A stretch of DNA of 64,000 bases from Halobiforma lacisalsi AJ5 (GTDB lineage: Archaea; Halobacteriota; Halobacteria; Halobacteriales; Natrialbaceae). Within the stretch, counting starts at the first letter, position 1. Every line of letters starts with the position of its first letter. Both the position numbers and the translations under genes were made by a program. A model generated the notes under the pieces. It saw only the letters and a program-made list of their open reading frames with translations, was not told the DNA's origin and made no database searches. Location of the stretch: assembly GCF_000226975.2 (NCBI RefSeq), contig NZ_CP019285.1, forward strand, positions 1,240,001-1,304,000, read 5' to 3'. Of the stretch, positions 1-64,000 are shown piece by piece.

Positions 1-1843
1 CCCGCTGGATCGTCGCCTCCTCGAGCAGGGAGAGATCGCCCGACTCGAGTTGTTGCTCGTAGTAGGCCTCCTGTTCGTCGATCAGCCCTGTCAGGTCGTC
101 CTCTGCGGTTGCGAGGACCTCGTCGCTGTCGGCCCGGAGTTCGTCGCCTTCGAGACGCTCCGCGTACAGCGTCATCGTGTTGTACGCGGCCGAGGCCTGT
201 ACGATCTCGGCCTGGGCCTCGTCGTACTGGCCGTCCTCGAGCAGGGCCGTCGCTTCCTCCGACGCATCCAGATAGAGCGTCGACGCGCTGCCGAAGGTCA
301 GAATCGTCGAGACGTCGTCGCCGTCGGCTTCCCCGGATCGCATCTGGGAATCCATCGTCTCGACCATCTCGAGGGTCCCGTCGGCGACGAGGCCGTCGTG
401 TCCGGAGAGATCGTCCCGGATCGGATCGAGGTCGAGCGGGACGGGTGCGGCGACGATAGTCATCCGTTCGCTCTCGGCGTCGTCGCTGTCGAATTCGTAG
501 GTCCACTTGTAGTTCGTCCCGAGTTCCGCGTCGGTGTCGAACTCGAGTGCGAACCTGACCGTATCCGACTCGCCCGCGAGGAGACCGCCCGGCGCGCTCT
601 GGACGGTGAGCCAGTCGTCCGGGCCGTCCTCGAGCGTCATCTCGAGGTCGTAGATGTCGTTGTAGCCGAGTTCCTCTTCGACGGTGGCGGTGACTCGTTC
701 GCCCTCGCCGATCGGTACGTCGCCGAGTGAGACGCTTTCGACCGCAATCCGCGTGTCGTGGACGATCTCGAGGTCCCCGTCGTAGCTCCCGCTTTCGACC
801 GAGTAATCGGACGCGCTCGCGGTCGCCGAGAAGTCGTAGTCTCCCTCGGAGAGGCCGGTACTCGCCGTGACGACGACGTCGACCGTCTCGGTCGACCGGG
901 CATCGATCTCGTCCGGAACGTTCTGGGTGTCGACCGAGATGTCCCAGCTCGAGGCCGAGGCGGAGACGCTGCTGACGTCGAGCGGCTGGTCGCCGTCGTT
1001 TGGCACCTCGAGTTCGATCGTCTCGGTGATCTCGTCGGTTTCGTCCCGTGGCTCGTCGAACACCATCGGATCGTCGAACTCGAGTTCGCCGAAGTAGCCG
1101 GGGTAGATGACTCGAGCCTCGACGTCGACCTGGCGGGTCTCGTCGTACTCGTATCGTGCATCCTCGAGTTCGACGGTCCAGGACAGCGACTCGTGTTGAT
1201 CGACGTCCTCGTCGACCGTGATCTGCCACTCGGCGGTATCCTCGCCGCCCGGACCGGTCTGGACGCTGCCTTCGCCCCAGCTACTGCCGTCCATGTCGTT
1301 CAACTCGAGCGTGGCGTCCGGATCGTCGTCCACGATCCGCCACTCGACGCCCTCGAGGCCGGTATCGCCGCCGACCTCCTCGATGACGACTTCCCCGCTC
1401 GCGGTTTCGCCGACGAGCAGGTCGCCGGCGTCCAGGGGATCGTCCTCGAAATCCGGAGTCGGTGGCTGGGCTTCGACGGTGACGGTGAAGTCGAACGATA
1501 CACCGTTGGCATCACCGTAGACTGTGTACGTGCCGGGGTCGGCGTCGTCGTCGACGTCGACGTCGAGATCGACGCTCTCGGAATCGCCCGGCGGGATCGT
1601 CACGGTCGTCTCCTCGACGTCGAACGGCTGTCCGCCGTCGTCGACGGAGATCGTCGCGTCGACGTCCTGTTCCTCTTCGGTCCCGCTCGTCCAGACCGTG
1701 ACCGTGGTCTCGCCCGTTTCTCCGGCCATCACCTCCACGTCTTCGGCGCTCGCACTGCTGACGGATGCCGCCTGTGCGGCCGGCACCATCGTCAACCCGA
1801 CCACTACTGCGAGCACCAGCAGTGCCACACTGCGCCTAGACAT
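1..1843 (-). CDS. Secreted/surface protein with beta-sandwich repeats, last visible gene of the tubulin-like operon (partial)
   Basis: Reading from the ATG at 1843, an open frame of about 614 codons runs off the left edge, so the C-terminus is missing. Residues 1-26 form a signal peptide (two arginines, a hydrophobic stretch, then AQA). The body consists of acidic beta-rich segments resembling the NEW3/CARDB-type domains common in haloarchaeal surface proteins. These are followed by a helical stretch rich in Glu, Ala and Gln near the window edge. The start overlaps the stop of the gene before it (ATG at 1843 or 1849, stop at 1836-1838), showing translational coupling. No enzymatic motif is visible. 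A role as the extracellular part of the tubulin-like membrane system is inferred from context only. Confidence 0.8.
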   Translation of the reverse strand, partial: MSRRSVALLVLAVVVGLTMVPAAQAASVSSASAEDVEVMAGETGETTVTVWTSGTEEEQDVDATISVDDGGQPFDVEETTVTIPPGDSESVDLDVDVDDDADPGTYTVYGDANGVSFDFTVTVEAQPPTPDFEDDPLDAGDLLVGETASGEVVIEEVGGDTGLEGVEWRIVDDDPDATLELNDMDGSSWGEGSVQTGPGGEDTAEWQITVDEDVDQHESLSWTVELEDARYEYDETRQVDVEARVIYPGYFGELEFDDPMVFDEPRDETDEITETIELEVPNDGDQPLDVSSVSASASSWDISVDTQNVPDEIDARSTETVDVVVTASTGLSEGDYDFSATASASDYSVESGSYDGDLEIVHDTRIAVESVSLGDVPIGEGERVTATVEEELGYNDIYDLEMTLEDGPDDWLTVQSAPGGLLAGESDTVRFALEFDTDAELGTNYKWTYEFDSDDAESERMTIVAAPVPLDLDPIRDDLSGHDGLVADGTLEMVETMDSQMRSGEADGDDVSTILTFGSASTLYLDASEEATALLEDGQYDEAQAEIVQASAAYNTMTLYAERLEGDELRADSDEVLATAEDDLTGLIDEQEAYYEQQLESGDLSLLEEATIQR

Positions 1844-2867
1844 CCCCATCACCCACCGTCACGACGGACCCGACCTGCGCCCGTTCGTAGGTCCGTTGCC
1901 ATGCGAAGATCCGCCCCAGCAGGATCGTCCCCAACAGTCCGACGATCACGCCGTACCCTACGAGCACCGACGCCGACGCAATCGCCAGCGACAGGCGAGC
2001 GTCACTCGTTTCGTCGTCGAGCGTCGCGAGCGCCTCCTCGCGGTCCTCGAGCCCGTGGAACGTTGCCTCCGCTCGAGCGTCGGCCACCGCGTCGTCGACC
2101 GTTCGTACCTCCTGGTACTGCTCGAACGTCCCGAGGACGTTCGGCGCGCCGGCGACAGCGCTGCCGACGTCGTTGCAGTCCCCGCAGTCGTCGAAGAATG
2201 CCTCGGCGTCGGCTTCGGCGTCGTCCATCTCCGCGAGAGCGGCCTCGTAGGCCGCGGTCTCTTGCTGGACCTGGAGGTTGAACTCCGCGGCCTCGTCCGG
2301 CATGTTCGCCCGTTCGTAGGCCGTCGCGGTCAGCGAGAGCAACTCGAGCCGGTCGGGGGTCCGCTCGGCCGCCTCGGCCTCGTCGTAGAGGCCGTCGGCA
2401 AGCCCCTCGTAGAACCGCGTTACCGCGAGGTCGGCGAGCGTCGCCTGGGTCTGTTCGTACTCCTCTAAGTCGGCGATGTGTGCGTCAGTCTCCTCCGCGT
2501 ACTCCAGGCTCTCCTCGTAGTCGCCGTCCTCGGCGTGGCGGTACGCTCGATCGAACGCTACCATCGCGGCGCGCGCGGCCTCGAGTTGCGCGCGCTCGTC
2601 GTCGTCGAGGGTGCCGGTCTCCTGTACCTGGGTCACGGCGAAGGTCCGAATCGTCTCGAACTCGTCGTACTCCTCGTAGGCCTCGGTGCCCTCCATCGCC
2701 CGGAACTCCTCGAAGTAGTCGTCGGCCGTTTCGGGCTCGTCCGCCGCGGCGGCCCCCGCGAAAAGCGGCGCGGCCGCGACCGCTGAAACGGCGACGATCG
2801 CGACGAGGATCACCGCTCGAGCGTCGGCGCCCGGTGTTGTCGTCGTCAGTGTCGGTCTCGATCTCAT
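1836..2867 (-). CDS. Membrane-anchored helical protein, unknown function
   Basis: A 343-residue protein with an N-terminal signal or anchor segment (about 17-40), a long alpha-helical acidic middle and one strong transmembrane segment near residues 292-319, followed by a short basic tail. The helical part resembles TPR/coiled-coil helices (many Ala, Glu, Tyr and Leu at heptad-like spacing) but no family was recognised. A CxxC pair near residues 228 and 231 could bind metal or form a disulfide. It begins 2 bp after the stop of the 1015-residue gene and overlaps the next gene, so it belongs to the same operon. With the bulk outside and the tail inside, it could connect surface proteins to the cytoplasmic tubulin-like filaments; that is inference. 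Confidence 0.85.
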   Translation of the reverse strand: MRSRPTLTTTTPGADARAVILVAIVAVSAVAAAPLFAGAAAADEPETADDYFEEFRAMEGTEAYEEYDEFETIRTFAVTQVQETGTLDDDERAQLEAARAAMVAFDRAYRHAEDGDYEESLEYAEETDAHIADLEEYEQTQATLADLAVTRFYEGLADGLYDEAEAAERTPDRLELLSLTATAYERANMPDEAAEFNLQVQQETAAYEAALAEMDDAEADAEAFFDDCGDCNDVGSAVAGAPNVLGTFEQYQEVRTVDDAVADARAEATFHGLEDREEALATLDDETSDARLSLAIASASVLVGYGVIVGLLGTILLGRIFAWQRTYERAQVGSVVTVGDGDV

Positions 2868-2869
2868 CT

Positions 2870-5800
2870 CTAGAACACCGTCCGTGACAGTCGTTCGCGG
2901 AGGGAGTCGTGCTCGAACAACTGTTCGACCGCATCGAGCACGAGCAGGGACGCGTAGGCGGTGACGATCGCCTGGTCTCCCCGATCGGCGTCGCCGACCA
3001 GATCCCAGGCGCGGTTGTGCATCTCTCGGGCCGGCGCGATCTCGGAGACGTCCCGCCGGGCGTCCTCGATCTGCCCAGCGACGTCCTCGTAGCGTTGTTT
3101 GAGTCGGTTCCGCTGGCTCGTCGGATCGTCACTGAGGCGATCGAGCAACTCGGCGAGGTCGTACTCGCCGCGCCACCGGACGCCGGCGTCCGGCATGTCA
3201 GCACAGGCGGCAAAGAGGTCGACGTTGCGCTTGGTCGTCATCGCATCGTTGATCGCCTCGGTCGTCTCCGCGGCGGCCTCGAGGATCGCGTCCGCGACCG
3301 CGTCAGGGTCGTGGTCGCCGCCGACGAACAGGTGACCGGCGTCGGGCATCGACTCGACGGTCTCGAGCATCGACTCGACGACCGACGCGTAGTACTCGGG
3401 GATCGACGTATCCCGGCCCGACTGGGCCGCGAGCGACTCGAGGTCGCGCCGGACGTCGGCGATCCGGTCGCGCTGGCCCTGGGAGAGCGACCAGGTGAAG
3501 CGGGCGTCGACCTCGGCCGTCGCCGTTCCGTTCTCGCGGACGACGAGGTCGGCCTCGCCGCCGGCAAAGAGGTCCGAACGGTCGCCGGGCGAGGGAACCT
3601 CGACGCGGTACCGACCGGCCATCACGTCGTCGCGGGTCGCAGTCCCGTTGCGCCCGGTCGTCGTCCGGAAGCCCTTCGAGCGTTGCTGGAGGAACCGCTC
3701 GCTGTCCTCGGGCGTGACCCGAAGCGCCATCGACTCGGTCGCGACGCCGTCGATCCGAGAGACGATCTTCACCCGGCCGGTTCGAGGCTCGAGTTCGACC
3801 GTGCGGTCGTCGTTGCGACCGAACCGGACGGTCTTCGTCCGACTCTCGTACTTGTTCGCTTCGTGCCCGATCTCGACTTCGACCCCGGAACTCGAGCCGT
3901 CGTTCGGCGGTTCGATCGTCACCGTGCCCCGCTTGCCGGTCGTCTTCGAGGCGCCGTCGGCCGTGCGGACTGTCGCTCCGGGAACCGGGTCGCGGTCCGA
4001 TGCATCGACGACGGTGAGCGTCGTCTCGGAGGTGACGGTCAACACCGCACTCGAATTGCGTCGGCTGACCGTTTCGACGTCCGACGTTTCGGAGCCGTGC
4101 TTGGCGATCAGTTCCCACGTTCCCCGATCGGGCAGGGAAACGGTACCGCTCCCGCCGACGATGGTCGAGGAGCCGTTCCGGTCGCCGTCGCCCGCCTCGC
4201 GGTAGTGGACGGTCGCCTGACCGGTGAGTTTCCCGCTCCCGTCACTGATCGTCACATCGGCGGTGAAGCCGGGAGTCACGTCGGCTCCGCTCGAGCGGTT
4301 GCCAAGCAGAGCGTACGAAAGCGGCGCGACGGCGGTTCCGAGGAGGACGCCGCCTGCCCCGACGCCGTGGATGACCGGATCGATCGGAAAGACGTTCCCG
4401 GTGACGTAGAGCACGCCGATGGTCCCCGCGAGCGCCAGACAGAACGTGGTCAGCGCCGAGAGGGCGACCTTCGCCGTCGTCGGTTGCCCGCCGATGCGGA
4501 CCCCTGCTATGCCGATTCCGAGTCCGAGGACGAGCGATAGCACCACCGGCGACCCGATCGTTCCGACGACGATCGCCTGCGTGACCATCCCTGCCTCGTC
4601 GGTGTCCGCGGTGTCCGGTTCGACGAGTTCGACCGTCGCCGTTCCGGCGACGGTCTGAACGAGCACGGTGTCGTCCTCGCCGATGGAGTCGATCCCAGCG
4701 GACTCGAGGTCGAGTTCGAGCGTCCCTTCCTCGTCCATGCCGTCGACCCCGACCGTGTGGGCCGTGCTGTCGTTCGGTTCGAGGACGGCACCGGTAACCT
4801 CGAGGTCGGCCGCCGCTTCGTCGAACGAGAGCGTCGAACCGTCCGCCACCGCCGTAAGGCCGAACGGCCCGTCGTACTCGAGTGACTCGTCGATCTCGAG
4901 GTCACCGGCGTCGTTCGCGGCGACGACCTCGACGTCGATACTCCCCTGCGGTGACAGCGAGGAGAGTCCGAGGACGCCGGGTCGGTTCGGTTCCACGGTA
5001 GCGACGTACCGTCCGTCGCTCCCTTCCGCGACCACGTCGTACTCCTGATCCGTCTCGAGCCCGGGATACCACAGCGAGAGACGGTCGTCGATCGACCGGA
5101 GTTCCGGCTCGAGGACGATCGGCTCGTCGGGAGCTTCGAAAACAGCCGGCCCGTCGGACTCGGCCAGCACCGCGAGTTCGATCGGCTCGCCGGCACCCAG
5201 CGCGGCGACGCCTTCGCGCTCGAGTTCGAGTTGGCTGCCGTTTCCGCGGATCGTTCCCTGGAACGAGTCGCTCTCGGATCCGCTCTCTCCGCTGACGGCG
5301 ACCGTGTCGCCGGCGGCGACGCCGGTCGTCGCCGAGGCGTTCAGCGGCACGCGGAGTTTGTCGCTCTCGCTTTCGTTTTCGTCTTCGTCTTCGTCTTCGT
5401 CGTCGGTCGCGTCGGTCCACACGGGTAGATCGTCCGAGACGGTCACGGCGTGAAGCGGGACTCCTTCGTGGTCGGCCGACGCCGTCTCGCCGTCACCGGT
5501 GACCGAGACGGTGACGTTCGCGTTCGTCAACGAGACCCCGGCGGCGTCCCCCTCGTCGGGATCGGTGACGTCGAACGCGAACTCGGTTCGACTTTCGTTT
5601 TCGCCGACCTCTTCCGCGTACGCGACGTCGGCGTCCTCTACGTCGATGCGGACCTCTTCGAGGGAGTCGACCCCGGACTCGGACAGGGTCACGATGAGGT
5701 CGTGACCCTCGCGCTCGAGGTCGACCTCGAGGGCGGCCTCGCCGTCCTCGTTTTCGTTCTCGTTCCCGTCTTCGTCGGCCGCCGCGACGTCCGCGACGAC

Positions 5801-5917
5801 CGCACCGCCGAGCGCGAGTGCCGCGACGAGCGCGAGTGCGACGAGGACCCGTCTCACGGTCGTGGCGCGACCGTCGGGCGGGGAGTCCCGGCGTCGATTG
5901 CGTTCGTATCCTACCAT
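2870..5917 (-). CDS. Large multi-domain membrane protein (signal peptide, beta domains, 3 TM, carboxypeptidase-regulatory-like and helical domains)
   Basis: A 1015-residue protein. Residues 21-47 form a signal peptide. About 48-440 is an acidic extracellular beta-rich region with a DE repeat (residues near 170-185, from a repeated ttc-gtc codon tract at 5384-5404). Roughly 445-545 holds three hydrophobic segments. After them come two or three beta-sandwich segments with the feel of carboxypeptidase-regulatory-like (transthyretin-fold) domains, then a C-terminal helical domain with no further membrane span. It lies 7 bp after the tubulin-like gene at 5925-7151 and 2 bp before the next gene. 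The three-span topology would put the last approximately 470 residues on the opposite face from the N-terminal domain, i.e. probably in the cytoplasm near the tubulin-like proteins. Function unknown. Confidence 0.88.
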   Translation of the reverse strand: MVGYERNRRRDSPPDGRATTVRRVLVALALVAALALGGAVVADVAAADEDGNENENEDGEAALEVDLEREGHDLIVTLSESGVDSLEEVRIDVEDADVAYAEEVGENESRTEFAFDVTDPDEGDAAGVSLTNANVTVSVTGDGETASADHEGVPLHAVTVSDDLPVWTDATDDEDEDEDENESESDKLRVPLNASATTGVAAGDTVAVSGESGSESDSFQGTIRGNGSQLELEREGVAALGAGEPIELAVLAESDGPAVFEAPDEPIVLEPELRSIDDRLSLWYPGLETDQEYDVVAEGSDGRYVATVEPNRPGVLGLSSLSPQGSIDVEVVAANDAGDLEIDESLEYDGPFGLTAVADGSTLSFDEAAADLEVTGAVLEPNDSTAHTVGVDGMDEEGTLELDLESAGIDSIGEDDTVLVQTVAGTATVELVEPDTADTDEAGMVTQAIVVGTIGSPVVLSLVLGLGIGIAGVRIGGQPTTAKVALSALTTFCLALAGTIGVLYVTGNVFPIDPVIHGVGAGGVLLGTAVAPLSYALLGNRSSGADVTPGFTADVTISDGSGKLTGQATVHYREAGDGDRNGSSTIVGGSGTVSLPDRGTWELIAKHGSETSDVETVSRRNSSAVLTVTSETTLTVVDASDRDPVPGATVRTADGASKTTGKRGTVTIEPPNDGSSSGVEVEIGHEANKYESRTKTVRFGRNDDRTVELEPRTGRVKIVSRIDGVATESMALRVTPEDSERFLQQRSKGFRTTTGRNGTATRDDVMAGRYRVEVPSPGDRSDLFAGGEADLVVRENGTATAEVDARFTWSLSQGQRDRIADVRRDLESLAAQSGRDTSIPEYYASVVESMLETVESMPDAGHLFVGGDHDPDAVADAILEAAAETTEAINDAMTTKRNVDLFAACADMPDAGVRWRGEYDLAELLDRLSDDPTSQRNRLKQRYEDVAGQIEDARRDVSEIAPAREMHNRAWDLVGDADRGDQAIVTAYASLLVLDAVEQLFEHDSLRERLSRTVF

Positions 5918-5924
5918 GTCTGCA

Positions 5925-7151
5925 TCACTCCGCGTTCCGCTCCACGTACGACTCGAGGTTGTCGACGATGCGATCCAGTTCCGCCCGCGAGAGGTCGCCC
6001 TCGCCGCGACCCTGCCCGGCGAGGCTGTCGCCGAGCATCTCGAACTCGTCCCATGAGTGCTCGAGCAGCGGGTTCAGGTCGAACCCGCCGAGCAACAGCA
6101 GGACGTCGATGTCGCTTCCCCGACCTCGTTTGGGGGTGAGGCTGGCCTGGCCGGCGACGTTGATGTCGTGTTTCCCCGTCCAGTCGCGGAACGCACCGTA
6201 GACGTCGGGTTCGGTGATCTCGTCGTTCTCGATCATGCTCTCGGGAGCCCGTACGATCGCGTAGGCCGCCTGGGTCGTGCCGACATCCATCGGGACGTAG
6301 GTGTTCTCGGCGGCCTGATCGAGCATGTACTCGAGTTCGTAGACGTTTCCGTTGAGTTCGGTCGCGACGGCTGGCGTGAAGTGGTAGGCGTCCATCTGGG
6401 ACGGGATCGTGACGTAGTCTTTCACGTCGATGACGCTGCGCGTCTCCCGGCCCGCGCCGATCATCAGGTCGATCGCAGTGATGATCGCGTCGTTGATGGA
6501 GTCGTAGTGACGGCCGTTGCCGTTCTCCTCCTCGTCCAGGTGGGAGTTCGCCGCCAGCAGGACCATGTCGCCGTTCTGCTCCCCCTCGCCGGTTCGAAGC
6601 AGCCGGGAAAGACCACAGACGGCGTTGAAGTGTCGCTGGGGCTGCTCGTAGTAGTAGGGCCAGACGCCGAAGGCCGTGTGGATCACGCTGTCCATCCACC
6701 GCTCCGAGGCCCCGTTATCGTTCAGATCCTCGAGGCCGTTCTTGAACTGATCGACGACGTAGGGAATCGATCCGTTCCCGGTGCCGCCGCCGAGCGTGGC
6801 GACGTGCATGAACGCGTCGGTCGTGCCGAACTCCTTGATGTTCTCGACGATCCGATCGAGGTCCTCGCGGGCGCAGGCCTCCCCGTTCGGGAAGAAGTTC
6901 CCCGCACCCTGCTGGGAGCCGAACTCCAGCGCGTGGGATTCCATCATCTCGTCTTCGTCCCGGTCGGTCCCCATCCCGCCTTGCATCCGGTCGATCGTGT
7001 TCCGGAGGTCGGCGCGGTTGGTGTTCATGACCAGGATCCGGTCGTCGATCCCCGGATTCTCGCTTCGATCGAAAAACTGCGACGCGATTCGTCCGCCACC
7101 CTCTCCCGAGGCGATGACGCTCCATCTCGTAAACGTGTCCGTTCGTGCCAT
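5925..7151 (-). CDS. Divergent tubulin/FtsZ-superfamily GTPase (tubulin-like C)
   Basis: A 408-residue soluble protein. The tubulin signature loop GGGTGNG sits at residues 121-127, close to its place in FtsZ. Other superfamily landmarks are a glycine-rich first strand/loop (SGEGGG, 15-20), an Asn-rich MNTN at 42-45, a T6-like NSH at 202-204 and IDVKDY at 241-246, where FtsZ has its T7 catalytic NxDxxD. Length fits one tubulin fold with no long tail. It is clearly not FtsZ1, FtsZ2 or CetZ by eye: the first strand and the T7 context differ. The ATG is directly adjacent to the stop of the upstream membrane protein gene. Expected activity is GTP-dependent polymerisation; the visible residues permit GTP binding, while polymerisation is inference. 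Confidence 0.87.
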   Translation of the reverse strand: MARTDTFTRWSVIASGEGGGRIASQFFDRSENPGIDDRILVMNTNRADLRNTIDRMQGGMGTDRDEDEMMESHALEFGSQQGAGNFFPNGEACAREDLDRIVENIKEFGTTDAFMHVATLGGGTGNGSIPYVVDQFKNGLEDLNDNGASERWMDSVIHTAFGVWPYYYEQPQRHFNAVCGLSRLLRTGEGEQNGDMVLLAANSHLDEEENGNGRHYDSINDAIITAIDLMIGAGRETRSVIDVKDYVTIPSQMDAYHFTPAVATELNGNVYELEYMLDQAAENTYVPMDVGTTQAAYAIVRAPESMIENDEITEPDVYGAFRDWTGKHDINVAGQASLTPKRGRGSDIDVLLLLGGFDLNPLLEHSWDEFEMLGDSLAGQGRGEGDLSRAELDRIVDNLESYVERNAE

Positions 7152-9257
7152 TTATCGTACCTCGATCGCTGTTTCGGTGGTCGTCACGCTGTACTCCACG
7201 TCCGCGTCGGCGTCGACGGCCACGACCGCATCCCGGACGACCGAATCGGGAACTGGCGCCGACAGGAAGTTCCGCTCGAGTTCGTCGAAGGTCAGCCGGT
7301 CGCCCGGCTCGACGTTGTACCGGACGACGTTGGTCAGTTCCCGCTCGAGTTGCTCGCGGTCGTAGACGACGACGTCGTCGCCGTCCCGACAGACGTCGTA
7401 GGCCGTCTCCTCGGCCCACGCTGCCAGGAGACACGGTGCGTGGCTGTCCCGAACGGGCAAGTCCATCGCCGTCGAAACGTATCCCTCGTCGGCGAACAGG
7501 TCCCCGAGACGGGGTCGCATCTCCGGCAGGACCTCCTCCATGTCGGCATCGACGTCCTCACAGAGTTGCTCTCGAAGCCCGCGCTCGACGAACTCGACGT
7601 CGATCGTCGTCTCGCCGTCGACCCGAATTTCCCGCTCGACGGGGGCGAAATCCTCGTCGCCCGGATCGGCCGCGAGAGTGTGTGTCCCCGCCGGCACGTC
7701 CGGGAACGTCGCGGTGCCGGCGATTCGCGTCTCGAGGGTCTCGGTCGCCGCGTAGCCGTCGGTCAACTCGAGCGTGGCGGTCCGGACGTCGCCACCGCGC
7801 TCGTAGGTCACCTCGACCGCGAGTTCGTAGGTCTCGACGTCGCCGCGCCTGAGCACGGGAACGTCGGGGTCGAACTCGACGCCGTCGTTGCGTCGGAAGT
7901 ACAGGCCGAGGAACTGGTCGGCGTGACGCATCGGCAGGTCGTCGCCGGTGACCTCTCCTTCGCGCTCGAGGGTCGTCTCGATCGTGTCGGCGACGTCGTC
8001 GTAGGCGTCGACGACCGCAGCCTTCGTATTTGCCGTCTCGAGGGCGTCCCGAAGCTGGGTCGCGACCTCGCTCCAGCGGTCGGCCAACGCGTCGAGGTCG
8101 TCGATCTCCTCGAGTTCGTCGACGAACCGCTCGCCGACCACCTCCGGCTCCGCGTAGTACCCCGGCGGGAGGTCCGCTTCCCGCAGCGTTCGGACGTCGT
8201 CCTCGAGGTCGCGTTCCATCGTCGCGATCATGTCGATACACGTCCGGCGCAGGTCGGCCCGCGGCCGGCTCAGTTCCGCGAGGTCGAGCGCGGAGTCGAG
8301 CGACTCCACCTCGGACTCGATGCGATCGACGTCGTCGACGTACTCGGCGTCGACGTAGGCATCGACGTCCGCCCGGTCGACGGCATCGATCAGATCCAGC
8401 AGCGACTCCCGCTCGCTCTCGAAGGAGCCCGAGAACTGGTCACGAAGTCGGTCGCGAGCCTCGAGGATCCGCTCGACTGCGGTGCCGAACTCGTACCGCT
8501 CGAGCGCGGTCTCGGCGTCCTCGAGGTCGCGTTCGACGGCGTCCGCGTCGTCCGGCCGGACGTCGCCCCGGCCCATCTCGCGGACCGTCCCGATCGCGGT
8601 TTCGATCTCGTCGGTCGCGTCCGATCGCAGGCCGTCGATCGCGTCTCGACACTCCGGCACGGTCGCTCCCTTCTCGGGATCGAGTTCGGGAGACGAGCCG
8701 CGATCGGCGCTCGCGAGGTCGACCTCCGCGAGCCGCTCGAGGGCGTCGTCGACGCGTTCCTGCTCGGCCGCGCCGAACTCGCGGAACGACGATTCGATCT
8801 CCGCCTCGACGCTCTCGATCTCCGTCGAGAGCTGCTCGAACTTCTGGAGGTCGGCGCTTTTGACGCCCTTCCCGAGGTCGAACGCGCCGGACTCGAGGTC
8901 GAAGGAGACTCCCTCGGTTCGGAAGTCGCCCTCGATCGACTCGAGGCGGGCGTCCACGCCGGGGCTCCAGTTCGGATAGGCGGCCTCGAGGTCGTTCACC
9001 CGTCGTACGCACTCCTGGAACTCCTCGGCGACCGACCGGGCGCGGGTACGGACGAACTGCTGTTCGCTGGTACCGCTTCGGGCGACGACGCCGCGAACGT
9101 ACAGCGTGATGCCCACTACGACGACCAGCGGGATGCCGACGAGAACGAACCAGGTCGCGGCCTGGGAACCGGACCAGACGAAGATGCCGGCCCCGATCGC
9201 CGCCGCGAGCACGACCAGTCCGCCGATTCCCGCGGCGGTCTTTGCGTTCCCGTTCAT
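7152..9257 (-). CDS. Two-TM coiled-coil membrane protein with carboxypeptidase-regulatory-like domain
   Basis: A 701-residue protein. Two transmembrane helices (about 10-28 and 34-55) form an N-terminal hairpin, putting the rest on one side, probably the cytoplasm. Residues 65-400 are mostly acidic alpha-helix with coiled-coil character. About 440-550 is beta-rich, with a segment like carboxypeptidase-regulatory domains. The last 150 residues are mixed alpha/beta. A helical motif of the form AL-x-R-x-x-F-x-x-A with AR eight residues later (near residue 245) recurs in the upstream gene at 16270-17967, hinting at shared ancestry. It overlaps the previous gene by 4 bp and abuts tubulin-like C. 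No known family recognised; a membrane tether or regulator of the tubulin-like proteins is inferred. Confidence 0.85.
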   Translation of the reverse strand: MNGNAKTAAGIGGLVVLAAAIGAGIFVWSGSQAATWFVLVGIPLVVVVGITLYVRGVVARSGTSEQQFVRTRARSVAEEFQECVRRVNDLEAAYPNWSPGVDARLESIEGDFRTEGVSFDLESGAFDLGKGVKSADLQKFEQLSTEIESVEAEIESSFREFGAAEQERVDDALERLAEVDLASADRGSSPELDPEKGATVPECRDAIDGLRSDATDEIETAIGTVREMGRGDVRPDDADAVERDLEDAETALERYEFGTAVERILEARDRLRDQFSGSFESERESLLDLIDAVDRADVDAYVDAEYVDDVDRIESEVESLDSALDLAELSRPRADLRRTCIDMIATMERDLEDDVRTLREADLPPGYYAEPEVVGERFVDELEEIDDLDALADRWSEVATQLRDALETANTKAAVVDAYDDVADTIETTLEREGEVTGDDLPMRHADQFLGLYFRRNDGVEFDPDVPVLRRGDVETYELAVEVTYERGGDVRTATLELTDGYAATETLETRIAGTATFPDVPAGTHTLAADPGDEDFAPVEREIRVDGETTIDVEFVERGLREQLCEDVDADMEEVLPEMRPRLGDLFADEGYVSTAMDLPVRDSHAPCLLAAWAEETAYDVCRDGDDVVVYDREQLERELTNVVRYNVEPGDRLTFDELERNFLSAPVPDSVVRDAVVAVDADADVEYSVTTTETAIEVR

Positions 9258-10351
9258 CCGATCACCCCCAGAACTTGTGTGCCGCCGTCGATCACGACGG
9301 CGAAGACGGCGATACCGGCGACAGCCAGCAGGAGACCGATCAGCATCGGCAACAGCGCCGCCTTGCGATCGTAGCTGACGTCGCGGCTCAGTTTCATCTT
9401 CTCCTCGACGCGTCTCGCAGCGATCAGCGGCACTGCCGCCCCGGCAACCGTCCCGACGACCAATCCGCCGGCGAGCGAACCGAGCAACGAGAGCCTGACC
9501 GTCGACTGTGGTTCGGCCCGCTTCTCTTCGACGGCAGTTCCGTAGTTCTCGGTCGCGGCCTCGAGGGCGGTTTCCCGGTCCGCCCGTTCGGTTTCGATCG
9601 CCTCGATGGCGGCGAACGTTCCCGTTGCGTTCCCGTCCGCCGTCTCGCTTCTCAGGTGGTCGATCAGTTTCGTCTCGTTATCGATCATGTCCTCGTGTCG
9701 GTTCTCGAGTTCGCGCAGCGTCTCGTTCGCCTGCTCGAGGTCATCGCGATCGAACTCGCCGTCGTCCTCGATCGCGGTGATCGTCTCGTTCAACTCGGCG
9801 ATGGCGGCCGTGAGGTTCTCGCTCGCCGTGACGTAGTTCCGCTCGTGGAAATGGTACTGTCCGTCGGCCCCCGCAACCCAGTCGACACCCTCGAACGTCT
9901 CGTTCGTCGCGTACTCGCTCGTGGCGATCACGACCTCGACGCCGTCGGGGCGGTCCTCGAATTCGTCGGTCTCGACGTATTCGGGGAACGCGACCCGATC
10001 GGTCTCCGTGCCGTCGGGGGCAGTAACGGTGATCCCGTAGCTTCCGTCGACCGTCCCCGCGTCGCGGTCGGCCTCGAAGCCGGTCGTGTCGCTCGTGTCG
10101 AGCCACTCGCCGGTCGCCGGTTCGTCACCCTCGCAGTAGACGAGGTCGAACGTCGATCCGGCGTGGAGCGTGACTTCCTTGTCTTCGGCCTCGTCGTCAC
10201 CATCGACGACGGCGACGACCGTCCGCTCGTCGGCCTCGTACCCCTCACAGGGGTCCTCGACGGCCGCGGCGCTGCCGCCAAAGGCGACGATACCGACCGT
10301 CAGCACTGCCAACACGATCAGGATCGAGGCTCGCGTTCCTCCGCTCGTCAT
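9254..10351 (-). CDS. Signal-peptide membrane protein with extracellular domain and two C-terminal TM segments
   Basis: A 365-residue protein with a signal peptide (about 8-31, ending AAA). An extracellular domain of roughly 250 residues carries several N-x-T/S sequons and a helical stretch (about 175-280) with coiled-coil character. Two transmembrane segments lie near residues 286-312 and 330-355, separated by a short basic cytoplasmic loop. Two cysteines (C35 and one near 73) could form a disulfide. Overlaps of 4 bp on both sides place it firmly in the operon. No family recognised. The topology suits a sensor or anchor that passes information across the membrane to the cytoplasmic partners. 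Confidence 0.85.
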   Translation of the reverse strand: MTSGGTRASILIVLAVLTVGIVAFGGSAAAVEDPCEGYEADERTVVAVVDGDDEAEDKEVTLHAGSTFDLVYCEGDEPATGEWLDTSDTTGFEADRDAGTVDGSYGITVTAPDGTETDRVAFPEYVETDEFEDRPDGVEVVIATSEYATNETFEGVDWVAGADGQYHFHERNYVTASENLTAAIAELNETITAIEDDGEFDRDDLEQANETLRELENRHEDMIDNETKLIDHLRSETADGNATGTFAAIEAIETERADRETALEAATENYGTAVEEKRAEPQSTVRLSLLGSLAGGLVVGTVAGAAVPLIAARRVEEKMKLSRDVSYDRKAALLPMLIGLLLAVAGIAVFAVVIDGGTQVLGVIG

Positions 10352-10635
10352 CGTAGCTTCCCCCCGATCTGCTTGTTCTTGTACCAGTATGTGAGGCCGC
10401 TCGCGACGACGATGCCGAAGCCGAGTCCGATCAGCAGTCCACCGCCGACGAGCACGAGGGCCTGTCCCTCGAGTTCGACCGTGGTGATCGCCTTGTCAGT
10501 CACGTCGGTCGCCGTTCCGACCGGCGATTCATCGGTCCCGGCAGCGGCGGTCGCGACGGCGATACCGATCCCGAGACAGAGGGCTGCGGCCGCGCTCGCG
10601 GCCCGCGTGACCGTTCGGGACCAGCCCTGCATCAT
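10348..10635 (-). CDS. Small two-TM membrane protein of the tubulin-like operon
   Basis: A 95-residue protein. The start is taken as the ATGATG at 10635-10630, which overlaps the TGA of the tubulin-like gene upstream; a longer frame reaching 10794 would be read entirely inside that gene and has arginine/proline-rich shadow composition. Residues 11-32 are a signal peptide or first membrane segment. A short Thr/Asp-rich extracellular loop follows, then a glycine-rich second segment (58-84) and a basic tail (KNKQIGGKLR). Its stop overlaps the next gene by 4 bp. Glycine-rich small membrane proteins of this shape often oligomerise or bind a larger partner; here the partner is unknown. Confidence 0.8.
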   Translation of the reverse strand: MMQGWSRTVTRAASAAAALCLGIGIAVATAAAGTDESPVGTATDVTDKAITTVELEGQALVLVGGGLLIGLGFGIVVASGLTYWYKNKQIGGKLR

Positions 10636-11924
10636 GCGAGCAACTCCTCCGTTTCCCGTTCGTAGGCGTCCGCCGCGGCTTCGATCTCCTCGAGTCGGTC
10701 GAGATCCTCGCGCCGGTAGGTCAGAAGCGTCGTCACCGACGCGAGGTTCCGGTCGCTGAGCGCGACGCCCAGGTTCACTTCGTTCAGCCCGCAACTGCGC
10801 TCGAGGAACTCCTTGACCGTCCCCGTCTCGACGCTGTACGAGCCCGCCCCGAGGTTCGAACTCGGTGCCCTGATCAGCGAGATCGCTTTCTGTGCGTCCT
10901 CGACGTCGGCGTTCGCGACCGTCTGCTTGGAGGCTGACAGCCGCGACAGCGCCGCGCTGTCTACGTCCCGTTTGCCGACGAACGGCAACAGGTAGCCCGA
11001 GAGCGATCGGGTCATCGTCACCGATCGCCCGATCGCGCCGTAGCCCGGCCGCGACTCGTCAGTACCGACGCCAAAGGATAGCGACGTCACGATGTCCTGG
11101 ACGTCGATGTCCGGGGTGTCGACCCCGTCGACCTCGCTGGCGTCGACGCTGCTCAGCATCGGGCCGGCGACCATGTCGTGGATCGCCGTCGCCACGTACT
11201 CGTTGTACTCGCCGAACTCGCCGCCGGCGGAGTTGAGGTAGGAGATCCGCTGGTTGTCTACGAGGATGATCCCGTCGACCTCGTCCTCGAGCCGGTCGAG
11301 CCCATAACGGGCGTTCCAGGCCTGCCGGCCGGCGTTGGTCTCGTCGTCGGCGTTACTCCGGGTGTTCGGGAGAACGGCGACTGCGACGACCTTGGTTCGA
11401 CCGTCGGTGAACTCCTTGATCTCTCGAGCCAGGTGGGGACCGATCCCGCAGCCGGTCCCGCCGCCGAGTCCGAGAAAGAGGAAGGCGAACTGGATCGTGT
11501 CCGATCGGCCGGGGTCGACGGCGGGTTCCTCGTCGTCGCCCTCGCCCTCGTCATCGGCGTAGGCCGTCTCGTAGCCGCCGTCGAATTTCTCCCCGAAGAT
11601 CGTCTGTAGCTCCGAGGCGTGATCGCTCATTACCTCGTCGGCGGCGGCCGGGTTGCGCCCGAACCCGCCGGTGACCATCTCCTCGAACCCGGGTTCGGTT
11701 CCCTGCACCAGGCCGTGCTGTTCTGCGACGCCGTACTGATCCTCGACAGGCACGTTGGACAGGTTCTGGAGGTCCCGCATCGTCGAGTTGAAGACCAGCG
11801 GCCGACCGAGCGTCGAGATGTCGGTCGACTCGAACAGCCCGAGCATCGAGTCGTCGGTGTGATCGAAGATCGCGTCGACGATCGCTCCCCCTGCCTGTCC
11901 CGCCCCTACGAACAGGTACGTCAT
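10632..11924 (-). CDS. Divergent tubulin/FtsZ-superfamily GTPase (tubulin-like B), first gene of the eight-gene operon
   Basis: A 430-residue protein that looks most like CetZ/FtsZ of the three paralogues. GAGQAGG (7-13) is the T1 loop, GLGGGTGCG (152-160) the tubulin signature, VDNQR (222-226) a T6-like Asn, and IDVQDI (273-278) lies where the T7 synergy loop contributes the catalytic aspartates. Residues 112-140 form an acidic insertion before the signature loop. The C-terminus ends in a helical acidic segment. The start is leaderless: a TATA-like AT stretch sits about 22 bp upstream. Being the first gene of the polycistron, it is likely the most highly expressed. CetZ membership is the main alternative; the insertion, the GCG instead of GSG, and the operon argue for a separate clade. 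Confidence 0.9.
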   Translation of the reverse strand: MTYLFVGAGQAGGAIVDAIFDHTDDSMLGLFESTDISTLGRPLVFNSTMRDLQNLSNVPVEDQYGVAEQHGLVQGTEPGFEEMVTGGFGRNPAAADEVMSDHASELQTIFGEKFDGGYETAYADDEGEGDDEEPAVDPGRSDTIQFAFLFLGLGGGTGCGIGPHLAREIKEFTDGRTKVVAVAVLPNTRSNADDETNAGRQAWNARYGLDRLEDEVDGIILVDNQRISYLNSAGGEFGEYNEYVATAIHDMVAGPMLSSVDASEVDGVDTPDIDVQDIVTSLSFGVGTDESRPGYGAIGRSVTMTRSLSGYLLPFVGKRDVDSAALSRLSASKQTVANADVEDAQKAISLIRAPSSNLGAGSYSVETGTVKEFLERSCGLNEVNLGVALSDRNLASVTTLLTYRREDLDRLEEIEAAADAYERETEELLA

Positions 11925-12283
11925 GTGAATATCAGCCCGTTGTTTATTTCATACGGAAAAATAGTCGCTAAACGGTACATTTTCCGACGGTAGGTAGTAC
12001 TCGAGTACCGCGTAATAAAGATACTGGCCCTCGTCGATATCCTGTTTTATTCGCCCTTCTACTCGTTATTTGTGGCCGAATTAGTAAAGATATAGAGTCC
12101 TGGGTGTCGAATACTACCATACTGCTCTCGATTTACATAAGACGAGTCGATATGACGCCGTCCGGATAGTGTCAGAAATAAGTACACTGTCGGCCTGGTC
12201 GGCCCGGTTGCAGTTCTCGGCGACCGGCGTGGACTGGCGTCGACTCCCGATGTCCGGCGACGAACGGATTCCGGCGGCGGGGA
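11925..12283. other. AT-rich intergenic region between the two halves of the tubulin-like locus
   Basis: No credible coding frame. About 250 bp (11930-12180) are clearly richer in A+T than the surroundings, with several TTTATT/AATAAA tracts. It carries the promoter for tubulin-like B and presumably the transcription end of the 12284-14311 gene. No clean inverted repeat was found. Confidence 0.6.
11938..11952 (-). promoter_or_regulatory. TATA-like promoter for the tubulin-like B operon
   Basis: On the minus strand the sequence GAAATAAACA lies about 22 bp before the ATG at 11924. At that spacing the archaeal transcription start falls at or next to the start codon, which predicts a leaderless mRNA for the eight-gene operon. 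Confidence 0.55.
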
Positions 12284-14311
12284 TCAGCCCCGGAGACGCC
12301 GGAGCATGACGCTGTACTCGTTTCGCTCGTACAACTGTTCGACGTGCCCGAGCAGTTCGTCGGTCGCCGACAGGATCCCGGCGGCCCGCTCCGGGTTCCG
12401 CTCCTCGAGGGTCGCCGCCTCGCGGCGGAGGTCACGGGCCAGCGACAGGAAGTGGTTCGGGATGGTGTGGTTGTGGTCGGCTCGAACGCTGACGTACTCG
12501 TCTTCGATGGTCGCGACCCGGGACTCGACGTCGGATGCGAGTCGCTGGACGTCGGCCGATCCCTCGTCGGACCGGGACCGGGCAAGCCGCGGCAGGAGCG
12601 TTCGGTCGTAGAACGTACACTCCTGGTAGATCGCGTACAACTGGACGTCGTCGACCCCGTCGCGGTCGACCATCGCCTCGAGTTCCCGAACGCGGTCGGC
12701 GAGGTGGCGGTAGACCGCGCCCTCCTCGCGTTGCAGTTCGTCGTCCAGCGAATCGAGCCGCCGCCGGACGTCGTTCGTACCGATATCGGCCACCGCGGCC
12801 CGCAACTCGGCGTGTTCGTCGACGGTCTCGACCGTCGATTCGAGCACCGCCGACACGTCCGACTCTTCCCATCCCGAGTCGCCGAGTACCTCGAGTAGCT
12901 CCCGGGACTGTGCCGTCTGCGGTCGAACCGTCCGCTCGACCTCGTCGACGATCAGTGCCAGGTCCGTCCCCGGGGTGTCGAAGACGAGTTCGCCGTCCTC
13001 GAGGGCATCTGCGAGTTCGACCGTCCGATCGTCGACCTCGTCGGTCCGGAAGGTGAGGCCCCCGCTCCGGGCAGCCTCCCGACAGACGGTTCCGGCGGCG
13101 TCCTCGATCCGGTCGTAGGTTCGCCGGTACCGGTCCAGTTCGGCCTCGAGTTCGGCGATTTCCTCCCGTCGGTTCTCGTCGGGCCGACCCTCGGACGCGG
13201 ACGTGGATGCGGAGGCCGACTCCGACCTCGCCTCCGCGACCTCGGTTTCGAGTTCCAGAACCCGCTCGAACACCGGTTCGACGCCGTCGGCGATCGGTCC
13301 CTCCTGGGCCGCAAGCGACCGTTTCGCCGCTTCGACCCGTCGTTCGTCGGTCGCATCGTCGACGTCGGCGACGGCGTCGGCTACCGTGCCAGCACGCTCG
13401 AGACGGTCGACTACATCCTCGAGAACGTCCTCGACGCGCCCCTCGTCGGGCGAAGAAGCGGACAGGACGCGACACAGTTCGCCGGCAAGCGGGTCGCTCG
13501 GCCGAGTTCGGGACGCGACGTCGTCGGCAACCGCCGTCACCGGGTGCGGAGTCGATTCGGACGCGCCGCTCTCGCTGGGTTGACTGTCGCCGCTGACATC
13601 GCGACTGGGATCCGGATCGGGATCGGACGATTCGGCGGACGCTCCCGCCTGCTGACGTGCTTCGGCTCCGCGTCCGCGCCCCTCCCGTCGGCTTCGCCGA
13701 CTGCTGCCGGGATTCTTGATCTCCCGGACGCGCTGGCGGACCTCGGAGACGACTTCGTCGACGGTATCCGTCGCGCTCGAACTGATCCGGGTCGATCCCC
13801 CGCCCGAGGTCTTGATCTCGAGTTCGGTGAACGCGCCGTCCTGGTGGGACTGGACGCCGGTCACCTGATCGTAGTAAATCTCCTTGTTGGTCCCCCCGCC
13901 GACGCCCGACCGGGACTTCATGTCGTACTCGGCCCCCTTGTTGAGATTGATCGAGGTTTCGGTGACGACGATGGTCGTGTTGTAGTAGGTATCGGACGGT
14001 TCGACCAACAGCGGCGAACTCCCGGAGTTGTACGTGAGGTTGTAGAGGTTCGCGTCCTCCACGTCGATCCCCCGTTTCGCGTTGCGCTCGGACTCGCCGA
14101 TGAACTTCTTGACGAACGGCCGATACTTGTCGTTGATCTCCCTGACTCCCCAGTACCACGTGATAACGCCGGCCAGTATTCCGAGGACGAAGAAGGCCCC
14201 GACCTCCTCGACCCCCGCACCGATCAGCGTGAAGACGACCGTGACGCCGATGATGACGCTCCACGGCGACCAGCCGATCTTCCACCGGATGTTGTTGACG
14301 TCCCCTGCCAT
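12284..14311 (-). CDS. Two-TM protein with PH-like domain and long helical cytoplasmic region
   Basis: A 675-residue protein when started at the second in-frame ATG (14311), chosen because a TTAA box at 14339-14342 would place transcription there; the first ATG at 14323 adds four residues. Two transmembrane helices fill residues about 15-55. About 85-200 resembles a bacterial short PH domain (beta strands, then a VREVR-type helix), as in membrane-anchored bPH proteins. A disordered Ser/Asp/Arg linker follows, then 350 residues of acidic helix with coiled-coil character. It sits between tubulin-like A and B and points the same way. A membrane-bound scaffold for the cytoskeletal proteins is the natural guess. 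No family recognised for the C-terminal part. Confidence 0.85.
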   Translation of the reverse strand: MAGDVNNIRWKIGWSPWSVIIGVTVVFTLIGAGVEEVGAFFVLGILAGVITWYWGVREINDKYRPFVKKFIGESERNAKRGIDVEDANLYNLTYNSGSSPLLVEPSDTYYNTTIVVTETSINLNKGAEYDMKSRSGVGGGTNKEIYYDQVTGVQSHQDGAFTELEIKTSGGGSTRISSSATDTVDEVVSEVRQRVREIKNPGSSRRSRREGRGRGAEARQQAGASAESSDPDPDPSRDVSGDSQPSESGASESTPHPVTAVADDVASRTRPSDPLAGELCRVLSASSPDEGRVEDVLEDVVDRLERAGTVADAVADVDDATDERRVEAAKRSLAAQEGPIADGVEPVFERVLELETEVAEARSESASASTSASEGRPDENRREEIAELEAELDRYRRTYDRIEDAAGTVCREAARSGGLTFRTDEVDDRTVELADALEDGELVFDTPGTDLALIVDEVERTVRPQTAQSRELLEVLGDSGWEESDVSAVLESTVETVDEHAELRAAVADIGTNDVRRRLDSLDDELQREEGAVYRHLADRVRELEAMVDRDGVDDVQLYAIYQECTFYDRTLLPRLARSRSDEGSADVQRLASDVESRVATIEDEYVSVRADHNHTIPNHFLSLARDLRREAATLEERNPERAAGILSATDELLGHVEQLYERNEYSVMLRRLRG

Positions 14312-14335
14312 TGCAGAGGCCATGCACTCAGGCCG

Positions 14336-14346
14336 TGATTAACCTT
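14336..14346 (-). promoter_or_regulatory. TATA-like box for the PH-domain gene
   Basis: Minus-strand GGTTAATC centred near 14340 lies 29 bp from the ATG at 14311 and only 17 bp from the ATG at 14323, so it favours the inner start and a leaderless message. Confidence 0.45.
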
Positions 14347-14531
14347 CTGCCGTGATATGTCCGTTTCAGACGATATTCTTCTGTACTAACTCGAGCGGGC
14401 GAGAATATTTCGAATCCGCGACGGCCGCGTCGAGCGGACGCCGGTTCCGGTCGGCCGGAGTTCGCACGTCGACGGGAACGGAACGGAACTGAACGGAACG
14501 TGGCCGTCGGACCGACTTCGAACAACTACGG

Positions 14532-16160
14532 TCAGGCCATGTTCTCCCGGCCGAGACAGGAAAACAGCGCCTCGACGTGTTCCCACGCGTCCCGAACGTT
14601 CTCGGCCTGCTGGCTGTTGCCCTCCTGTTTGAGTCGCTGGGCGTGGTCGTACATCTCCTCGAGCGACGGCAGTTCGGGGTTCCACAGCGTCCCCCAGAGG
14701 AAGACGTCGTCCAGGTACGGCGTGACGAGTTGCTTGACGTGGATGTCGACCGACTCGATGCCGCTTACGTTCCCCGCGTCGAGGAACTGCTCGTCGCCGA
14801 TGATGTTCGCGAGCGTGCCGTCGGAGACGAACTCCGTGACCTCCTCCATCTTCTCTTCCGGGCCGTAGACGAGGAAGGTGCCGCCCCACGCGGTCGTCGG
14901 GTCGAACTCGGCGAGTTTGTTCTGGAACAGGGCGTTCCGGACCAGGATCTCGAGTTTCGACCGGTCGAACGAACTCGCCCGCGAGCGGCCGAGGACGGGC
15001 GCGAGGATCACCGCCGGCGTGAACTCGCTGTCGGGGTCGCGCTCGTACTTGTCCTGGACCGGCCGGAAGCTGTCGGCGGGATCGAAGACGTCGCCCATGA
15101 TCGACATGGTCGCGTCCCGGTCGAGGAACTGTGGCACCGACGACATGGTAAACGCCTCGAGGAACGCCACGAGCGGCTTGTTGATCTCCCGATACTGGGG
15201 CGGGTTGTACTCCTCGAGGCGTTCGATCCGGGGCCGGATGTCGGCCTGGACGTTCTCGAGCCGGTTGTTGTCGAAGGGGATGATCGCGTCGACGGTCCGC
15301 GAGGCGCGGGCGAGGCCGACGACGCCGTTGACCTTCGCACGGCCGCCGAACTCCGAGTACTCGGTCCCCTTCGAGGGGATGACGATGCTGCTGAACAGCG
15401 GCTTCGGGACGACGAGGTCGTCCTCGAGGACCTCCTCGCGGATCTTCTCGGCCAGCACGGGCGTCGACCCACAGCCGGTCCCCTTCGTGACGCTGTGGAC
15501 GAACATGACTGCCTGGGAGTCCTGGATCCGGTCCTTCCGCAGGTCCCACCGTTCACGGAAGGGGTCGCCGTCGTCCGCGAAGTCGGCCTCGACGAGTTTC
15601 TTCCCGATGTCCCAGCGGTAGCCGGCCCCCGCGTAGTCGTGTTTCCCGAAGCCGATGATACAGTTCGGAAGGAGGTCGTTCCGGCTGTACTCCTTCTCTT
15701 CCTGGGCGTAGTAGGTCTGCTCGAGTTCGCTAACGTTCGTGTTCAGCGGCCCGTAGCCGGCGAGTCCGCCGTTCCAGATGCGAGCGCGGCGCTCGTTGTT
15801 CGCCTCGAGGGTGTCCCGGCGAAGCAGGATCGCGTCGAGGATGTTGTTCCCCGCGCCGCCGACCCCCACGAGGTACCACTTCTTCCCGTAGGGGTCGTCC
15901 ATCAGGTCGTCGCTCGGGGTCTCGGCCGGCCCGCGGCTCCCGCCCGCGTCGACCGACCCCGGCCCCGCGCCGGAGCCCAGTCCGTCCTCGGCGTCTGGTT
16001 CGTCGGGTTCGGGCTCCGCGAAGACCTCCGCCTCGAGGTCCGGATACACCTGTTCGACCGACGCCGGTTCGTCTCCGTGTGCGTTGCGAACGTGCTCGAC
16101 GAGCGAGTCGCCGTCCCACTCGTCCGCCCGTTTCATACAGATTTTACAGATAGTGCTCAT
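14532..16160 (-). CDS. Tubulin/FtsZ-superfamily protein with N-terminal C2H2 zinc finger (tubulin-like A)
   Basis: A 542-residue protein. Residues 5-28 form a zinc-finger pattern C-x2-C-x14-H-x4-H. An acidic Gly/Pro linker (about 35-90) leads to a tubulin-like fold: VGVGGAGNN (98-106) is the T1 loop, KGTGCGS (226-232) a degenerate tubulin signature in which the first two glycines are lost, DNNR (297-300) a T6-like site, and FDPADS (359-364) a possible T7 loop with Asp-x-x-Asp. Insertions after T1 make it about 100 residues longer than FtsZ. The zinc finger could bind protein or nucleic acid. GTP binding is plausible; the altered signature raises the possibility of weak hydrolysis. It is flanked by TM/coiled-coil genes on both sides. 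Confidence 0.85.
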   Translation of the reverse strand: MSTICKICMKRADEWDGDSLVEHVRNAHGDEPASVEQVYPDLEAEVFAEPEPDEPDAEDGLGSGAGPGSVDAGGSRGPAETPSDDLMDDPYGKKWYLVGVGGAGNNILDAILLRRDTLEANNERRARIWNGGLAGYGPLNTNVSELEQTYYAQEEKEYSRNDLLPNCIIGFGKHDYAGAGYRWDIGKKLVEADFADDGDPFRERWDLRKDRIQDSQAVMFVHSVTKGTGCGSTPVLAEKIREEVLEDDLVVPKPLFSSIVIPSKGTEYSEFGGRAKVNGVVGLARASRTVDAIIPFDNNRLENVQADIRPRIERLEEYNPPQYREINKPLVAFLEAFTMSSVPQFLDRDATMSIMGDVFDPADSFRPVQDKYERDPDSEFTPAVILAPVLGRSRASSFDRSKLEILVRNALFQNKLAEFDPTTAWGGTFLVYGPEEKMEEVTEFVSDGTLANIIGDEQFLDAGNVSGIESVDIHVKQLVTPYLDDVFLWGTLWNPELPSLEEMYDHAQRLKQEGNSQQAENVRDAWEHVEALFSCLGRENMA

Positions 16161-16189
16161 GTTCGGATGTCGTACTCGTTCGTCGGATC

Positions 16190-16200
16190 GTGCTTTAGGT
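16190..16200 (-). promoter_or_regulatory. TATA-like box before tubulin-like A
   Basis: Minus-strand CCTAAAGC at about 16192-16199 is 34 bp upstream of the ATG at 16160, giving a predicted leader of about 8 nt. The 109-bp gap after the upstream gene leaves room for a separate promoter. Confidence 0.35.
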
Positions 16201-16269
16201 TTCGGGTCGTTTCGCCGGCGGTCGTAAGCCGGGGATCGATTCCAGTCGCCGGCGCTGCCGTCGGCCGGA

Positions 16270-17967
16270 TCATCCGCCGTACCTGTCCGCGAACCGTTCC
16301 CGGAGCGTCTCGAGGCCGGCGTCGACGCCCGTGTGCTCGTCGAATCGGATCTCGAGGAAGCCCGGCGGTGCGCCCTCCTGTAGCTCGACGTCGACGACGA
16401 CGTCGGTCTGTCGCCGGCAGAACCGTGCCAGTTCCTCGAGAACGGCCGGTTCCGCGACCGGGTCCGGCAGCCGCTCGGTCTGGCACTCGACGCTCGCGGC
16501 GTCGCCGACCCCGTCCAGTTCCCGCAGGACGTACAGGATCTCGTCGGCGATCGATTCGGGGGTGACCGCCTCGCGTGCTCGTTCTCGGTCGGTTCCCCGG
16601 CTGTCTCCCGGCTTCGGATCGCTCGAGGAAGCGGGAGGTGGATCGGAGCCGGGATCGGAACCTGGACCGGAGCCGGGATCGATCCCCTTCCGGCCGGTTT
16701 CGCCCTGGCGATCGCGGTCCCCCCTGCTTTCCTTCTGGACCTTCTCGAGGACGATTTCCCGCGCCTCCCGGTCGAGGTCGACCGCCACGTCGTGCCGCCG
16801 CGTGACGAGCGGGACGACGTCGGCGACGAGCGCCAGCGGTACCTCCTCCGGGACGTCGATCCTGCCCCGGCCGTGATCGACCGTTCCGACTACGCCGCCG
16901 AGGAAGTCCACCGTCACCAGCAATTCGTCGCTGCTCGCCCGGGCCTGGTCCAGCGTCCGCATCGCCTCGTCGAACGTACAGCGGTGCAGCGCCCGGGTCG
17001 CGTCCGAGAGCAGGCGTTCGATCTCGACGACGCCGTCGATCGATTCGTGTCGGCCCTCGACGACGAACTCGCCGATGCGGTCCCCGAGGTCGTCCTCGAG
17101 TCGGTCGGCCAGTTCCCGGACGTCCGCGAGCGTCTCCTCGACGGCCTCACGGCGGTCCGTAAACGCCTCCTCCTGGCGGCGGACGTAGGTCTCGATCTCG
17201 CGGCAGTGGTCGTACAGGGCCCCGATCGTCCGTGCGGCGTCCCGGACGTGCCGTTCCTCCTCGAGGACGTCCGCGGCGACGGATTCGACGTCGGCGACGT
17301 GGATCGTCCCGTCCGAGGGCGGGAGCGTGACCTCGCGGTACTGGCTCGGCAGGTTCACGATCTCGTAGGGTTCGCCGAACGCGGAGGAGACGCCCGGATC
17401 GAGGCGACCGTCGGCGATCGCCTCCTCGAGCGCGGTGCGCAACTCGCGTTCCAGTCGGTCGATCTCCCGTTTCGGGTCCGTGGCCGAATCCGGGTCGAAC
17501 GCCCGGGCCCGGTCGACCGCCGCGGGCGCGATCGGCTCGAGGCGCTCGAGCGTTCCGTCCCCGATTCGTTCCTCGAACGCGACTCGCGGGTCCTCGTCTC
17601 CGCCCAGTGTGGACGACGGTCGGTCGTCCGTTCCGGAACCGCCGTCGACGCGGGAGTCGGTCGACGCCTCCCTCTCGCTTCTCCCTTCGTTCGCGGCCGT
17701 TGCGGTCGATCCCGACCGGGCGCGAACTGCGGCGGCGAGTCCACCGCCGAGGACGAGCACCCCGCCGACTACGAGCGCGAGGCCGACCCCGGTGCCGAGG
17801 TCCCCCGCGACGCCGACCGTCGGCTCGAGGGCGGCGACTCCCCGCGAGAGCGACGTGACGGCCGGATCGATCACCTCCGGGAACGACGTTCCGGATCCCC
17901 GGTTCGTGGCGACCGCCGGCGGATCGCCGAACGGCCACCGTCCTCCCCCTGAACGGTCGATCTGCAT
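16270..17967 (-). CDS. Single-TM coiled-coil protein, first gene of the tubulin-like locus
   Basis: A 565-residue protein started at the ATG at 17967 (an ATG 9 bp earlier is too close to the TATA-like box). One transmembrane helix lies at about residues 55-80, followed by a Ser/Arg/Asp-rich linker and a large acidic region that is mostly helical (about 150-380). A further low-complexity Gly/Pro/Ser/Asp linker leads to an alpha/beta C-terminal domain of about 100 residues. The motif AL-x-R-x-x-F-x-x-A with AR eight residues later (near residue 325) matches one in the 701-residue protein at 7152-9257. No family recognised. Orientation and position make it part of the tubulin-like locus, though the convergence of function is inference. 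Confidence 0.82.
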   Translation of the reverse strand: MQIDRSGGGRWPFGDPPAVATNRGSGTSFPEVIDPAVTSLSRGVAALEPTVGVAGDLGTGVGLALVVGGVLVLGGGLAAAVRARSGSTATAANEGRSEREASTDSRVDGGSGTDDRPSSTLGGDEDPRVAFEERIGDGTLERLEPIAPAAVDRARAFDPDSATDPKREIDRLERELRTALEEAIADGRLDPGVSSAFGEPYEIVNLPSQYREVTLPPSDGTIHVADVESVAADVLEEERHVRDAARTIGALYDHCREIETYVRRQEEAFTDRREAVEETLADVRELADRLEDDLGDRIGEFVVEGRHESIDGVVEIERLLSDATRALHRCTFDEAMRTLDQARASSDELLVTVDFLGGVVGTVDHGRGRIDVPEEVPLALVADVVPLVTRRHDVAVDLDREAREIVLEKVQKESRGDRDRQGETGRKGIDPGSGPGSDPGSDPPPASSSDPKPGDSRGTDRERAREAVTPESIADEILYVLRELDGVGDAASVECQTERLPDPVAEPAVLEELARFCRRQTDVVVDVELQEGAPPGFLEIRFDEHTGVDAGLETLRERFADRYGG

Positions 17968-17987
17968 GTAGCACAACTGGCGAGTAG

Positions 17988-17999
17988 AGGGGTAAAGAA
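17988..17999 (-). promoter_or_regulatory. TATA-like box for the 16270-17967 gene
   Basis: Minus-strand CTTTACC centred near 17994 lies 27 bp before the ATG at 17967, the spacing expected for a leaderless haloarchaeal transcript. Confidence 0.45.
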
Positions 18000-18034
18000 G
18001 TATCGGCCTCGCGACCAGTACGGGCGGCGACCGG

Positions 18035-20401
18035 TCAGCGGACGGAAACGGTTCGGTGCCGCTCGACCGGCAACAGGGGTTCCTCCGGGAACGCGACGCT
18101 GACGGAGAACTCGAGTTCCTCCGTGTCGGCCCCGAAGACGCCGACGGGGACGGTCTCGGACCCTCGCAGGAAGGTGTTCGTGCTCGTCATCTCGGTCCCG
18201 TTTACCGTCACTTCGATCCCGGCGCGGGCGGGTTCGCCGACGTTCCGGACGGTCACCTCGTGGACCTCGTTCTCGCCCGTGGCGATCGTCTCGGGGAACG
18301 CGCCCCAGTCCATCTCGATCGAGGGCAGTGACTGGGCCCCTTCGTAGACCTGCTCGGCGACCCCCTCCGAGAGGCCGGCGTCGATCAGCCCCTCGATCTC
18401 GGCCTCGAGCACGTCGCCGGGGGTCGACAGCCCCTCTTTCGCGAGTTTGCTCGCGCGGCCGGGGCCGACGCCGTCGATGGCGGTCAGCCCGACCGCGTCC
18501 TCGGCGACGCCGTTCTCGATCCGGGCCTCGACCCGCCGGGCGAGGTTCGCCGCGTGCGGGCCGACGAACCGGTCGAGGAACGCGCCGAGCGCCGACAGCA
18601 GGCGGGTGGCGTTCCGCCGGATGACCCAGGCGTCGCTTTGCAGTTCCGCGGGGGTGGTGCCGCTGGCCGCCGACCGGAGGATCGCAAGCACCTTCCGCTG
18701 GCCGGCCTCGAGGTCGTCGGTTTCCTGACCGACGAGGACGGCGTTGACGGCTTCGCGCTCGTCCTGGCGGGCCGAGACGGATTCGAACTCCGCGGCTCCG
18801 GCCACGGCTGCGAGGACGTCCTCGGTCTCGAGGGCGTCGTCCTCGCCGTCTGCGACCCGGTCACAGAGCGCGGCGAACGACGCGGCCGTCTCCAGGCGCA
18901 GGTAGTACTTCGAGGCGAGCACGCCCCGCGGGGTCGCCTCGATCGAGAGGTCACCCGACTCGCCGGTCTCGACGAAGCCGCGCTCGACCAGTTCCTCGAG
19001 GCAGTCCCGGACACGTTGACGGAGGTTCGGGAAGTCGTACGCCTCGGGCTTCGACTGGCCCCGCACGTAGTAGAAGGTCGTCTCGAGCCAGTCCATCACG
19101 TCGTCGAGATCGGTGATGGTCCCCATCGCGATCTCGGCGTTCAGGTGGGTCTCGAGGCTGTCGGCCAGTCTGGACTCGATCTCCTTGCCCTCGTTCAGCA
19201 GGCGCCGGTACTTGTCGGCGTCGGCGCCGTCGCAGACGACCCAGCCGTAGCCGACGTCGTCGTACCCCGGCCGTCCCGCGCGGCCGAGCATCTGGAGGAC
19301 GTCGAGCGGACTCATGTCGACCTCGCCCTCGAGGGGGTCGTGCAGTTTCGTGTCCCGGATCACGACGCAGCGGGCCGGGAGGTTGACGCCCCAGGCCAGC
19401 GTCGACGTCGAGAACAGCAACTCGATGTGACCCTCCTTGAACCACTCCTCGACGAGGTCGCGGTCGTTCTTCGAGAGGCCGGCGTGGTGGAAGGCCACGC
19501 CGTCTAACACGGAGTTGCGGAGGGTGTCGTTTTCCAGTTCCTTCGATTCGGTGTGGAAGTCGTAGTCGCCGCGGGCCCCCATCGGCACGTCGCGTTCGGC
19601 GATCTCGTCGCGGGCCGCCTCGGCCGCGCGGACGGTGTCCTGGCGCGAGGAGACGAACACGAGCGCCTGGCCGTCCTCCCGGAGGTGTGGCTCCGCGAGG
19701 TCCAGGGCCCGGTAGAGCCGGCGGTACTTGTCCGCGAAGGAGTTCTCGCCGTGGGTGTAGGTCTTCACGCCGGCGTTCAGGTCGACCGGGCGGTACTCCT
19801 CGCCGAACTCGAAGGTCGTCTCCTCGGGGGCGTCGAGCCAGGCGGCCACGTCGTCGACGTTCGGCATCGTCGCCGACAGCGCGACGATACGCGGATCGCA
19901 GAGCCGACGGAGCCGCGAGATGGTGACCTCGAGCACCGACCCGCGCCGGTCGGCGTCAAGCAGGTGGACCTCGTCGATGACGCAGACGTCGACGTCGGTG
20001 ACGAAGTCGTACCGCCGGGAGTCGTGTTTGCGCGTCGCCGAGTCGAGTTTCTCGGGGGTCATCACGAGGATGTCCGCGTGACGCGCGCGGCGCGGGTTCA
20101 GGTCCCGCTCGCCGGTGACGACGTACACCGAGTAGTCGAGGTCCTCGAAGCGGTTCCAGTCGTCCTCCTTCTCGTTGGTCAGCGCCCGCAGGGGCGCGAT
20201 AAACAGCGCGGTGCCGCCGTCGGCGAGCGCCTTGCAGATCGCCAGCTCCGCCAGGGCGGTCTTGCCCGAGGCGGTCGGCGCGCTCGCGACGACGTTCGCC
20301 TCGGACTCGAGTAAGGCGGGCAGGGCCTCGCGTTGCATTCGGTTGAACTCCTCGAACGCGAAGGCGTCGGCGAATTCGGGCAGAACCTCGGCGACCTCCA
20401 T
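18035..20401 (-). CDS. Ski2/Hel308-type superfamily 2 helicase
   Basis: A 788-residue ATP-dependent helicase. Walker A APTASGKT is at 41-48, the DEVH box at 143-146, SATMPN at about 176-181 and the motif VI region QMLGRAGRPGY near 345-355. A winged-helix and ratchet-like helical region follows. A helix-hairpin-helix segment (AIDGVGPGRASKLAKEG) lies near residue 640, and a C-terminal beta domain of about 90 residues ends the protein. This order matches Hel308-family DNA repair helicases, which unwind lagging-strand substrates at stalled forks; the extra C-terminal beta domain suggests the haloarchaeal Hel308b-like paralogue rather than canonical Hel308. RNA helicases of the Ski2/Brr2 group are the alternative. 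It is transcribed alone, away from the PH-domain gene by 78 bp. Confidence 0.92.
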   Translation of the reverse strand: MEVAEVLPEFADAFAFEEFNRMQREALPALLESEANVVASAPTASGKTALAELAICKALADGGTALFIAPLRALTNEKEDDWNRFEDLDYSVYVVTGERDLNPRRARHADILVMTPEKLDSATRKHDSRRYDFVTDVDVCVIDEVHLLDADRRGSVLEVTISRLRRLCDPRIVALSATMPNVDDVAAWLDAPEETTFEFGEEYRPVDLNAGVKTYTHGENSFADKYRRLYRALDLAEPHLREDGQALVFVSSRQDTVRAAEAARDEIAERDVPMGARGDYDFHTESKELENDTLRNSVLDGVAFHHAGLSKNDRDLVEEWFKEGHIELLFSTSTLAWGVNLPARCVVIRDTKLHDPLEGEVDMSPLDVLQMLGRAGRPGYDDVGYGWVVCDGADADKYRRLLNEGKEIESRLADSLETHLNAEIAMGTITDLDDVMDWLETTFYYVRGQSKPEAYDFPNLRQRVRDCLEELVERGFVETGESGDLSIEATPRGVLASKYYLRLETAASFAALCDRVADGEDDALETEDVLAAVAGAAEFESVSARQDEREAVNAVLVGQETDDLEAGQRKVLAILRSAASGTTPAELQSDAWVIRRNATRLLSALGAFLDRFVGPHAANLARRVEARIENGVAEDAVGLTAIDGVGPGRASKLAKEGLSTPGDVLEAEIEGLIDAGLSEGVAEQVYEGAQSLPSIEMDWGAFPETIATGENEVHEVTVRNVGEPARAGIEVTVNGTEMTSTNTFLRGSETVPVGVFGADTEELEFSVSVAFPEEPLLPVERHRTVSVR

Positions 20402-20479
20402 CAGGCGGATACGGGGAGCGGGCGATCAAAGGCGTTTCCTTCCCCGGCCGGGATCGTCGCGAGGCGGTTCGTCGATGGG

Positions 20480-21049
20480 TTACGTGGACCGGTTCCGGCT
20501 CCGGCTCCGTTCCCCGCTCCGGTCCCGATCGACGAGTTTCCCCAACTGTTCGTTCAACGCGCCGTTCGCACGCTCGGGTTCGGGCGTCCGTTCGAAGGTC
20601 AGTTCGGGGTCGCCCGAGCCAGCGGTGTAGATCGTCAGGTCGCCATAGCCCAGGAGTCGGCCGAGCACGTCCTGCTCGAGGGCGGTGTTCTGGACGCGGT
20701 CGATCCGGAACTGGGTGACGTTCCGGGAGACGATGCCGCGTTTCTTGTACAGTTCCTCGGAGGTGATCACGTACCGCGTGTTCGTCCAGACGACGTACTG
20801 GACGAGCACGAGCGCGATGCCGAGGACGACGAGCGCGACTCCCACCAGGGAGAGGCCCCCGACGCCCCCGTCGGTGACGCTCCAGGCGGCCACGGCAAAC
20901 CCCACGAGGACGAGCGCCAGCCCGATCGGCACCCTGACGCCCATCGTGACCGGGTGCGGCCGACTCTCCCAGACGACGTTCTCCTCGCCGGAGAGGTGCA
21001 GCCAGTCCGGGTGGGTCGTGGCCGGGGTCGATGGCGTCGGACGGCTCAC
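20480..21049 (-). CDS. Bacterial-PH-domain (bPH2) membrane protein
   Basis: A 189-residue protein with a GTG start at 21049; an open frame continues upstream but its composition is arginine-rich and it overlaps the MATE gene. A short N-terminal segment with a WESRPHP motif precedes two transmembrane helices (about 35-75). The bPH2 domain follows, with TNTRYVITSEELYKKRGI and DRVQNTALEQ, the hallmark sequences of YdbS/YdbT-like membrane proteins. The tail is basic and Arg/Ser-rich. The family is widespread and poorly characterised; it is thought to assist membrane or secretion functions. Not related by eye to the PH-like domain in the tubulin-like locus. Confidence 0.85.
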   Translation of the reverse strand: MSRPTPSTPATTHPDWLHLSGEENVVWESRPHPVTMGVRVPIGLALVLVGFAVAAWSVTDGGVGGLSLVGVALVVLGIALVLVQYVVWTNTRYVITSEELYKKRGIVSRNVTQFRIDRVQNTALEQDVLGRLLGYGDLTIYTAGSGDPELTFERTPEPERANGALNEQLGKLVDRDRSGERSRSRNRST

Positions 21050-21129
21050 GGAGGAGCGTATTCCGCTCGTTCCCGTAAAGCTATCGCGGGTAGGGAGTGG
21101 TTTCCCCGCTCGCTCTCGAGGCGTCGTAC

Positions 21130-22504
21130 TCAGTCGGCCGCGTCGGCCTCTCCGGCGGCGACGTCGACCGCCCTGACGTTCATCCCGTTGCTCGTTTCGT
21201 ACCAGTAGTAGCAGCCCAGACCGACCGCGACGGCGACGTTCGAGGCGGTGACCGACCAGAAGACGCCGACGACGCCCCAGCCAAGCAAGAGGGCCGCCCC
21301 CGCGGCGATCGGTAGCCGGACGATCCAGTACTGCAGGAGGGTCGCGACGAGACTCGTCCGGGTGCGTCGCGCCCCGTTGAACCCCGCCTGCAGGAGGTAG
21401 GTCGCGCCGATCGCCCAGTAGCCGTACGCGAGGATCTCGAGGTACTGCGCCGCGACCTCGACCTCGGCGGCCGTCGCATCGGGGACGAAAAGCACCGACA
21501 GCGTCTCGGGGATGGCCCACTGGATCGCACCGACGATCGAAAGCGCACCGGCTGCGATGGCGACGCCGACCCACGTCGTCCGCCGGGCGCGCTCGGGCAG
21601 TTCAGCGCCCAGGCTCTGGCCGATCATGCTCTGGGCGGCCTGCTGGAGCCCCATCGCCGGGACGAAGGCGATGGTCGCGACCCGAGCGCCGACCGTAAAC
21701 GCCGCGAGCCCCGCCGCGCCGCCGACGGCGGCGACGAGCCAGATCATTCCGACCCGGGCCGACTGGCTCCAGACGGATCTCGAGCCAGTCACCGACGTCG
21801 AACGCACGGACCTCGCGGGTGAGGACGAACCCGTCGCGTCCAACGAGCGCGAGCGTGAGCCCGAACAGCAGGGCAACGCCGTAGGCGGCGGCCGTCGCGT
21901 ACGCGGCACCGGCGATCCCGAGTTCGGGCGCCGGTCCCCAGCCGAAGATCAGGAACGGATCGAGGACGACGTTGACCGCGACCGCGACGACGTTGATGTA
22001 CAGCGCAGCGCGCGTATCGCCCCAGCCGATAAAGCCCGACTCGAGCGACTCGCTCGCGCTCATCAGGGGAAAGGCGACCGCGTACGCCGCGAGGTACAGC
22101 GCCGCGAGTTCGGTGACGCTCGCTTCGGCCCCGAGGACGCCGACGATGTCACGGGCGAAGACGAAAACCAGCGCCGCGACTACCACGCCGGCGACGAACC
22201 CGAGGAGAACCCCGTTGAACGCGGCCCGGCGGCCGTCCCGGAGTTCGTCCGCACCGGTCCGCTGTGAGACCAGTACCTGCGTGCCGACGCTGGTCCCGAT
22301 GGAGACGGCAGCAAGCAGGCCCAGAAGCGGGAAGTTCAACCCGACGGCCGCGACCGCCTCGAGGCTGAGACGGCCGAGCCAGAGGGTATCGATCACTTGC
22401 TGGGCGACCTGCACGAGGTTCTGGACGAGCAGCGGTGCCGCCAGGATCGCGAGCGTCGTCGGGATGGGTCCGCTTGTAATTTCCTCACGACCGATGTCGA
22501 ACAT
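21130..22504 (-). pseudogene. MATE-family multidrug/Na+ antiporter, frameshifted
   Basis: The N-terminal half, from the ATG at 22504, reads as a MATE transporter: GPIPTTLAILAAPLLVQNL, then TQVLVSQRTGA and a helical hairpin series to about residue 240 (FDVGDWLEI). Beyond about 21782 the MATE sequence continues only in another frame (SARVGMIWLVAAVGGAAG and onward to 21130). The net change is not a multiple of three, and the junction also seems to lack about ten residues that other MATE proteins have before the seventh helix, so it looks like a small deletion. Together the parts give about 458 codons, near family size. Either a real inactivation or a sequencing error; a two-piece functional protein is unlikely. 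Confidence 0.85.
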
Positions 22505-22687
22505 CTACCGCCACTGGTTATTAGTAAATAAAATAAAAGTTTCGCTCGCCGACCAGCCGGCGGACGCCGGCGGGATCGGTCGGGCCGTTCGACGCTTCGA
22601 CTCGTTCGGGCCGTTTGATTCGTCCCGGCCCGTTCGACTCGTTCGACGACCGCAACCACTTTTCCCTCGGGGCCCGAGGACTCGGGT

Positions 22688-23647
22688 ATGAGCAGCGCTC
22701 GAAAGCCCGACTGGCTCAAGATGCGGCCGCCGTCGGGCCGGGAGTTTACCGACATCCGGGAATCCCTCCGCGACCGGAACCTACACACCGTCTGTGAGGA
22801 GGCGAACTGTCCGAACCTCGGGGAATGCTGGTCCGGCGGCGAGGGCAGCGACGACGGCGGCACCGCGACGTTCATGCTGATGGGCGACCGCTGCTCGCGG
22901 GCCTGTAACTTCTGTGACGTCCAGACGGGCGGGATGGAACCGCTCGACCCCGACGAGCCGGAGAACGTCGCCGACGCCGTCGCCGAGATCGGGCTGGACT
23001 ACGTCGTCCTCACGTCGGTCGACCGGGACGACCTGCCCGACCAGGGCGCGGGCCACTTCGCCGAGACGATCCGAGAGATCAAGGACCGCCACCCGGGTAT
23101 CCTCGTCGAGGTACTCATCCCCGACTTCCAGGGCGAGGAACACCTCGTGCGGAAGATCATCGACGCCGACCCGGACGTGATCGCCCACAACGTCGAGACC
23201 GTCGAGCGCCTGCAGTTCCCCGTCCGGGATCGCCGCGCCGGGTACGAACAGTCGCTATCGGTTCTCGAGCAGGTCGACCGCGAATCGGACATCTACACGA
23301 AGACGTCGATCATGCTCGGCCACGGCGAGTACGACCACGAGGTCTACCAGACGCTGGCGGATCTGCGTGAGCGGGGCGTCGACGTCGTCACCCTCGGGCA
23401 GTATCTGCGGCCCTCGCGGGACCACCTCGAGGTCGAGCGGTACGACCACCCGCACAAGTACGAGACCTGGCGACGGGTCGCCGAGGAGGAGTTAGGATTC
23501 CTCTACTGTGCCAGTGGTCCGATGGTCCGCTCGTCGTACAAGGCGGGCGAACTGTTCGTCGACGCCGTGCTCCGAGACGGGAAGAGCGTCGAGGAAGCGC
23601 GACGCGACGCGCACTCGAGCGACTCGACGGTTTCGACTGCGGAGTAA
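22688..23647 (+). CDS. lipA: Lipoyl synthase
   Basis: A 319-residue radical SAM enzyme that inserts two sulfurs into the octanoyl group on lipoyl domains. Both iron-sulfur cysteine sets are present: CEEANCPNLGECW (36-48) for the auxiliary cluster and CSRACNFC (69-76, C-x3-C-x2-C) for the SAM cluster. The C-terminal SSYKAGE motif near residue 285, with its serine cluster ligand, is also there. Length and order match bacterial and haloarchaeal LipA. It stands just upstream of, and co-directional with, the 2-oxoacid dehydrogenase genes whose E2 it would modify, about 250 bp away. Confidence 0.97.
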   Translation: MSSARKPDWLKMRPPSGREFTDIRESLRDRNLHTVCEEANCPNLGECWSGGEGSDDGGTATFMLMGDRCSRACNFCDVQTGGMEPLDPDEPENVADAVAEIGLDYVVLTSVDRDDLPDQGAGHFAETIREIKDRHPGILVEVLIPDFQGEEHLVRKIIDADPDVIAHNVETVERLQFPVRDRRAGYEQSLSVLEQVDRESDIYTKTSIMLGHGEYDHEVYQTLADLRERGVDVVTLGQYLRPSRDHLEVERYDHPHKYETWRRVAEEELGFLYCASGPMVRSSYKAGELFVDAVLRDGKSVEEARRDAHSSDSTVSTAE

Positions 23648-23822
23648 CTGGACTTTCCGTTCTTTCTCGCGTTCGTTTTCCGTTCGGCCTCGAGAGCCGG
23701 TAGGCCGGTCCTACCCGATCGATCGTGGGAGAATGACGTGCTCTCGAGGCGATGTGGACGATTGACCGATCCGCCCGGGATTCCCCGGACGCCTCCCGTC
23801 CGCGCGGGCAAGAATCTCATTG

Positions 23823-23850
23823 ATAGTAAACTATTTACGAAAATCCTTTA
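23823..23850 (+). promoter_or_regulatory. Promoter region of the 2-oxoacid dehydrogenase operon with small inverted repeat
   Basis: An AT-rich island (TTTACGAAAATCCTTTA) lies 45-60 bp before the GTG at 23895. Just before it ATAGT-AA-ACTAT forms a short inverted repeat (23823-23834) that could be an operator. The surrounding DNA is GC-rich, so the island stands out. Confidence 0.45.
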
Positions 23851-23894
23851 ACGTGAGCGATAGATCGTTGCAACATGCGCAGGTGGGTTTACCC

Positions 23895-25004
23895 GTGAGT
23901 ACGCTACAGCGCGATCCCCGAGAGCGAGTACAGGTGCTCGACGAGGAGGGCCAGGTGCTCGACGACGCCGAGGTCCCGGACCTCTCGGAAGAGGAGTTGC
24001 TCGAGATGTACGAACAGATGCGGCTGGCCCGGCACTTCGACGAACGGGCTGTCAGCCTCCAGCGACAGGGGCGGATGGGAACGTACCCGCCGCTGTCCGG
24101 GCAGGAGGGGGCTCAGATCGGGAGCGCCCACGCCCTGGACGAGGAGGACTGGGTCTTCCCCAGTTACCGCGAACACGGCACCGGGCTGGTTCGGGGGCTG
24201 TCGCTCAAGCGGACGCTGCTGTACTGGATGGGTCACGAGGAGGGGAATCAGATCCCCGAAGAGGCCAACATCTTCACGGTCGCGGTGCCGATCGCGACCC
24301 AGATCCCGCACGCGACGGGCGCCGCCTGGGCCTCACAGCTCAAAGGCGAGAACAAGGCCTTCCTCTGTTACTTCGGCGACGGCGCAACTTCGGAGGGCGA
24401 CTTCCACGAGGGGCTGAACTTCGCCGGCGTCTTCGACACGCCGAACGTCTTCTTCTGTAACAACAACCAGTGGGCGATCTCGGTCCCCCGGGAGCGCCAG
24501 ACCGCGAGCGAAACGCTGGCCCAGAAAGCGACGGCCTACGGCTTCGAGGGCGTCCAGGTCGACGGAATGGACCCCCTGGCGGTGTACAAGGTCACCCGTG
24601 ACGCCGTCGAGAAGGCGAAAAACCCCGGCGAGGACGAACTCCGGCCGACGCTGATCGAGGCGGTCCAGTACCGCTTCGGTGCCCACACGACGGCGGACGA
24701 CCCGTCGGTCTACCGCGACGACGAGGAGGTCGAACGCTGGAAGCAGAAGGATCCGATCCCGCGGATGGAGACGTTCCTGCGGAACAACGGGATGCTCGAC
24801 GACGAGCGGGTCGACGCGATCGAGACCCGCATCGAGGAGTCGGTTGCCGATGCCATCGACGCCGCCGAATCCGTCGAGCGCCCCGATCCGGAGGAGATCT
24901 TCGCCCACGTCTACGAGGGCATGCCGAAGCGACTCCAGCGCCAGCTCGAGTACTTCGAATCGATCCGCGAGGAACACGGCGACGACGCCCTGCTGGAGGG
25001 ATAA
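23895..25004 (+). CDS. pdhA: 2-oxoacid dehydrogenase E1 component, alpha subunit
   Basis: A 369-residue thiamine diphosphate enzyme subunit. The GTG at 23895 (VSTLQRDP) is chosen because haloarchaeal homologues start there; an ATG at 23820 would read through the promoter. The TPP motif GDG...NN is present ([13 protein letters not shown] then CNNNQWAIS). The phosphorylation-loop-like region [13 protein letters not shown] and the substrate-site FPSYREHG are visible. It decarboxylates a 2-oxoacid and passes the acyl group to E2. It starts an operon with E1 beta 3 bp later. The name pdhA is by similarity: haloarchaea oxidise pyruvate with ferredoxin oxidoreductases, so the true substrate (pyruvate, branched-chain oxoacids, acetoin) is open. 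Confidence 0.93.
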
Positions 25005-25007
25005 CAC

Positions 25008-26051
25008 ATGGCTACGCACGCAGACTCCGACACCGATGCGGACGTACAGGCCGAACCGGACGTGGACGCGGTCGAATCGGAGAACCTGACGCTCGTCCAG
25101 GCGGTTCGAGACGGCCTCTACACCGAGATGCAACGCGACGACGACGTCGTCGTCATGGGCGAGGACGTCGGCGAGAACGGCGGCGTCTTCCGCGCCACGG
25201 AGGGGCTACACGACGAGTTCGGCGACCAGCGGGTCATCGACACGCCGCTGGCCGAGTCGGGCATCCTCGGCACCGCGGTCGGGATGGCTGCCTACGGCAT
25301 GCGCCCTGTCCCCGAGATCCAGTTCCTCGGGTTCATCTACCCCGGTTTCGACCAGGTCGTCTCCCACGCCGCGCGCCTGCGGACGCGCTCGCGCGGTCGA
25401 TACACGTGCCCGATGGTCATTCGAGCCCCCTACGGCGGCGGTATCCGGGCCCCCGAACACCACTCCGAGTCCTCGGAGGCGATGTTCGCTCACCAGCCCG
25501 GGCTCAAAGTCGTCATCCCGTCGACCCCCTACGACACCAAGGGGCTGTTGACGAGCGCGATCCGCTCGCCCGACCCCGTGCTCTTCCTCGAGCCGAAACT
25601 CATCTACCGGGCGTTCCGCGAGGAGGTACCCACCGAATCCTACGAGGTCCCGCTCGGCGAGGCCGCCGTGCGCCGCGAGGGGTCGGACATCTCCGTGTTC
25701 ACCTGGGGCGCGATGACTCGGCCGACCCTCGAGGCCGCCGAGAACCTCGAGGGCGAGATCGACGTCGAGGTCGTCGACCTGCGGACGCTGTCGCCGCTCG
25801 ACGAGGACGCCATCGTCGAGTCCTTCGAGAAGACCGGCCGCGCGGCGGTCGTCCACGAGGCCCCCAAGACGGGCGGGCTCGGGGCCGAGATCGCCGCGAC
25901 GATCCAGGAGCAGTCGCTGCTCTACCAGGAGGCACCGGTCGAGCGCATCACCGGCTTCGACACGCCGTTCCCGCTGTACGCGCTCGAGGATTACTACCTG
26001 CCCGAAGCGGCTCGCGTCGAGACGGGCATTCGGGAGGCGATGGAGTTCTAA
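25008..26051 (+). CDS. pdhB: 2-oxoacid dehydrogenase E1 component, beta subunit
   Basis: A 347-residue partner of E1 alpha. The transketolase pyrimidine-binding half carries GEDVGENGGVFRAT and the RVIDTPLAESGI stretch with the glutamate that activates thiamine diphosphate. The C-terminal transketolase domain contains VVDLRTLSPLDEDAI. An acidic Asp/Thr-rich extension of about 25 residues at the N-terminus is a haloarchaeal feature. Spacing is 3 bp after E1 alpha and 1 bp before E2, so translation is coupled. Confidence 0.95.
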   Translation: MATHADSDTDADVQAEPDVDAVESENLTLVQAVRDGLYTEMQRDDDVVVMGEDVGENGGVFRATEGLHDEFGDQRVIDTPLAESGILGTAVGMAAYGMRPVPEIQFLGFIYPGFDQVVSHAARLRTRSRGRYTCPMVIRAPYGGGIRAPEHHSESSEAMFAHQPGLKVVIPSTPYDTKGLLTSAIRSPDPVLFLEPKLIYRAFREEVPTESYEVPLGEAAVRREGSDISVFTWGAMTRPTLEAAENLEGEIDVEVVDLRTLSPLDEDAIVESFEKTGRAAVVHEAPKTGGLGAEIAATIQEQSLLYQEAPVERITGFDTPFPLYALEDYYLPEAARVETGIREAMEF

Positions 26052-26052
26052 C

Positions 26053-27681
26053 ATGGTACGCGAGTTCCAACTGCCGGACGTCGGCGAGGGCGTCGCCGAG
26101 GGCGAACTGGTCTCGTGGCTGGTCGAGGAAGGCGACACGGTCAGCGAGGACCAGCCGGTGGCAGAGGTCGAGACCGACAAGGCTCTCGTGGACGTGCCCG
26201 CGCCGGTCGACGGCACCGTGGTCGAACGCCACTTCGAGGAAGGCGACGTGATCCCGGTCGGCGACGTCTTCATCACGTTCGAAGTGGAGGGCGAGGTCGA
26301 AGCGGAGTCGGAGGCCGGATCGGAACCCGAATCCGGTGCCGAGGCCGAGGGCGAGGGCGAGGCCGAACCGGACGCCGCCGGCAGCCCCGGCGCGACCGGC
26401 GGCGAGGGCGACGAGGTCGCTACCCCCACCGACCGCGTCTTCGCCCCGCCGCGGGTCCGTCGACTGGCCCGCGAGGAGGGCGTCGATCTCACTGCGCTCG
26501 AGGGCTCCGGCCCGGGTGGCCGGATCACCGCGGCCGACGTCGAGGCTGCGGCCGGCACTGCACCGGAGCCAGCGGGTAGTACCGCCGACGCCGAGGCCGC
26601 ACCCGCGACCGACGAGACCGCCAGCGAATCCGCTGGTGCTGGTGCCGGCGGATCCGCCGACGCAACCTCGAGCGCCCCGGGAGCGTCGACCGGGACGGCA
26701 CAGACACAGAGCCGGACGCAGGCCCCTGCGTCCGTCGACTCCGCCGACCGTGACCGGACCCTCGCCGCGCCCGCGACCCGCCGCATCGCCGAGGAAGAGG
26801 GCGTCGACCTCGACGCCGTCCCCGCGAGCGAGCAGCGCGACGGCGAGGCGTTCGTCACCCCGGAAGACGTCCGCGAGTACGCCGAGGCCCAGCGGCGGGC
26901 CCAGGAGGCCGACCGCGAGGCCGTCGCGGCCGGCGAACCCGTTGGCGACGAGGGGACGTTCGCGCCCGGCGAACGCGAACGCCGCGAGGACTTCGGCGGC
27001 GTCCGCAAGCGCATCGCCGACGCGATGGTCGAGTCGAAGTACACCGCCCCACACGTCACCCACCACGACGAGGTCGACGTCACGGAACTCGTCGAGGTTC
27101 GCGAACGGCTCAAGCCCCGTGCCGAGGAGAAGGGGATTCGGCTGACCTACATGCCCTTCATCGTGAAGGCCGTCGTCGCGGCGCTGAAGGAGTACCCCAA
27201 GATGAACGCGGTGATCGACGACGAGAACGAGGAGATCGTCTACCGCGATTACCACAATATCGGGATCGCCACTGCGACCGACGTCGGGCTGATGGTGCCC
27301 GTCCTCGAGGACGCCGACGGCAAGGGCATCCTGCAGCTCTCCTCGGAGATGAACGAACTCGTCGAGCGCGCCCGCGAACGGTCGATCAGCCCCGACGAAC
27401 TGCAGGGATCGACGTTCACCGTCACCAACATCGGCGGCATCGGCGGCGAGTACGCCACGCCGATCCTGAACTACCCCGAGTCGGGAATCCTGGCGGTCGG
27501 CGAAATCAAGCGCAAGCCCCGCGTCGTCGAGGAGGACGGCGAGGAACGCATCGAACCGCGATCGGTGCTGACGCTGTCGCTATCCTTCGATCACCGACTG
27601 ATCGACGGCGCGGTCGGCGCCGAGTTCACGAACACCGTCATGGAGTACCTCGAGGATCCGAACCTACTACTGCTCGAGTGA
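26053..27681 (+). CDS. pdhC: 2-oxoacid dehydrogenase E2 (dihydrolipoamide acyltransferase)
   Basis: A 542-residue core protein of the complex. The lipoyl domain is at 1-78 with the target lysine K43 in ETDKALVDVP. Two peripheral-subunit-binding-like segments follow, at about 135-170 (PPRVRRLAREEGVDL) and 235-280 (ATRRIAEEEGVDLDAV), separated by Ala/Glu/Ser-rich flexible linkers. The catalytic CoA acyltransferase domain is from about 310, with the active-site His and Asp in FDHRLIDG (H near 514). Two binding segments are unusual for a single-lipoyl E2 and may dock E1 and E3 separately. Acyl groups are transferred from lipoamide to CoA. Confidence 0.95.
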   Translation: MVREFQLPDVGEGVAEGELVSWLVEEGDTVSEDQPVAEVETDKALVDVPAPVDGTVVERHFEEGDVIPVGDVFITFEVEGEVEAESEAGSEPESGAEAEGEGEAEPDAAGSPGATGGEGDEVATPTDRVFAPPRVRRLAREEGVDLTALEGSGPGGRITAADVEAAAGTAPEPAGSTADAEAAPATDETASESAGAGAGGSADATSSAPGASTGTAQTQSRTQAPASVDSADRDRTLAAPATRRIAEEEGVDLDAVPASEQRDGEAFVTPEDVREYAEAQRRAQEADREAVAAGEPVGDEGTFAPGERERREDFGGVRKRIADAMVESKYTAPHVTHHDEVDVTELVEVRERLKPRAEEKGIRLTYMPFIVKAVVAALKEYPKMNAVIDDENEEIVYRDYHNIGIATATDVGLMVPVLEDADGKGILQLSSEMNELVERARERSISPDELQGSTFTVTNIGGIGGEYATPILNYPESGILAVGEIKRKPRVVEEDGEERIEPRSVLTLSLSFDHRLIDGAVGAEFTNTVMEYLEDPNLLLLE

Positions 27682-27683
27682 CG

Positions 27684-27743
27684 ATGATTACGACAATGGA
27701 ACGGAACACCACAGCGGCATCGAACGCGACGGAGGGATCGTAA
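27684..27743 (+). CDS. 19-residue mini open frame between E2 and E3
   Basis: Starting 2 bp after the E2 stop, an ATG-to-TAA frame of 20 codons (Thr/Ala/Asn-rich) ends exactly at the E3 start: the TAA at 27741-27743 abuts the ATG at 27744. It could couple translation of E3 to upstream reading or be chance. No homologue is known to me and the composition is uninformative. Confidence 0.2.
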   Translation: MITTMERNTTAASNATEGS

Positions 27744-29204
27744 ATGGTCGTCGGAGACGTCACCACCGGCACGGACGTGCTGGTCATCGGTGCCGGGCCG
27801 GCCGGCTACGTCGCCGCGATCCGGGCGGGGCAACTCGACCTCGACGTGACGCTCGTCGAGAAGGACGCCTACGGCGGCACCTGCCTGAACTACGGCTGTA
27901 TCCCTTCGAAGGCGCTGATCACGGCGACCGACGTCGCCCACGAGGCCCGCCACGCCGAGGAGATGGGGATCCACGCCGATCCCGCGGTCGACATGGCTGG
28001 CATGGTGGGCTGGAAGGACGACGTCGTCGACCAGCTCACCGGCGGCGTCGAAAAACTGTGTAAGGCAAACGGCGTCAACCTGCTCGAGGGCACCGCGAAA
28101 TTCGACGGCGAGAACACCGCCCGGATCTCCCACAGCGGCGACGGGCAGGGCTCGGAAACGCTCGAGTTCGAACACGCCATCGTCGCGACCGGCTCCCGTC
28201 CGATCGAGATCCCGAACTTCTCCTACGGGGACGAGCCCGTTTTGAGTTCGAAGCAGGCGCTCGACCTCGACTCCGTCCCGGACTCGCTGGTCGTCGTCGG
28301 CGCGGGCTACATCGGGATGGAACTGGCGAGCGTTTTCGCCAAGCTGGGCACCGACGTCACGGTCGTCGAGATGCTCGACTCGATCCTGCCTGGCTACGAC
28401 GACGACCTCAAGCGCCCGGTCAAGCAACGCGCGAACGAGCTCGGGATCGACTTCGAGTTCGGCTACACCGCCTCCGAGTGGCAGGAAACGGGCGACGGCA
28501 TCCACGTCGTCGCCGATCCGGCCGAGGACGTCGCCGCCGACGGCGGTGCCGAAGCCGTCGAGACAGAGTCGCTCGAACTCGATGCGGAGAAGGTCCTCGT
28601 CGCCGTGGGCCGCGAACCCGTCTCGGACACGCTCGACCTCGAGGAAGTAGGCGTCGAGACCGACGACCGCGGCTTCATCGAGACTGACGACCGCGCGCGG
28701 ACGAACGTCGACCACGTCTTCGCGGTCGGCGACGTGGCCGGCGAACCGATGCTCGCCCACAAGGGCAGCGCCGAAGGCGAGGTCGCCGCCGAGGTGATCG
28801 CCGGCGAACCCGCCGCGATCGACCACCAGGCGATGCCCGCAGTCGTCTTCACCGACCCCGAGATCGCGACGGTCGGGATGACCGAAGCCGAGGCCGAGGA
28901 GGCCGGCTTCGAGACGGTCACCGGCGAGTTCCCGTTCCGCGCGAGCGGTCGGGCGCTGACGACCGGCCACGCCGACGGTTCCGTCAAGATCGTCGCCGAG
29001 GCCGAGGAGGGGTACGTCCTCGGCGCGGGCATCGTCGGCCCCGAGGCCTCCGAACTGATCGCCGAACTCGGACTCGCGATCGAACTCGGCGCGACCCTCG
29101 AGGACGTCGCCTCGACGGTCCACGCCCACCCCACGTTGTCCGAGTCGGTCATGGAGGCCGCGGAGAACGCGCTGGGCCACGCGATCCACACGCTGAACCG
29201 CTGA
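27744..29204 (+). CDS. lpdA: Dihydrolipoyl dehydrogenase (E3)
   Basis: A 486-residue flavoprotein that reoxidises dihydrolipoamide with NAD+. The FAD-binding GAGPAGYVAAIRAG lies at 16-29 and the redox disulfide GGTCLNYGCIPSKA at 44-57 (C47 and C52). The NAD-binding GAGYIGMELASVFAKLG is near 186-202, the second FAD motif VFAVGDVAGEPMLAHKG near 325-341, and the C-terminal HAHPTLSE base pair (His-Glu) near 462-469. All landmark residues are intact. Last gene of the operon. Confidence 0.97.
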   Translation: MVVGDVTTGTDVLVIGAGPAGYVAAIRAGQLDLDVTLVEKDAYGGTCLNYGCIPSKALITATDVAHEARHAEEMGIHADPAVDMAGMVGWKDDVVDQLTGGVEKLCKANGVNLLEGTAKFDGENTARISHSGDGQGSETLEFEHAIVATGSRPIEIPNFSYGDEPVLSSKQALDLDSVPDSLVVVGAGYIGMELASVFAKLGTDVTVVEMLDSILPGYDDDLKRPVKQRANELGIDFEFGYTASEWQETGDGIHVVADPAEDVAADGGAEAVETESLELDAEKVLVAVGREPVSDTLDLEEVGVETDDRGFIETDDRARTNVDHVFAVGDVAGEPMLAHKGSAEGEVAAEVIAGEPAAIDHQAMPAVVFTDPEIATVGMTEAEAEEAGFETVTGEFPFRASGRALTTGHADGSVKIVAEAEEGYVLGAGIVGPEASELIAELGLAIELGATLEDVASTVHAHPTLSESVMEAAENALGHAIHTLNR

Positions 29205-29405
29205 CTTTCGCTTCTGCCCTCCCCGCCCGTCTGCCTTCTCTCGCTGTGCCTCGAGGCCCATTCGGCTTCAGGTAGCCGATAGCCCGACCGCGTCCTATCC
29301 GTCGCCAGTCACGAGGACAGCGACGGCGAAACCGAACGGCGACCGAAAACAGAGGAGAAGAGGTTCGACACACCCGGCGTCGAAGCCGGGACGACCACAC
29401 CACAC

Positions 29406-29702
29406 TTACTGCACGTACAGCGAATACGCGATCACGAGAAAGCCCGCGAGAACGAGCAGACTCTCGAGCAGAATCCCCGCCGCGAGCGGAACCTCGAGTA
29501 CCTCATAGAGCATCCCGGCCAGCACCAATCCGAAGGTGACGAGCCCGAACCCGAACGCGAGCAGCCCCAGGGCCCGCTGTCTCGTCCGCTGATAGGCCTT
29601 GAAGGCGAAGTACGTGATGATACCCCCCGTCACGAGCATCAGCGTCTTGACGGCCGCGAGAGCGAGTGCGATTTCCATCCCACTGGTGGCGTGTGGGCTC
29701 AT
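29406..29702 (-). CDS. Small membrane protein paired with a winged-helix regulator
   Basis: A 98-residue protein started at the ATG at 29702, which overlaps the stop of the regulator gene (ATGA). Three hydrophobic helices (about 10-30, 40-62, 68-92) with a basic QRTRQR loop after the first. This matches the small haloarchaeal DUF7521-type membrane proteins found next to HTH regulators; the family name is from memory. The coupling suggests a membrane sensor or target controlled by its neighbour. Function unknown. Confidence 0.8.
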   Translation of the reverse strand: MSPHATSGMEIALALAAVKTLMLVTGGIITYFAFKAYQRTRQRALGLLAFGFGLVTFGLVLAGMLYEVLEVPLAAGILLESLLVLAGFLVIAYSLYVQ

Positions 29703-30076
29703 GTTTCCTTCCGCACCTCCGACCACAGTTCCGCGAGTCGCTCGTCCGCGCTCCTGGCCGGGCGTTCGATCTCGACAGCCAGTTCGCGGTTTTCGTCCAG
29801 AGAGAGCGTGATATCCTCGAAAGCAACGGCGTACTTGCTGGCGTGGTGTCCGTCGCGGCGGATCTCCGTCGTCTCCTCGAGCAGCGTCGACTCGGTTAGC
29901 AACTCGAGCTTTCGATACAGCGTCGACTGCGGGATCTCACAGCGGTTCGTGAGTTCAGAGGCCGTCATAGGTTCGTCGAGATTCCGGATGATTTCTCGGC
30001 AGTCGGGGTCGTCGAGCGCAGCGCAGATCTCTTCCGCTGACGGCGTCGACTCCGAAGCGATCGGGTCCCGGACCAT
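29699..30076 (-). CDS. ArsR-like winged-helix transcriptional regulator
   Basis: A 125-residue protein. Residues 15-75 form a winged helix with EIIRNLDEPMTASELT and IPQSTLYRKLELLTES as the recognition-helix region, typical of haloarchaeal ArsR-family regulators. The C-terminal third is an acidic beta/helix region ending in a helix. No metal-binding cysteine cluster is seen (a single Cys per repeat), so a metal-sensing role is not supported. It overlaps the membrane protein gene by 4 bp and probably regulates this two-gene unit. Confidence 0.85.
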   Translation of the reverse strand: MVRDPIASESTPSAEEICAALDDPDCREIIRNLDEPMTASELTNRCEIPQSTLYRKLELLTESTLLEETTEIRRDGHHASKYAVAFEDITLSLDENRELAVEIERPARSADERLAELWSEVRKET

Positions 30077-30509
30077 TCGTACCCCAGTTACGACCCACGG
30101 GGTTTATTGGCATCGATGCGTTCTGCCCGTCGCCGGTTGATTCGGCCGCTCTTCGAACGTGTTCGCCCGACTGCGGCGCCGCTCGAACGGCTCGGACCTT
30201 CTCGGGCCACGACCCGCCTCGAGCACACTCATCCTCGAATACGATAACGGGACGGTACCGTTACCGTGTTTCTTATTACACGCGCGCACTCGTGTGCGAA
30301 CACGCGGGTCTCATCCGGTCCGACCGAGTCTGCGAGGGCGGGATGACTGGCCGGCCTCCACCCGCGTGACATTTTGTCGAGCACTGCGGTGAACTGCCGT
30401 GGTTCCCCATCGTGTCCCGACTCGAGCCGCTGGATCGTTTATTAGTGTAACTCGAGCACAACGAAAGTGAATAATCGTCCCATGGTAGCGGGTTCCGGTG
30501 CGGAACTGG
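30077..30509. other. Non-coding region between the regulator gene and the rrn promoters
   Basis: No gene is credible here. It includes AT-richer islands at 30265-30280 and 30428-30450, and a perfect 10-bp palindrome ACGGTACCGT at 30252-30261 within a larger imperfect repeat that could bind a dimeric regulator. The left end carries the promoter of the regulator gene. Confidence 0.5.
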
Positions 30510-30533
30510 TTCGACGGCCTTATATATGCACCC
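30510..30533 (+). promoter_or_regulatory. rrn promoter P1
   Basis: TTCGACGGCCTTATATATGCACC: a TTCGA upstream element followed by a strong TATA box, the pattern of haloarchaeal rRNA promoters. First of four similar units. Confidence 0.75.
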
Positions 30534-30670
30534 GGTATTCGATGATAATGCGAACGACGTGGCGCAGGTCGCCACGTTCCCTCCGGCCTTTGGCACGGAG
30601 GTAGGCACATCACATCCACCCTCTCTCGACGATCGGGGTACGATCGGTGTCGGGTTTCGAACCGATTTCC

Positions 30671-30695
30671 GATCCGTTGCCCTTATACGTCTCGG
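30671..30695 (+). promoter_or_regulatory. rrn promoter P2
   Basis: GATCCGTTGCCCTTATACGT: same upstream element and TATA arrangement as P3, about 160 bp after P1. Confidence 0.75.
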
Positions 30696-30750
30696 GGCGT
30701 TCAGCTATGATCGCACACTGCCTCGCCGGTTGCGGTTTCCGGCGCGGCAC

Positions 30751-30776
30751 CGATCCGACGCCCTTAAGTGTATGAG
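30751..30776 (+). promoter_or_regulatory. rrn promoter P3
   Basis: GATCCGACGCCCTTAAGTGT: nearly the same as P2 (GATCCG, then GCCCTTA), 80 bp further on. Confidence 0.75.
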
Positions 30777-30841
30777 GGGGTTCGGATGTGAACGCAAACG
30801 CGTTCGACGGGGCCGGTTGGCTCCGTCGACTCGGACGCGAC

Positions 30842-30866
30842 GTTCGAAGGGGTTAAGTACCCTACC
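30842..30866 (+). promoter_or_regulatory. rrn promoter P4
   Basis: GTTCGAAGGGGTTAAGTACC: the TTCGA element and TTAAGT box recur, about 90 bp after P3 and about 200 bp before mature 16S. Confidence 0.75.
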
Positions 30867-30936
30867 GAGCGTAGGAATACGTCCGAAGGAGATGAGGATT
30901 CCACCCCTGCGGTCCGCCGTACAGATGGGATCTGAT

Positions 30937-30980
30937 GTTAGCCTTGACAGTTCGGTGACGCCCGATCGGTCCGCGATCGG
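30937..30980 (+). repeat. 5' arm of the pre-16S processing stem
   Basis: The 17 nt at 30937-30953 are the exact reverse complement of 32608-32624, and the following CCCGATCGG-type sequence pairs imperfectly with the region just before the 3' arm. Long stems with bulge-helix-bulge motifs around archaeal 16S are cut by the splicing endonuclease. Confidence 0.85.
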
Positions 30981-31056
30981 TGTCATCGAACGTGGACCAT
31001 AGCAAGTGTGAGTGCATTGCATTCACCGCCAACCTCCCCGCATTGCGGGGAAGAGC

Positions 31057-32528
<1,472 letters not shown>

Positions 32529-32588
32529 TGACCGGGACCAGGGCGACGCCCTGGCCCACCTTCGCTCCACGTTCGATCGCGCCACGCC

Positions 32589-32624
32589 GGGCCGATCGGG
32601 CACCTTTGAACTGTCAAGGCTAAC
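32589..32624 (+). repeat. 3' arm of the pre-16S processing stem
   Basis: GAACTGTCAAGGCTAAC at 32608-32624 pairs perfectly with 30937-30953. The preceding GGGCCGATCGGGC pairs with 30960-30973 except for bulges, giving a bulge-helix-bulge-like structure. Confidence 0.85.
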
Positions 32625-32655
32625 ACTTCGCACCCGCCGGCTCCGCCGGCGGGGT

Positions 32656-32727
32656 GGGCCCATAGCTCAGTGGGAGAGTGCCTCCTTTGCAAGGAGGATG
32701 CCCTGGGTTCGAATCCCAGTGGGTCCA
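32656..32727 (+). tRNA. tRNA-Ala (TGC)
   Basis: GGGCCCA acceptor pairs with TGGGTCC. D-arm GCTC..GAGT, anticodon stem CCTCC/GGAGG around TTTGCAA (anticodon TGC at 32688-32690) and T-arm CTGGG-TTCGAAT-CCCAG. Located in the 16S-23S spacer, the usual place in Euryarchaeota; CCA is not encoded. Confidence 0.97.
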
Positions 32728-32877
32728 TGACTCGGCTCGAATCGAAGGATCGTGTCCCTTAAGTGGGACAGGGCACTTCGATTCGATCCGAACGCAAACC
32801 GATGCACCAGCCCGTGCAAACGTGGCTGGGAAGGGTTAATGCACGCTGCAGTCGACAGCGTTGCAGATGAGACCGTG

Positions 32878-32910
32878 TGTACGTGTAGTCCAGGCGTCCA
32901 CTGGACCCGT
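32878..32910 (+). repeat. 5' arm of the pre-23S processing stem
   Basis: TGTACGTGTAGTCCAG (32878-32893) and CTGGACCCGT (32901-32910) are exact reverse complements of 35921-35936 and 35904-35913. The two helices are separated by 7 nt on each side, an internal loop at the processing site. Confidence 0.88.
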
Positions 32911-32958
32911 TCCCGGGTCACTACAGATTGCACCTTCAGTGCAATCCCGATCCGATGA

Positions 32959-35878
<2,920 letters not shown>

Positions 35879-35903
35879 GCATTCTCGGAACTGGAGCCCG
35901 GAG

Positions 35904-35936
35904 ACGGGTCCAGGCGCGAACTGGACTACACGTACA
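35904..35936 (+). repeat. 3' arm of the pre-23S processing stem
   Basis: Pairs with 32878-32910 as two perfect helices of 10 and 16 bp separated by a 7-nt loop. Confidence 0.88.
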
Positions 35937-35956
35937 TTACGGTCGACATCGTCAGA

Positions 35957-36000
35957 CCGATCCTGGCTGGTGATGCGGCGGTTCGATTCCGCGAGTCGGC
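35957..36000 (+). ncRNA. tRNA-like minihelix upstream of 5S rRNA
   Basis: CCGAT (35957-35961) can pair with GTCGG (35995-35999, one G-U pair), and GCGG-TTCGATT-CCGC (35978-35992) is a tRNA T-arm with a typical TTCGATT loop. No anticodon arm exists. In Haloferax volcanii a tRNA-like element just before 5S lets tRNase Z make the 5' end of 5S; this is its evident counterpart, 2-3 nt before mature 5S. Confidence 0.7.
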
Positions 36001-36002
36001 AT

Positions 36003-36124
36003 TTAGGCGGCCAGAGCGGCGGGGTTCCTCCCGTACCCATCCCGAACACGGAAGATAAGCCCGCCTGCGTATCGGCAACTACTGGAGTGGGAGACCCTCT
36101 GGGAACGTCGATTCGCCGCCCCAC
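36003..36124 (+). rRNA. rrf: 5S ribosomal RNA
   Basis: TTAGGCGGCCAGAGCGG start, CCCGTACCCATCCCGAACACGG loop and GATTCGCCGCCCC end match archaeal 5S closely. The terminal helix GGCGGC/GCCGCC closes. About 122 nt. Confidence 0.97.
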
Positions 36125-36149
36125 TCATACTTCATACTAAGCGATCGAG

Positions 36150-36183
36150 AGCCACAGGTACCGTCCGGTGCCTGTGGCTTTTT
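36150..36183 (+). terminator. Hairpin terminator after 5S
   Basis: AGCCACAGGTACC and GGTGCCTGTGGCT form a 13-bp stem (one G-U) around a 4-nt loop, directly followed by five T. It separates 5S from tRNA-Cys, which has its own promoter. Confidence 0.75.
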
Positions 36184-36220
36184 CTCGTTATAGGGTCCCG
36201 TCGTCGAGCCGTACCGCTAT

Positions 36221-36229
36221 GCTTAAACG
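36221..36229 (+). promoter_or_regulatory. TATA-like box for tRNA-Cys
   Basis: GCTTAAACG lies 28 bp before the tRNA-Cys start, the normal archaeal spacing. Confidence 0.6.
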
Positions 36230-36253
36230 AACGCAGTGATAACTTTCGAACGC

Positions 36254-36329
36254 GCCAAGGTGGCAGAGTCCGGCCGAACGCAGCGGCCTGCAGAGCCGCC
36301 CACCGCCGGTTCAAATCCGGCCCTTGGCT
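36254..36329 (+). tRNA. tRNA-Cys (GCA)
   Basis: GCCAAGG acceptor pairs with CCTTGGC. Anticodon stem GCGGC/GCCGC encloses CTGCAGA (anticodon GCA at 36290-36292), and the T-arm GCCGG-TTCAAAT-CCGGC is intact. It is the last gene of the canonical haloarchaeal rrn cluster. Its 3' end is also a common integration site, and element debris follows. Confidence 0.96.
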
Positions 36330-36455
36330 TATACCAAATTCCTTACAATCCAACTGGGTTGTAGGGTTCCAGACGTCACTTTCGGCGCCTGTAACGGACT
36401 TTTCCAATACTCAAATACCATATACTAAAACACATACTGCGATAGCGGCGGCTAA
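36330..36455. other. AT-rich spacer between tRNA-Cys and element debris
   Basis: No gene. It contains a short hairpin, ACAATCC-AACT-GGGTTGT at 36345-36362, that might end tRNA-Cys transcription. A copy of the tRNA-Cys 3' end, as expected from an att site, was searched for by eye through 38,000 and not found. Confidence 0.4.
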
Positions 36456-36704
36456 CGGGGGTGTCGCCGCGTAGTAGTCGGTGGTCGCGATGGTCGTGGT
36501 GTCTCGATCGACGCGACCTATCAGGCGATCACCGAGCGCCCGGAGCTCGACGAGCAGGCTGAACAGGTCAAGTACGTGACCGATCCCGAAGACGTCGGTG
36601 AGGAACGGACCGAGAACGTCCCGGTCCCAGAGGAGACCGACGAGGTCGAACGCCCCGACGTCGACGGTCAGACGACACTTGAGGACTGGGGGTGGTCGGC
36701 GTGA
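36456..36704 (+). pseudogene. 3' remnant of a small element gene
   Basis: An 82-codon open stretch following a TAA at 36453 with no usable start codon. It reads ATYQAITERPELDEQ through to a TTLEDWGWSA end. Its stop overlaps the GTG of the next frame by GTGA, so it was a real, translationally coupled gene. The 5' part has been lost. Product unknown; tight chains of very small acidic proteins like this are typical of haloarchaeal proviruses and integrative elements. Confidence 0.55.
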
Positions 36705-36927
36705 CGACCGGCTACGTCGTCAACCTCGACAACGGCCACGACGGCTACTGCGTCGAGAGTCTGGCCGGCGTCACCTACTGTGGAGAGACGTTCGCCCCTC
36801 CAAGGTCGACTGTGAACGATACGCGATCTATCGCCGGTCTCCGCACGGACACGACACTCTCTGTTTCGACTGCTCGAAAGTAGACGCGCACGCCCTTCGC
36901 GAGGCCGCGCGGGGTGAGATCGCATGA
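36701..36927 (+). pseudogene. Small cysteine-rich (zinc-ribbon-like) element protein, frameshifted
   Basis: From the GTG at 36701 it reads TTGYVVNLDNGHDGYCVES through YCGETFAP, then continues sensibly only in another frame as KVDCERYAIYRRSPHGHD, LCFDCSKVDAHALREAA and a stop at 36925-36927. One base is missing near the CCCC run at 36794-36797. The whole gives about 75 residues with five or so cysteines including a CxxC, a likely zinc-binding protein. Overlaps its neighbours at both ends (GTGA, ATGA). Confidence 0.6.
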
Positions 36928-37032
36928 TCGGGGCCGAGGACGAGGTCCTCGAGCGCCTCGAGCTCGCAGCCGAGAACCACCCGAACGCCAACGCGAAGCG
37001 ACTGCTCTGGCTCGCTGACGCCGATCCCAGCT
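36924..37032 (+). pseudogene. 5' remnant of a third element gene, cut at a recombination junction
   Basis: Starts at the ATG at 36924 overlapping the previous stop. The first 35 codons (IGAEDEVLERLELAAE, then NPNA-type Asn/Ala-rich helix to WLADADPS) look like real helical coding sequence. At about 37030 the sequence switches to the opposite-strand rhodanese/MBL gene, and the reading frame beyond is that gene's shadow. Confidence 0.5.
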
Positions 37033-37705
37033 GTGTGAACGACGCCGCCGTGGACGTTACCGACGTCGAAACTCCGGCCGTCGATCAACGCTGCGGCGTC
37101 GACCCCGTGGGCGTCGTGGGGGTGACGGTAGTACGGGACCTCGTGGCGATCGGCGAGCCGTCGTCCTCCCGAAACGTGATCGGCGTGTGCGTGGGTGTCG
37201 AAACGCCGACGGCGACGAGATCGGCATCGTACTCGTCGATGATCGATTCGCACTCCGAGACGTACTGTGAGTGGTCGTAGACTGCCGCCTCGCCGTCCGA
37301 GAGCAGGACGTGAGAGAGACAGCCCTTGCCGGGACGTGCGACTTGGACGAGCGTACCGTCGATATCGATCTCGATCGGGGCGTGTCGATGGACGCGACTC
37401 CACCCCTGCATTCCGTTGGCGAGTGTCTTGGCGTCGTACCCGATCGTTCTGAGGCGATCGGTCGCCTTCTGTGAGACGACCCCGGCCGCGCATACTGTGA
37501 CGATCTCCGCGTCTCTCGGTAGAGTCGAGAGAGCGGGATCGGCCACCCTGAGATCCTCCGTCAATAGATCGTAAATAGGGATGTTTTCGCTACCGGAGAT
37601 GTGCCACGCTTCGTACTCCTCTCCTGGCCGGATATCGAGGATGAAGATACCGTCGTCTTCGTCGGCGAGTCGGTCGGCGAGTCGGTCGGGCGTGATTTCG
37701 CTCAT
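37033..37705 (-). pseudogene. Rhodanese / metallo-beta-lactamase fusion, frameshifted and truncated
   Basis: From the ATG at 37705 a rhodanese domain (about residues 1-105) carries the active-site cysteine in VTVCAAGVVSQKA. An MBL-fold start follows (GKGCLSHVLLSDGEAAVYD). At about 37204 one base is missing: the metal-binding DTHAHADHVSGG continues in the next frame, on to SFDVGNVHGGVVHT. There the gene ends abruptly against element debris at about 37033, having lost most of the MBL domain. Intact relatives (persulfide-dioxygenase-like) act in sulfur transfer or sulfide detoxification. This copy should be dead. Confidence 0.82.
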
Positions 37706-37723
37706 CACGTAGAGGTCATACAC

Positions 37724-38033
37724 CCGGATCCCCGAAGCCTTGTTTCCGAGTCCACTGGGGGCATTTATGACGGCCGGTTCTAATCGAGCAGCGCCGGCCG
37801 AGTGCCCGTTCGACGGTCGATCGGATTGGTGGGGTCACGAACGGTGGAACAGTTCTGCTCGATCAATGGTAGTCCGATCGCCGCGCAGTCGTAATGGGGG
37901 AGACGCCTGCCGGATCCCCTGGCCGAGTCTCGAGCGTGGTGATCCGATGCAGCCGCCATCAGTTAAACTCGCCTATCAGGATGGGGGTGAAACCGACGGG
38001 AGAGCCGGCTATACGATGGGGTGCGGTGATACC
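37724..38033. other. Non-coding gap after the decayed region
   Basis: Three hundred bases without a convincing gene. The frame that continues from the next gene back to 37740 is arginine/proline-rich and lacks haloarchaeal acidity. It probably carries the promoter of the membrane protein gene. Confidence 0.45.
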
Positions 38034-38702
38034 ATGAGTGCACCCAGCAAGACGAAACGGATAGGAAAGACGGGTACCCAGCAGGAGCGTTCCGGCGTGG
38101 TTCGGCGTCTCGTCCTGTTCGGCGGGTCGCTCGGTGCGGCGGTCGCGATGTGGTTCCATCCACATGCTGGCCACGACGTCTACGCGAGCCTGTCGCCCGT
38201 TGCCGACACCTTCGTTGTGACACACGTCCTGTTGTTCGCCTCGTTAGCGACGATCGCCATGGGCCTGTACTTCCTCTCGAGCGGTTACCGGGGACTGCCG
38301 GCGGCGCTCGCGCGGACGGGGGCCGGTGTGTTCGGGTTCTTCTATCTCGGGTACGTCGCCACTGTCGGTGTCGCCAAGGGGTTGTTGATTCGCGAAGGGC
38401 AGACCCTGCCGGCAGAACAACAGGCGGGTGTCGCGGAAGTCGTCCAGTACATCCATACCGAGCCGCTGTTGTTTGCCGCCGGTGCGGTGGGGGCAGTTGG
38501 ATACCTCGTGGCGGTCGGTGCGCTCGCGGTCGTCCTCTACCGTGCGGATGCACCGCGCGTCCCGCTCGCATTGCTCGTCGCCTCGAGCGTCGCGATCGGT
38601 GCCCATCACGGACCACTGGCGGTGGCCGGCATGGGAAGCTTCGTCGTCGCCATCGGCTGGCTCGAGTTCGGCTGGAGCGAGCGACGGACTGAACCGGACT
38701 GA
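38034..38702 (+). CDS. Six-helix membrane protein, unknown function
   Basis: A 222-residue protein started at the ATG at 38034 (MSAPSKTK); an ATG at 38016 would add six residues. After a basic N-terminus come about six hydrophobic helices, with a periplasm-side HPHAGHDVYASL motif after the first that could bind metal. Glycine/alanine-rich helices and a short acidic tail. No transporter family recognised. It stands alone between decayed DNA and a HTH-10 regulator, which could control it. Confidence 0.75.
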   Translation: MSAPSKTKRIGKTGTQQERSGVVRRLVLFGGSLGAAVAMWFHPHAGHDVYASLSPVADTFVVTHVLLFASLATIAMGLYFLSSGYRGLPAALARTGAGVFGFFYLGYVATVGVAKGLLIREGQTLPAEQQAGVAEVVQYIHTEPLLFAAGAVGAVGYLVAVGALAVVLYRADAPRVPLALLVASSVAIGAHHGPLAVAGMGSFVVAIGWLEFGWSERRTEPD

Positions 38703-38816
38703 CGCGATAGCCGGGGGAAGTGGATCGGTTTATCGTCCGGGAAGACTTTGTCTGCCGACGATACTGGCAGGTAGTGGGGGCGAACCGTTTTGTGGGGGTG
38801 TGGAGTCTAGTAACGT

Positions 38817-39461
38817 ATGCGGGAAGCGATCATCAACCTCACTGACGAGGAAATCGAGGCCATGGGGTACGGGGAGCTGGTCTCGCTGTGTCGGGAGGCG
38901 GGCGTTCGAGAACTCGAGTTGCTGGAAGACGAGGGGACGGGCGGAGTCTCGCAGATCGAGGTCGAGACGCGATTCGACGAGGATAGGCTCGATCGTATCG
39001 AGAGCGTCGAAGACTGGGAGTTCATCACCGAGAAGGACGACTCGTATCTCTACCTCCTCGAGGTGACGGCGCTTGAGATGCCCGAGACGGCGTCGGTCGA
39101 CCACGACGACCTGGTGGGAATGTGCGATCCGACGGTGAGCGACCGTGGAATGTTGCTGTCGCTGGTCGGGTCCCAGGAGTCGATTCGAGCGATGCTCCGC
39201 AACTTCGAGGAGGCCGGGATCGCGCCGGATCTCCACAAACTCGGTGAGTACGAGGGTGGCCAGCGGACGCTCGACGCGCTGACTGATCGGCAACTCGACG
39301 TCCTCCAGACCGCCTACGACATGGGGTTTTACGAGGTGCCGCGGGAGGCGTCGATCGACGACGTCGCCGACGAGATGGGACTCGACGACGGCACGATCTC
39401 CGAACACCTCCAGCGGGCGGAACGGAACCTGCTCACCCAGCAACTCGCGGTCCAAGACTGA
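38817..39461 (+). CDS. HTH-10 (Bat/DmsR-type) transcriptional regulator
   Basis: A 214-residue protein. The C-terminal HTH-10 domain (about 150-205) has the diagnostic LTDRQLDVLQTAYDMGFYEVPRE and the helix ASIDDVADEMGLDDGTISEHLQRAE. The N-terminal part begins with a short helical GYGELVSLCREAGVRELELL segment and continues as the BAT-associated beta domain. Family members activate purple membrane, DMSO respiration and similar genes. No PAS or GAF domain is attached, so the signal is unknown. Target possibly the neighbouring membrane gene. Confidence 0.9.
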   Translation: MREAIINLTDEEIEAMGYGELVSLCREAGVRELELLEDEGTGGVSQIEVETRFDEDRLDRIESVEDWEFITEKDDSYLYLLEVTALEMPETASVDHDDLVGMCDPTVSDRGMLLSLVGSQESIRAMLRNFEEAGIAPDLHKLGEYEGGQRTLDALTDRQLDVLQTAYDMGFYEVPREASIDDVADEMGLDDGTISEHLQRAERNLLTQQLAVQD

Positions 39462-39488
39462 CCCGCTCTCGAGGCGTCGGTCTCTTCC

Positions 39489-39770
39489 TCACCCATCGGA
39501 CCTCGGGAAGCCTTTCGGTTCGTTCCATTCCTCTGTCACCGACTCTGCGGCTGCGAGCACAGTGGACAGCGATAGCGACATCGTGATGAGGTCGTCTGTA
39601 CGATTTGCCCACGTCTCGTACGCCCGTTCGTCGTCGACCGCGACCGCTGTCCAGTCGGCGAGCGTTTCGGGCGTTTCCTTCAGCCCGATCGAGACCCGAA
39701 ACCGCTCGGCGACTGCTGGTCGGAGCGGTACGTCCTCGACCTCGAGGTCGGTCGTACTCGGTCCCGTCAT
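39489..39770 (-). CDS. Small conserved-looking hypothetical protein
   Basis: A 93-residue acidic protein with a start at the ATG at 39770. It contains PLRPAVAERFRVSIGLKETPE and a C-terminal helical stretch. The RFRVSIGL segment faintly recalls the C-terminus of PLP-dependent Cys/Met enzymes but is far too short for one, so no function is given. Codon use and acidity are those of a normal haloarchaeal gene. Confidence 0.6.
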   Translation of the reverse strand: MTGPSTTDLEVEDVPLRPAVAERFRVSIGLKETPETLADWTAVAVDDERAYETWANRTDDLITMSLSLSTVLAAAESVTEEWNEPKGFPRSDG

Positions 39771-39858
39771 GGGGAGATAGTCGGACCGCTCGAGCGATAG
39801 ATTCAAATCCCGCCGGATCCGTTACCTGTCGCTCACGAATTTGTTCGCGACAGGAAAG

Positions 39859-39932
<74 letters not shown>

Positions 39933-40042
39933 TGTGCTTACCACTATCCGTGAGTGGTGGTTAAACGTTTTCTTTCGATGTCGGGACTGCGGCCGGTTCG
40001 ATTCGGTTCGATTCGGTCCGGTTCAGGAACAGCGGCACCAAA

Positions 40043-40888
40043 TTACTCGAGGTACTCACGGAGCGCGTCGGTCACGATCTGCCCGGGATCGACATCGTCG
40101 ATGGAAGCGCACCGCCGGAGGTCGCGGTACGTCTCGGGCGGCAGCCGGAGTTCCAGTTCCCCGAGCGCGACGTCGCAGTCGGCAAGGGCACGCTCGATCG
40201 ACGTGCCGTCGTTGACGGCGCTGGCGACGCTGCGAACCTCCCGGACGGTGAGGTCGCCGTCGAGGATGGCCCAGGCGAGCAGGAGTCGAGCTTCCCCGCT
40301 GACTCGAGCGATGTGCTTGGCGGCCGTAGGGGCGATCTCGCCGATCGCGACCTGCTTGCGGACGGACCGCGGGAGGTCGTGCACCCGCGCCCACTTCCGA
40401 ATGAACGAGACGGTTACTTCGCTTCCGGCGCGTTCGGCGGCTGCCTTGTAGGAGCCTTCGGCGCGAACGAGCGCGGCACAGGCAGCGGCACCTCGGAGCA
40501 TGAAGAGGTGGTCGTCACCGCCGCTCTCGCTCGCGAACGTCCGGACCGTTTCGGCGGCTTCCTCGAGGCTGTCGGGATCGTCGGGATCGAACTGGACGGC
40601 TTCGCGGGCGTGGGGTCCGGCGACGGATTCGTCCCCACGGATGACCGGTGCGCCGACGGGGGATTCGCGATCGGTGGGAATCGACGCGTCCCGGGCGCGG
40701 CCGTCGTCGGGGTCGGGGTCGCGCTCGCGGGACTGCTCGCCGTCGGTGGAACGGTCACCTGCCCCGCCGCCGTCGGTTCTCGGAGTCCGATTTCTCTCTC
40801 GGTCGGGTGTGTCGCGACTCTCGTGGGTGGGGGAACCGTCGTCTCCATCGCGCTGATCGGGTGGCTCCCCGGACCGATCGGTAGTCAT
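40043..40888 (-). CDS. Conserved haloarchaeal DNA-binding-like protein (DUF7119-like)
   Basis: A 281-residue protein started at the ATG at 40888. Residues 1-85 are a disordered Asp/Arg/Gly-rich tail. The core has EAVQFDPDDPDSLEEAAETVR, FMLRGAAACAALVRAEGSYKAAAERAG and helices resembling a helix-turn-helix (VTVSFIRKWARVHDLPRSVRKQ). The C-terminal 60 residues contain an RHH-like LELRLPPETYRDLRR...IVTDALREYLE. Two DNA-binding-like modules suggest a nucleoid or regulatory role. The family number is from memory. Confidence 0.8.
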   Translation of the reverse strand: MTTDRSGEPPDQRDGDDGSPTHESRDTPDRERNRTPRTDGGGAGDRSTDGEQSRERDPDPDDGRARDASIPTDRESPVGAPVIRGDESVAGPHAREAVQFDPDDPDSLEEAAETVRTFASESGGDDHLFMLRGAAACAALVRAEGSYKAAAERAGSEVTVSFIRKWARVHDLPRSVRKQVAIGEIAPTAAKHIARVSGEARLLLAWAILDGDLTVREVRSVASAVNDGTSIERALADCDVALGELELRLPPETYRDLRRCASIDDVDPGQIVTDALREYLE

Positions 40889-40997
40889 GCACCGCGGTAG
40901 GGACTTCGAACGCAAAAAGGTCGCTACTGTGGCGAATCTCTCCCCTGACACCGGATATCCTCGTCATGAGAGGAGAGCGGCCGCCGGTCCTGTCCGG

Positions 40998-41237
40998 TCA
41001 GGACTCGTCGTCCGACCGGCTCTCGGAGAGGCGTTCCCAGATCTCCACACAGCCCGCACCGTCCTCGACGTCGATCTCGAAGTCGGATCCTGGATCGCGT
41101 TCCTGCTCCCGTTCTCGCTCCCGTTCCCGTTCCCGCTCGGAATCGTCGCTGCCGTCGTCGCTCCCATCTTCGGCCCCTTCGGACCCGTCGGATTCGGGTC
41201 GTTCATCGTCGTCCAGGGGATCCTCGGGTGCGGTCAT
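40998..41237 (-). CDS. Small acidic protein with Arg-Glu repeat
   Basis: A 79-residue protein with an Asp/Glu/Ser-rich N-terminus and an (RE)n stretch at about residues 35-46, encoded by a repeated hexamer near 41100-41130. A conserved-looking C-terminus follows (FEIDVEDGAGCVEIWERLSE). The repeat would form a charged helix. The end segment looks like a known haloarchaeal small-protein family, so coding is likely despite low complexity. Confidence 0.68.
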   Translation of the reverse strand: MTAPEDPLDDDERPESDGSEGAEDGSDDGSDDSEREREREREREQERDPGSDFEIDVEDGAGCVEIWERLSESRSDDES

Positions 41238-41481
41238 GGACGCGATTCACGTCTGAAGTGTATAAGTCATGCTCCGACATCGTTCGGCCGTCGGCTCCGG
41301 GTTGGACGTGCCGGGGACGTCACGGCTCGAGTTCGCGGTCGCCGTCGTCCGGGTTGGCTACCTGTAGCTACGGCGAGAGAGTACGTGGACTCGGACGCCG
41401 AAACTCTCCGCTGACGGCCGTTCACCTGCCGTCGCAGGCTCGTCGCTTTTTCTCGGGGCTAGCGAACCGCCGCCCGGAGAC

Positions 41482-41976
41482 ATGAGCATGGACACGATTC
41501 AGGACCTGTTCGAACACGGCCTCGAGGACATCTACCACGCCGAGCACCAGCTCGTCGACGCGCTCGAGGACCTCGAGGAGAACACCGAACGGGACGAGAT
41601 CGCGGAGGCGTTCGCCGAGCACCGGGAGGAGACACAGGGGCAGATCGACCGCCTCGAGGAGGTTTTCGAGATGTTCGGGGAGCCGCCCGAGAAAGAGGAG
41701 TGTGAAGGGATCGAGGGGCTGATCGAGGAGTACGAGGAGTTCGAGTCGATGGATCCCGCACAGGAAGTCATGGATTACCACAACATGGCAGCCGCGGAGA
41801 AGACGGAACACTACGAGATCGCCGCCTACGGGAACCTGATCCCCCTGGCCGACCAACTCGGGATGGACGAGGCGGCCGACCTCCTCGAGGAGAACCTCCG
41901 CGAGGAGCAGGACGCGCTCGACGAACTGAAAGAACTAACCGAGACCTACGCGATGGACGCCATTCCGGCGGAGTGA
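41482..41976 (+). CDS. YciE/DUF892 ferritin-like protein
   Basis: A 164-residue all-helical protein. The FEHGLEDIYHAEHQL start and E/H residues in the paired helices (EHREETQGQIDRLEEVF, EKTEHYEIAAYGNL) are the YciE family's di-iron positions. Glu-rich helices are continuous over the length. The family is a stress-associated ferritin-like group of uncertain reaction. The first of two ATGs six bp apart is used. A very small acidic gene follows 5 bp later. Confidence 0.92.
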   Translation: MSMDTIQDLFEHGLEDIYHAEHQLVDALEDLEENTERDEIAEAFAEHREETQGQIDRLEEVFEMFGEPPEKEECEGIEGLIEEYEEFESMDPAQEVMDYHNMAAAEKTEHYEIAAYGNLIPLADQLGMDEAADLLEENLREEQDALDELKELTETYAMDAIPAE

Positions 41977-41981
41977 TTTCG

Positions 41982-42152
41982 ATGGGAACTAACGGGGGCG
42001 AAGCCGAGGGCGAGGGCGAGGTCGGGGACGAGGAGGAAGAACCCCAGACGCAGTACGGCGGGACCGAAGACGAGCAGCCGACGACGACCATCGACGAGAC
42101 GGACGAAAGCGAAGGCAACGAAAACGGGGACGAAAGCGAGAACGACGCCTGA
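41982..42152 (+). CDS. Very small acidic protein downstream of YciE
   Basis: A 56-residue protein of nearly pure Gly, Glu, Asp, Asn and Thr (EGEGEVGDEEEEPQTQYGGTEDEQP...), beginning 5 bp after the YciE stop. Disordered by composition. The tight spacing and clean start and stop support a real gene in an operon with the ferritin-like protein; a companion or regulator is a guess. Confidence 0.55.
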   Translation: MGTNGGEAEGEGEVGDEEEEPQTQYGGTEDEQPTTTIDETDESEGNENGDESENDA

Positions 42153-42245
42153 GGAGATAATGCAGGCGACGGGGTTCGAGGACGGAACCGACGACGGGAG
42201 AGGGAGGCGAACAGTTCTTTTATCTCGCGGGTGCTACACGCGTCC

Positions 42246-42719
42246 GTGACCGTCCAGTTCCCGACGGATCGCGGCGGCGACCTCTCGATTCGGCCCGCGG
42301 AGCGTGCCGACCTGCTGGCAGTCGTTCGGATCGAGAACGCCTCGTTCTCACAGCCCTGGCCGTACGACGCGTTCGACCGCTTCCTCGGTGAACCCGGCTT
42401 TCTCGTCGCCGTCGACGACGGGCGGATCGCCGGGTACGTCGTCGCCGACGTGAGTTCGAACGTCGGCCGCCGCATCGGCCACATCAAAGATATCGCCGTC
42501 CACCCCGACCATCGCGGCAACGGGATCGGCTCGGCCCTGCTGTCCCGGGCGCTCGCGGTGATGGCGGCCCACGGCGCGGACAGCGTCAAACTCGAGGTCC
42601 GCAGATCTAACGACAAGGCAAAGCGGCTCTACCGGGAGTTCGGCTTCGAGCCGCTCAGGCGGATGCCGGACTACTACGACGACGAGGACGCGATCGTCAT
42701 GATCCGGAAGTTGGACTGA
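42246..42719 (+). CDS. rimI: RimI-type N-terminal acetyltransferase
   Basis: A 157-residue GNAT enzyme with a GTG start at 42246, 25 bp after a TTTTATC box, so leaderless. The GNAT motif A is complete: IKDIAVHPDHRGNGIGSALL, followed by LEVRRSNDKAKRLYREFGFE (motif B). The FSQPWPYDAFDRFL motif near residue 40 is that of RimI/ArdI-like N-alpha acetyltransferases (ribosomal protein alanine, archaeal Ard1). It acetylates protein N-termini from acetyl-CoA. Confidence 0.92.
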   Translation: MTVQFPTDRGGDLSIRPAERADLLAVVRIENASFSQPWPYDAFDRFLGEPGFLVAVDDGRIAGYVVADVSSNVGRRIGHIKDIAVHPDHRGNGIGSALLSRALAVMAAHGADSVKLEVRRSNDKAKRLYREFGFEPLRRMPDYYDDEDAIVMIRKLD

Positions 42720-42785
42720 CCCCGACGCGACGTTCTTCCGCCGCGGGACGGCGACGTTTTACCGCTCGCGGCGTATCGGTCGAAC

Positions 42786-43268
42786 ATGGGATACGCCTGC
42801 CCCGTCTGCGACGCTGAACAGGCCGACGCGGCCCACCTCGCGAACCACCTCGCCATTACGGCCTCGCTCGGTCGCGAGGACCACCGGGAGTGGCTCGAGG
42901 ACCACGCCCCCGACTGGGGCGACCGCGATCCGGAGAGTCTGGGTGAGGTCGTCGCCGAGTACGCCCCGGAGATCGAGACGCCGGAGTTCGAGGGCGGCCA
43001 CGGACACGGGCACGACCACGGGCACGGCAGCCCCGGCCGTCCCGACGCGCTCGAGGACGGACTCGCTCGCCAGACCCGCCAGGCCGGACGCGGCTCGCTC
43101 ACCTCGGAGGCGGAAAGCGTGCTTCGGGAAGCGCAGGAACTGACGCGGCGGATGCACGAGGACGTTGACGAGGTCTCCGAGGACGGATCCAGTGGAACGG
43201 AGGACGGTAATCTTGAGGAGGGAGACGACGCGGGCGACGGGAACGACAGGACCGGCGACGACGCGTAA
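42786..43268 (+). CDS. DUF5810 zinc-ribbon-start protein
   Basis: A 160-residue protein beginning MGYACPVCDAEQADAAHLANHLA: one CxxC and two histidines like a C2H2 finger. The middle holds a His-rich GGHGHGHDHGHG stretch that may bind metal, and the end is a disordered acidic tail. The 5' region matches the haloarchaeal DUF5810 family. It precedes a DUF5809 gene by 32 bp; the two are commonly neighbours. Confidence 0.85.
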   Translation: MGYACPVCDAEQADAAHLANHLAITASLGREDHREWLEDHAPDWGDRDPESLGEVVAEYAPEIETPEFEGGHGHGHDHGHGSPGRPDALEDGLARQTRQAGRGSLTSEAESVLREAQELTRRMHEDVDEVSEDGSSGTEDGNLEEGDDAGDGNDRTGDDA

Positions 43269-43300
43269 CAGGTAACAGGCTGCCGCCGACACTCTCGTCT

Positions 43301-43717
43301 ATGCACACGGTCGGAACGTTCTCGCCGTCGTCGGTCGAGGACGCACGAGCGCAGTACGAGACGGTCGGCCCCGCGGCCCAGACGGTCGTCCGCGAGGTCG
43401 CGAAGGCCATGGAGTTCGACCGCGAGGAGTACGACGACCGCGTCACCGGCGAGGTCGTCGAGACCGCACGGGACGCCCTGTTCGCGAGCCTGCTCGAGGT
43501 ACGGGTCGGCTCCCGGGAGGAGTACGAGGCCTGGCGGGAGTCCTACGACGGCGAGGTGACGACCCTCGGCCACGAGAACGTAGAGCGGGCCGTCTGGCAC
43601 GCCGGTCCCGAGGGGGAAGCCGTCGCAGCCACCTTCCAGAACGAGGAGGACGCGGCGGTCGCGACGCTCCGCCGGCAGGCGTTCGGCCGGCTGTACCGCG
43701 AGCACTTCTCGGGATAG
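43301..43717 (+). CDS. DUF5809 family protein
   Basis: A 138-residue protein with the family's MHTVGTFSPSSVEDARAQYE start and a helical C-terminus. A GPEGEAVAATFQNEEDAAVATLRR motif is at the end. No catalytic signature. It is co-oriented with DUF5810 and the Nudix gene. Confidence 0.85.
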   Translation: MHTVGTFSPSSVEDARAQYETVGPAAQTVVREVAKAMEFDREEYDDRVTGEVVETARDALFASLLEVRVGSREEYEAWRESYDGEVTTLGHENVERAVWHAGPEGEAVAATFQNEEDAAVATLRRQAFGRLYREHFSG

Positions 43718-43774
43718 CTCTGCGGGCGGCGGGCATCGCCACCTATTCTTCCATCGAGGGCGGAGCGTTCGTCG

Positions 43775-44437
43775 ATGACGCCATCGCCACCATCATCTTC
43801 AGGGGATCGCGAGGGAGACCGGGACCCGGACCGGGACCCGGACGCCAACACACCCGACGACTGGGCGCTCCTCGAGGAGGTCACCGAGTACGAGACCGAC
43901 TGGTACGACGGCGGTTACGACCGCGTCGAACAGCCGGACGGCACGGAGAAACGCTACTACTGGGCGGACCTACCGCCGGCGGTCGTCGTGGTGGCCCGGA
44001 TCGACGGGAGCGTCCTCGAGGGTGCCGACGCGTCCGTTGGGTCCGACGAGGACACGGACGGCGACCGACTCCTGTTCGTCGAACAGTACCGCCCGACGAT
44101 CCGGGAAACCCACCTCGAACTCCCCGCGGGGATCGTCGAGGACGGCGAGTCCTACACGACGGCCGCCACGCGGGAACTCGAGGAGGAGACCGGATTCCGG
44201 CCCTCGAGTACCGCCTTGCTCCAGGAGTACGCGGTTGCGACGGGCGTGCTCCGACACGACCGCGGGATCGTCTACGCGGAGGGACTCGAGCCCGGCCAGC
44301 GCGAACTCGACAACAACGAGTTCCTCGAGGTACGGACGGTCCCGGTCGACGAGGCGCTCGAGCGCGCCCGCGAGCAGCCGGCCAACGACTCGACGCTGAC
44401 GGCGTTGCTGCTGGCCAAGGAGGACGGGTTGATCTGA
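43775..44437 (+). CDS. Nudix hydrolase (ADP-ribose pyrophosphatase-like)
   Basis: A 220-residue hydrolase with a complete Nudix box at 119-141 (GIVEDGESY...RELEEETGF; metal-binding REx2EE). After it comes the family proline and LEPGQRELDNNEFLEVRTVP. The 30-residue N-terminal extension is acidic and disordered. The arrangement fits ADP-ribose or dinucleotide hydrolases; the substrate is not fixed by sequence. Confidence 0.92.
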   Translation: MTPSPPSSSGDREGDRDPDRDPDANTPDDWALLEEVTEYETDWYDGGYDRVEQPDGTEKRYYWADLPPAVVVVARIDGSVLEGADASVGSDEDTDGDRLLFVEQYRPTIRETHLELPAGIVEDGESYTTAATRELEEETGFRPSSTALLQEYAVATGVLRHDRGIVYAEGLEPGQRELDNNEFLEVRTVPVDEALERAREQPANDSTLTALLLAKEDGLI

Positions 44438-44483
44438 GGCGCCGAGCCGCTTCCGTTCGGCGGCGTAGACCTGCTCTTTCCGT

Positions 44484-44957
44484 CTACGAGTCGGTTCGGC
44501 CGGCGCACTCGAGTTCGAGAGCCTCGCGTATCCGCTCGTAGGGGCGGTCGAGTTTCCCCTCTCCTTCCTCGTAGCCGCTTTCCGGCCAGAGATCTAGCCC
44601 GTCGTCGGCGCGACGTGGCGCGACGTGCAGGTGGAAGTGTGGCACCGACTGCTGGGCGGCCTCGCCGCTGGCGTGGAGGAGGTTCGCGCCGTCGAAACCG
44701 GCGTCGCGGAGCCGTCGAACGATGCTCCGGGCGTGGGTCGTCACCTCGGCGAGCGTCTCCGCCGGGATGTCGAACAGGCTCTCGTAGTGAGTTTTCGGGA
44801 CGACGAGCAGGTGCCCCTCCGACACGGGGTCGAGGGGCGCGAACGCGATCGTTTCGTCCGTCTCCTCGAGAAGGAGGGTGTCACCGTCCCCGTCCCCGTT
44901 TCCGTCCCCGTCCCCGTCCCCGTCTCCGTCGACGATTTCACAGAACGGACAGGTCAC
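44484..44957 (-). CDS. HIT-family nucleotide hydrolase with Asp-Gly insertion
   Basis: A 157-residue protein. The N-terminal CPFC (3-6) is the zinc-binding start seen in many HIT proteins. Then comes an unusual DGDGDGDG tract (10-26) from an expanded GTCCCC-type repeat at 44883-44935. The core continues with EGHLLVVPKTHYESLFD and ends in the catalytic HFHLHVAP (H107, H109, H111). Dinucleotide or AMP-lysine hydrolysis is the family activity. The DG tract may be polymorphic. Confidence 0.93.
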   Translation of the reverse strand: MTCPFCEIVDGDGDGDGDGNGDGDGDTLLLEETDETIAFAPLDPVSEGHLLVVPKTHYESLFDIPAETLAEVTTHARSIVRRLRDAGFDGANLLHASGEAAQQSVPHFHLHVAPRRADDGLDLWPESGYEEGEGKLDRPYERIREALELECAGRTDS

Positions 44958-45045
44958 ACCGAGATATCGTCAGCAAAACTGAAAACTGCGTCGCTCGAGG
45001 TCGTCGTGTAGAGGGGCGCTCGAGCGCGGAGGTGGCTATCGGGGG

Positions 45046-46479
45046 TCAGTGATCGTGGTCGTGATCGTGGTCGTGATCGTGCCCGTGCGAATGGCCCCCG
45101 TCACTGGCCTTCCCGATGTCGCCGCCCGCGACGAGCGCCTCGTGGTCGCCCTCGATCATGTCCATGTTCTTGAGGTTATCCCGCTCCTCGAACTCCTCGA
45201 CGGCGTTTAGCAGGTCCTCCTGGGTCAGCGTCGTCCGGTCCTCGGTCAGCGCCTCTAGTACCGCCTCCCGGAGCACCATCCGGAGGTCGCTGCCGGTCAG
45301 GCCCTCGGTCGCCTCGGCGATCAGTTGCGGATCGAACTCCTCGATTTTCATCTGGCGGGTGATGACTTGGAGGATGTCCGCCCGCATGTTGTAGTCGGGC
45401 TTGGGGAAGTTGATGATCTCGTCGAACCGCCGCCAGGCGGCGTCGTCGAGTTGATCCGGATGGTTGGTCGCGCCGATCAGCAACACGTCGTCCTCGATCA
45501 GCGAGATGTTGTCGATGCTCTTGAGCAGCGTGTTGACGGCGCGCTTGAGCGCGGCGTGTTCGTCGCTGCGGCGCGTCTTCGCGACGAAGTCGAACTCGTC
45601 GATAAAGAGGATACACGGCGAGAGCCGCTTTGCGACCTCGAAGGTCTTGTCGACGTTTTTCGCCGTCTCGCCGAGGTACTGGGAGGTGATCATCGAGAGT
45701 TTGACCTCGACGAACGGCAGGTCCATATCGCGAGCCAGTGCCTGCGCGGTCGACGTCTTCCCCGTCCCCGGCGGCCCGACGAACAGCAGTTTGCCGATCT
45801 CCCGCAGGCCGATCTGCGAGAGGTAATCCCGGTGTTCGATCGCCTTCGCGATCTTGTCGAGTTCGTTCTCCTGGTCGTCGGTGAGCACGAGGTCGTCGAG
45901 CGTGATCTCGACCTCCTCGGGGGCTCGAACCTCGACGAGGTCGAGCATGTCCTCGTCCTCTTCCTCGTCGAAGTACTCCTCGAGCAGGCCGTCGATCCAG
46001 GCGCGGTCGGCCTGGATCGGCCGGTTGCGCTCGCGGGCCTCCTCGTGGGTGGCCTCGCCGTCGTAGGTCTCGTGATCCTCGAAGTGTTTCGCCAGGGTGG
46101 GGTTTTCGAGGAGCCGTTCGTCGTCGACGCGCTCGAGGAACCACTCCTCGGCCAGGTCCCGCTGGGTGATCGTAATCGTCCCGGAGAACTCGTCGCGTTC
46201 GGTGAACATGAGCTCCGAGACGGCTTCCCAGGGCCGTTCGATGCCGGTCGCCTCACGCGCCGTCGCGTTGGTCGCCGAGAGCGGCCGGCTGATCCCGGCG
46301 CGGCGGCGACTGCTCCCGTCGTCGTCGCCGTCCGATCCGGCGTCGGAACCGCCGCTCCCACCGGTCCAGAACACCTGTCGGAACGACGGCGGCAGGTCGT
46401 TCTCGTCTAACGTCCGGTCGTCCGAGTACACGCTCGTCGTGAGCAGGAACTCGACGACATCGAGCGCCGCATCACTCAT
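45046..46479 (-). CDS. AAA ATPase with histidine-rich C-terminal tail
   Basis: A 477-residue AAA protein started at the ATG at 46479; the frame continues to 47049 but this would overlap the UspA gene and has random composition. Walker A GPPGTGKT is at 235-242, Walker B LFIDEFD at 291-297, sensor ATNH near 338-341 and the arginine finger pair at 350-351. A helical N-terminal substrate domain (1-200) is specific to haloarchaeal members. The C-terminus HSHGHDHDHDHDH suggests metal binding. It resembles the CDC48-like single-AAA proteins. Divergent from the UspA gene. Confidence 0.9.
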   Translation of the reverse strand: MSDAALDVVEFLLTTSVYSDDRTLDENDLPPSFRQVFWTGGSGGSDAGSDGDDDGSSRRRAGISRPLSATNATAREATGIERPWEAVSELMFTERDEFSGTITITQRDLAEEWFLERVDDERLLENPTLAKHFEDHETYDGEATHEEARERNRPIQADRAWIDGLLEEYFDEEEDEDMLDLVEVRAPEEVEITLDDLVLTDDQENELDKIAKAIEHRDYLSQIGLREIGKLLFVGPPGTGKTSTAQALARDMDLPFVEVKLSMITSQYLGETAKNVDKTFEVAKRLSPCILFIDEFDFVAKTRRSDEHAALKRAVNTLLKSIDNISLIEDDVLLIGATNHPDQLDDAAWRRFDEIINFPKPDYNMRADILQVITRQMKIEEFDPQLIAEATEGLTGSDLRMVLREAVLEALTEDRTTLTQEDLLNAVEEFEERDNLKNMDMIEGDHEALVAGGDIGKASDGGHSHGHDHDHDHDHDH

Positions 46480-46644
46480 TCGTTCGACGTAACGCCCACA
46501 CGCTCTTAACAGCGTCGTCCTGCTGCGCTGGCGAACGCGATTTACATGTACGTCCGAACGCGGGCCCGTGAATGGACGCCGACGCGGACGACCGGCTCGA
46601 CAGCGGCATAACGGTTTTCGTCCGTCGGCGCAACACCTGTTCGT

Positions 46645-47013
46645 ATGGACGTACTGATGGGTCTCGGGGGCAGCGACGAATCGATAAAGACGCTCCGCCG
46701 GACGATCGAGCGGACCAGGGAAGTCGACGACGATCTCACCGTTGCTATCCTCGAGAAACCGGAGTCGAAACGCTCGCAGGAGGAGATGCGCGAACAGGCG
46801 GAGGAACTGCTCGACGGCACTGACATCGACGCCAATATCGTTGAACTCGAGGGCGATCCGGGAAGCGCGCTCGTCGACTACGCGGAACAGGGCGAGTTCG
46901 ACCAGCTGGTGATCGGCGGCGGCACCCTGAGTCCGATGGGGAAGATCCAGCTGGGGCCGATCACCGAATTCGTTCTGCTGAACGCGCCGACGACCGTCAA
47001 GCTGGTGCGATAA
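46645..47013 (+). CDS. UspA-domain universal stress protein
   Basis: A 122-residue minimal Usp fold starting MDVLMGLGGSDESIKTLRRT and ending in LVIGGGTLSPMGKIQLGPI and a final VKLVR. The ATP-binding G-x2-G-x(9)-G motif is partly present (GGGTLSPMGKIQLG). It is followed 2 bp later by an acetyltransferase gene, so the two form a unit. Confidence 0.88.
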   Translation: MDVLMGLGGSDESIKTLRRTIERTREVDDDLTVAILEKPESKRSQEEMREQAEELLDGTDIDANIVELEGDPGSALVDYAEQGEFDQLVIGGGTLSPMGKIQLGPITEFVLLNAPTTVKLVR

Positions 47014-47015
47014 CG

Positions 47016-47618
47016 ATGTCAGGTACGCGCGTCTACCCGGACGAACCATCGGGCCCGTTCCCCTCGCCGCCGTCGACGTTCGAGGACGGCGAGGGCCGTA
47101 CGATCGAGGTCCGCGCGCCGGACTCGTTCGAGGAGGTTATCGACGACGTCGTCGAGATGTACGACGCCTTCGACCCCACCGACCGCGCCCAGGGGATCCC
47201 GCCGACCGGTGAGGAGCGTATCCGGGGCTGGCTCGAGACGATCGCCGACGAGAGCATCAACGTCGTTGCACGACACGACGGGGACGTGATCGGACACGCC
47301 ATGCTGGTTCCCGACGCGGACGATCCGCCGTCGATGGACGGTGAAGGTGACGACGCTGACGGCCCCGGCTCCGGCCTCGGCCCCGGAGACATCGAGTGGG
47401 AACTCGCGATATTCGTCCTCCAGGAGTACCAGCGGGCCGGGATCGGCACGGTCCTGCTCGAGCAGTTGCTCGGGCACGCGAGCGACGTCGGGATCACCCG
47501 CGTCTGGCTGACCGTCGAACGATGGAACAAGCCGGCGATCGCGCTGTACAAGCAGGTCGGCTTCGAGACGACCGGCGGGGAGAGCTTCGAACAGGAGATG
47601 GCGATCCTGCTAGATTAA
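47016..47618 (+). CDS. GNAT acetyltransferase
   Basis: A 200-residue acetyltransferase. Residues 30-110 form the first half with YDAFDPTDRAQGIPPT, and the motif A region reads LQEYQRAGIGTVLLEQLLGHA with QxxGIG/A-type CoA contacts. Motif B is VERWNKPAIALYKQVGFE. The Asp-rich insertion (DGEGDDADGPGSG) is haloarchaeal. The substrate is unknown; coupling to UspA suggests a stress role. Confidence 0.9.
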   Translation: MSGTRVYPDEPSGPFPSPPSTFEDGEGRTIEVRAPDSFEEVIDDVVEMYDAFDPTDRAQGIPPTGEERIRGWLETIADESINVVARHDGDVIGHAMLVPDADDPPSMDGEGDDADGPGSGLGPGDIEWELAIFVLQEYQRAGIGTVLLEQLLGHASDVGITRVWLTVERWNKPAIALYKQVGFETTGGESFEQEMAILLD

Positions 47619-47707
47619 TAGCGGTCCTGGCCTGCACTGCTGTGGGGGTGAATCCCGGCGGTACGATTCGGTTCGGCCCCGAGGTGACGCCTGGAACCGC
47701 AACGCCA

Positions 47708-48172
47708 CTAGACCGAGAGAACCGGCTGACTCGCGTAGGAGAGGACGTACTCGGCGGCTTTCTCGAGGACTTCGGCCGACGGTTCGGTGACCGGCTCCCG
47801 CGGCAAGACGATGAAGTCTGCGTCGAGTTCGTCGGCGGTGTCGAGGACGACGTTGCCGGGGTGGCGGGTCTTGCGCGTCTGGGAGAAGCCGTCGTCGACG
47901 GACGTCGACAGCGCCACGCCGTAGTCGTCGGCGATCGATCCGATATCGTTGAAAAAGCCCTGGGTCTTCTCGGCAACGTCGTCCTCGTCGACGGTGCCGG
48001 CATCCAACCCGCGTACGACCCCGCGACCGAGCACGAAGAGCGCGTGAACGTCGGCGTCGTACCGGTCCGCGACGGCGACGGCGTACTCGACTGCGGTGGC
48101 GGACTCGTCGCTGCCGTCGACCGGCGCGAGGACGGTATCGACGGTAAACTGCTCGCTGTCGTCCTTACCCAT
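47708..48172 (-). CDS. Universal stress protein UspA family
   Basis: A 154-residue Usp protein: VLAPVDGSDESATAVEYAVAV at the start, HALFVL strand, then a C-terminal segment (LDADFIVLPREP) in place of the usual G-x2-G-x(9)-G-S. The ATP-binding glycine motif seems absent, so this is probably a non-ATP-binding member. Divergently transcribed from the next UspA gene. Confidence 0.9.
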   Translation of the reverse strand: MGKDDSEQFTVDTVLAPVDGSDESATAVEYAVAVADRYDADVHALFVLGRGVVRGLDAGTVDEDDVAEKTQGFFNDIGSIADDYGVALSTSVDDGFSQTRKTRHPGNVVLDTADELDADFIVLPREPVTEPSAEVLEKAAEYVLSYASQPVLSV

Positions 48173-48331
48173 ACGGCTCAGTCTGTGCCGCGACCAAAAA
48201 AACCCTCCCCCGTGGGTTCGAGCGTCGCCGCCCTCTCTTCGGTTTCGCCACGGCCTCGAGTGGGCCGTTCAGTTCCCGGAGACGGTCCTCTTTCGGTGGT
48301 ATTTAAGCGGTTACGGGCGTAACGACTGGAT

Positions 48332-48841
48332 ATGTTCGATACGGTCGTGGTCGCGACGGACGGTTCCGAGAGCGTCGAGCGGGCCGTCGACGTCGCGCTC
48401 GATCTCGCCGACCGCTTCGACGCCGAGATACATGCCCTCTCGGTCGTCGACGCGAGCCAGGTCGACGCCTCGCCACAGCAGCTTCGGGAGGAGCTTCGTA
48501 CCGCCCTCGAGACGACTGCGGACGCCGCGCTGGCGACCGTCGAGGAGCGCACCGACGAGGACCGGGAGATCGAGACGGCGGTCCGCGAGGGGCGACCGGC
48601 CAGCGAGATCTGTGAGTACGCCCGCGAGATCGACGCCGACGTGATCGCGACGGGGACCCGCGGTCGTCACGGCGAGAACCGCCTGCTGCTGGGCAGCGTC
48701 GCGGAACGGGTCGTCCGGACCTCCCCGGTGCCGGTGTTGACGGTGCGACAGCTGGATCCGATGGGTGGGGACGACGCCGAGACCGAGACTGAGACCGAGA
48801 CCGACGGAGCCGGAGCCGGAGCCGCCGACGCCGACGCCTGA
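48332..48841 (+). CDS. Universal stress protein UspA family
   Basis: A 169-residue Usp protein with VVVATDGSESVERAVDVALDLA and the complete ATP-binding end GTRGRHGENRLLLGSVAERVVRTSPVPVLTVR. The tail is a disordered Glu/Thr repeat followed by Gly/Ala. Divergent from the other UspA gene at 48172, and a DHH gene follows. Confidence 0.93.
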   Translation: MFDTVVVATDGSESVERAVDVALDLADRFDAEIHALSVVDASQVDASPQQLREELRTALETTADAALATVEERTDEDREIETAVREGRPASEICEYAREIDADVIATGTRGRHGENRLLLGSVAERVVRTSPVPVLTVRQLDPMGGDDAETETETETDGAGAGAADADA

Positions 48842-48913
48842 TTGGCCACGAAGTCGGACTCGAGCACTCTCGAGACCGGCGCTTACTTCCCCCGTCGTCC
48901 CCCATCGAGGGAC

Positions 48914-50167
48914 ATGTACGACGAACTCATCGATAGCGGCGATCTCCCGATCGCCCGCAAGTCAGTTCTCCCGGGGACCGGCTTCTTCCTGCCCGATTCC
49001 CTCGAGGAGGACCTGGAGGACGAACGGACCGCGGCCGCCCTCGAGGGGGCCGAGGTCGCGGTGATCGCCGACCCCGACGCCGACGGGCTGGCCTGCGTCG
49101 CCTTGCTTCGGGAGGCCTACGACGACGTTCGGGCGGTGCCGGAGCCCGACGGAGAGGACGACGACGAAGCACCCACCTCTGACGGCGACGACGCCCCCGC
49201 CGGCGGCGAGGAAGAGGGCGAAACGCTCGACCTCCCCGGTGACGACGCCGTCGAGGCGCCCGAACCCACGCCCCACGAGGTCGCGCTGGTCCCCGCCAGC
49301 CCCCACGACGTCGAGGACGCCATCCAGCGGGTCGCCGACCACGCCGAACCCGGGATCGACCTCTACGTCTGTGACCTCTGTCCCGACCGCTACAAGTACG
49401 TCGAGGACGAACTCGAGGCCGCCCTCGAGACCGCCGACTCGGTCGCCTGGTACGACCACCACCAGTGGGACGACGCGGTCGCCGAGGCGGTTCGGGAAGC
49501 CGGCGTGGACCTCGTCGTCGGCGACTCCGACGAGGAGTGTTCGGCCGACGTGGTCTATCGCTCGCTCGAGTACGACTTCTCCCCGATGTACGAGGAACTC
49601 GCCGCCGTCACGCGGGACCACGACCTCTGGCTGCAGGAGGGCCCCCGCAGCGACGACCTGGCGGACTACGCCTACTGGACCAACCCCGCGGAATACGTCG
49701 AGGTCGTCCGCGAGTACGGCGTCGACCTGCCGGACTGGGTCCGGGAGTTCATCGAGGAACGCCGCGTCGAGAAAGAGGCGTTGATCGAGCGGGCGATCGC
49801 TCGAGCGGAGTACCGCGAGATCGGTGACTACACGGTCGGGGTCACCTACGGGCGCTGCTCGCAAAACGAGGTCGCGGAAGCGATGCGCGAGGAAGGGGCG
49901 GACGCATCCGTCGTGGTCAAACCCGCCGGCTCGGCCTCCATCCGAGGGACCGAGGCGTTCGACCGCTGCCACGAGGTCGCGGGGAAGGTAAACGGCGGCG
50001 GCCACCCGAAGGCCGCGGGCTGCAAGCCCGATATCTACGACGACATGCTCGACTACGCGAATCACTGGACCTCGCGTGGAGCGGTGACCAAACAGGTCAT
50101 CCTCGACGCGTTCCGCGAGGTCATCGAGGACGAAGCCAACGAAGACGAAGCAGTCGACGACACGTAG
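48914..50167 (+). CDS. DHH-family (RecJ-like) phosphoesterase
   Basis: A 417-residue protein started at the ATG at 48914; an upstream TTG at 48842 adds 24 residues of low complexity. The DHH motif set is present: IADPDADGLACVALL, then CDLCPDRYK, WYDHHQW and a Mn-binding arrangement typical of the superfamily. DHHA1 GGGHPKAAG is at about residue 360. An acidic disordered insertion sits after the first motif. Archaeal members act as RecJ/GAN-like nucleases or oligoribonuclease-type enzymes in replication and RNA turnover; which is not certain here. Confidence 0.9.
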   Translation: MYDELIDSGDLPIARKSVLPGTGFFLPDSLEEDLEDERTAAALEGAEVAVIADPDADGLACVALLREAYDDVRAVPEPDGEDDDEAPTSDGDDAPAGGEEEGETLDLPGDDAVEAPEPTPHEVALVPASPHDVEDAIQRVADHAEPGIDLYVCDLCPDRYKYVEDELEAALETADSVAWYDHHQWDDAVAEAVREAGVDLVVGDSDEECSADVVYRSLEYDFSPMYEELAAVTRDHDLWLQEGPRSDDLADYAYWTNPAEYVEVVREYGVDLPDWVREFIEERRVEKEALIERAIARAEYREIGDYTVGVTYGRCSQNEVAEAMREEGADASVVVKPAGSASIRGTEAFDRCHEVAGKVNGGGHPKAAGCKPDIYDDMLDYANHWTSRGAVTKQVILDAFREVIEDEANEDEAVDDT

Positions 50168-50234
50168 CCGGTCGGGCGCGCCCCGTGGCGCGACTCGAGA
50201 GCCCTTACGTTCGCCGATCCGTCTGAACCTGCTG

Positions 50235-50627
50235 TCAGTCGAGGCGTTCGACGACCTCGATGTCCCCCGCTTCGTTTACCGCGACGATTCGCTCCGTGTC
50301 ACAGCCCTCGATTTTGCCGGGACCGGTTACGGCTTCGTCCGCGGTTCGGACCTCCTCGACGGGGTCGTCGGTCTCCGGGAGCCCACACATTACGCCGACC
50401 GTCCCCGGATCGGTCGACAGGACGAGGATCGTCCCGTCCGATTCGATCTCGACGTCCGCATTCGGCGGCCGCGCCAGGTCGGAGACCGTTTCGTTGACTG
50501 TCTCAGTCGCTTCCTCGTTGACTTCTTCGGTCATGGCTTCTAGGTCCCCGGTACAGCCTGCTATCGCGCCTATCGAGGCTGTACAGATCGACGTCAGCCA
50601 CTGGCGACGGTCCATCGTCATCGTCAT
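50235..50627 (-). CDS. Small Tat lipoprotein
   Basis: A 130-residue protein from the ATG at 50627 (alternative ATGs at 50621 and 50615). DRRQWLTS..IGAIAGC is a twin-arginine signal with a lipobox cysteine, so the mature protein is lipid-anchored outside the cell. The rest is a short helix (Glu/Thr/Val-rich) and a beta-rich acidic domain. Function unknown. No partner is obvious nearby. Confidence 0.8.
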   Translation of the reverse strand: MTMTMDRRQWLTSICTASIGAIAGCTGDLEAMTEEVNEEATETVNETVSDLARPPNADVEIESDGTILVLSTDPGTVGVMCGLPETDDPVEEVRTADEAVTGPGKIEGCDTERIVAVNEAGDIEVVERLD

Positions 50628-50808
50628 CGGTCCCCCGTTTCCGGCCGCCTCAAATAAACTCGGTGGCCGTCGTATCGAGTTTATATCGGGTGTCGTGTCT
50701 CTGGGGGTCTTTCTTCTCGACGGGTCCACGACTCGAAACTTGCTGCTGGGTTATTTTCGGGGAGAGTGAAGAAGGATGGGTGCTCGAGTGCGGACCGTCC
50801 GTCGGCGA

Positions 50809-51507
50809 CTACTCCTGGGAGGCGAAATACCGCATCACGAGCTGGAGGACGTGGACGAAGACCCCGGCGACGGCGATGTAGACGCCGATGATCTGCAGGC
50901 CGGTCGAGACGTCGCGGCGATCCCTGACCTGCCAGATCTCGTAGCCAAGCCGAAGCACGAATCCGAGGAACACCAGGACGAACCCGACCAAAAGCAGGGT
51001 CGGCAGGACGAACGAGCCGACGGCGATGACTGCGATCCCGCCCAGGAACGCGTAGTTCGCGAACCGGCCCCAGTGCTCGAACGTCGTCGATCGAGCGTAG
51101 ACGTAGCCGGTCACGAGGGCAGTCATGAGCGCAGTGATGATCGCCGTGATCCCGAGGATCGTGAGGCGGGACTCCGGCGATGCGAACCGGAGGACGCCGG
51201 CACCGAAGACGCCGAACGCCACCTGCAGGAGGACCATCCCGACGAAGGCCGTTCCCATGTCGCCGTTCTGGACGCCGCGTTCGGCGATCAACTCGCCGAC
51301 GAAGATCACTGCACCGTAGACGAGTACGCCGAGGATCGGCGCGGTCCCGAACAGGAGATCGTTGACGGTCGCGAGCGGCGTCGCCACGAAGACGTACATC
51401 AACGCGACGGTAAGCGCCATCAGCGCGCTCGCGCCACCCATCACGCGACCTTCCCGGCCCGTCAGCGCGAACCGTTCCGTCTCGTGCGGGGTGTCGAAGG
51501 AACTCAT
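50809..51507 (-). CDS. Bax inhibitor-1/YccA family membrane protein
   Basis: A 232-residue protein with seven hydrophobic helices. The short N-terminus is followed by VYGAVIFVGELIAERGVQNG and LLQVAFGVFGAGVLRFASPESRLT, the family's conserved intracellular and loop parts. The last helix contains an acidic C-terminus. BI-1 relatives are pH-dependent calcium leak channels; the role in archaea is unknown. Confidence 0.88.
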   Translation of the reverse strand: MSSFDTPHETERFALTGREGRVMGGASALMALTVALMYVFVATPLATVNDLLFGTAPILGVLVYGAVIFVGELIAERGVQNGDMGTAFVGMVLLQVAFGVFGAGVLRFASPESRLTILGITAIITALMTALVTGYVYARSTTFEHWGRFANYAFLGGIAVIAVGSFVLPTLLLVGFVLVFLGFVLRLGYEIWQVRDRRDVSTGLQIIGVYIAVAGVFVHVLQLVMRYFASQE

Positions 51508-51569
51508 TGGCCGCGACTACCTTCCGGGCGCTGAAAAGGATATTCCTTACTCCTGACTGGTCCTGTCGG

Positions 51570-52049
51570 TTACGCCTCGAGGTCGGTGCCGGGGTCGCCC
51601 GCGTCACCAGGGTTCCACCGATCCGAGTACGCCACCCCACAGGAACACTGCGCGTAGGCGTGGACGACGTCGCCCTCGGCGTAGATGCCGCCGACGTCCT
51701 CGTTTTGCTCCTCGGTGAACGCGAAGACGAACTGGACCTCGTGGTCCGCAGCGTCGTCGCCCGGGGTCTCCGGGCAGGTGCCGCCGGCGAGGTCGGCGTC
51801 GACGATCCCCTCGTGTTCCATCGCCGACTTGGCGAACTGCATCGCGCCGGTGCCGGTCGCGGCCTGGAACGCGCTCCGGCCGCGCTCGCCGTCGACGACG
51901 ATCAGGACCCCGCCGTCGACGTCCTCGCCGAACTCCGCCAGCCGGTCGTCGGAGACGTAGGAATCGGCCAGAAAGAGGGCGACGTCGTCCGGTCGGTCGC
52001 CCGCCAGAAACTCCTCGCGCGCGGGAAACTCGCTCTCGTCTGCGGTCAT
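51570..52049 (-). CDS. DUF5807 family protein
   Basis: A 159-residue protein beginning MTADESEFPAREEFLAGDRPD, ending in QCSCGVAYSDRW: a CxC and the compact alpha/beta core of the haloarchaeal DUF5807 family. Function unknown. It lies divergently to cheW. Confidence 0.82.
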   Translation of the reverse strand: MTADESEFPAREEFLAGDRPDDVALFLADSYVSDDRLAEFGEDVDGGVLIVVDGERGRSAFQAATGTGAMQFAKSAMEHEGIVDADLAGGTCPETPGDDAADHEVQFVFAFTEEQNEDVGGIYAEGDVVHAYAQCSCGVAYSDRWNPGDAGDPGTDLEA

Positions 52050-52421
52050 GACCCGCTATCGGCCTTCGAGGGGGATAAAAGCCGCGACACCGCCCGATAT
52101 CGGCGACTCGGTCCCGTACTCGCTCGAGTCGGTCGCCCGGATGCTCGCACATGAAGATTACGGCCATCGGCCGTCAGAAGCGGTCTCGCTGCAAAAACAC
52201 TTATCTGTGTCACCTCCCCTTTCACGACTATGTCCGGAACCGACGGGTTTCGCGCTCGCCCCTGACGGGGGAAGCTACGCCCGTCCACACACCCGGCCGA
52301 CGGCCGTACGACGGCCGGGGAGACGGTTCCGAACGCAGTCGCTCGGTACGCTCGCGGCCGAACGGGGGATCGACCCGGGCCGCGACGCGACCGCGAGCGA
52401 CCGAACGGAACGAACCTGACC
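52050..52421. promoter_or_regulatory. Divergent promoter region and long leader before cheW
   Basis: A TATA-like CACTTATCTG at 52197-52206 is the only AT-rich box, about 215 bp upstream of the cheW ATG, implying a long 5' untranslated leader, unusual in haloarchaea. The leader contains a strong hairpin (separate entry). No gene could be supported here. Confidence 0.5.
52292..52319 (+). repeat. Hairpin in the cheW leader
   Basis: CCCGGCCG at 52292-52299 and CGGCCGGG at 52312-52319 pair perfectly (8 bp), with a second palindrome ACGGCCGT inside. This is the most stable structure in the leader and could affect cheW expression, but its GC-richness also makes chance pairing likelier. Confidence 0.4.
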
Positions 52422-52868
52422 ATGGCCACGACGAACCAGACCACCACGGACGCGGATTCGGACGGCATCACCACTCACGTCCTCGAGTTCAGCCTCGGGG
52501 AGAACCGCTACTGTGTCGACATCGGCTACGTCGCCGAGATCGTCAACACGGAGGAACTGACGCCCGTGCCGAACACGCCGGATCACATCGAGGGCGTCAT
52601 GGACCTGCGCGGGGAGACGACCAAGATCGTCAACCTGCGGATGATCTTCGGCGACGAGGAGCCGTCGCTTGGCAACCGGATCATCGTCTTCAAGCGGAAA
52701 CGCGGCTCCGACGAGCGGATCGGCTGGCTCGCCGACGAGGTCCACCAGGTCGAGCAGATCGACGTCGAGGAGGTCGACACCTCCGTCGAGGGCGAAGGAA
52801 TCGCCGGCGTGATCCGCCGCGACGACGAGTTCGTGCTCTGGATCGATCCGACCGACGTTCGCGTCTAA
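52422..52868 (+). CDS. cheW: Chemotaxis coupling protein CheW
   Basis: A 148-residue CheW domain: HVLEFSLGENRYCVDIGYVAEIVN, the core MDLRGETTKIVNLRMIFGDE with the family RxE/VNLR motif, and DEFVLWID at the end. CheW links the transducers to the CheA kinase. It is monocistronic and preceded by a long leader. A second, extended CheW lies at 57280-58431. Confidence 0.95.
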   Translation: MATTNQTTTDADSDGITTHVLEFSLGENRYCVDIGYVAEIVNTEELTPVPNTPDHIEGVMDLRGETTKIVNLRMIFGDEEPSLGNRIIVFKRKRGSDERIGWLADEVHQVEQIDVEEVDTSVEGEGIAGVIRRDDEFVLWIDPTDVRV

Positions 52869-53062
52869 CTCCTGTTCCGTCCTTCGTCGGTGGCGTTCTC
52901 CGTCGACTCTCGGTCGGTACCGACCGCCAAATTCCGGTGGCTAGCCGACACCGCCGTCCGAGGGACGACCTGTCTCAGACGGGTGACTGCCCGTCAGTTC
53001 CGGCGTAACCGCGATCCGGGCCGGGCAGCGGGTGCGCCGGTACATCGACACAGGGATCCGTC

Positions 53063-55363
53063 TCAGTCGACGACCGGAAGTTCGACGACGAAGACGCTTC
53101 CCTCCGGTTCGTTATCGACGATTCGAACGTCACCCTCGTACCGGTCGACGAGGGTTCTGACGAGGTAGAGGCCCAGTCCCGTTCCGTCGCTGTCGAGTCC
53201 CTTCTCTCCCTCCTCGAAGATCCGTTTCTTCTGATCGTCGGAGATACCGGGACCGTCGTCCGCGATCCGGACGCGGACGGTTTCGTCGTCGGCCTCCGCC
53301 GAGACGGTGACCTCCGGCACGTCCTCGTCGTTGTGGAGGATCGCGTTGGTCAGCAGGTTCCGGAACACCGATTCCAGTAACTCGTCGGCCAGCACCGTGA
53401 CGTCCGGAAGCGATCCCTCGACGGTGAGCAACGCACGTTCGTGGCTCGAGCGGACATCGTCGACCTGGTCCCCGAGGACGGGCCGCAATCGCACGGGAGA
53501 GCGGTCGACGCCGACCTGTAGCAACACCTCCGTGACGTCACGGGCCGTCTCCGTGATGTCGACCGCCTCGCGAGCCGCCTCCAGTACCTGTTCGACGTAC
53601 TCCTCGGTTCCCTCGTCGACGTGTTCCCGGAGAAGTTCGGTGTAGGCAAGCACCAGCTGGAGGTCGTTGCGAACGTCGTGGCGGACGACCTGGTTGAGCA
53701 ACTCGAGGTTGTCCCGCTGTCGCTCGAGCGTGCGTTCGTACTCCTTGCGTTCGGTGACGTCCCGGGCGTAGCCGAGGACGGCGTCGTCGCCGCTGCCGGA
53801 CACCTCGTAGGGGATCTTGACCGTCCGGAACGTCTTCGTCTCGCCGTCTGCGGTCGTCAACTCCTCTTCGGGGATCGATTTGGGTTCGCCCGACTCGATG
53901 ACCTCGAGGTCGTCGGACCGGAACTGCTCGGAATCCTCGGCTGCGGGAATGATCTCGGACTCCGTGCTCCCCTCGACCGCTTCGGGCGTCGTTCCGTACG
54001 CCTCGGCGGTCGCCTCGTTCGCGAGCAGGTACTCCCCGTGGCGATCCTTGACGAAGAGCAGGTCCGGAATGAGGTCGATGATCTGGCGGAGCTCCTCGCG
54101 GGCCTGCTCGATGGCCGCATCGTATTCGGTGCGCGCGGTGACGTCGCGATAGACCCAGAGACGACCGTATCGCCGATCTTCGTCGACGACCGGCGTCGAA
54201 TACAACTCCAGCGTGCGCCCGTCCTCGAGCCGGATCTCCTCGCCGTGTACCTCGTCGGGACGGTCGTACAACCGCTCGATCGTGGCGGTGAACCGTTCGG
54301 GCTCGGGCTCCTCGATCATCTCGAGGGCGTCCGCCAGCAGCGCTTCTCCGTCGGTCGGGATCTCGTCACGGTCGGCCAGGTCCCACAGTTCGAGGAACCG
54401 GTCGTTGTAGTGGAGCACCTCCCAGTCGGGATCGGTGACGAGCATCCCGTCCCTGGTTGCCTCCGTCACGGCCTCGAGCAGCGAAGACTGGCGCTGCAGT
54501 CGCTCTTGCTGTCGTTTCCGTTCCGAGATGTCCGTCGAGACCCCACAGATGGCTTCGACGTTCCCGTCGGCGTCGGACACCGGCGACTTCCGCATCAGCC
54601 GCACGCTCTCCCCCTCGACAGTCGGGACCGCCCACTCCATTTCGATCGACTCACCCGTCTCGAGGACGCGTCGATCCTGGCGCTGATAATCGGACAACCG
54701 GTCCGCGGGAAACAGATCCTCGTCGGTCAACTCGGTGACGTCCACATTCTGGTCGATACCGAACAGGTCCCGACACGCCCGGTTCATCAGCAGAAATCGG
54801 CCGTCAGTATCCTTCAAAAACACCGCGGCGGACATGGTCTCGAGCACGGTTTCGAACCGACGGTGCATGCGGTTCAGCGTCCGTTCCCGCTCCGTTCGCT
54901 CCGTCACGTTCCGCGAGGCCCCGACGATGCCGCTCACCTCGCCGTCCTCGAGGATCGGCGTCAGTTTCGTCTCCCAGCAGGTCGTGCCTGCACCGAACGC
55001 GAGGGTTTCCTCGTACTCGATCGGCTCGGCCCGTTCGACACAGCGCCGGTAGTTCTCGGCGACGGTCGCCCCCTGTTCGTCGCCGAGGAGTTCCCGCGGC
55101 GTCTGTCCCCGGAGTTCGTCCTCGGAGAGGCCGGTCTGGTCCCGGTGTGAGGCGTTGTTCCGTCGGAACGTGAACGTGTACTCTCCCTCCCGTTGCCTCT
55201 CCTCCTCCCCCTCGCCGCCGTCGTCCGTCCGCTCGACGTCGATCAGAAACACGGCGTCGTCGATGGCCCGAAAGATCGTCTCGTAGACGTTCTCGGCCCC
55301 GGAATCGATCGCGCCGAGCGGGTCGGTATCGTTATCCTGGGCTGTCTCGGGATCGTCCTTCAT
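53063..55363 (-). CDS. Multi-PAS histidine kinase
   Basis: A 766-residue soluble kinase. Four PAS-like domains fill about residues 22-150, 160-285, 290-410 and 415-545. The phosphoacceptor His is in VVRHDVRNDLQLVLAYTE near 565-580. The catalytic domain follows with NLLTNAILHND (N box), RIADDGPGIS (G1), and GTGLGLYLVRTLVD (G2) before the end. No transmembrane segment or receiver domain. Family: archaeal PAS-HK of the type linked to signal transduction into HTH regulators or chemotaxis. It lies between che genes; involvement in taxis is not proven. Confidence 0.93.
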   Translation of the reverse strand: MKDDPETAQDNDTDPLGAIDSGAENVYETIFRAIDDAVFLIDVERTDDGGEGEEERQREGEYTFTFRRNNASHRDQTGLSEDELRGQTPRELLGDEQGATVAENYRRCVERAEPIEYEETLAFGAGTTCWETKLTPILEDGEVSGIVGASRNVTERTERERTLNRMHRRFETVLETMSAAVFLKDTDGRFLLMNRACRDLFGIDQNVDVTELTDEDLFPADRLSDYQRQDRRVLETGESIEMEWAVPTVEGESVRLMRKSPVSDADGNVEAICGVSTDISERKRQQERLQRQSSLLEAVTEATRDGMLVTDPDWEVLHYNDRFLELWDLADRDEIPTDGEALLADALEMIEEPEPERFTATIERLYDRPDEVHGEEIRLEDGRTLELYSTPVVDEDRRYGRLWVYRDVTARTEYDAAIEQAREELRQIIDLIPDLLFVKDRHGEYLLANEATAEAYGTTPEAVEGSTESEIIPAAEDSEQFRSDDLEVIESGEPKSIPEEELTTADGETKTFRTVKIPYEVSGSGDDAVLGYARDVTERKEYERTLERQRDNLELLNQVVRHDVRNDLQLVLAYTELLREHVDEGTEEYVEQVLEAAREAVDITETARDVTEVLLQVGVDRSPVRLRPVLGDQVDDVRSSHERALLTVEGSLPDVTVLADELLESVFRNLLTNAILHNDEDVPEVTVSAEADDETVRVRIADDGPGISDDQKKRIFEEGEKGLDSDGTGLGLYLVRTLVDRYEGDVRIVDNEPEGSVFVVELPVVD

Positions 55364-55485
55364 CGTATGTCTTCTCGAGGTGGACGTCTAGACGAGCGAC
55401 GGTGATATGCTTCGCGGCCGTCCGAGGGAGCGTTCGCAGCGGCGCGATGCCGCGGGAGGGGAGTCACCGCGATCGGGCCCGCGGC

Positions 55486-57027
55486 CTACCGCTCGTCCAC
55501 GTCCGTCTCCGTCCGTAACTCGTCGACTTCGTTCACCAGCTGATCGATCGTCTGCTGCTGGTGGTCCGTCGCCGCGACGACCCGCTCGGCGGCCGCCTCG
55601 CTCTCGTCGGAGCGATCCCGGACCGTCTCCATCGTCGACGTGAGCTCTTCGACGCTGGCCGTCTGGTCGTCGACGACGCGTGCCACCTCCGAGATGCCGT
55701 TCGTCGCTTCCTGGACCGACGCCGAGATCCCCTCGAGAGCGTCCAGGACGGCCTCGATCTGTTCGTCGGCGTGGTCGATCCGCCCGTGGGAGCGTTCGAC
55801 CGCGTCGGCCGTCTCGTCGGTCTGGGCCTGGAGTTCCTCGAGGCTGGTCGATATCTCCTCGGTGTGCTGTTGGGTTTCGTCGGCCAGCGTCTTCACGTGG
55901 TCGGCCACGACCGCGAAGCCGTCGCCGCTCTCGCCCGCACGGGCGGCCTCGATGTTGGCGTTGAGCGCGAGCAGGTTGGTCTCGTCGGCCACGTCCGAGA
56001 TCACCTCCACGACGTCCCCGATCTCGTCCATCCGCGCGGAGAGGGCGTCGACGCTCTCGACGAGTTCGTCGCCGATCTCGACGACGTCGGCCATCGCCTC
56101 GCGTGCGTCCTCACCGGCTTCGAGGCCGTTCTCGACCGCCTCGCTGGCGTCTTCGGCCGCCGAGTCGACCTCGTCGGCCTGGGCAGCCAACTCCTCCATC
56201 CCGGCCGCGAACGACTGCATCTCGTCGACCGAGTCCTGCAAGAGCGCGTGCTGCTCGGAGACGTTCCCCGAGATCTCGTCGGCCGCGCCGGTCGCCTCGT
56301 CGACCGCAGCCTCCATCTCCTCGGCGCGCTCGGTAACGCGTCCGGTCAGGGTCTCGAGGGTGTCTGCCATCTCGTTGACGTCGTCGATAACCGCCGTCAG
56401 TTCCGACTCGAGCACTGCGAACTCCTCGCGGCGGCTGGCTCGCGCCGTGAGGTCGCCGCGGCCGATCCGGTTCGCCGTCGCCTGTATCTCGCGGACGAGG
56501 TCGGCAGTGGCGTCGCGCTGGTTCACGACGTCCGTTCTGTCGACGACGACCTCGATCACCCCCACGAGGTCGCCGTCGTCGTACAGCGGCGTCGCCGAGA
56601 AGTCGATGTGCTTCTCGTCGCCGTGGCGGTCGACCATCGTACTGCTGTCCCCGTACCGGTTGCGAGACGGATCCCGAAGTTCGACGTCGAACTCCCGGTG
56701 GGCCCGGTCGGGCGCTTGCAGGACCTTGTCGGCGAGGGTATCCGCACGGCGGCCGTCCGGGTAGAACAGCTCGGAGACGTGTTCGTGGCCGATCGCCTCC
56801 TCGCGGTCGACGCCGGTCAGTTCGACGATGGCCGCGTTCCACTCGCGGACGCGGCCGTCGGCGTCGAGCACGAACGTCGGCACGCCCGTCCCGTCGAACA
56901 GTTGCTGGTAGCCGGCGCGACGGAGCGTTCGGTCATCGGTTGTGTCTCCAGTTCCCGCGGGTTCGGGTTCGTCGTCCGTCCCCACCGTCTCTCCACGGCC
57001 CCTTCGGTCGACAGTCTGTTCACTCAT
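55486..57027 (-). CDS. Soluble methyl-accepting transducer (Htr)
   Basis: A 513-residue cytoplasmic transducer started at the ATG at 57027 (three codons inside a longer frame). PAS domain at about 30-150 (FVLDADGRVREWNAAIVELTG). A HAMP-like helix pair comes next. The long helical signalling domain includes the hairpin tip DVADETNLLALNANIEAARAGE (about 345-366). There are no membrane helices, so it senses a cytoplasmic signal through PAS. The C-terminal part has Gln/Glu sites for methylation. Confidence 0.95.
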   Translation of the reverse strand: MSEQTVDRRGRGETVGTDDEPEPAGTGDTTDDRTLRRAGYQQLFDGTGVPTFVLDADGRVREWNAAIVELTGVDREEAIGHEHVSELFYPDGRRADTLADKVLQAPDRAHREFDVELRDPSRNRYGDSSTMVDRHGDEKHIDFSATPLYDDGDLVGVIEVVVDRTDVVNQRDATADLVREIQATANRIGRGDLTARASRREEFAVLESELTAVIDDVNEMADTLETLTGRVTERAEEMEAAVDEATGAADEISGNVSEQHALLQDSVDEMQSFAAGMEELAAQADEVDSAAEDASEAVENGLEAGEDAREAMADVVEIGDELVESVDALSARMDEIGDVVEVISDVADETNLLALNANIEAARAGESGDGFAVVADHVKTLADETQQHTEEISTSLEELQAQTDETADAVERSHGRIDHADEQIEAVLDALEGISASVQEATNGISEVARVVDDQTASVEELTSTMETVRDRSDESEAAAERVVAATDHQQQTIDQLVNEVDELRTETDVDER

Positions 57028-57279
57028 TCGTATCACTGTGAACGTCTAACCTGGGGCAGTTAAATCTCGTGGCAGATCGGCCGTTTCGAGGCTGTTTCGT
57101 CGGGAACTGCGCTCCTGTTTCGAGTTTTCCGTTTCGGTTCGATACCTTCCCCGCTCGTCGTCGACCGCGGCGGCTCGGTTCGCCGTTCGTCGGGTACGGG
57201 CCGTCGGCACTCGCGGCCACGGCGACGCGGGCCGGCGACACGGGCCAGCAACGAGAAGAAACGACGTTCGATCCCGGTG

Positions 57280-58431
57280 TTACGCGTCCGCCGCCGTCGG
57301 CGTGTGCTCGGTCGAGATATTGTCGATGATCTCGTCGACGTCCAGCCACGTGACGAGAGTCGTCTCCCCGTCAGTGTTCTTCTTGACGATCCCTTCGACG
57401 AACTCGTGTTGTGCGCCGACGTCGCCGTCCATCGCGCTGTTGGGGTCGTCGATCTGGGACTCCCGGTAGGTGACCGCCTGGGAGACGTCGGTCACGCGCA
57501 CGCCGAGTTTCTGCTTGTCGTCGTCGCGCTCGAGGACGACGATGTAGTGTTCGTCCGAGAGTTCGTTGCGCTCGATATCGAGCATGGCCGTCGGATCGAG
57601 GACGCCGGTGATCTCGCCACGGAGGTCGGTGACGCCGTCGATCGCATCGGGGCCGCGGGGGAACCGCGTGATGTCTTTCATCTCGACGATCGCGCTGACC
57701 CGGTCGATCTCGATCGCATAGCGGCTGTCCCGCAGGTAGAACTCGAGCATCTGGATCGTGTCCGCCTGGTTGTGGGTCGAGGCGATCAGCGAGTCGCCCT
57801 GCTCGAAGACCTCCTTGCTGCGGGTAAGCGTAGCGTCGCCGTACCGATCGCCCTCCTGACCGACGGCAGAGGCGTCGACGGTGGCACCGTTCCCGAGGTC
57901 AACGTCGCCGCCGATGCCGGCGATCGCGCCGCGCAAGGCGGGGTCGATCCCCTGTTCGGCGGCTTCCTCGTCGGCGGGGCGTTCGACCATCGCCTCGAGG
58001 CCGTCGTCAGCGTCGTCGGCGTCCGTAACGGCTGGCGTGGGATTGGACTCGGCTTCGGGGTCGAGTTCGGGTTCGGTATCTGCGTCGGCTTCCGTCTCGT
58101 CCTCGGCGTCGACGATCTCCGATTCGTCGTAGGAAACCGTTTCTCCGCCGCTCGAGTCGTCGTTCGTGTCGCCGTCCTCGTTGTCGTTCGTATCGACGTT
58201 CGAGTCCGTAGACTCCTCGGGCGTCTCGGCGTCGTCTCCGTCCTCGGCTGTGGCGTCGCTGGACCCTCCGTCGGTCGCTTCCGTCTCCGAGTCGGCTGTC
58301 TCCGTCTCGGCAGTCGATTCGGACGCCGATTCCTCGTCCGTCCCTGTCCCGTCGTCGGACCCGTCCTCGCCGCCCCCACGACTCGAGCGGTTGCGCATCT
58401 CCCGGATCCGTCGGGCTCTGTCGTCGGTCAT
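57280..58431 (-). CDS. Extended CheW-domain protein
   Basis: A 383-residue protein started at the ATG at 58431, which overlaps the stop of the ParA-like gene. The first 200 residues are disordered and acidic (Glu/Asp/Thr/Ser with a short basic N-terminus). The C-terminal CheW domain (about 230-375) has MLEFYLRDSRYAIEIDRVSAI and VTDLRGEITGVLDPTAML. The extension could act as a docking tail, much as ParP does in bacteria for receptor arrays. The coupling to ParA argues for that; it is inference. Confidence 0.88.
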   Translation of the reverse strand: MTDDRARRIREMRNRSSRGGGEDGSDDGTGTDEESASESTAETETADSETEATDGGSSDATAEDGDDAETPEESTDSNVDTNDNEDGDTNDDSSGGETVSYDESEIVDAEDETEADADTEPELDPEAESNPTPAVTDADDADDGLEAMVERPADEEAAEQGIDPALRGAIAGIGGDVDLGNGATVDASAVGQEGDRYGDATLTRSKEVFEQGDSLIASTHNQADTIQMLEFYLRDSRYAIEIDRVSAIVEMKDITRFPRGPDAIDGVTDLRGEITGVLDPTAMLDIERNELSDEHYIVVLERDDDKQKLGVRVTDVSQAVTYRESQIDDPNSAMDGDVGAQHEFVEGIVKKNTDGETTLVTWLDVDEIIDNISTEHTPTAADA

Positions 58432-59234
58432 GCCGATACCTCCAGTCTGGTACCGGTGAGTCGTTCGTCGAGTGTCTCGGCCATCGAAGCGAACACCTCT
58501 CGCATGTCGTTTTCCTCCTCGACCGCGAAGATCGAACTCCCGGCGGAAAACGCTCGCTGGAAGGCGACCCGTTTTCGGACCCGGTAAAGCGGGGTCTCGG
58601 GCAGCGCGTCCTCGAACCACTCGAGCATCTCGTCGGCCGCGTTCGTGTTCTCGATCCGGTTTGCCACGAGCGCCTGTGGTTCGATCTCGACGTCGTGATC
58701 CATCTCGAGCGCGCCGACGTAGTCGAACAGTAACTCGAGCGAGCGCTTGCTCGTGGGCTCGGCCAGCGCCGGAATCACGAGGTTCTGAGCCGCGACCAGT
58801 CCGTTGTCGGTTACCGCGCCGAGGTGTGGGGGACAGTCCACGACGACGAAGTCGTAGTCGCCGTCGACGTTACTCTCGAGCGACGTCAGCAGCCGATCGA
58901 GTCGTAGTTCAGCGTCGTCCTCGGCTGCCAGCGTCGAGGCGGCGGCGTTCATGTCCACGTTGCTCGCGACGACGTCCATCTCCTCGTGGTCGTAGACGAT
59001 CTCTTCGCGGGGGACGCCCTCGGGGTCGACGAGCGCGTCGAGCAGCGTCGGCGGCTCCGCGTCGTAGGCCTCGAGCAGCCCGAGTCCCTCCGTCGCGTTC
59101 CCCTGGGGGTCGAGATCGACGAAGAGTACGTCCCGGCCGCGATCGTTCAGCGCGCCGGCGAGGTTGATCGCGACGGTCGTCTTTCCGACACCTCCCTTCT
59201 GATTTGTCACACACAGCCGAGCGGGTTCCGCCAT
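58428..59234 (-). CDS. ParA-family ATPase of the chemotaxis cluster
   Basis: A 268-residue ATPase started at the ATG at 59234. The deviant Walker A is KGGVGKTT (residues 12-19) and the Walker A prime/B motif is DLDPQGNATEGLG and VVDCPPHLGAVT. The C-terminal helix is acidic. In bacteria ParC and MinD-like ATPases position chemoreceptor arrays, and this gene is coupled to a CheW-like protein and the transducer. Chromosome segregation is the alternative; no ParB or parS-like motif is seen. Confidence 0.9.
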   Translation of the reverse strand: MAEPARLCVTNQKGGVGKTTVAINLAGALNDRGRDVLFVDLDPQGNATEGLGLLEAYDAEPPTLLDALVDPEGVPREEIVYDHEEMDVVASNVDMNAAASTLAAEDDAELRLDRLLTSLESNVDGDYDFVVVDCPPHLGAVTDNGLVAAQNLVIPALAEPTSKRSLELLFDYVGALEMDHDVEIEPQALVANRIENTNAADEMLEWFEDALPETPLYRVRKRVAFQRAFSAGSSIFAVEEENDMREVFASMAETLDERLTGTRLEVSA

Positions 59235-59753
59235 TCTCTCGTGAGATTTCAACTCTGCCCACATAACTCACACGGCCAACCGACCGCACGACGGCCTCGA
59301 AACGGGGTAGGCGCCGGGATTTTGCGGTCCGAAACGATCCGCGGGGGCCAACGTTCTTCGAAGTCTTTCGAACTGGGGCGAAACACTGCGAACCACCGGC
59401 GAACGAGTTCCGCTCCAACCGCGACGGGGACCCGTCGTCGATCGTCCCTATCGGTCGATGTCGAACGGACCTCCTCGAGACCGGATTCGCCGTCGTCGGC
59501 GGGCGACGGGTCGAATCGGCCGAATTCTTTATCAGGCGAACATCGCAATTCAGTTCCATGGCAGGGAACGTATCGTCCGCTGAGTATACTGGCGGCCGAC
59601 CGCGGCGGTCGCGAAGAGCGCGAACGAGTACCTGACAGCTATGAGCACTATCTTCTCTCCGAAAACCGGACGACGACAGCACCGACGGACCGACGCCGTC
59701 GGGCAGGTATCGAGCGTGATTCACACCCGCGAGCGCCAGTTTCGGTGTCACTG
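59235..59753. promoter_or_regulatory. Divergent promoter region between parA-like and cheB
   Basis: Over 500 bp without a credible gene. A TCTTTATCAG box at 59525-59534 could serve cheB, leaving a leader of about 200 nt, and the AT content near 59265 may be the parA-like promoter. Short open frames here are Arg/Ser/Pro-rich and not acidic. Confidence 0.5.
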
Positions 59754-60821
59754 ATGGTCAGGGCAGTCATTGCGGACGACTCCGCCGTCATGCGGGAAAC
59801 GCTTGGCAAGATCCTCGAGGACGCCGGGATCGACGTCGTCGCCCGCGCCAAGGACGGGACCGAGGCCGTCGAGCAGATCACCCGCCTCGAGCCGGACGTC
59901 GCGACGATCGACATCCAGATGCCCGGTCTGACGGGCCACGAGGTGATCGAGCAGGTGATGGCCGAGCAGCCGACGCCGATGCTGGTCATCAGCTCCCAGA
60001 CGACGAAAAACGCCGAGGCGACGTTCGAGGCCCTCGAGGCCGGCGCGGTCGACTTCATCGCGAAACCGAGCGGCGACAACTCCGTCCCGATCTGGTCGAA
60101 GCAAGACGAGATCGTCGATCAGGTCCGGGCGGTCGCCGCGGCGGACGTCTCCGGATCCGACGCCGGGACGTCACGCTCGACGCGCGAGGAACCCACCACC
60201 GTCGACGTCGGCGCGACAGAGGAGTTCCCGAACGATCCGACGCTCGTCATCGGCGCATCGACCGGCGGCCCGCGGGTCGTCGAACGAGTGCTGTCCGAAC
60301 TGCCCGAGCGAGCAGGGTTGCGAATTGTGATAGTTCAACACATGGCTGATCACTACACCGAACGCTTCGCGACGCGTCTCGACGAACGAACCGACTACGA
60401 GATCCGAGAATCGACCGGCCGCGACACGATCGGCCCCGGGGAGGGCGTCCTGGCGAAGGGCGGCTACCACCTCGAGGTGACGAGCCTCCGGAACGGACGG
60501 CTCACCGTCGCCCACGACGACGGGCCGGAGCGACACAACGTCAAGCCGGCCATCGACGTCACGATGGAGACCGCGGCCGAGACGATCGGCCGGCGGGGCA
60601 ACCTCGCCGGCGTCGTCCTCACCGGAATGGGTGCCGACGGCGCGGACGGGCTCGCAGCGATCAAAGATGCCGGCGGCAAGGCCATCGCACAGGACGAATC
60701 GACTTCGCGAGTCTACGGGATGCCCAAGGAGGCCGCGGACCGGGTCGACCTCGACATGGTGTTGCCCAAGGATCGGATCGCTGAGGGCGTCGTCAACGCC
60801 TTCCGGGGGTGGTCCTCGTGA
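59754..60821 (+). CDS. cheB: Chemotaxis methylesterase CheB
   Basis: A 355-residue two-domain enzyme. The receiver (1-122) has the acid pair D8-D9, phosphoacceptor D53 and K104. A linker of about 35 residues joins it to the methylesterase: GASTGGP (167-173, catalytic S169), QHM (H196), and GMGADGADG (D295). It demethylates or deamidates transducers when phosphorylated by CheA. The start is the ATG at 59754; longer frames are non-coding. It overlaps CheA by GTGA. Confidence 0.97.
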   Translation: MVRAVIADDSAVMRETLGKILEDAGIDVVARAKDGTEAVEQITRLEPDVATIDIQMPGLTGHEVIEQVMAEQPTPMLVISSQTTKNAEATFEALEAGAVDFIAKPSGDNSVPIWSKQDEIVDQVRAVAAADVSGSDAGTSRSTREEPTTVDVGATEEFPNDPTLVIGASTGGPRVVERVLSELPERAGLRIVIVQHMADHYTERFATRLDERTDYEIRESTGRDTIGPGEGVLAKGGYHLEVTSLRNGRLTVAHDDGPERHNVKPAIDVTMETAAETIGRRGNLAGVVLTGMGADGADGLAAIKDAGGKAIAQDESTSRVYGMPKEAADRVDLDMVLPKDRIAEGVVNAFRGWSS

Positions 60822-62842
60822 GCGACCCGACCAGCACCTTCGTCCAGGAGAGCAAAGAGGACGTCCGGAAACTCAACAACGCCCTGCTGGAACTCGAGGA
60901 GGCCGCGACCCCCGAGGAATCCGACGCGATCGAGACGGTGTTCCGGGTCGCGCACAACCTGAAGGGCAACTTCGGCGTGATGGGCTATACGAAGGCGAGC
61001 AACCTGGCCCACGCCATCGAGGACCTGCTCGACTGCATCCGTGACGGCGAACTCGCGGTGACCGGCGATCGGATGGACCTGATCTTCCGGGGCGTCGACC
61101 TGCTCGAGCAGATGGTCAACGAGATCTCCGACGACGGGGAGACGAAGACGAACCCGGAGGGAACGATCTCGGAGATCCGCGATTCGATCGAGGAGAATAC
61201 CGGTTCGGACGCGACCGAAGACGACGGCGACGCTGCGGACGACGAACTCACCGCCACCCACGACGTCCCCCTCGAGCGCCTCCGGGAGACGGTCGACCTC
61301 GCGGACGACGAGGACCTGTTCCGGGCGATCGTTGTCATCGACAACGACGAGTCCCCACAGGTCGACGCGATGTTCGTCATCGACGCGACCGAGGACGAGT
61401 ACGACCTCGTCGAGACCGTCCCCGACGACGAGGTCCTCGAGTCAGAGGAGTTCGGCGGCGAGTTCGACGCCTACCTCCGGACCGACGCGAGCGTCACGGC
61501 CGGTGACGTCGCCGGCTTCTACGAGGACAACCGCTACGTGGCGGAGGCCACGGCGGAACGGCTGACCGACGAGGTAGTCGGCGAGGCGGACGAGAGCGAC
61601 GAGGGCGACGACTCCACCGACGCCGACGCCGACGACGCCGACGCCGACGACGACGGCGACGAGAGCGGATCGGATTCCGGCTCCGTCACCCACAACACCC
61701 AGGAGGTCGAGTCCATCCGCGTCGACGTCGAACAGATCGACCAGCTCTACAACCAGGTCGAGGAGATGGTCACGAGCCGGATCAAGCTCCGCAAGATCAT
61801 CGAGGAACACGACCTCGTCGAGGCCGAGGACGAACTCGAGGAACACGGCAAGATCACCTCGAGCCTGCAGGATACGGTCCTCGAGATCCGGCTGGTCCCC
61901 CTGAAGAAGATCGTCGGCAACTTCCCGCGGGTCGTTCGTGACCTCTCGCGAAAGCAGGACAAGGAGATCGACTTCCAGATGGAGGGCGTCGACATCGAGA
62001 TGGATCGCTCGATCCTCAACGAACTGGGCGATCCGCTGATGCACCTCATCCGGAACGCGGTCGACCACGGGATCGAGCCCCCCGAGGAGCGCGAGCGGAA
62101 GGGCAAACCCCGCGAGGGGACGATCAAGCTGGTCGGCGAACGCGAGCGTGACCGGGTCTCGGTCACCGTCGAGGACGACGGCCGCGGTCTCGACGTCGAC
62201 GAACTCCGCGAGAAGGCCGTCGAGCAGGGCGTCAAGACCGAAGAGGAGATCAAAGTGCTCGACGACTCGGAGGTCTACGACCTGATCTTCCACCCCGGCT
62301 TCTCGACGACGGAGGAGGTCACCGAGGTCAGCGGCCGCGGCGTCGGGATGGACGTCGTCAACCAGGTCGTCCGCGGGGTCGACGGCTCGATCAACGTCGA
62401 GAGCGAACCCGACGAGGGGACCGCGATCACGCTCATGTTGCCGGTCAGCGTCGCCATCGTCCGCGTCCTCTTCGTCACCGTCGGCGACGAGCAGTACGGC
62501 GTCCCCATCAAGAACATCGACGAGATCTCCGAACTCGAGGACGTCACCGTCGAGACGGTCGAAGGCCGGCCGACGGTGACTCACGACGACCGCGTCTATC
62601 CACTGCTCTCGCTCGGCGACCGGCTAGACGTCCCCGACGCGGAACACGCCGAAGACGACATGGTCGTTCGCATCAAGGACAACGTCCGTCAGGTCTGTCT
62701 GCGCTGTTCCGACGTCGTCGGTCAGGAAGAAGTCGTCATCAAGCCGTTCGAGGGTGTCCTCAGCGGCACGCCCGGGATCAGCGGGGCGTCCGTGCTCGGC
62801 GAGGGCGAGGTCGTGATGATCCTCGACGTCGAGACGCTCTAG
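60818..62842 (+). CDS. cheA: Chemotaxis histidine kinase CheA
   Basis: A 674-residue kinase with a GTG start at 60818 overlapping the cheB stop. HPt domain at 1-110 with phosphoacceptor H46 in VAHNLKGNFGVMG. The P2-like region and acidic linker (about 130-290) include an expanded DADAD tract. Dimerisation helices start near 300 (EQIDQLYNQVEEM). The ATPase has LIRNAVDHGIE (N box), DDGRGLD and SGRGVGMDVVNQV. The C-terminal CheW-like regulatory domain ends the protein. It autophosphorylates under control of transducer and CheW and phosphorylates CheY and CheB. Confidence 0.97.
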   Translation: MSDPTSTFVQESKEDVRKLNNALLELEEAATPEESDAIETVFRVAHNLKGNFGVMGYTKASNLAHAIEDLLDCIRDGELAVTGDRMDLIFRGVDLLEQMVNEISDDGETKTNPEGTISEIRDSIEENTGSDATEDDGDAADDELTATHDVPLERLRETVDLADDEDLFRAIVVIDNDESPQVDAMFVIDATEDEYDLVETVPDDEVLESEEFGGEFDAYLRTDASVTAGDVAGFYEDNRYVAEATAERLTDEVVGEADESDEGDDSTDADADDADADDDGDESGSDSGSVTHNTQEVESIRVDVEQIDQLYNQVEEMVTSRIKLRKIIEEHDLVEAEDELEEHGKITSSLQDTVLEIRLVPLKKIVGNFPRVVRDLSRKQDKEIDFQMEGVDIEMDRSILNELGDPLMHLIRNAVDHGIEPPEERERKGKPREGTIKLVGERERDRVSVTVEDDGRGLDVDELREKAVEQGVKTEEEIKVLDDSEVYDLIFHPGFSTTEEVTEVSGRGVGMDVVNQVVRGVDGSINVESEPDEGTAITLMLPVSVAIVRVLFVTVGDEQYGVPIKNIDEISELEDVTVETVEGRPTVTHDDRVYPLLSLGDRLDVPDAEHAEDDMVVRIKDNVRQVCLRCSDVVGQEEVVIKPFEGVLSGTPGISGASVLGEGEVVMILDVETL

Positions 62843-62969
62843 ATCACACCGTCGTTATTCCGCGCGTAAGGTAGGTTGAATTTTCAGTTCACGTTTGAAT
62901 CCAACAGCTGTGGGAACGACCGTTCCGTCGTCCCGTTTGCGACCAACACGACATCGAATCGGTCAACAT

Positions 62970-62978
62970 CATTAAGTC
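62970..62978 (+). promoter_or_regulatory. TATA-like box for cheY
   Basis: CATTAAGTC centred near 62974 is 27 bp upstream of the cheY ATG at 63001, which predicts a leaderless transcript separate from cheA. Confidence 0.55.
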
Positions 62979-63000
62979 ATCCGGGTGTATTCACTCCTCT

Positions 63001-63357
63001 ATGGACGTATTGATCACAGACGATTCCGGGTTCATGCGGGATCTTCTTCGTGAAATCCTCGAGGAAGACCACAATATCGTCGGTGAGGCCGAAAACGGCG
63101 TCGAGGCCGTCGAACTCTATCAGGAGGAGGAGCCGGATATCGTCTTTATGGACATCGTGATGCCGATCAAAGACGGAATCGAGGCGACCGACGAGATCAC
63201 GGACATGGATCCCAACGCGAAGGTCGTCATGTGCACCAGCGTCGAGCAGGCCGAGCAGATGAAAGACTCGATCAAGGCCGGCGCTGAAGGCTACATCACC
63301 AAACCGTTCCAGAAGGAAAGCGTGCTCGAAGAACTCAACAGCATCGCTGCCGGGTAA
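63001..63357 (+). CDS. cheY: Response regulator CheY
   Basis: A 118-residue receiver with D7-D8, phosphoacceptor D51 in FMDIVMP, T79 and K101 (ITKPF). Small single domain, no output. CheY-P binds archaellum adaptor proteins (CheF) and switches the motor. It lies 158 bp after cheA with its own box. Confidence 0.96.
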   Translation: MDVLITDDSGFMRDLLREILEEDHNIVGEAENGVEAVELYQEEEPDIVFMDIVMPIKDGIEATDEITDMDPNAKVVMCTSVEQAEQMKDSIKAGAEGYITKPFQKESVLEELNSIAAG

Positions 63358-63363
63358 CTCGCC

Positions 63364-64000
63364 ATGGAGATCGACATCCGCGAACTCGAGAACTACCAGC
63401 AACTCGCCCACGACGGTGCACAGTCGGCCGCCGACTCGCTGTCCCAACTGACCGGTATCAAAACGAACGTTCAGATCACGAACGTCTCGTTGATGTCCTC
63501 CACGGACCTCAAACAGGAGTTCATCGGCAGCGAGTTCGCCGGTGTCAGCGTCGATCTGAACGGCGAAATCTCCGGTGAGGTCGCCCTCGCGTTCGACGAG
63601 AAGGGGCGACGAGCGATCACCGACAAGCTCGTCCCGGCCGACGATCCCGAGAAGAAGAAAAGCAGCATCGAGGAAGTCGGCAACATCATGTCGAGCGGCT
63701 TCGTCGACGGCTGGGCCAACTACCTGAACGCCAGGATCAAGAGTTCGCCGCCGACCTACATCGAGGGAACGGGGACCGACGTCTTGCCCCAGTCCGCGAC
63801 CGACGGTGACGGCCACCTGTTCGTCTTCCGCAGTCGTGTCGAGGCCGGCGACGGCGTCGATAACGCCGTCGACTTCCGAATCCTGCTCGTCCCCGACTCC
63901 ACCTCGCTCGAGCGGACGATGCAACCGAAGACGGCGGGCGGTATCTCCTTCGAGAAACTCGAGGTCTTCACGGATATGACCAAGGAGGGGGCCGAGAAGG
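63364..64000 (+). CDS. cheC: CheC phosphatase/adaptation protein (partial)
   Basis: An open frame of 212 codons from the ATG at 63364, running off the right edge. EVALAFDEKGRRAITDKLV and EEVGNIMSSGFVDGWANYLN (with the E..N phosphatase residues) are CheC signatures. The repeat-like second half (about residues 100-210) begins. CheC usually works with CheD to dephosphorylate CheY-P and set receptor methylation. The C-terminus is outside the window. Confidence 0.9.
   Translation, partial: MEIDIRELENYQQLAHDGAQSAADSLSQLTGIKTNVQITNVSLMSSTDLKQEFIGSEFAGVSVDLNGEISGEVALAFDEKGRRAITDKLVPADDPEKKKSSIEEVGNIMSSGFVDGWANYLNARIKSSPPTYIEGTGTDVLPQSATDGDGHLFVFRSRVEAGDGVDNAVDFRILLVPDSTSLERTMQPKTAGGISFEKLEVFTDMTKEGAEK

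Follow-up and report, generated by a model that had tools for sequence, protein, structure and literature searches.

What kind of system is encoded where three divergent tubulin/FtsZ-like GTPases are interleaved with eight membrane or secreted proteins? The locus lies in a window of 64,000 nucleotides (the whole stretch of DNA that was analysed) from Halobiforma lacisalsi AJ5, in which positions 1-17967 are occupied by an eleven-gene minus-strand operon with the order K-J-I-H-G-F-E-D-C-B-A. A sequence-only reading had described it as a self-contained membrane-scaffold or remodelling system and had left its membership in the FtsZl group undecided. We found no experimental study of any member in the literature.

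The eleven-gene operon and its three tubulins

All eleven genes K to A lie on the minus strand and share one direction throughout, where the earlier description had "nearly all in one direction". The intergenic spacing from H to A is tight (-4, -4, -4, 0, +7, +2 and -17 nt), gene G overlapping both H and F by 4 nt and encoding 95 aa when counted from the ATG at 10635. Gene A passes the left window edge by 481 nt, to genome position C1:1239519. The genes are as follows.

Gene K, 16270..17967, minus strand: 565 aa; N-terminal TM segment(s) and a long cytoplasmic coiled-coil region (ORF and hydropathy)
Gene J, 14532..16160, minus strand: 542 aa; third tubulin-like protein, KGTGCGS; Pfam Tubulin 43.4 bits
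Gene I, 12284..14323, minus strand: 679 aa; N-terminal TM hairpin and cytoplasmic coiled coil (ORF, hydropathy, orthologues)
Gene H, 10632..11924, minus strand: 430 aa; tubulin-like protein, GGGTGCG; Pfam Tubulin 60.2 bits
Gene G, 10348..10635, minus strand: 95 aa; small membrane protein (ORF, hydropathy, orthologues, spacing)
Gene F, 9254..10351, minus strand: 365 aa; signal peptide-like segment, ectodomain and two C-terminal TM segments (ORF, hydropathy, orthologues)
Gene E, 7152..9257, minus strand: 701 aa; N-terminal TM hairpin, cytoplasmic helical region and a domain common to E and C
Gene D, 5925..7151, minus strand: 408 aa; tubulin-like protein, GGGTGNG, T7 DxxD; Pfam Tubulin 35.9 bits
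Gene C, 2870..5917, minus strand: 1015 aa; signal peptide-like segment, ectodomain, central TM segments, and cytoplasmic carboxypeptidase-regulatory-like and helical regions
Gene B, 1836..2867, minus strand: 343 aa; signal peptide-like segment, ectodomain and C-terminal TM (ORF, hydropathy, distant orthologues)
Gene A, 1..1852, continuing left of the window, minus strand: 777 aa; signal peptide-like segment, NEW3/Ig-like ectodomain and C-terminal TM

Judged by their sequences, D, H and J genuinely belong to the tubulin superfamily and keep the GTP loops and the T7 DxxD. Their scores against Pfam tubulin (PF00091) all exceed the gathering cut-off of 33 bits, profile searches of the PDB with each of them returned tubulin-superfamily chains only, and pairwise alignments of the three cover 281-316 columns (E 1e-10 to 1e-15). 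The loop alignment retains T1, T3, T4, T6 and T7 in all three, with the T7 DxxD invariant. The AlphaFold model of D (pLDDT 85.9, pTM 0.89) has CetZ2 as its best Foldseek match (E 8e-18), the low-confidence model of J (pLDDT 56) has best structural matches that are all FtsZ/tubulin, and the fold of H is based on the PDB profile matches. The three GTPases first recognised by their motifs are therefore supported as tubulin folds, D most strongly. Gene J carries in addition an N-terminal zinc-finger-like motif, CxxC...HxxxxH, and a conserved C-terminal peptide, LFSCLGRENM; C5, C8, H23, H28, D360 and D363 are invariant in the 13 sequences aligned. The tubulins of the locus are slowly evolving: identity between orthologues is 76-86% for D versus 31-68% for A, B, C and E.

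The closest solved structures for D and H are those of CetZ (4b45, 4b46, 3zid). No match to CetZ_C (PF21011) was found in D, H or J at E 0.1, Pfam gave no FtsZ_C domain in any of them, and their scores against TIGR00065 (FtsZ) are 20, 34 and 30 bits, below the cut-off of 295 bits. In our trees D, H and J form fully supported clades separate from CetZ; these three families, CetZ and FtsZ all have long stems, and the claim is limited to monophyly of each family. A second tree grouped H weakly with H-like proteins of ANME-2 and Altiarchaea. Another divergent tubulin of the same genome, at C1:1220699, was considered as a member and rejected: it is a CetZ (CetZ_C 140 bits) outside the variable block described below, and its region is present in a relative with an empty site.

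The eight other genes (A, B, C, E, F, G, I and K) all encode predicted signal or TM segments, with topology taken from a simple hydropathy scan, in agreement with their earlier description as membrane or secreted proteins. Gene A matches NPCBM_assoc (Pfam, 1e-11) and is weakly similar to the model of a putative S-layer protein. The domain assignments made from the letters fared less well: the carboxypeptidase-regulatory-like domain of C is retained as a weak match (20.8 bits against a cut-off of 32.3), and the PH-like domain proposed for I found no Pfam match at E 0.1.

The convergent operon and the 16-gene block

The window holds an incomplete unit, as a five-gene convergent operon adjoins gene A outside it. 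This operon encodes a propeller/Ig protein, an AAA+ ATPase and three helical or coiled-coil proteins. The ATPase matches AAA with 111 bits and has no MIT match in Pfam; its AAA domain is closer to Cdc48 (186 bits) than to Vps4B (109 bits), and its N-domain has no match in the PDB. The propeller protein scores slightly under the cut-off for PQQ_2 (E 4.5e-5, 23.6 bits), and its orthologue in Halobacterium salinarum R1 is annotated as a PQQ-like beta-propeller. Upstream of the ATPase, genes stand at the positions expected for ESCRT-III/PspA-like and winged-helix genes; the coiled-coil and 372-aa proteins gave no sequence match to ESCRT-III, PspA or winged-helix structures, and the 245-aa gene is poorly conserved.

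The 16 genes come and go together as a single block, because precisely the 26,655 bp (26.7 kb) that hold them are missing from a same-genus relative, where the flanks meet 10 bp apart; in a second genus the same flanks lie ~2 kb apart. The unit gained and lost is thus larger than the eleven genes that had been called self-contained, as it includes the ATPase operon beyond the window. No direct repeats of at least 10 nt were found at the block ends and no tRNA in the relative's locus. A phage origin was considered and set aside, since IMG/VR holds no relative of D.

The package is present in ten other haloarchaeal genomes, with the tubulin and convergent halves adjacent in most and the gene order kept, as had been suggested as a check; the three tubulins and the conserved membrane proteins make up one conserved locus. 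An orthologue of K stands in the same place in all ten other genomes with K-J-I, and the R1 orthologue is OE_RS12075. D and H occur in 13 of 146 haloarchaeal genomes, every one of the 13 with D also having H. At its far end the unit has a 372-aa gene that is found in 12 of the 146 genomes, 11 of them genomes with K to A (hypergeometric P ~1e-13). The locus is mostly chromosomal among the genomes examined; five plasmid records carry D, and the package has the same gene order on plasmid PHS2 of R1. The block there runs from OE_RS12000 to OE_RS12075, with D as OE_RS12040, H as OE_RS12060, J as OE_RS12070 and the AAA gene as OE_RS12015. In two genomes only (G132 and G138) the H-A block has an FtsZl1 and a TM P-loop protein next to it, replacing K-J-I and the ESCRT-like genes. 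FtsZ1 and FtsZ2 are kept in all genomes carrying the system.

Relation to described systems

One of the closest counterparts is the ESCRT-like Halo_adaptin system, proposed to form vesicles (Makarova et al. 2024, PMC10936438). The convergent operon has the published order (proximal gene, coiled-coil gene, small helical gene, AAA+ ATPase, PQQ-propeller/Ig protein), and the haloarchaeon Haloquadratum walsbyi (L114), which is named there, has the present locus. One CetZ-related protein is reported with that system, and D and H are here nearest to CetZ structures; the propeller part corresponds to the "adaptin-like" PQQ-propeller feature. Our searches gave no sequence match for the ESCRT-III, winged-helix and VAT_N homologies. 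Unlike the published system, the unit comprises eight membrane/secreted genes along with tubulins of three families, its 16 genes are gained or lost as one block, and its tubulin core exists in other archaea apart from the ESCRT-like half.

Divergent haloarchaeal tubulins near CetZ, in several quasi-tandem copies with coiled-coil neighbours, were described as Halo.Tub and CetZ-like paralogues (Santana-Molina et al. 2023, PMC9871819). These quasi-tandem copies are probably the present locus, although the part of that paper cited here does not separate the families D, H and J, makes no connection with ESCRT-like genes and names no obligate pair. What is new relative to the literature is that the CetZ-like/ESCRT-like hint and the tandem Halo.Tub hint are joined into one 16-gene unit with sharp boundaries.

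The question of FtsZl membership can be answered on architecture, domain score and tree position: by these, none of D, H and J is FtsZl1. FtsZl1 is likewise a divergent FtsZ-superfamily protein within a membrane-protein operon, but has ~1000 aa with an N-terminal FtsZ-like domain (Tubulin_2) and an extended coiled coil, and its neighbours are vWA, P-loop GTPase, protein kinase and OmpA genes (Makarova and Koonin 2010, PMC2875224). D, H and J are 408, 430 and 542 aa long, keep T6/T7 and have no long coiled-coil tail; PF13809 is absent or reaches 12.9 bits, never above the cut-off, and they stand apart in the tree. Pfam recognised no vWA, kinase or other FtsZl1-type neighbour in the 16-gene unit. 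From CetZ, the three differ in their separate clades, the missing CetZ_C and a different neighbourhood.

The D/H core and possible functions

Gene D has 59 relatives across archaea, and H was found in 15 of 15 distant D-carrying genomes tested, so that the two look like obligate partners. They are accompanied by A and B, and often by E, in ANME-2, Methanoperedens and Hydrothermarchaeota, and occur also in Altiarchaea and a micrarchaeon. Gene E is conserved as far as Hydrothermarchaeota and a micrarchaeon, and A, B and E keep their predicted TM layout as far as Hydrothermarchaeota and Methanoperedens. In the stretches read from Hydrothermarchaeota and ANME-2 the D/H/A/B core lacks the AAA half, so its job may not be scission.

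For the haloarchaeal unit, we consider it an evenly balanced proposition that the 16 genes, of which the eleven make up the greater part, build a trans-envelope membrane-remodelling machine whose likely output is vesicle budding or localised export, and the remodelling role suggested earlier fits the locus. D and H would co-polymerise, or pair up, to give filaments that are driven by GTP and line the membrane from inside, and the TM proteins E, I and K may tether and organise these through their long cytoplasmic helical tails. A, B and C would connect this scaffold through the membrane with ectodomains of Ig-like type. J, which has a zinc-finger motif of its own and a C-terminal peptide that may serve in docking, could be a third filament added to the system or a regulatory subunit. 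Recruiting cargo or adaptors, and remodelling or disassembling the scaffold much as Vps4/ESCRT does, may be the task of the AAA/coiled-coil/propeller half. The retention of FtsZ1 and FtsZ2 argues for budding or localised export as the output rather than cell division. The sequence gives no pointer to the cargo or to the direction of budding, outward or inward.

Rather unlikely in our estimate, the D/H filaments could instead anchor an extracellular Ig-type structure (adhesin, S-layer link or surface appendage) via A, B and C, shaping or fastening the cell, with the AAA half only recycling filaments. The oldest conserved parts, D, H, E and the secreted/single-pass A and B, have no AAA or ESCRT-like neighbours in Hydrothermarchaeota, Methanoperedens and ANME-2, and the NEW3/Ig-like domains of A and its weak similarity to the S-layer protein model point the same way; the presence of an AAA+ ATPase and of a soluble adaptor of propeller/Ig type in the haloarchaeal block is left unexplained. 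An accessory division or cell-shape system, in which D, H and J modulate FtsZ or CetZ, would agree with the shared superfamily and the CetZ-like structures nearest to D and H, but is improbable for a system that is missing from most haloarchaea, whose tubulins lack CetZ_C and FtsZ_C domains and beside which FtsZ1/2 and CetZ are separate and intact.

The patchy spread (13 of 146 haloarchaeal genomes, missing in a sister species) and the five plasmids with D could also suggest a sporadic defence or conflict module that protects against viruses or rivals at the membrane. This we regard as very improbable: PADLOC gave only generic AAA and coiled-coil matches and none specific to a known defence system, no nuclease, toxin or sensor domain was recognised, the tubulins evolve slowly, and the core is found in ANME, Hydrothermarchaeota and DPANN MAGs as well. 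Tubulin-family filaments segregate plasmids in Bacillus, and the same plasmid records might be taken for TubZ-like DNA or plasmid partition, a reading that is scarcely credible for a mostly chromosomal locus with eight membrane or secreted proteins, an empty site on the chromosome of a sister species and no TubR-like/DNA-binding adaptor recognised in the unit by Pfam.

Alongside the membrane-remodelling reading, we suggest more tentatively, and with less than even confidence, that D/H may be an ancient obligate tubulin pair predating the haloarchaea, possibly as old as the DPANN/Altiarchaea-Euryarchaeota split. Together with E, A, B and C it would make up a filament machine spanning the envelope and, in prokaryotes, correspond to paired alpha/beta-type tubulins; the haloarchaea would have joined this core to a third, zinc-finger tubulin and an ESCRT-like module, wiring tubulin-type and ESCRT-like remodelling into one machine. 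The function can be tested because the unit is intact on PHS2 of Halobacterium salinarum R1, with no match to the package on the plasmids of its twin NRC-1. Defining the 16-gene unit sets the tubulin pair, which is conserved across distant archaea, apart from what was added later, and makes testable both the role of uncharacterised archaeal tubulins and the cooperation of tubulin and ESCRT-like components in prokaryotes.

Sixteen-gene unit and its empty site

The eleven genes A to K are transcribed from the minus strand, window positions 17967 to 1, in the order K, J, I, H, G, F, E, D, C, B, A, with tight packing from H to A (intergenic gaps of -4, -4, -4, 0, 7, 2 and -17) and spacing of 109-359 nt among K, J and I. 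D, H and J encode tubulin-like proteins, and a hydropathy scan, on which the membrane topology of the locus proteins rests, predicts signal or membrane segments in all eight others. Gene A extends 481 nt beyond the window edge, and five opposite-strand genes lie to its left, so that the unit comprises 16 genes and exceeds the window:

Left of A, strand opposite to A: beta-propeller/Ig protein
Left of A, strand opposite to A: AAA+ ATPase
Left of A, strand opposite to A: 245-aa helical protein
Left of A, strand opposite to A: 354-aa coiled-coil protein
Left of A, strand opposite to A: 372-aa protein

An empty site gives the clearest support for this larger unit. The genes on either side of the unit adjoin directly in a same-genus relative, and the interval missing there (NZ_CP019285.1:1231372-1258026, 26,655 bp, window -8628 to 18026) holds exactly the 16 genes; in a second genus the same flanks are about 2 kb apart. 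Searches found no repeats at either end of the block, and no tRNA was seen at the corresponding site of the relative. The gene immediately upstream of K on the same strand (18035-20401) encodes a Hel308-like helicase; it is flank outside the block and is kept in relatives lacking the block. A divergent CetZ (CetZ_C 140 bits) that lies some 19 kb to the left of the window (-19301 to -18087; NZ_CP019285.1:1220699-1221913) was rejected as a member, being outside the variable 16-gene block. Elsewhere in the window, GC drops to 0.58-0.60 at 30000-40000 around tRNA-Ala (32655) and tRNA-Cys (36254), which fits the expectation for an rRNA operon, and a tRNA-Lys lies at 39858.

The five convergent genes match in order and type the Halo_adaptin ESCRT-like system (PMC10936438). 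No match that would confirm homology to ESCRT-III or winged-helix proteins came from sequence searches with the 354-aa and 372-aa proteins. The AAA domain lies nearer Cdc48 than Vps4B, and the label "ESCRT-like" therefore rests on that publication.

Distribution and variants

Orthologues of D and H occur in an identical set of 13 of 146 Halobacteriales genomes; J is found in 11 of these plus, as a divergent orthologue, in one elsewhere, and the 372-aa protein in the same 11 as J and one incomplete genome. By chance such overlap has a probability of about 1e-13 or less. Ten further genomes show the K-to-A order, in one case across two contigs; the small G and, in two of these genomes, F have diverged too far for BLAST to recover, with ORFs occupying their places in some. 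Among the 146 genomes, the five-gene set adjoins the eleven genes in 8 others (at one of them a contig end interrupts the locus) and is located elsewhere or across contig breaks in 2 more. Halobiforma haloterrestris shows 96.9% identity to the window genome over this region and is therefore a near relative. Plasmid PHS2 of Halobacterium salinarum R1 carries the complete set in order (OE_RS12075 to OE_RS12000; G by position only). Plasmids pNRC100 and pNRC200 of the twin strain NRC-1, both part of the collection searched, yielded no match to D; according to PMC10264941, R1 has 210 kb that NRC-1 lacks.

Two haloarchaeal genomes, G132 (L073/L074) and G138 (L075/L076), have H to A with a propeller gene as the sole part of the ESCRT-like operon; K-J-I was not found in either, and FtsZl1 (~1157 aa, PF13809) and a transmembrane P-loop protein are encoded beside the block. 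Across 15 genomes this FtsZl1 arrangement, present in two only, does not overlap with the K-J-I/ESCRT-like one. A separate locus in G006 (L077/L078) contains K-like, J-like (593 aa), I-like and propeller genes without H to A, together with a gene for a protein whose end is a kinase-like domain; it is the only version in this genome and possibly a stand-alone J system.

Relatives of D were found at 59 archaeal loci, which include, outside haloarchaea and there mostly in MAGs, ANME-2, Methanoperedens, Hydrothermarchaeota, Altiarchaea and one micrarchaeon. In several of these, the core places A and B in divergent orientation to H, E and D; in ANME-2, D lies away from the A-B-H locus, and the H proteins are more diverged. 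An H relative is encoded in all 15 distant D genomes tested (E-value 1e-57 or better; other tubulins 1e-21 or weaker). By this distribution and co-occurrence the old core consists of D, H, A and B, in most cases together with E; in haloarchaea J, K, I and the ESCRT-like half appear to have been added. An Altarchaeum MAG (L172) has extra long-branch H-like tubulin paralogues beside a B-like gene, a hint that further archaeal tubulin families await characterisation.

Tubulin-like proteins and proposed function

D, H and J all exceed the Pfam tubulin cut-off, their profiles match tubulin-superfamily structures only, and they are mutually homologous across about 300 columns. The model of D, the one good structural model among the locus proteins, predicts with good confidence a full tubulin/FtsZ fold with CetZ nearest; the weak model of J also points to this fold. 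All three retain T1, T3, T4 and T6, and the T7 DxxD is invariant among the relatives of each, which makes GTP hydrolysis upon assembly plausible. J (14532-16160) in addition has an invariant N-terminal CxxC...HxxxxH, a C2H2-like zinc-finger motif fused to the tubulin domain, and a nearly invariant C-terminal tail, LFSCLGRENM, of which LGREN is kept even in the G006 homologue. In the main tree, from which we take the monophyly of each protein and not their branching order, D, H and J each form a fully supported group apart from FtsZ, CetZ and FtsZl1; FtsZl1 is a different family. Tandem "Halo.Tub" copies with coiled-coil neighbours are described in PMC9871819, and PMC10936438 mentions one CetZ-related protein for the Halo_adaptin system, for which its authors propose vesicle formation; no literature joining the two was found.

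D and H would likely assemble into GTP-driven filaments at the membrane's inner face. E, I and K would tether these filaments, which would be coupled to A, B and C, the Ig-like proteins outside; J would join as an additional subunit, and adaptor recruitment and disassembly would fall to the AAA/propeller half. A role in division is argued against by the retention of FtsZ1 and FtsZ2 in every carrier tested. A surface-linking machine is about half as probable as vesicle budding, which we favour mainly because the AAA half is linked: the unit would probably act in the budding of vesicles.

Follow-up and report, generated by a model that had tools for sequence, protein, structure and literature searches.

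TubA, a tubulin-superfamily protein with an N-terminal zinc finger, is probably a fixed subunit of Halo_adaptin, the predicted ESCRT-like membrane-remodelling system of haloarchaea, in which it would be the finger-tethered partner of a three-tubulin assembly; we put the probability of this reading at about 0.6. The gene lies on the minus strand at positions 14532..16160 of the 64,000-nucleotide stretch of Halobiforma lacisalsi AJ5 DNA that was analysed (hereafter the window). TubA is always accompanied by two other tubulin-superfamily proteins, TubB and TubC, and by an ESCRT-like gene set, and it is thus probably a fixed part of a membrane-remodelling machine. Most likely, its role in that machine is that of a tethering subunit in a tubulin polymer bound to the membrane.

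TubA is 542 residues long and is composed of a C2H2-type finger followed by an acidic linker and a tubulin-superfamily domain. The translation contains C5, C8, H23 and H28 as well as the KGTGCGS motif at residues 226-232, as reported in the original prediction. The tubulin fold that it proposed is upheld by a match to PF00091 over residues 97-304 (43.4 bits for a cut-off of 33). TubA differs from FtsZ in scoring far under the cut-off of the FtsZ model NCBIfam TIGR00065 (29.8 vs 295.2 bits), and no match to PF13809 (Tubulin_2) was found in the Pfam search up to an E value of 1. A model of the tubulin domain, built from a mixed alignment to which paralogues had been added, had a pLDDT of 51.8 and a pTM of 0.63, with most of the GTPase half between 55 and 78 and much of the second half below 50. 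Using Foldseek, this model matched CetZ, FtsZ and tubulin chains, with the CetZ1 and CetZ2 structures among the best, and comparisons with tubulins gave Z scores of about 20-21 and rmsd values of 4.1-5.2 over 298-334 residues. The ranking of tubulins above FtsZ and CetZ was not taken as proof of tubulin descent, since it comes from the best 50 matches only and chain length favours tubulins. The full-length AlphaFold2 model, computed with seven orthologues, was poor (pLDDT 36.8) and returned nothing under an E value of 0.001 with Foldseek; its best part is residues 1-50 (around 76), where H23 and H28 are found within one helix, and confidence is low beyond residue 50.

Judging from its conservation, the finger of TubA (residues 1-30; 16071..16160, minus strand) is real. 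All four ligands of the CX2C...HX4H pattern are kept in 30 of 30 aligned homologues, including two distant sequences with less than 40% identity, while the residues around them vary; a lone apparent exception at C5 in the column count is an alignment slip. No loss of the Cys or His residues was seen in close orthologues, which supports the proposal of a finger fused to a tubulin-fold protein. The pattern CX2C-X10-15-H-X3-5-H occurred in 3 of 20,000 shuffles of the TubA sequence, and, among the 45 called proteins of the window, TubA alone harbours it. As a Met residue is found shortly ahead of the first Cys in all homologues, the predicted start of TubA is sound. None of the Pfam zinc-finger models reached its cut-off on TubA or its homologues, the best being zf-met2 for TubA itself (E 0.021), and zf-Di19 (E 3.6e-4) and zf-C2H2_4 (E 0.004) for the distant homologues; the term 'C2H2-type' therefore refers to the ligand pattern only. 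The predicted acidic linker was also recovered, at residues 47-91 (15888..16022, minus strand): it contains 13 Asp or Glu residues vs one Lys or Arg, has the highest entropy of the protein and is variable in length, the distance from the finger to the T1 loop ranging from 57 to 156 residues across homologues.

The T4 loop (TKGTGCG, residues 225-231; 15468..15488, minus strand) is best described, from the alignment, as altered and not degenerate. It is invariant in the core clade, whose consensus reads xSVTKGTGCG[SA]TP, and with respect to GGGTGxG the first two glycines alone are replaced (T225-K226). The residues G227-T228-G229 and G231 are present in 30 of 30 homologues, as are G178 and G180 of T3, N298 of T6 and the aspartates of the T7 D360-x-x-D363 motif (15072..15083, minus strand), which aligns with the DxxD motifs of TubB and TubC. 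In the T1 loop (GVGGAGN, residues 99-105; 15846..15866, minus strand), G99, G101, G102, A103 and G104 are equally invariant, and N105 is found in 29 of 30 sequences, like N140 further on. The nucleotide-loop positions, including the T7 aspartate pair, are common to TubA, TubB and TubC. To call the signature degenerate is thus an overstatement, and given that T1, T3, the GTGxG part of T4, the Asn of T6 and the DxxD motif of T7 are conserved, TubA is likely to bind GTP.

In the original prediction, the altered T4 loop might make TubA a regulatory subunit that serves the other two tubulins and does not hydrolyse GTP; a capping role would be a variant of this idea. The replacement of the two glycines across the core clade, when TubB and TubC both keep GGGTG, is in line with this proposal, and TK in place of GG could indeed change the turnover of TubA's own nucleotide. 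However, the conserved T1, T3, T6 and T7 elements and the remainder of T4 argue against a non-hydrolysing protein, and the proposal is unsupported so far. In tubulin and FtsZ, each subunit uses its T7 residues on the nucleotide that the adjacent subunit holds. TubA may thus promote hydrolysis next door despite an altered turnover of its own, since the T4 substitution would affect the nucleotide that TubA holds and not the one on which its T7 loop acts. We regard a non-hydrolysing or capping TubA as a less likely alternative, and a regulatory, slow-hydrolysing role, also in the spirit of the original prediction, as possible.

The two other tubulin-like proteins that had been predicted do exist. 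TubB (10632..11924, minus strand; GGGTGCG; PF00091, 60.2 bits) and TubC (5925..7151, minus strand; GGGTGNG; PF00091, 35.9 bits) are encoded near TubA in all 25 genomes that have a TubA orthologue. In a small tree of 43 sequences, in which CetZ is represented by the three CetZs of the host genome only, TubA and TubA-like proteins form one clade (support 98), and TubB and TubC each form their own (support 100); all three are apart from FtsZ, CetZ and FtsZl1, with the branching order among them not resolved. Profile comparisons with TubA gave E values of 2.5e-13 for TubB, 3e-8 for TubC, 2e-6 for the host CetZ and 2e-5 for the host FtsZ, the scores of the latter two being lowered by their use as single sequences. 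The pairwise distances of TubA, TubB and TubC across the 25 genomes correlate (r = 0.85-0.94), for which common descent accounts in part.

TubA orthologues were identified in 25 of 292 Halobacteria, with open reading frames free of stops, and a TubA profile run against 246 genomes from across the phylum gave matches in the same order only. Three further matches correspond to distant TubA-like proteins in two genomes (G031 and G081) and to a cross-match with TubB in a third (G042). In addition to the 25 genomes with TubA, TubB and TubC are found in G042 and G048. The three tubulin genes follow the same order in the loci that were inspected, and all three are present in G014. The winged-helix gene of the ESCRT-like arm described below occurs in exactly the 25 TubA genomes, which belong to 13 genera, and is absent from the rest of the 292. 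In 20 of 23 inspected loci, the ESCRT-like arm adjoins the tubulin arm, 18 of them having a complete set of winged-helix, coiled-coil and ATPase genes and two being cut by contig ends; in the remaining three, all from one genus, the winged-helix gene is elsewhere in the genome. Two winged-helix genes of a single genus carry one in-frame TGA codon each (G038:C1:2567114-2568214 and G248:C2:61917-63017).

Both arms are carried by an island of approximately 26.7 kb, which starts before the window and ends at around position 18027 (window part, 1..18027), and is flanked by genes for a HAD-type hydrolase and a helicase. A clean empty site was found in a congener, G052, in which positions 1231371 and 1258027 of the host genome (G000) map approximately 10 bases apart, and the join is similar in G004. 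As the flanks are directly joined in these two genomes, the 26.7 kb are present or absent as a unit. The island is made up of two convergent arms, the tubulin arm and the ESCRT-like arm (L047:8878-16880, just outside the window). Past the end of the island, a MATE-type transporter gene (21130-22504, minus strand) is split into two frames, and a close relative has an intact frame of 468 residues (L010, 3674-5080).

The tubulin arm reads, on the minus strand, g38, TubA, g36, TubB, a small membrane protein, g34, g33, TubC, g31, g30 and g29, and membrane segments are predicted in most of its non-tubulin products. Upstream of TubA, g38 (16270..17976, minus strand) codes for a membrane and coiled-coil protein and keeps this place next to TubA in the loci that were inspected. 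The g36 protein (12284..14323, minus strand), called as a gene and also present in inspected loci, has N-terminal membrane segments and a long helical cytoplasmic part. The small membrane protein (10348..10632, minus strand), an ORF with phmmer homologues, overlaps the TubB stop codon. The g34 (9254..10351, minus strand) and g30 (1836..2867, minus strand) products are membrane proteins with signal-like N-termini, and that of g33 (7152..9257, minus strand) has two N-terminal membrane segments and a large cytoplasmic part. Lastly, g31 (2870..5917, minus strand) codes for a large membrane protein with CarboxypepD_reg-like stretches (PF13620, E 4.8e-4, under the cut-off), and g29 (1..1852, minus strand) for a 777-residue membrane protein that runs past the window start.

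The ESCRT-like arm comprises genes for a winged-helix-like protein (L047:8878- or 9064-10182), a coiled-coil protein (L047:10236-11300), a 245-residue protein, an AAA+ ATPase (L047:12029-13879; PF00004, 111.5 bits) and, in the same locus, a propeller protein of 1003 residues (PQQ_2, E 3.3e-5, 24.1 bits, under the 27.6 cut-off, and a weak CARDB match). The 245-residue protein is encoded between the coiled-coil and ATPase genes, such that the coiled-coil gene stands two genes upstream of that of the ATPase. Among PDB sequences, the closest to the ATPase are VCP-like or Cdc48 proteins; it is nearer to Cdc48/VCP than to a solved archaeal Vps4, and no MIT match was listed for it in the Pfam search. 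Sequence searches gave no significant PDB or ESCRT-III match for the coiled-coil protein and no significant PDB match for the winged-helix protein, whose sole PDB match is a SelB chain (E 0.09). Their ESCRT-III and ESCRT-II identities thus rest on the published description of the system (PMC10936438).

Halo_adaptin was predicted in Halobacteria, with Haloquadratum walsbyi as the reference species (Makarova et al. 2024, mBio, PMC10936438). According to the main text of that study, it comprises an AAA+ ATPase with a VAT-N-like domain and no MIT domain, a PspA/ESCRT-III-like coiled-coil gene and then a winged-helix gene upstream of the ATPase gene, a propeller/Ig 'adaptin-like' protein, further membrane proteins and one CetZ-related protein. 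The ESCRT-like arm of the island is a close match to that main-text description in gene order and kind, and the PF00004 and PQQ_2 matches fit it. The system itself is thus already known, although our literature search found no experimental study of it. The island differs from that account in having three tubulin-superfamily families, one of them with a finger, instead of one CetZ-related protein. No finger tubulin is mentioned in the main text. Halo.Tub proteins, as described in the main text of another study (Santana-Molina et al. 2023, PMC9871819), are divergent tubulin-like proteins of Halobacterota, encoded in several quasi-tandem copies among coiled-coil genes of unknown function. TubA, TubB and TubC resemble them in their divergence, multiplicity and coiled-coil gene neighbours; neither a finger nor an ESCRT-like arm was found for Halo.Tub in the passages of that main text compared here. 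CetZ proteins share with TubA the haloarchaeal tubulin superfamily and the GTPase fold, but TubA is outside the CetZ clade and is distinguished by its finger, its long linker, the change in its T4 loop and two long helices predicted as a pair at the C-terminus. Thus, as far as these main texts go, a tubulin with a finger, a set of three tubulins and the modular link with FtsZl1 described below appear to be unreported, and the supplements may list TubA unremarked.

FtsZl1 (PF13809, Tubulin_2) defines another predicted multi-component membrane-remodelling system (Makarova and Koonin 2010, PMC2875224). Like TubA, it is a divergent FtsZ/tubulin relative with a predicted function in membrane remodelling, and its genes may adjoin TubB/TubC or TubA-like genes; TubA nevertheless lacks a PF13809 match and is outside the FtsZl1 clade. 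In the two genomes that have TubB and TubC, g29-g34 and a propeller-like protein without TubA or the winged-helix gene (G042 and G048; loci L107 and L154), an FtsZl1 gene and multi-TM genes are found beside TubB/TubC. In G081 (L110), a finger-bearing TubA-like gene is close to an FtsZl1 gene. The TubA-like gene of G031 is near a protein kinase gene; that kinase (L109:13029-15665), encoded one gene away, is fused to CarboxypepD_reg-type repeats. These arrangements suggest that the FtsZl1 and Halo_adaptin systems have exchanged modules. From these few loci, we infer that TubA tracks the ESCRT-like arm and that TubB/TubC form a core that pairs with either set. The FtsZl1 link points to a single exchangeable core common to two membrane-remodelling systems that had been predicted separately. 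The broader idea of a tubulin-plus-ESCRT vesicle machine that is modular with FtsZl1 systems seems improbable to us at this stage.

The same loci bear on a rather doubtful alternative, in which TubB and TubC make the polymer and TubA is an adaptor that docks through its tubulin fold and links the polymer to the ESCRT-like arm. The FtsZl1 set standing in for TubA and the winged-helix gene in G042 and G048, and the exact tracking of the winged-helix gene by TubA, are consistent with such an adaptor. Nevertheless, the T7 aspartates and nucleotide loops are retained in TubA, as they would be in a subunit that forms polymers. We favour TubA as the tethering subunit within the polymer. All three tubulins would bind GTP and assemble together at the membrane, as an anchored polymer or patch, via their membrane partners. 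The T4 substitution would probably slow or alter GTP turnover by TubA, with its T7 loop still able to act on the GTP of its neighbour. The finger might be a zinc-stabilized protein-binding tag on a flexible tether, recruiting a protein of the ESCRT-like arm or cargo, and the AAA+ ATPase may then remodel the tubulin assembly as vesicles form or proteins are sorted. It is rare for a prokaryotic gene set to combine tubulin-superfamily and ESCRT-like proteins as fixed partners. Should TubA connect the two, haloarchaea would provide a compact system in which to address the joint shaping of a membrane by a tubulin polymer and an ESCRT-like module.

C2H2-type fingers often bind DNA. TubA might thus help to partition the chromosome or the island, in the way that TubZ partitions plasmids, and the location of its gene within an island that has a clean empty site elsewhere would suit such a role. 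Nevertheless, TubA has a single, acidic finger (residues 1-46 have 4 Lys or Arg vs 11 Asp or Glu) and belongs to a membrane and ESCRT-like gene set, which makes the DNA binding envisaged in the original prediction unlikely. With the many membrane partners and the strict link to the ESCRT-like arm, partition is a very improbable function. That TubA is a decaying, functionless paralogue, as the loss of two T4 glycines could have hinted, is contradicted by the stop-free frames in 25 genomes and the strongly conserved loops and can practically be dismissed.

A few other tubulin-like genes were encountered in these searches. Two additional proteins that matched TubB weakly are related to CetZ, and two genomes harbour CetZ-related tandem pairs with no island genes nearby (L115:7860-10808 and L116:8023-10845). 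A lone tubulin-like gene of the host genome, approximately 10 kb from the island, codes for GGATGGG in its T4 loop (L046:15699-16913, i.e. G000:C1:1220699-1221913). It was considered as a fourth member and rejected, being outside the island and clustering with CetZ-like proteins.
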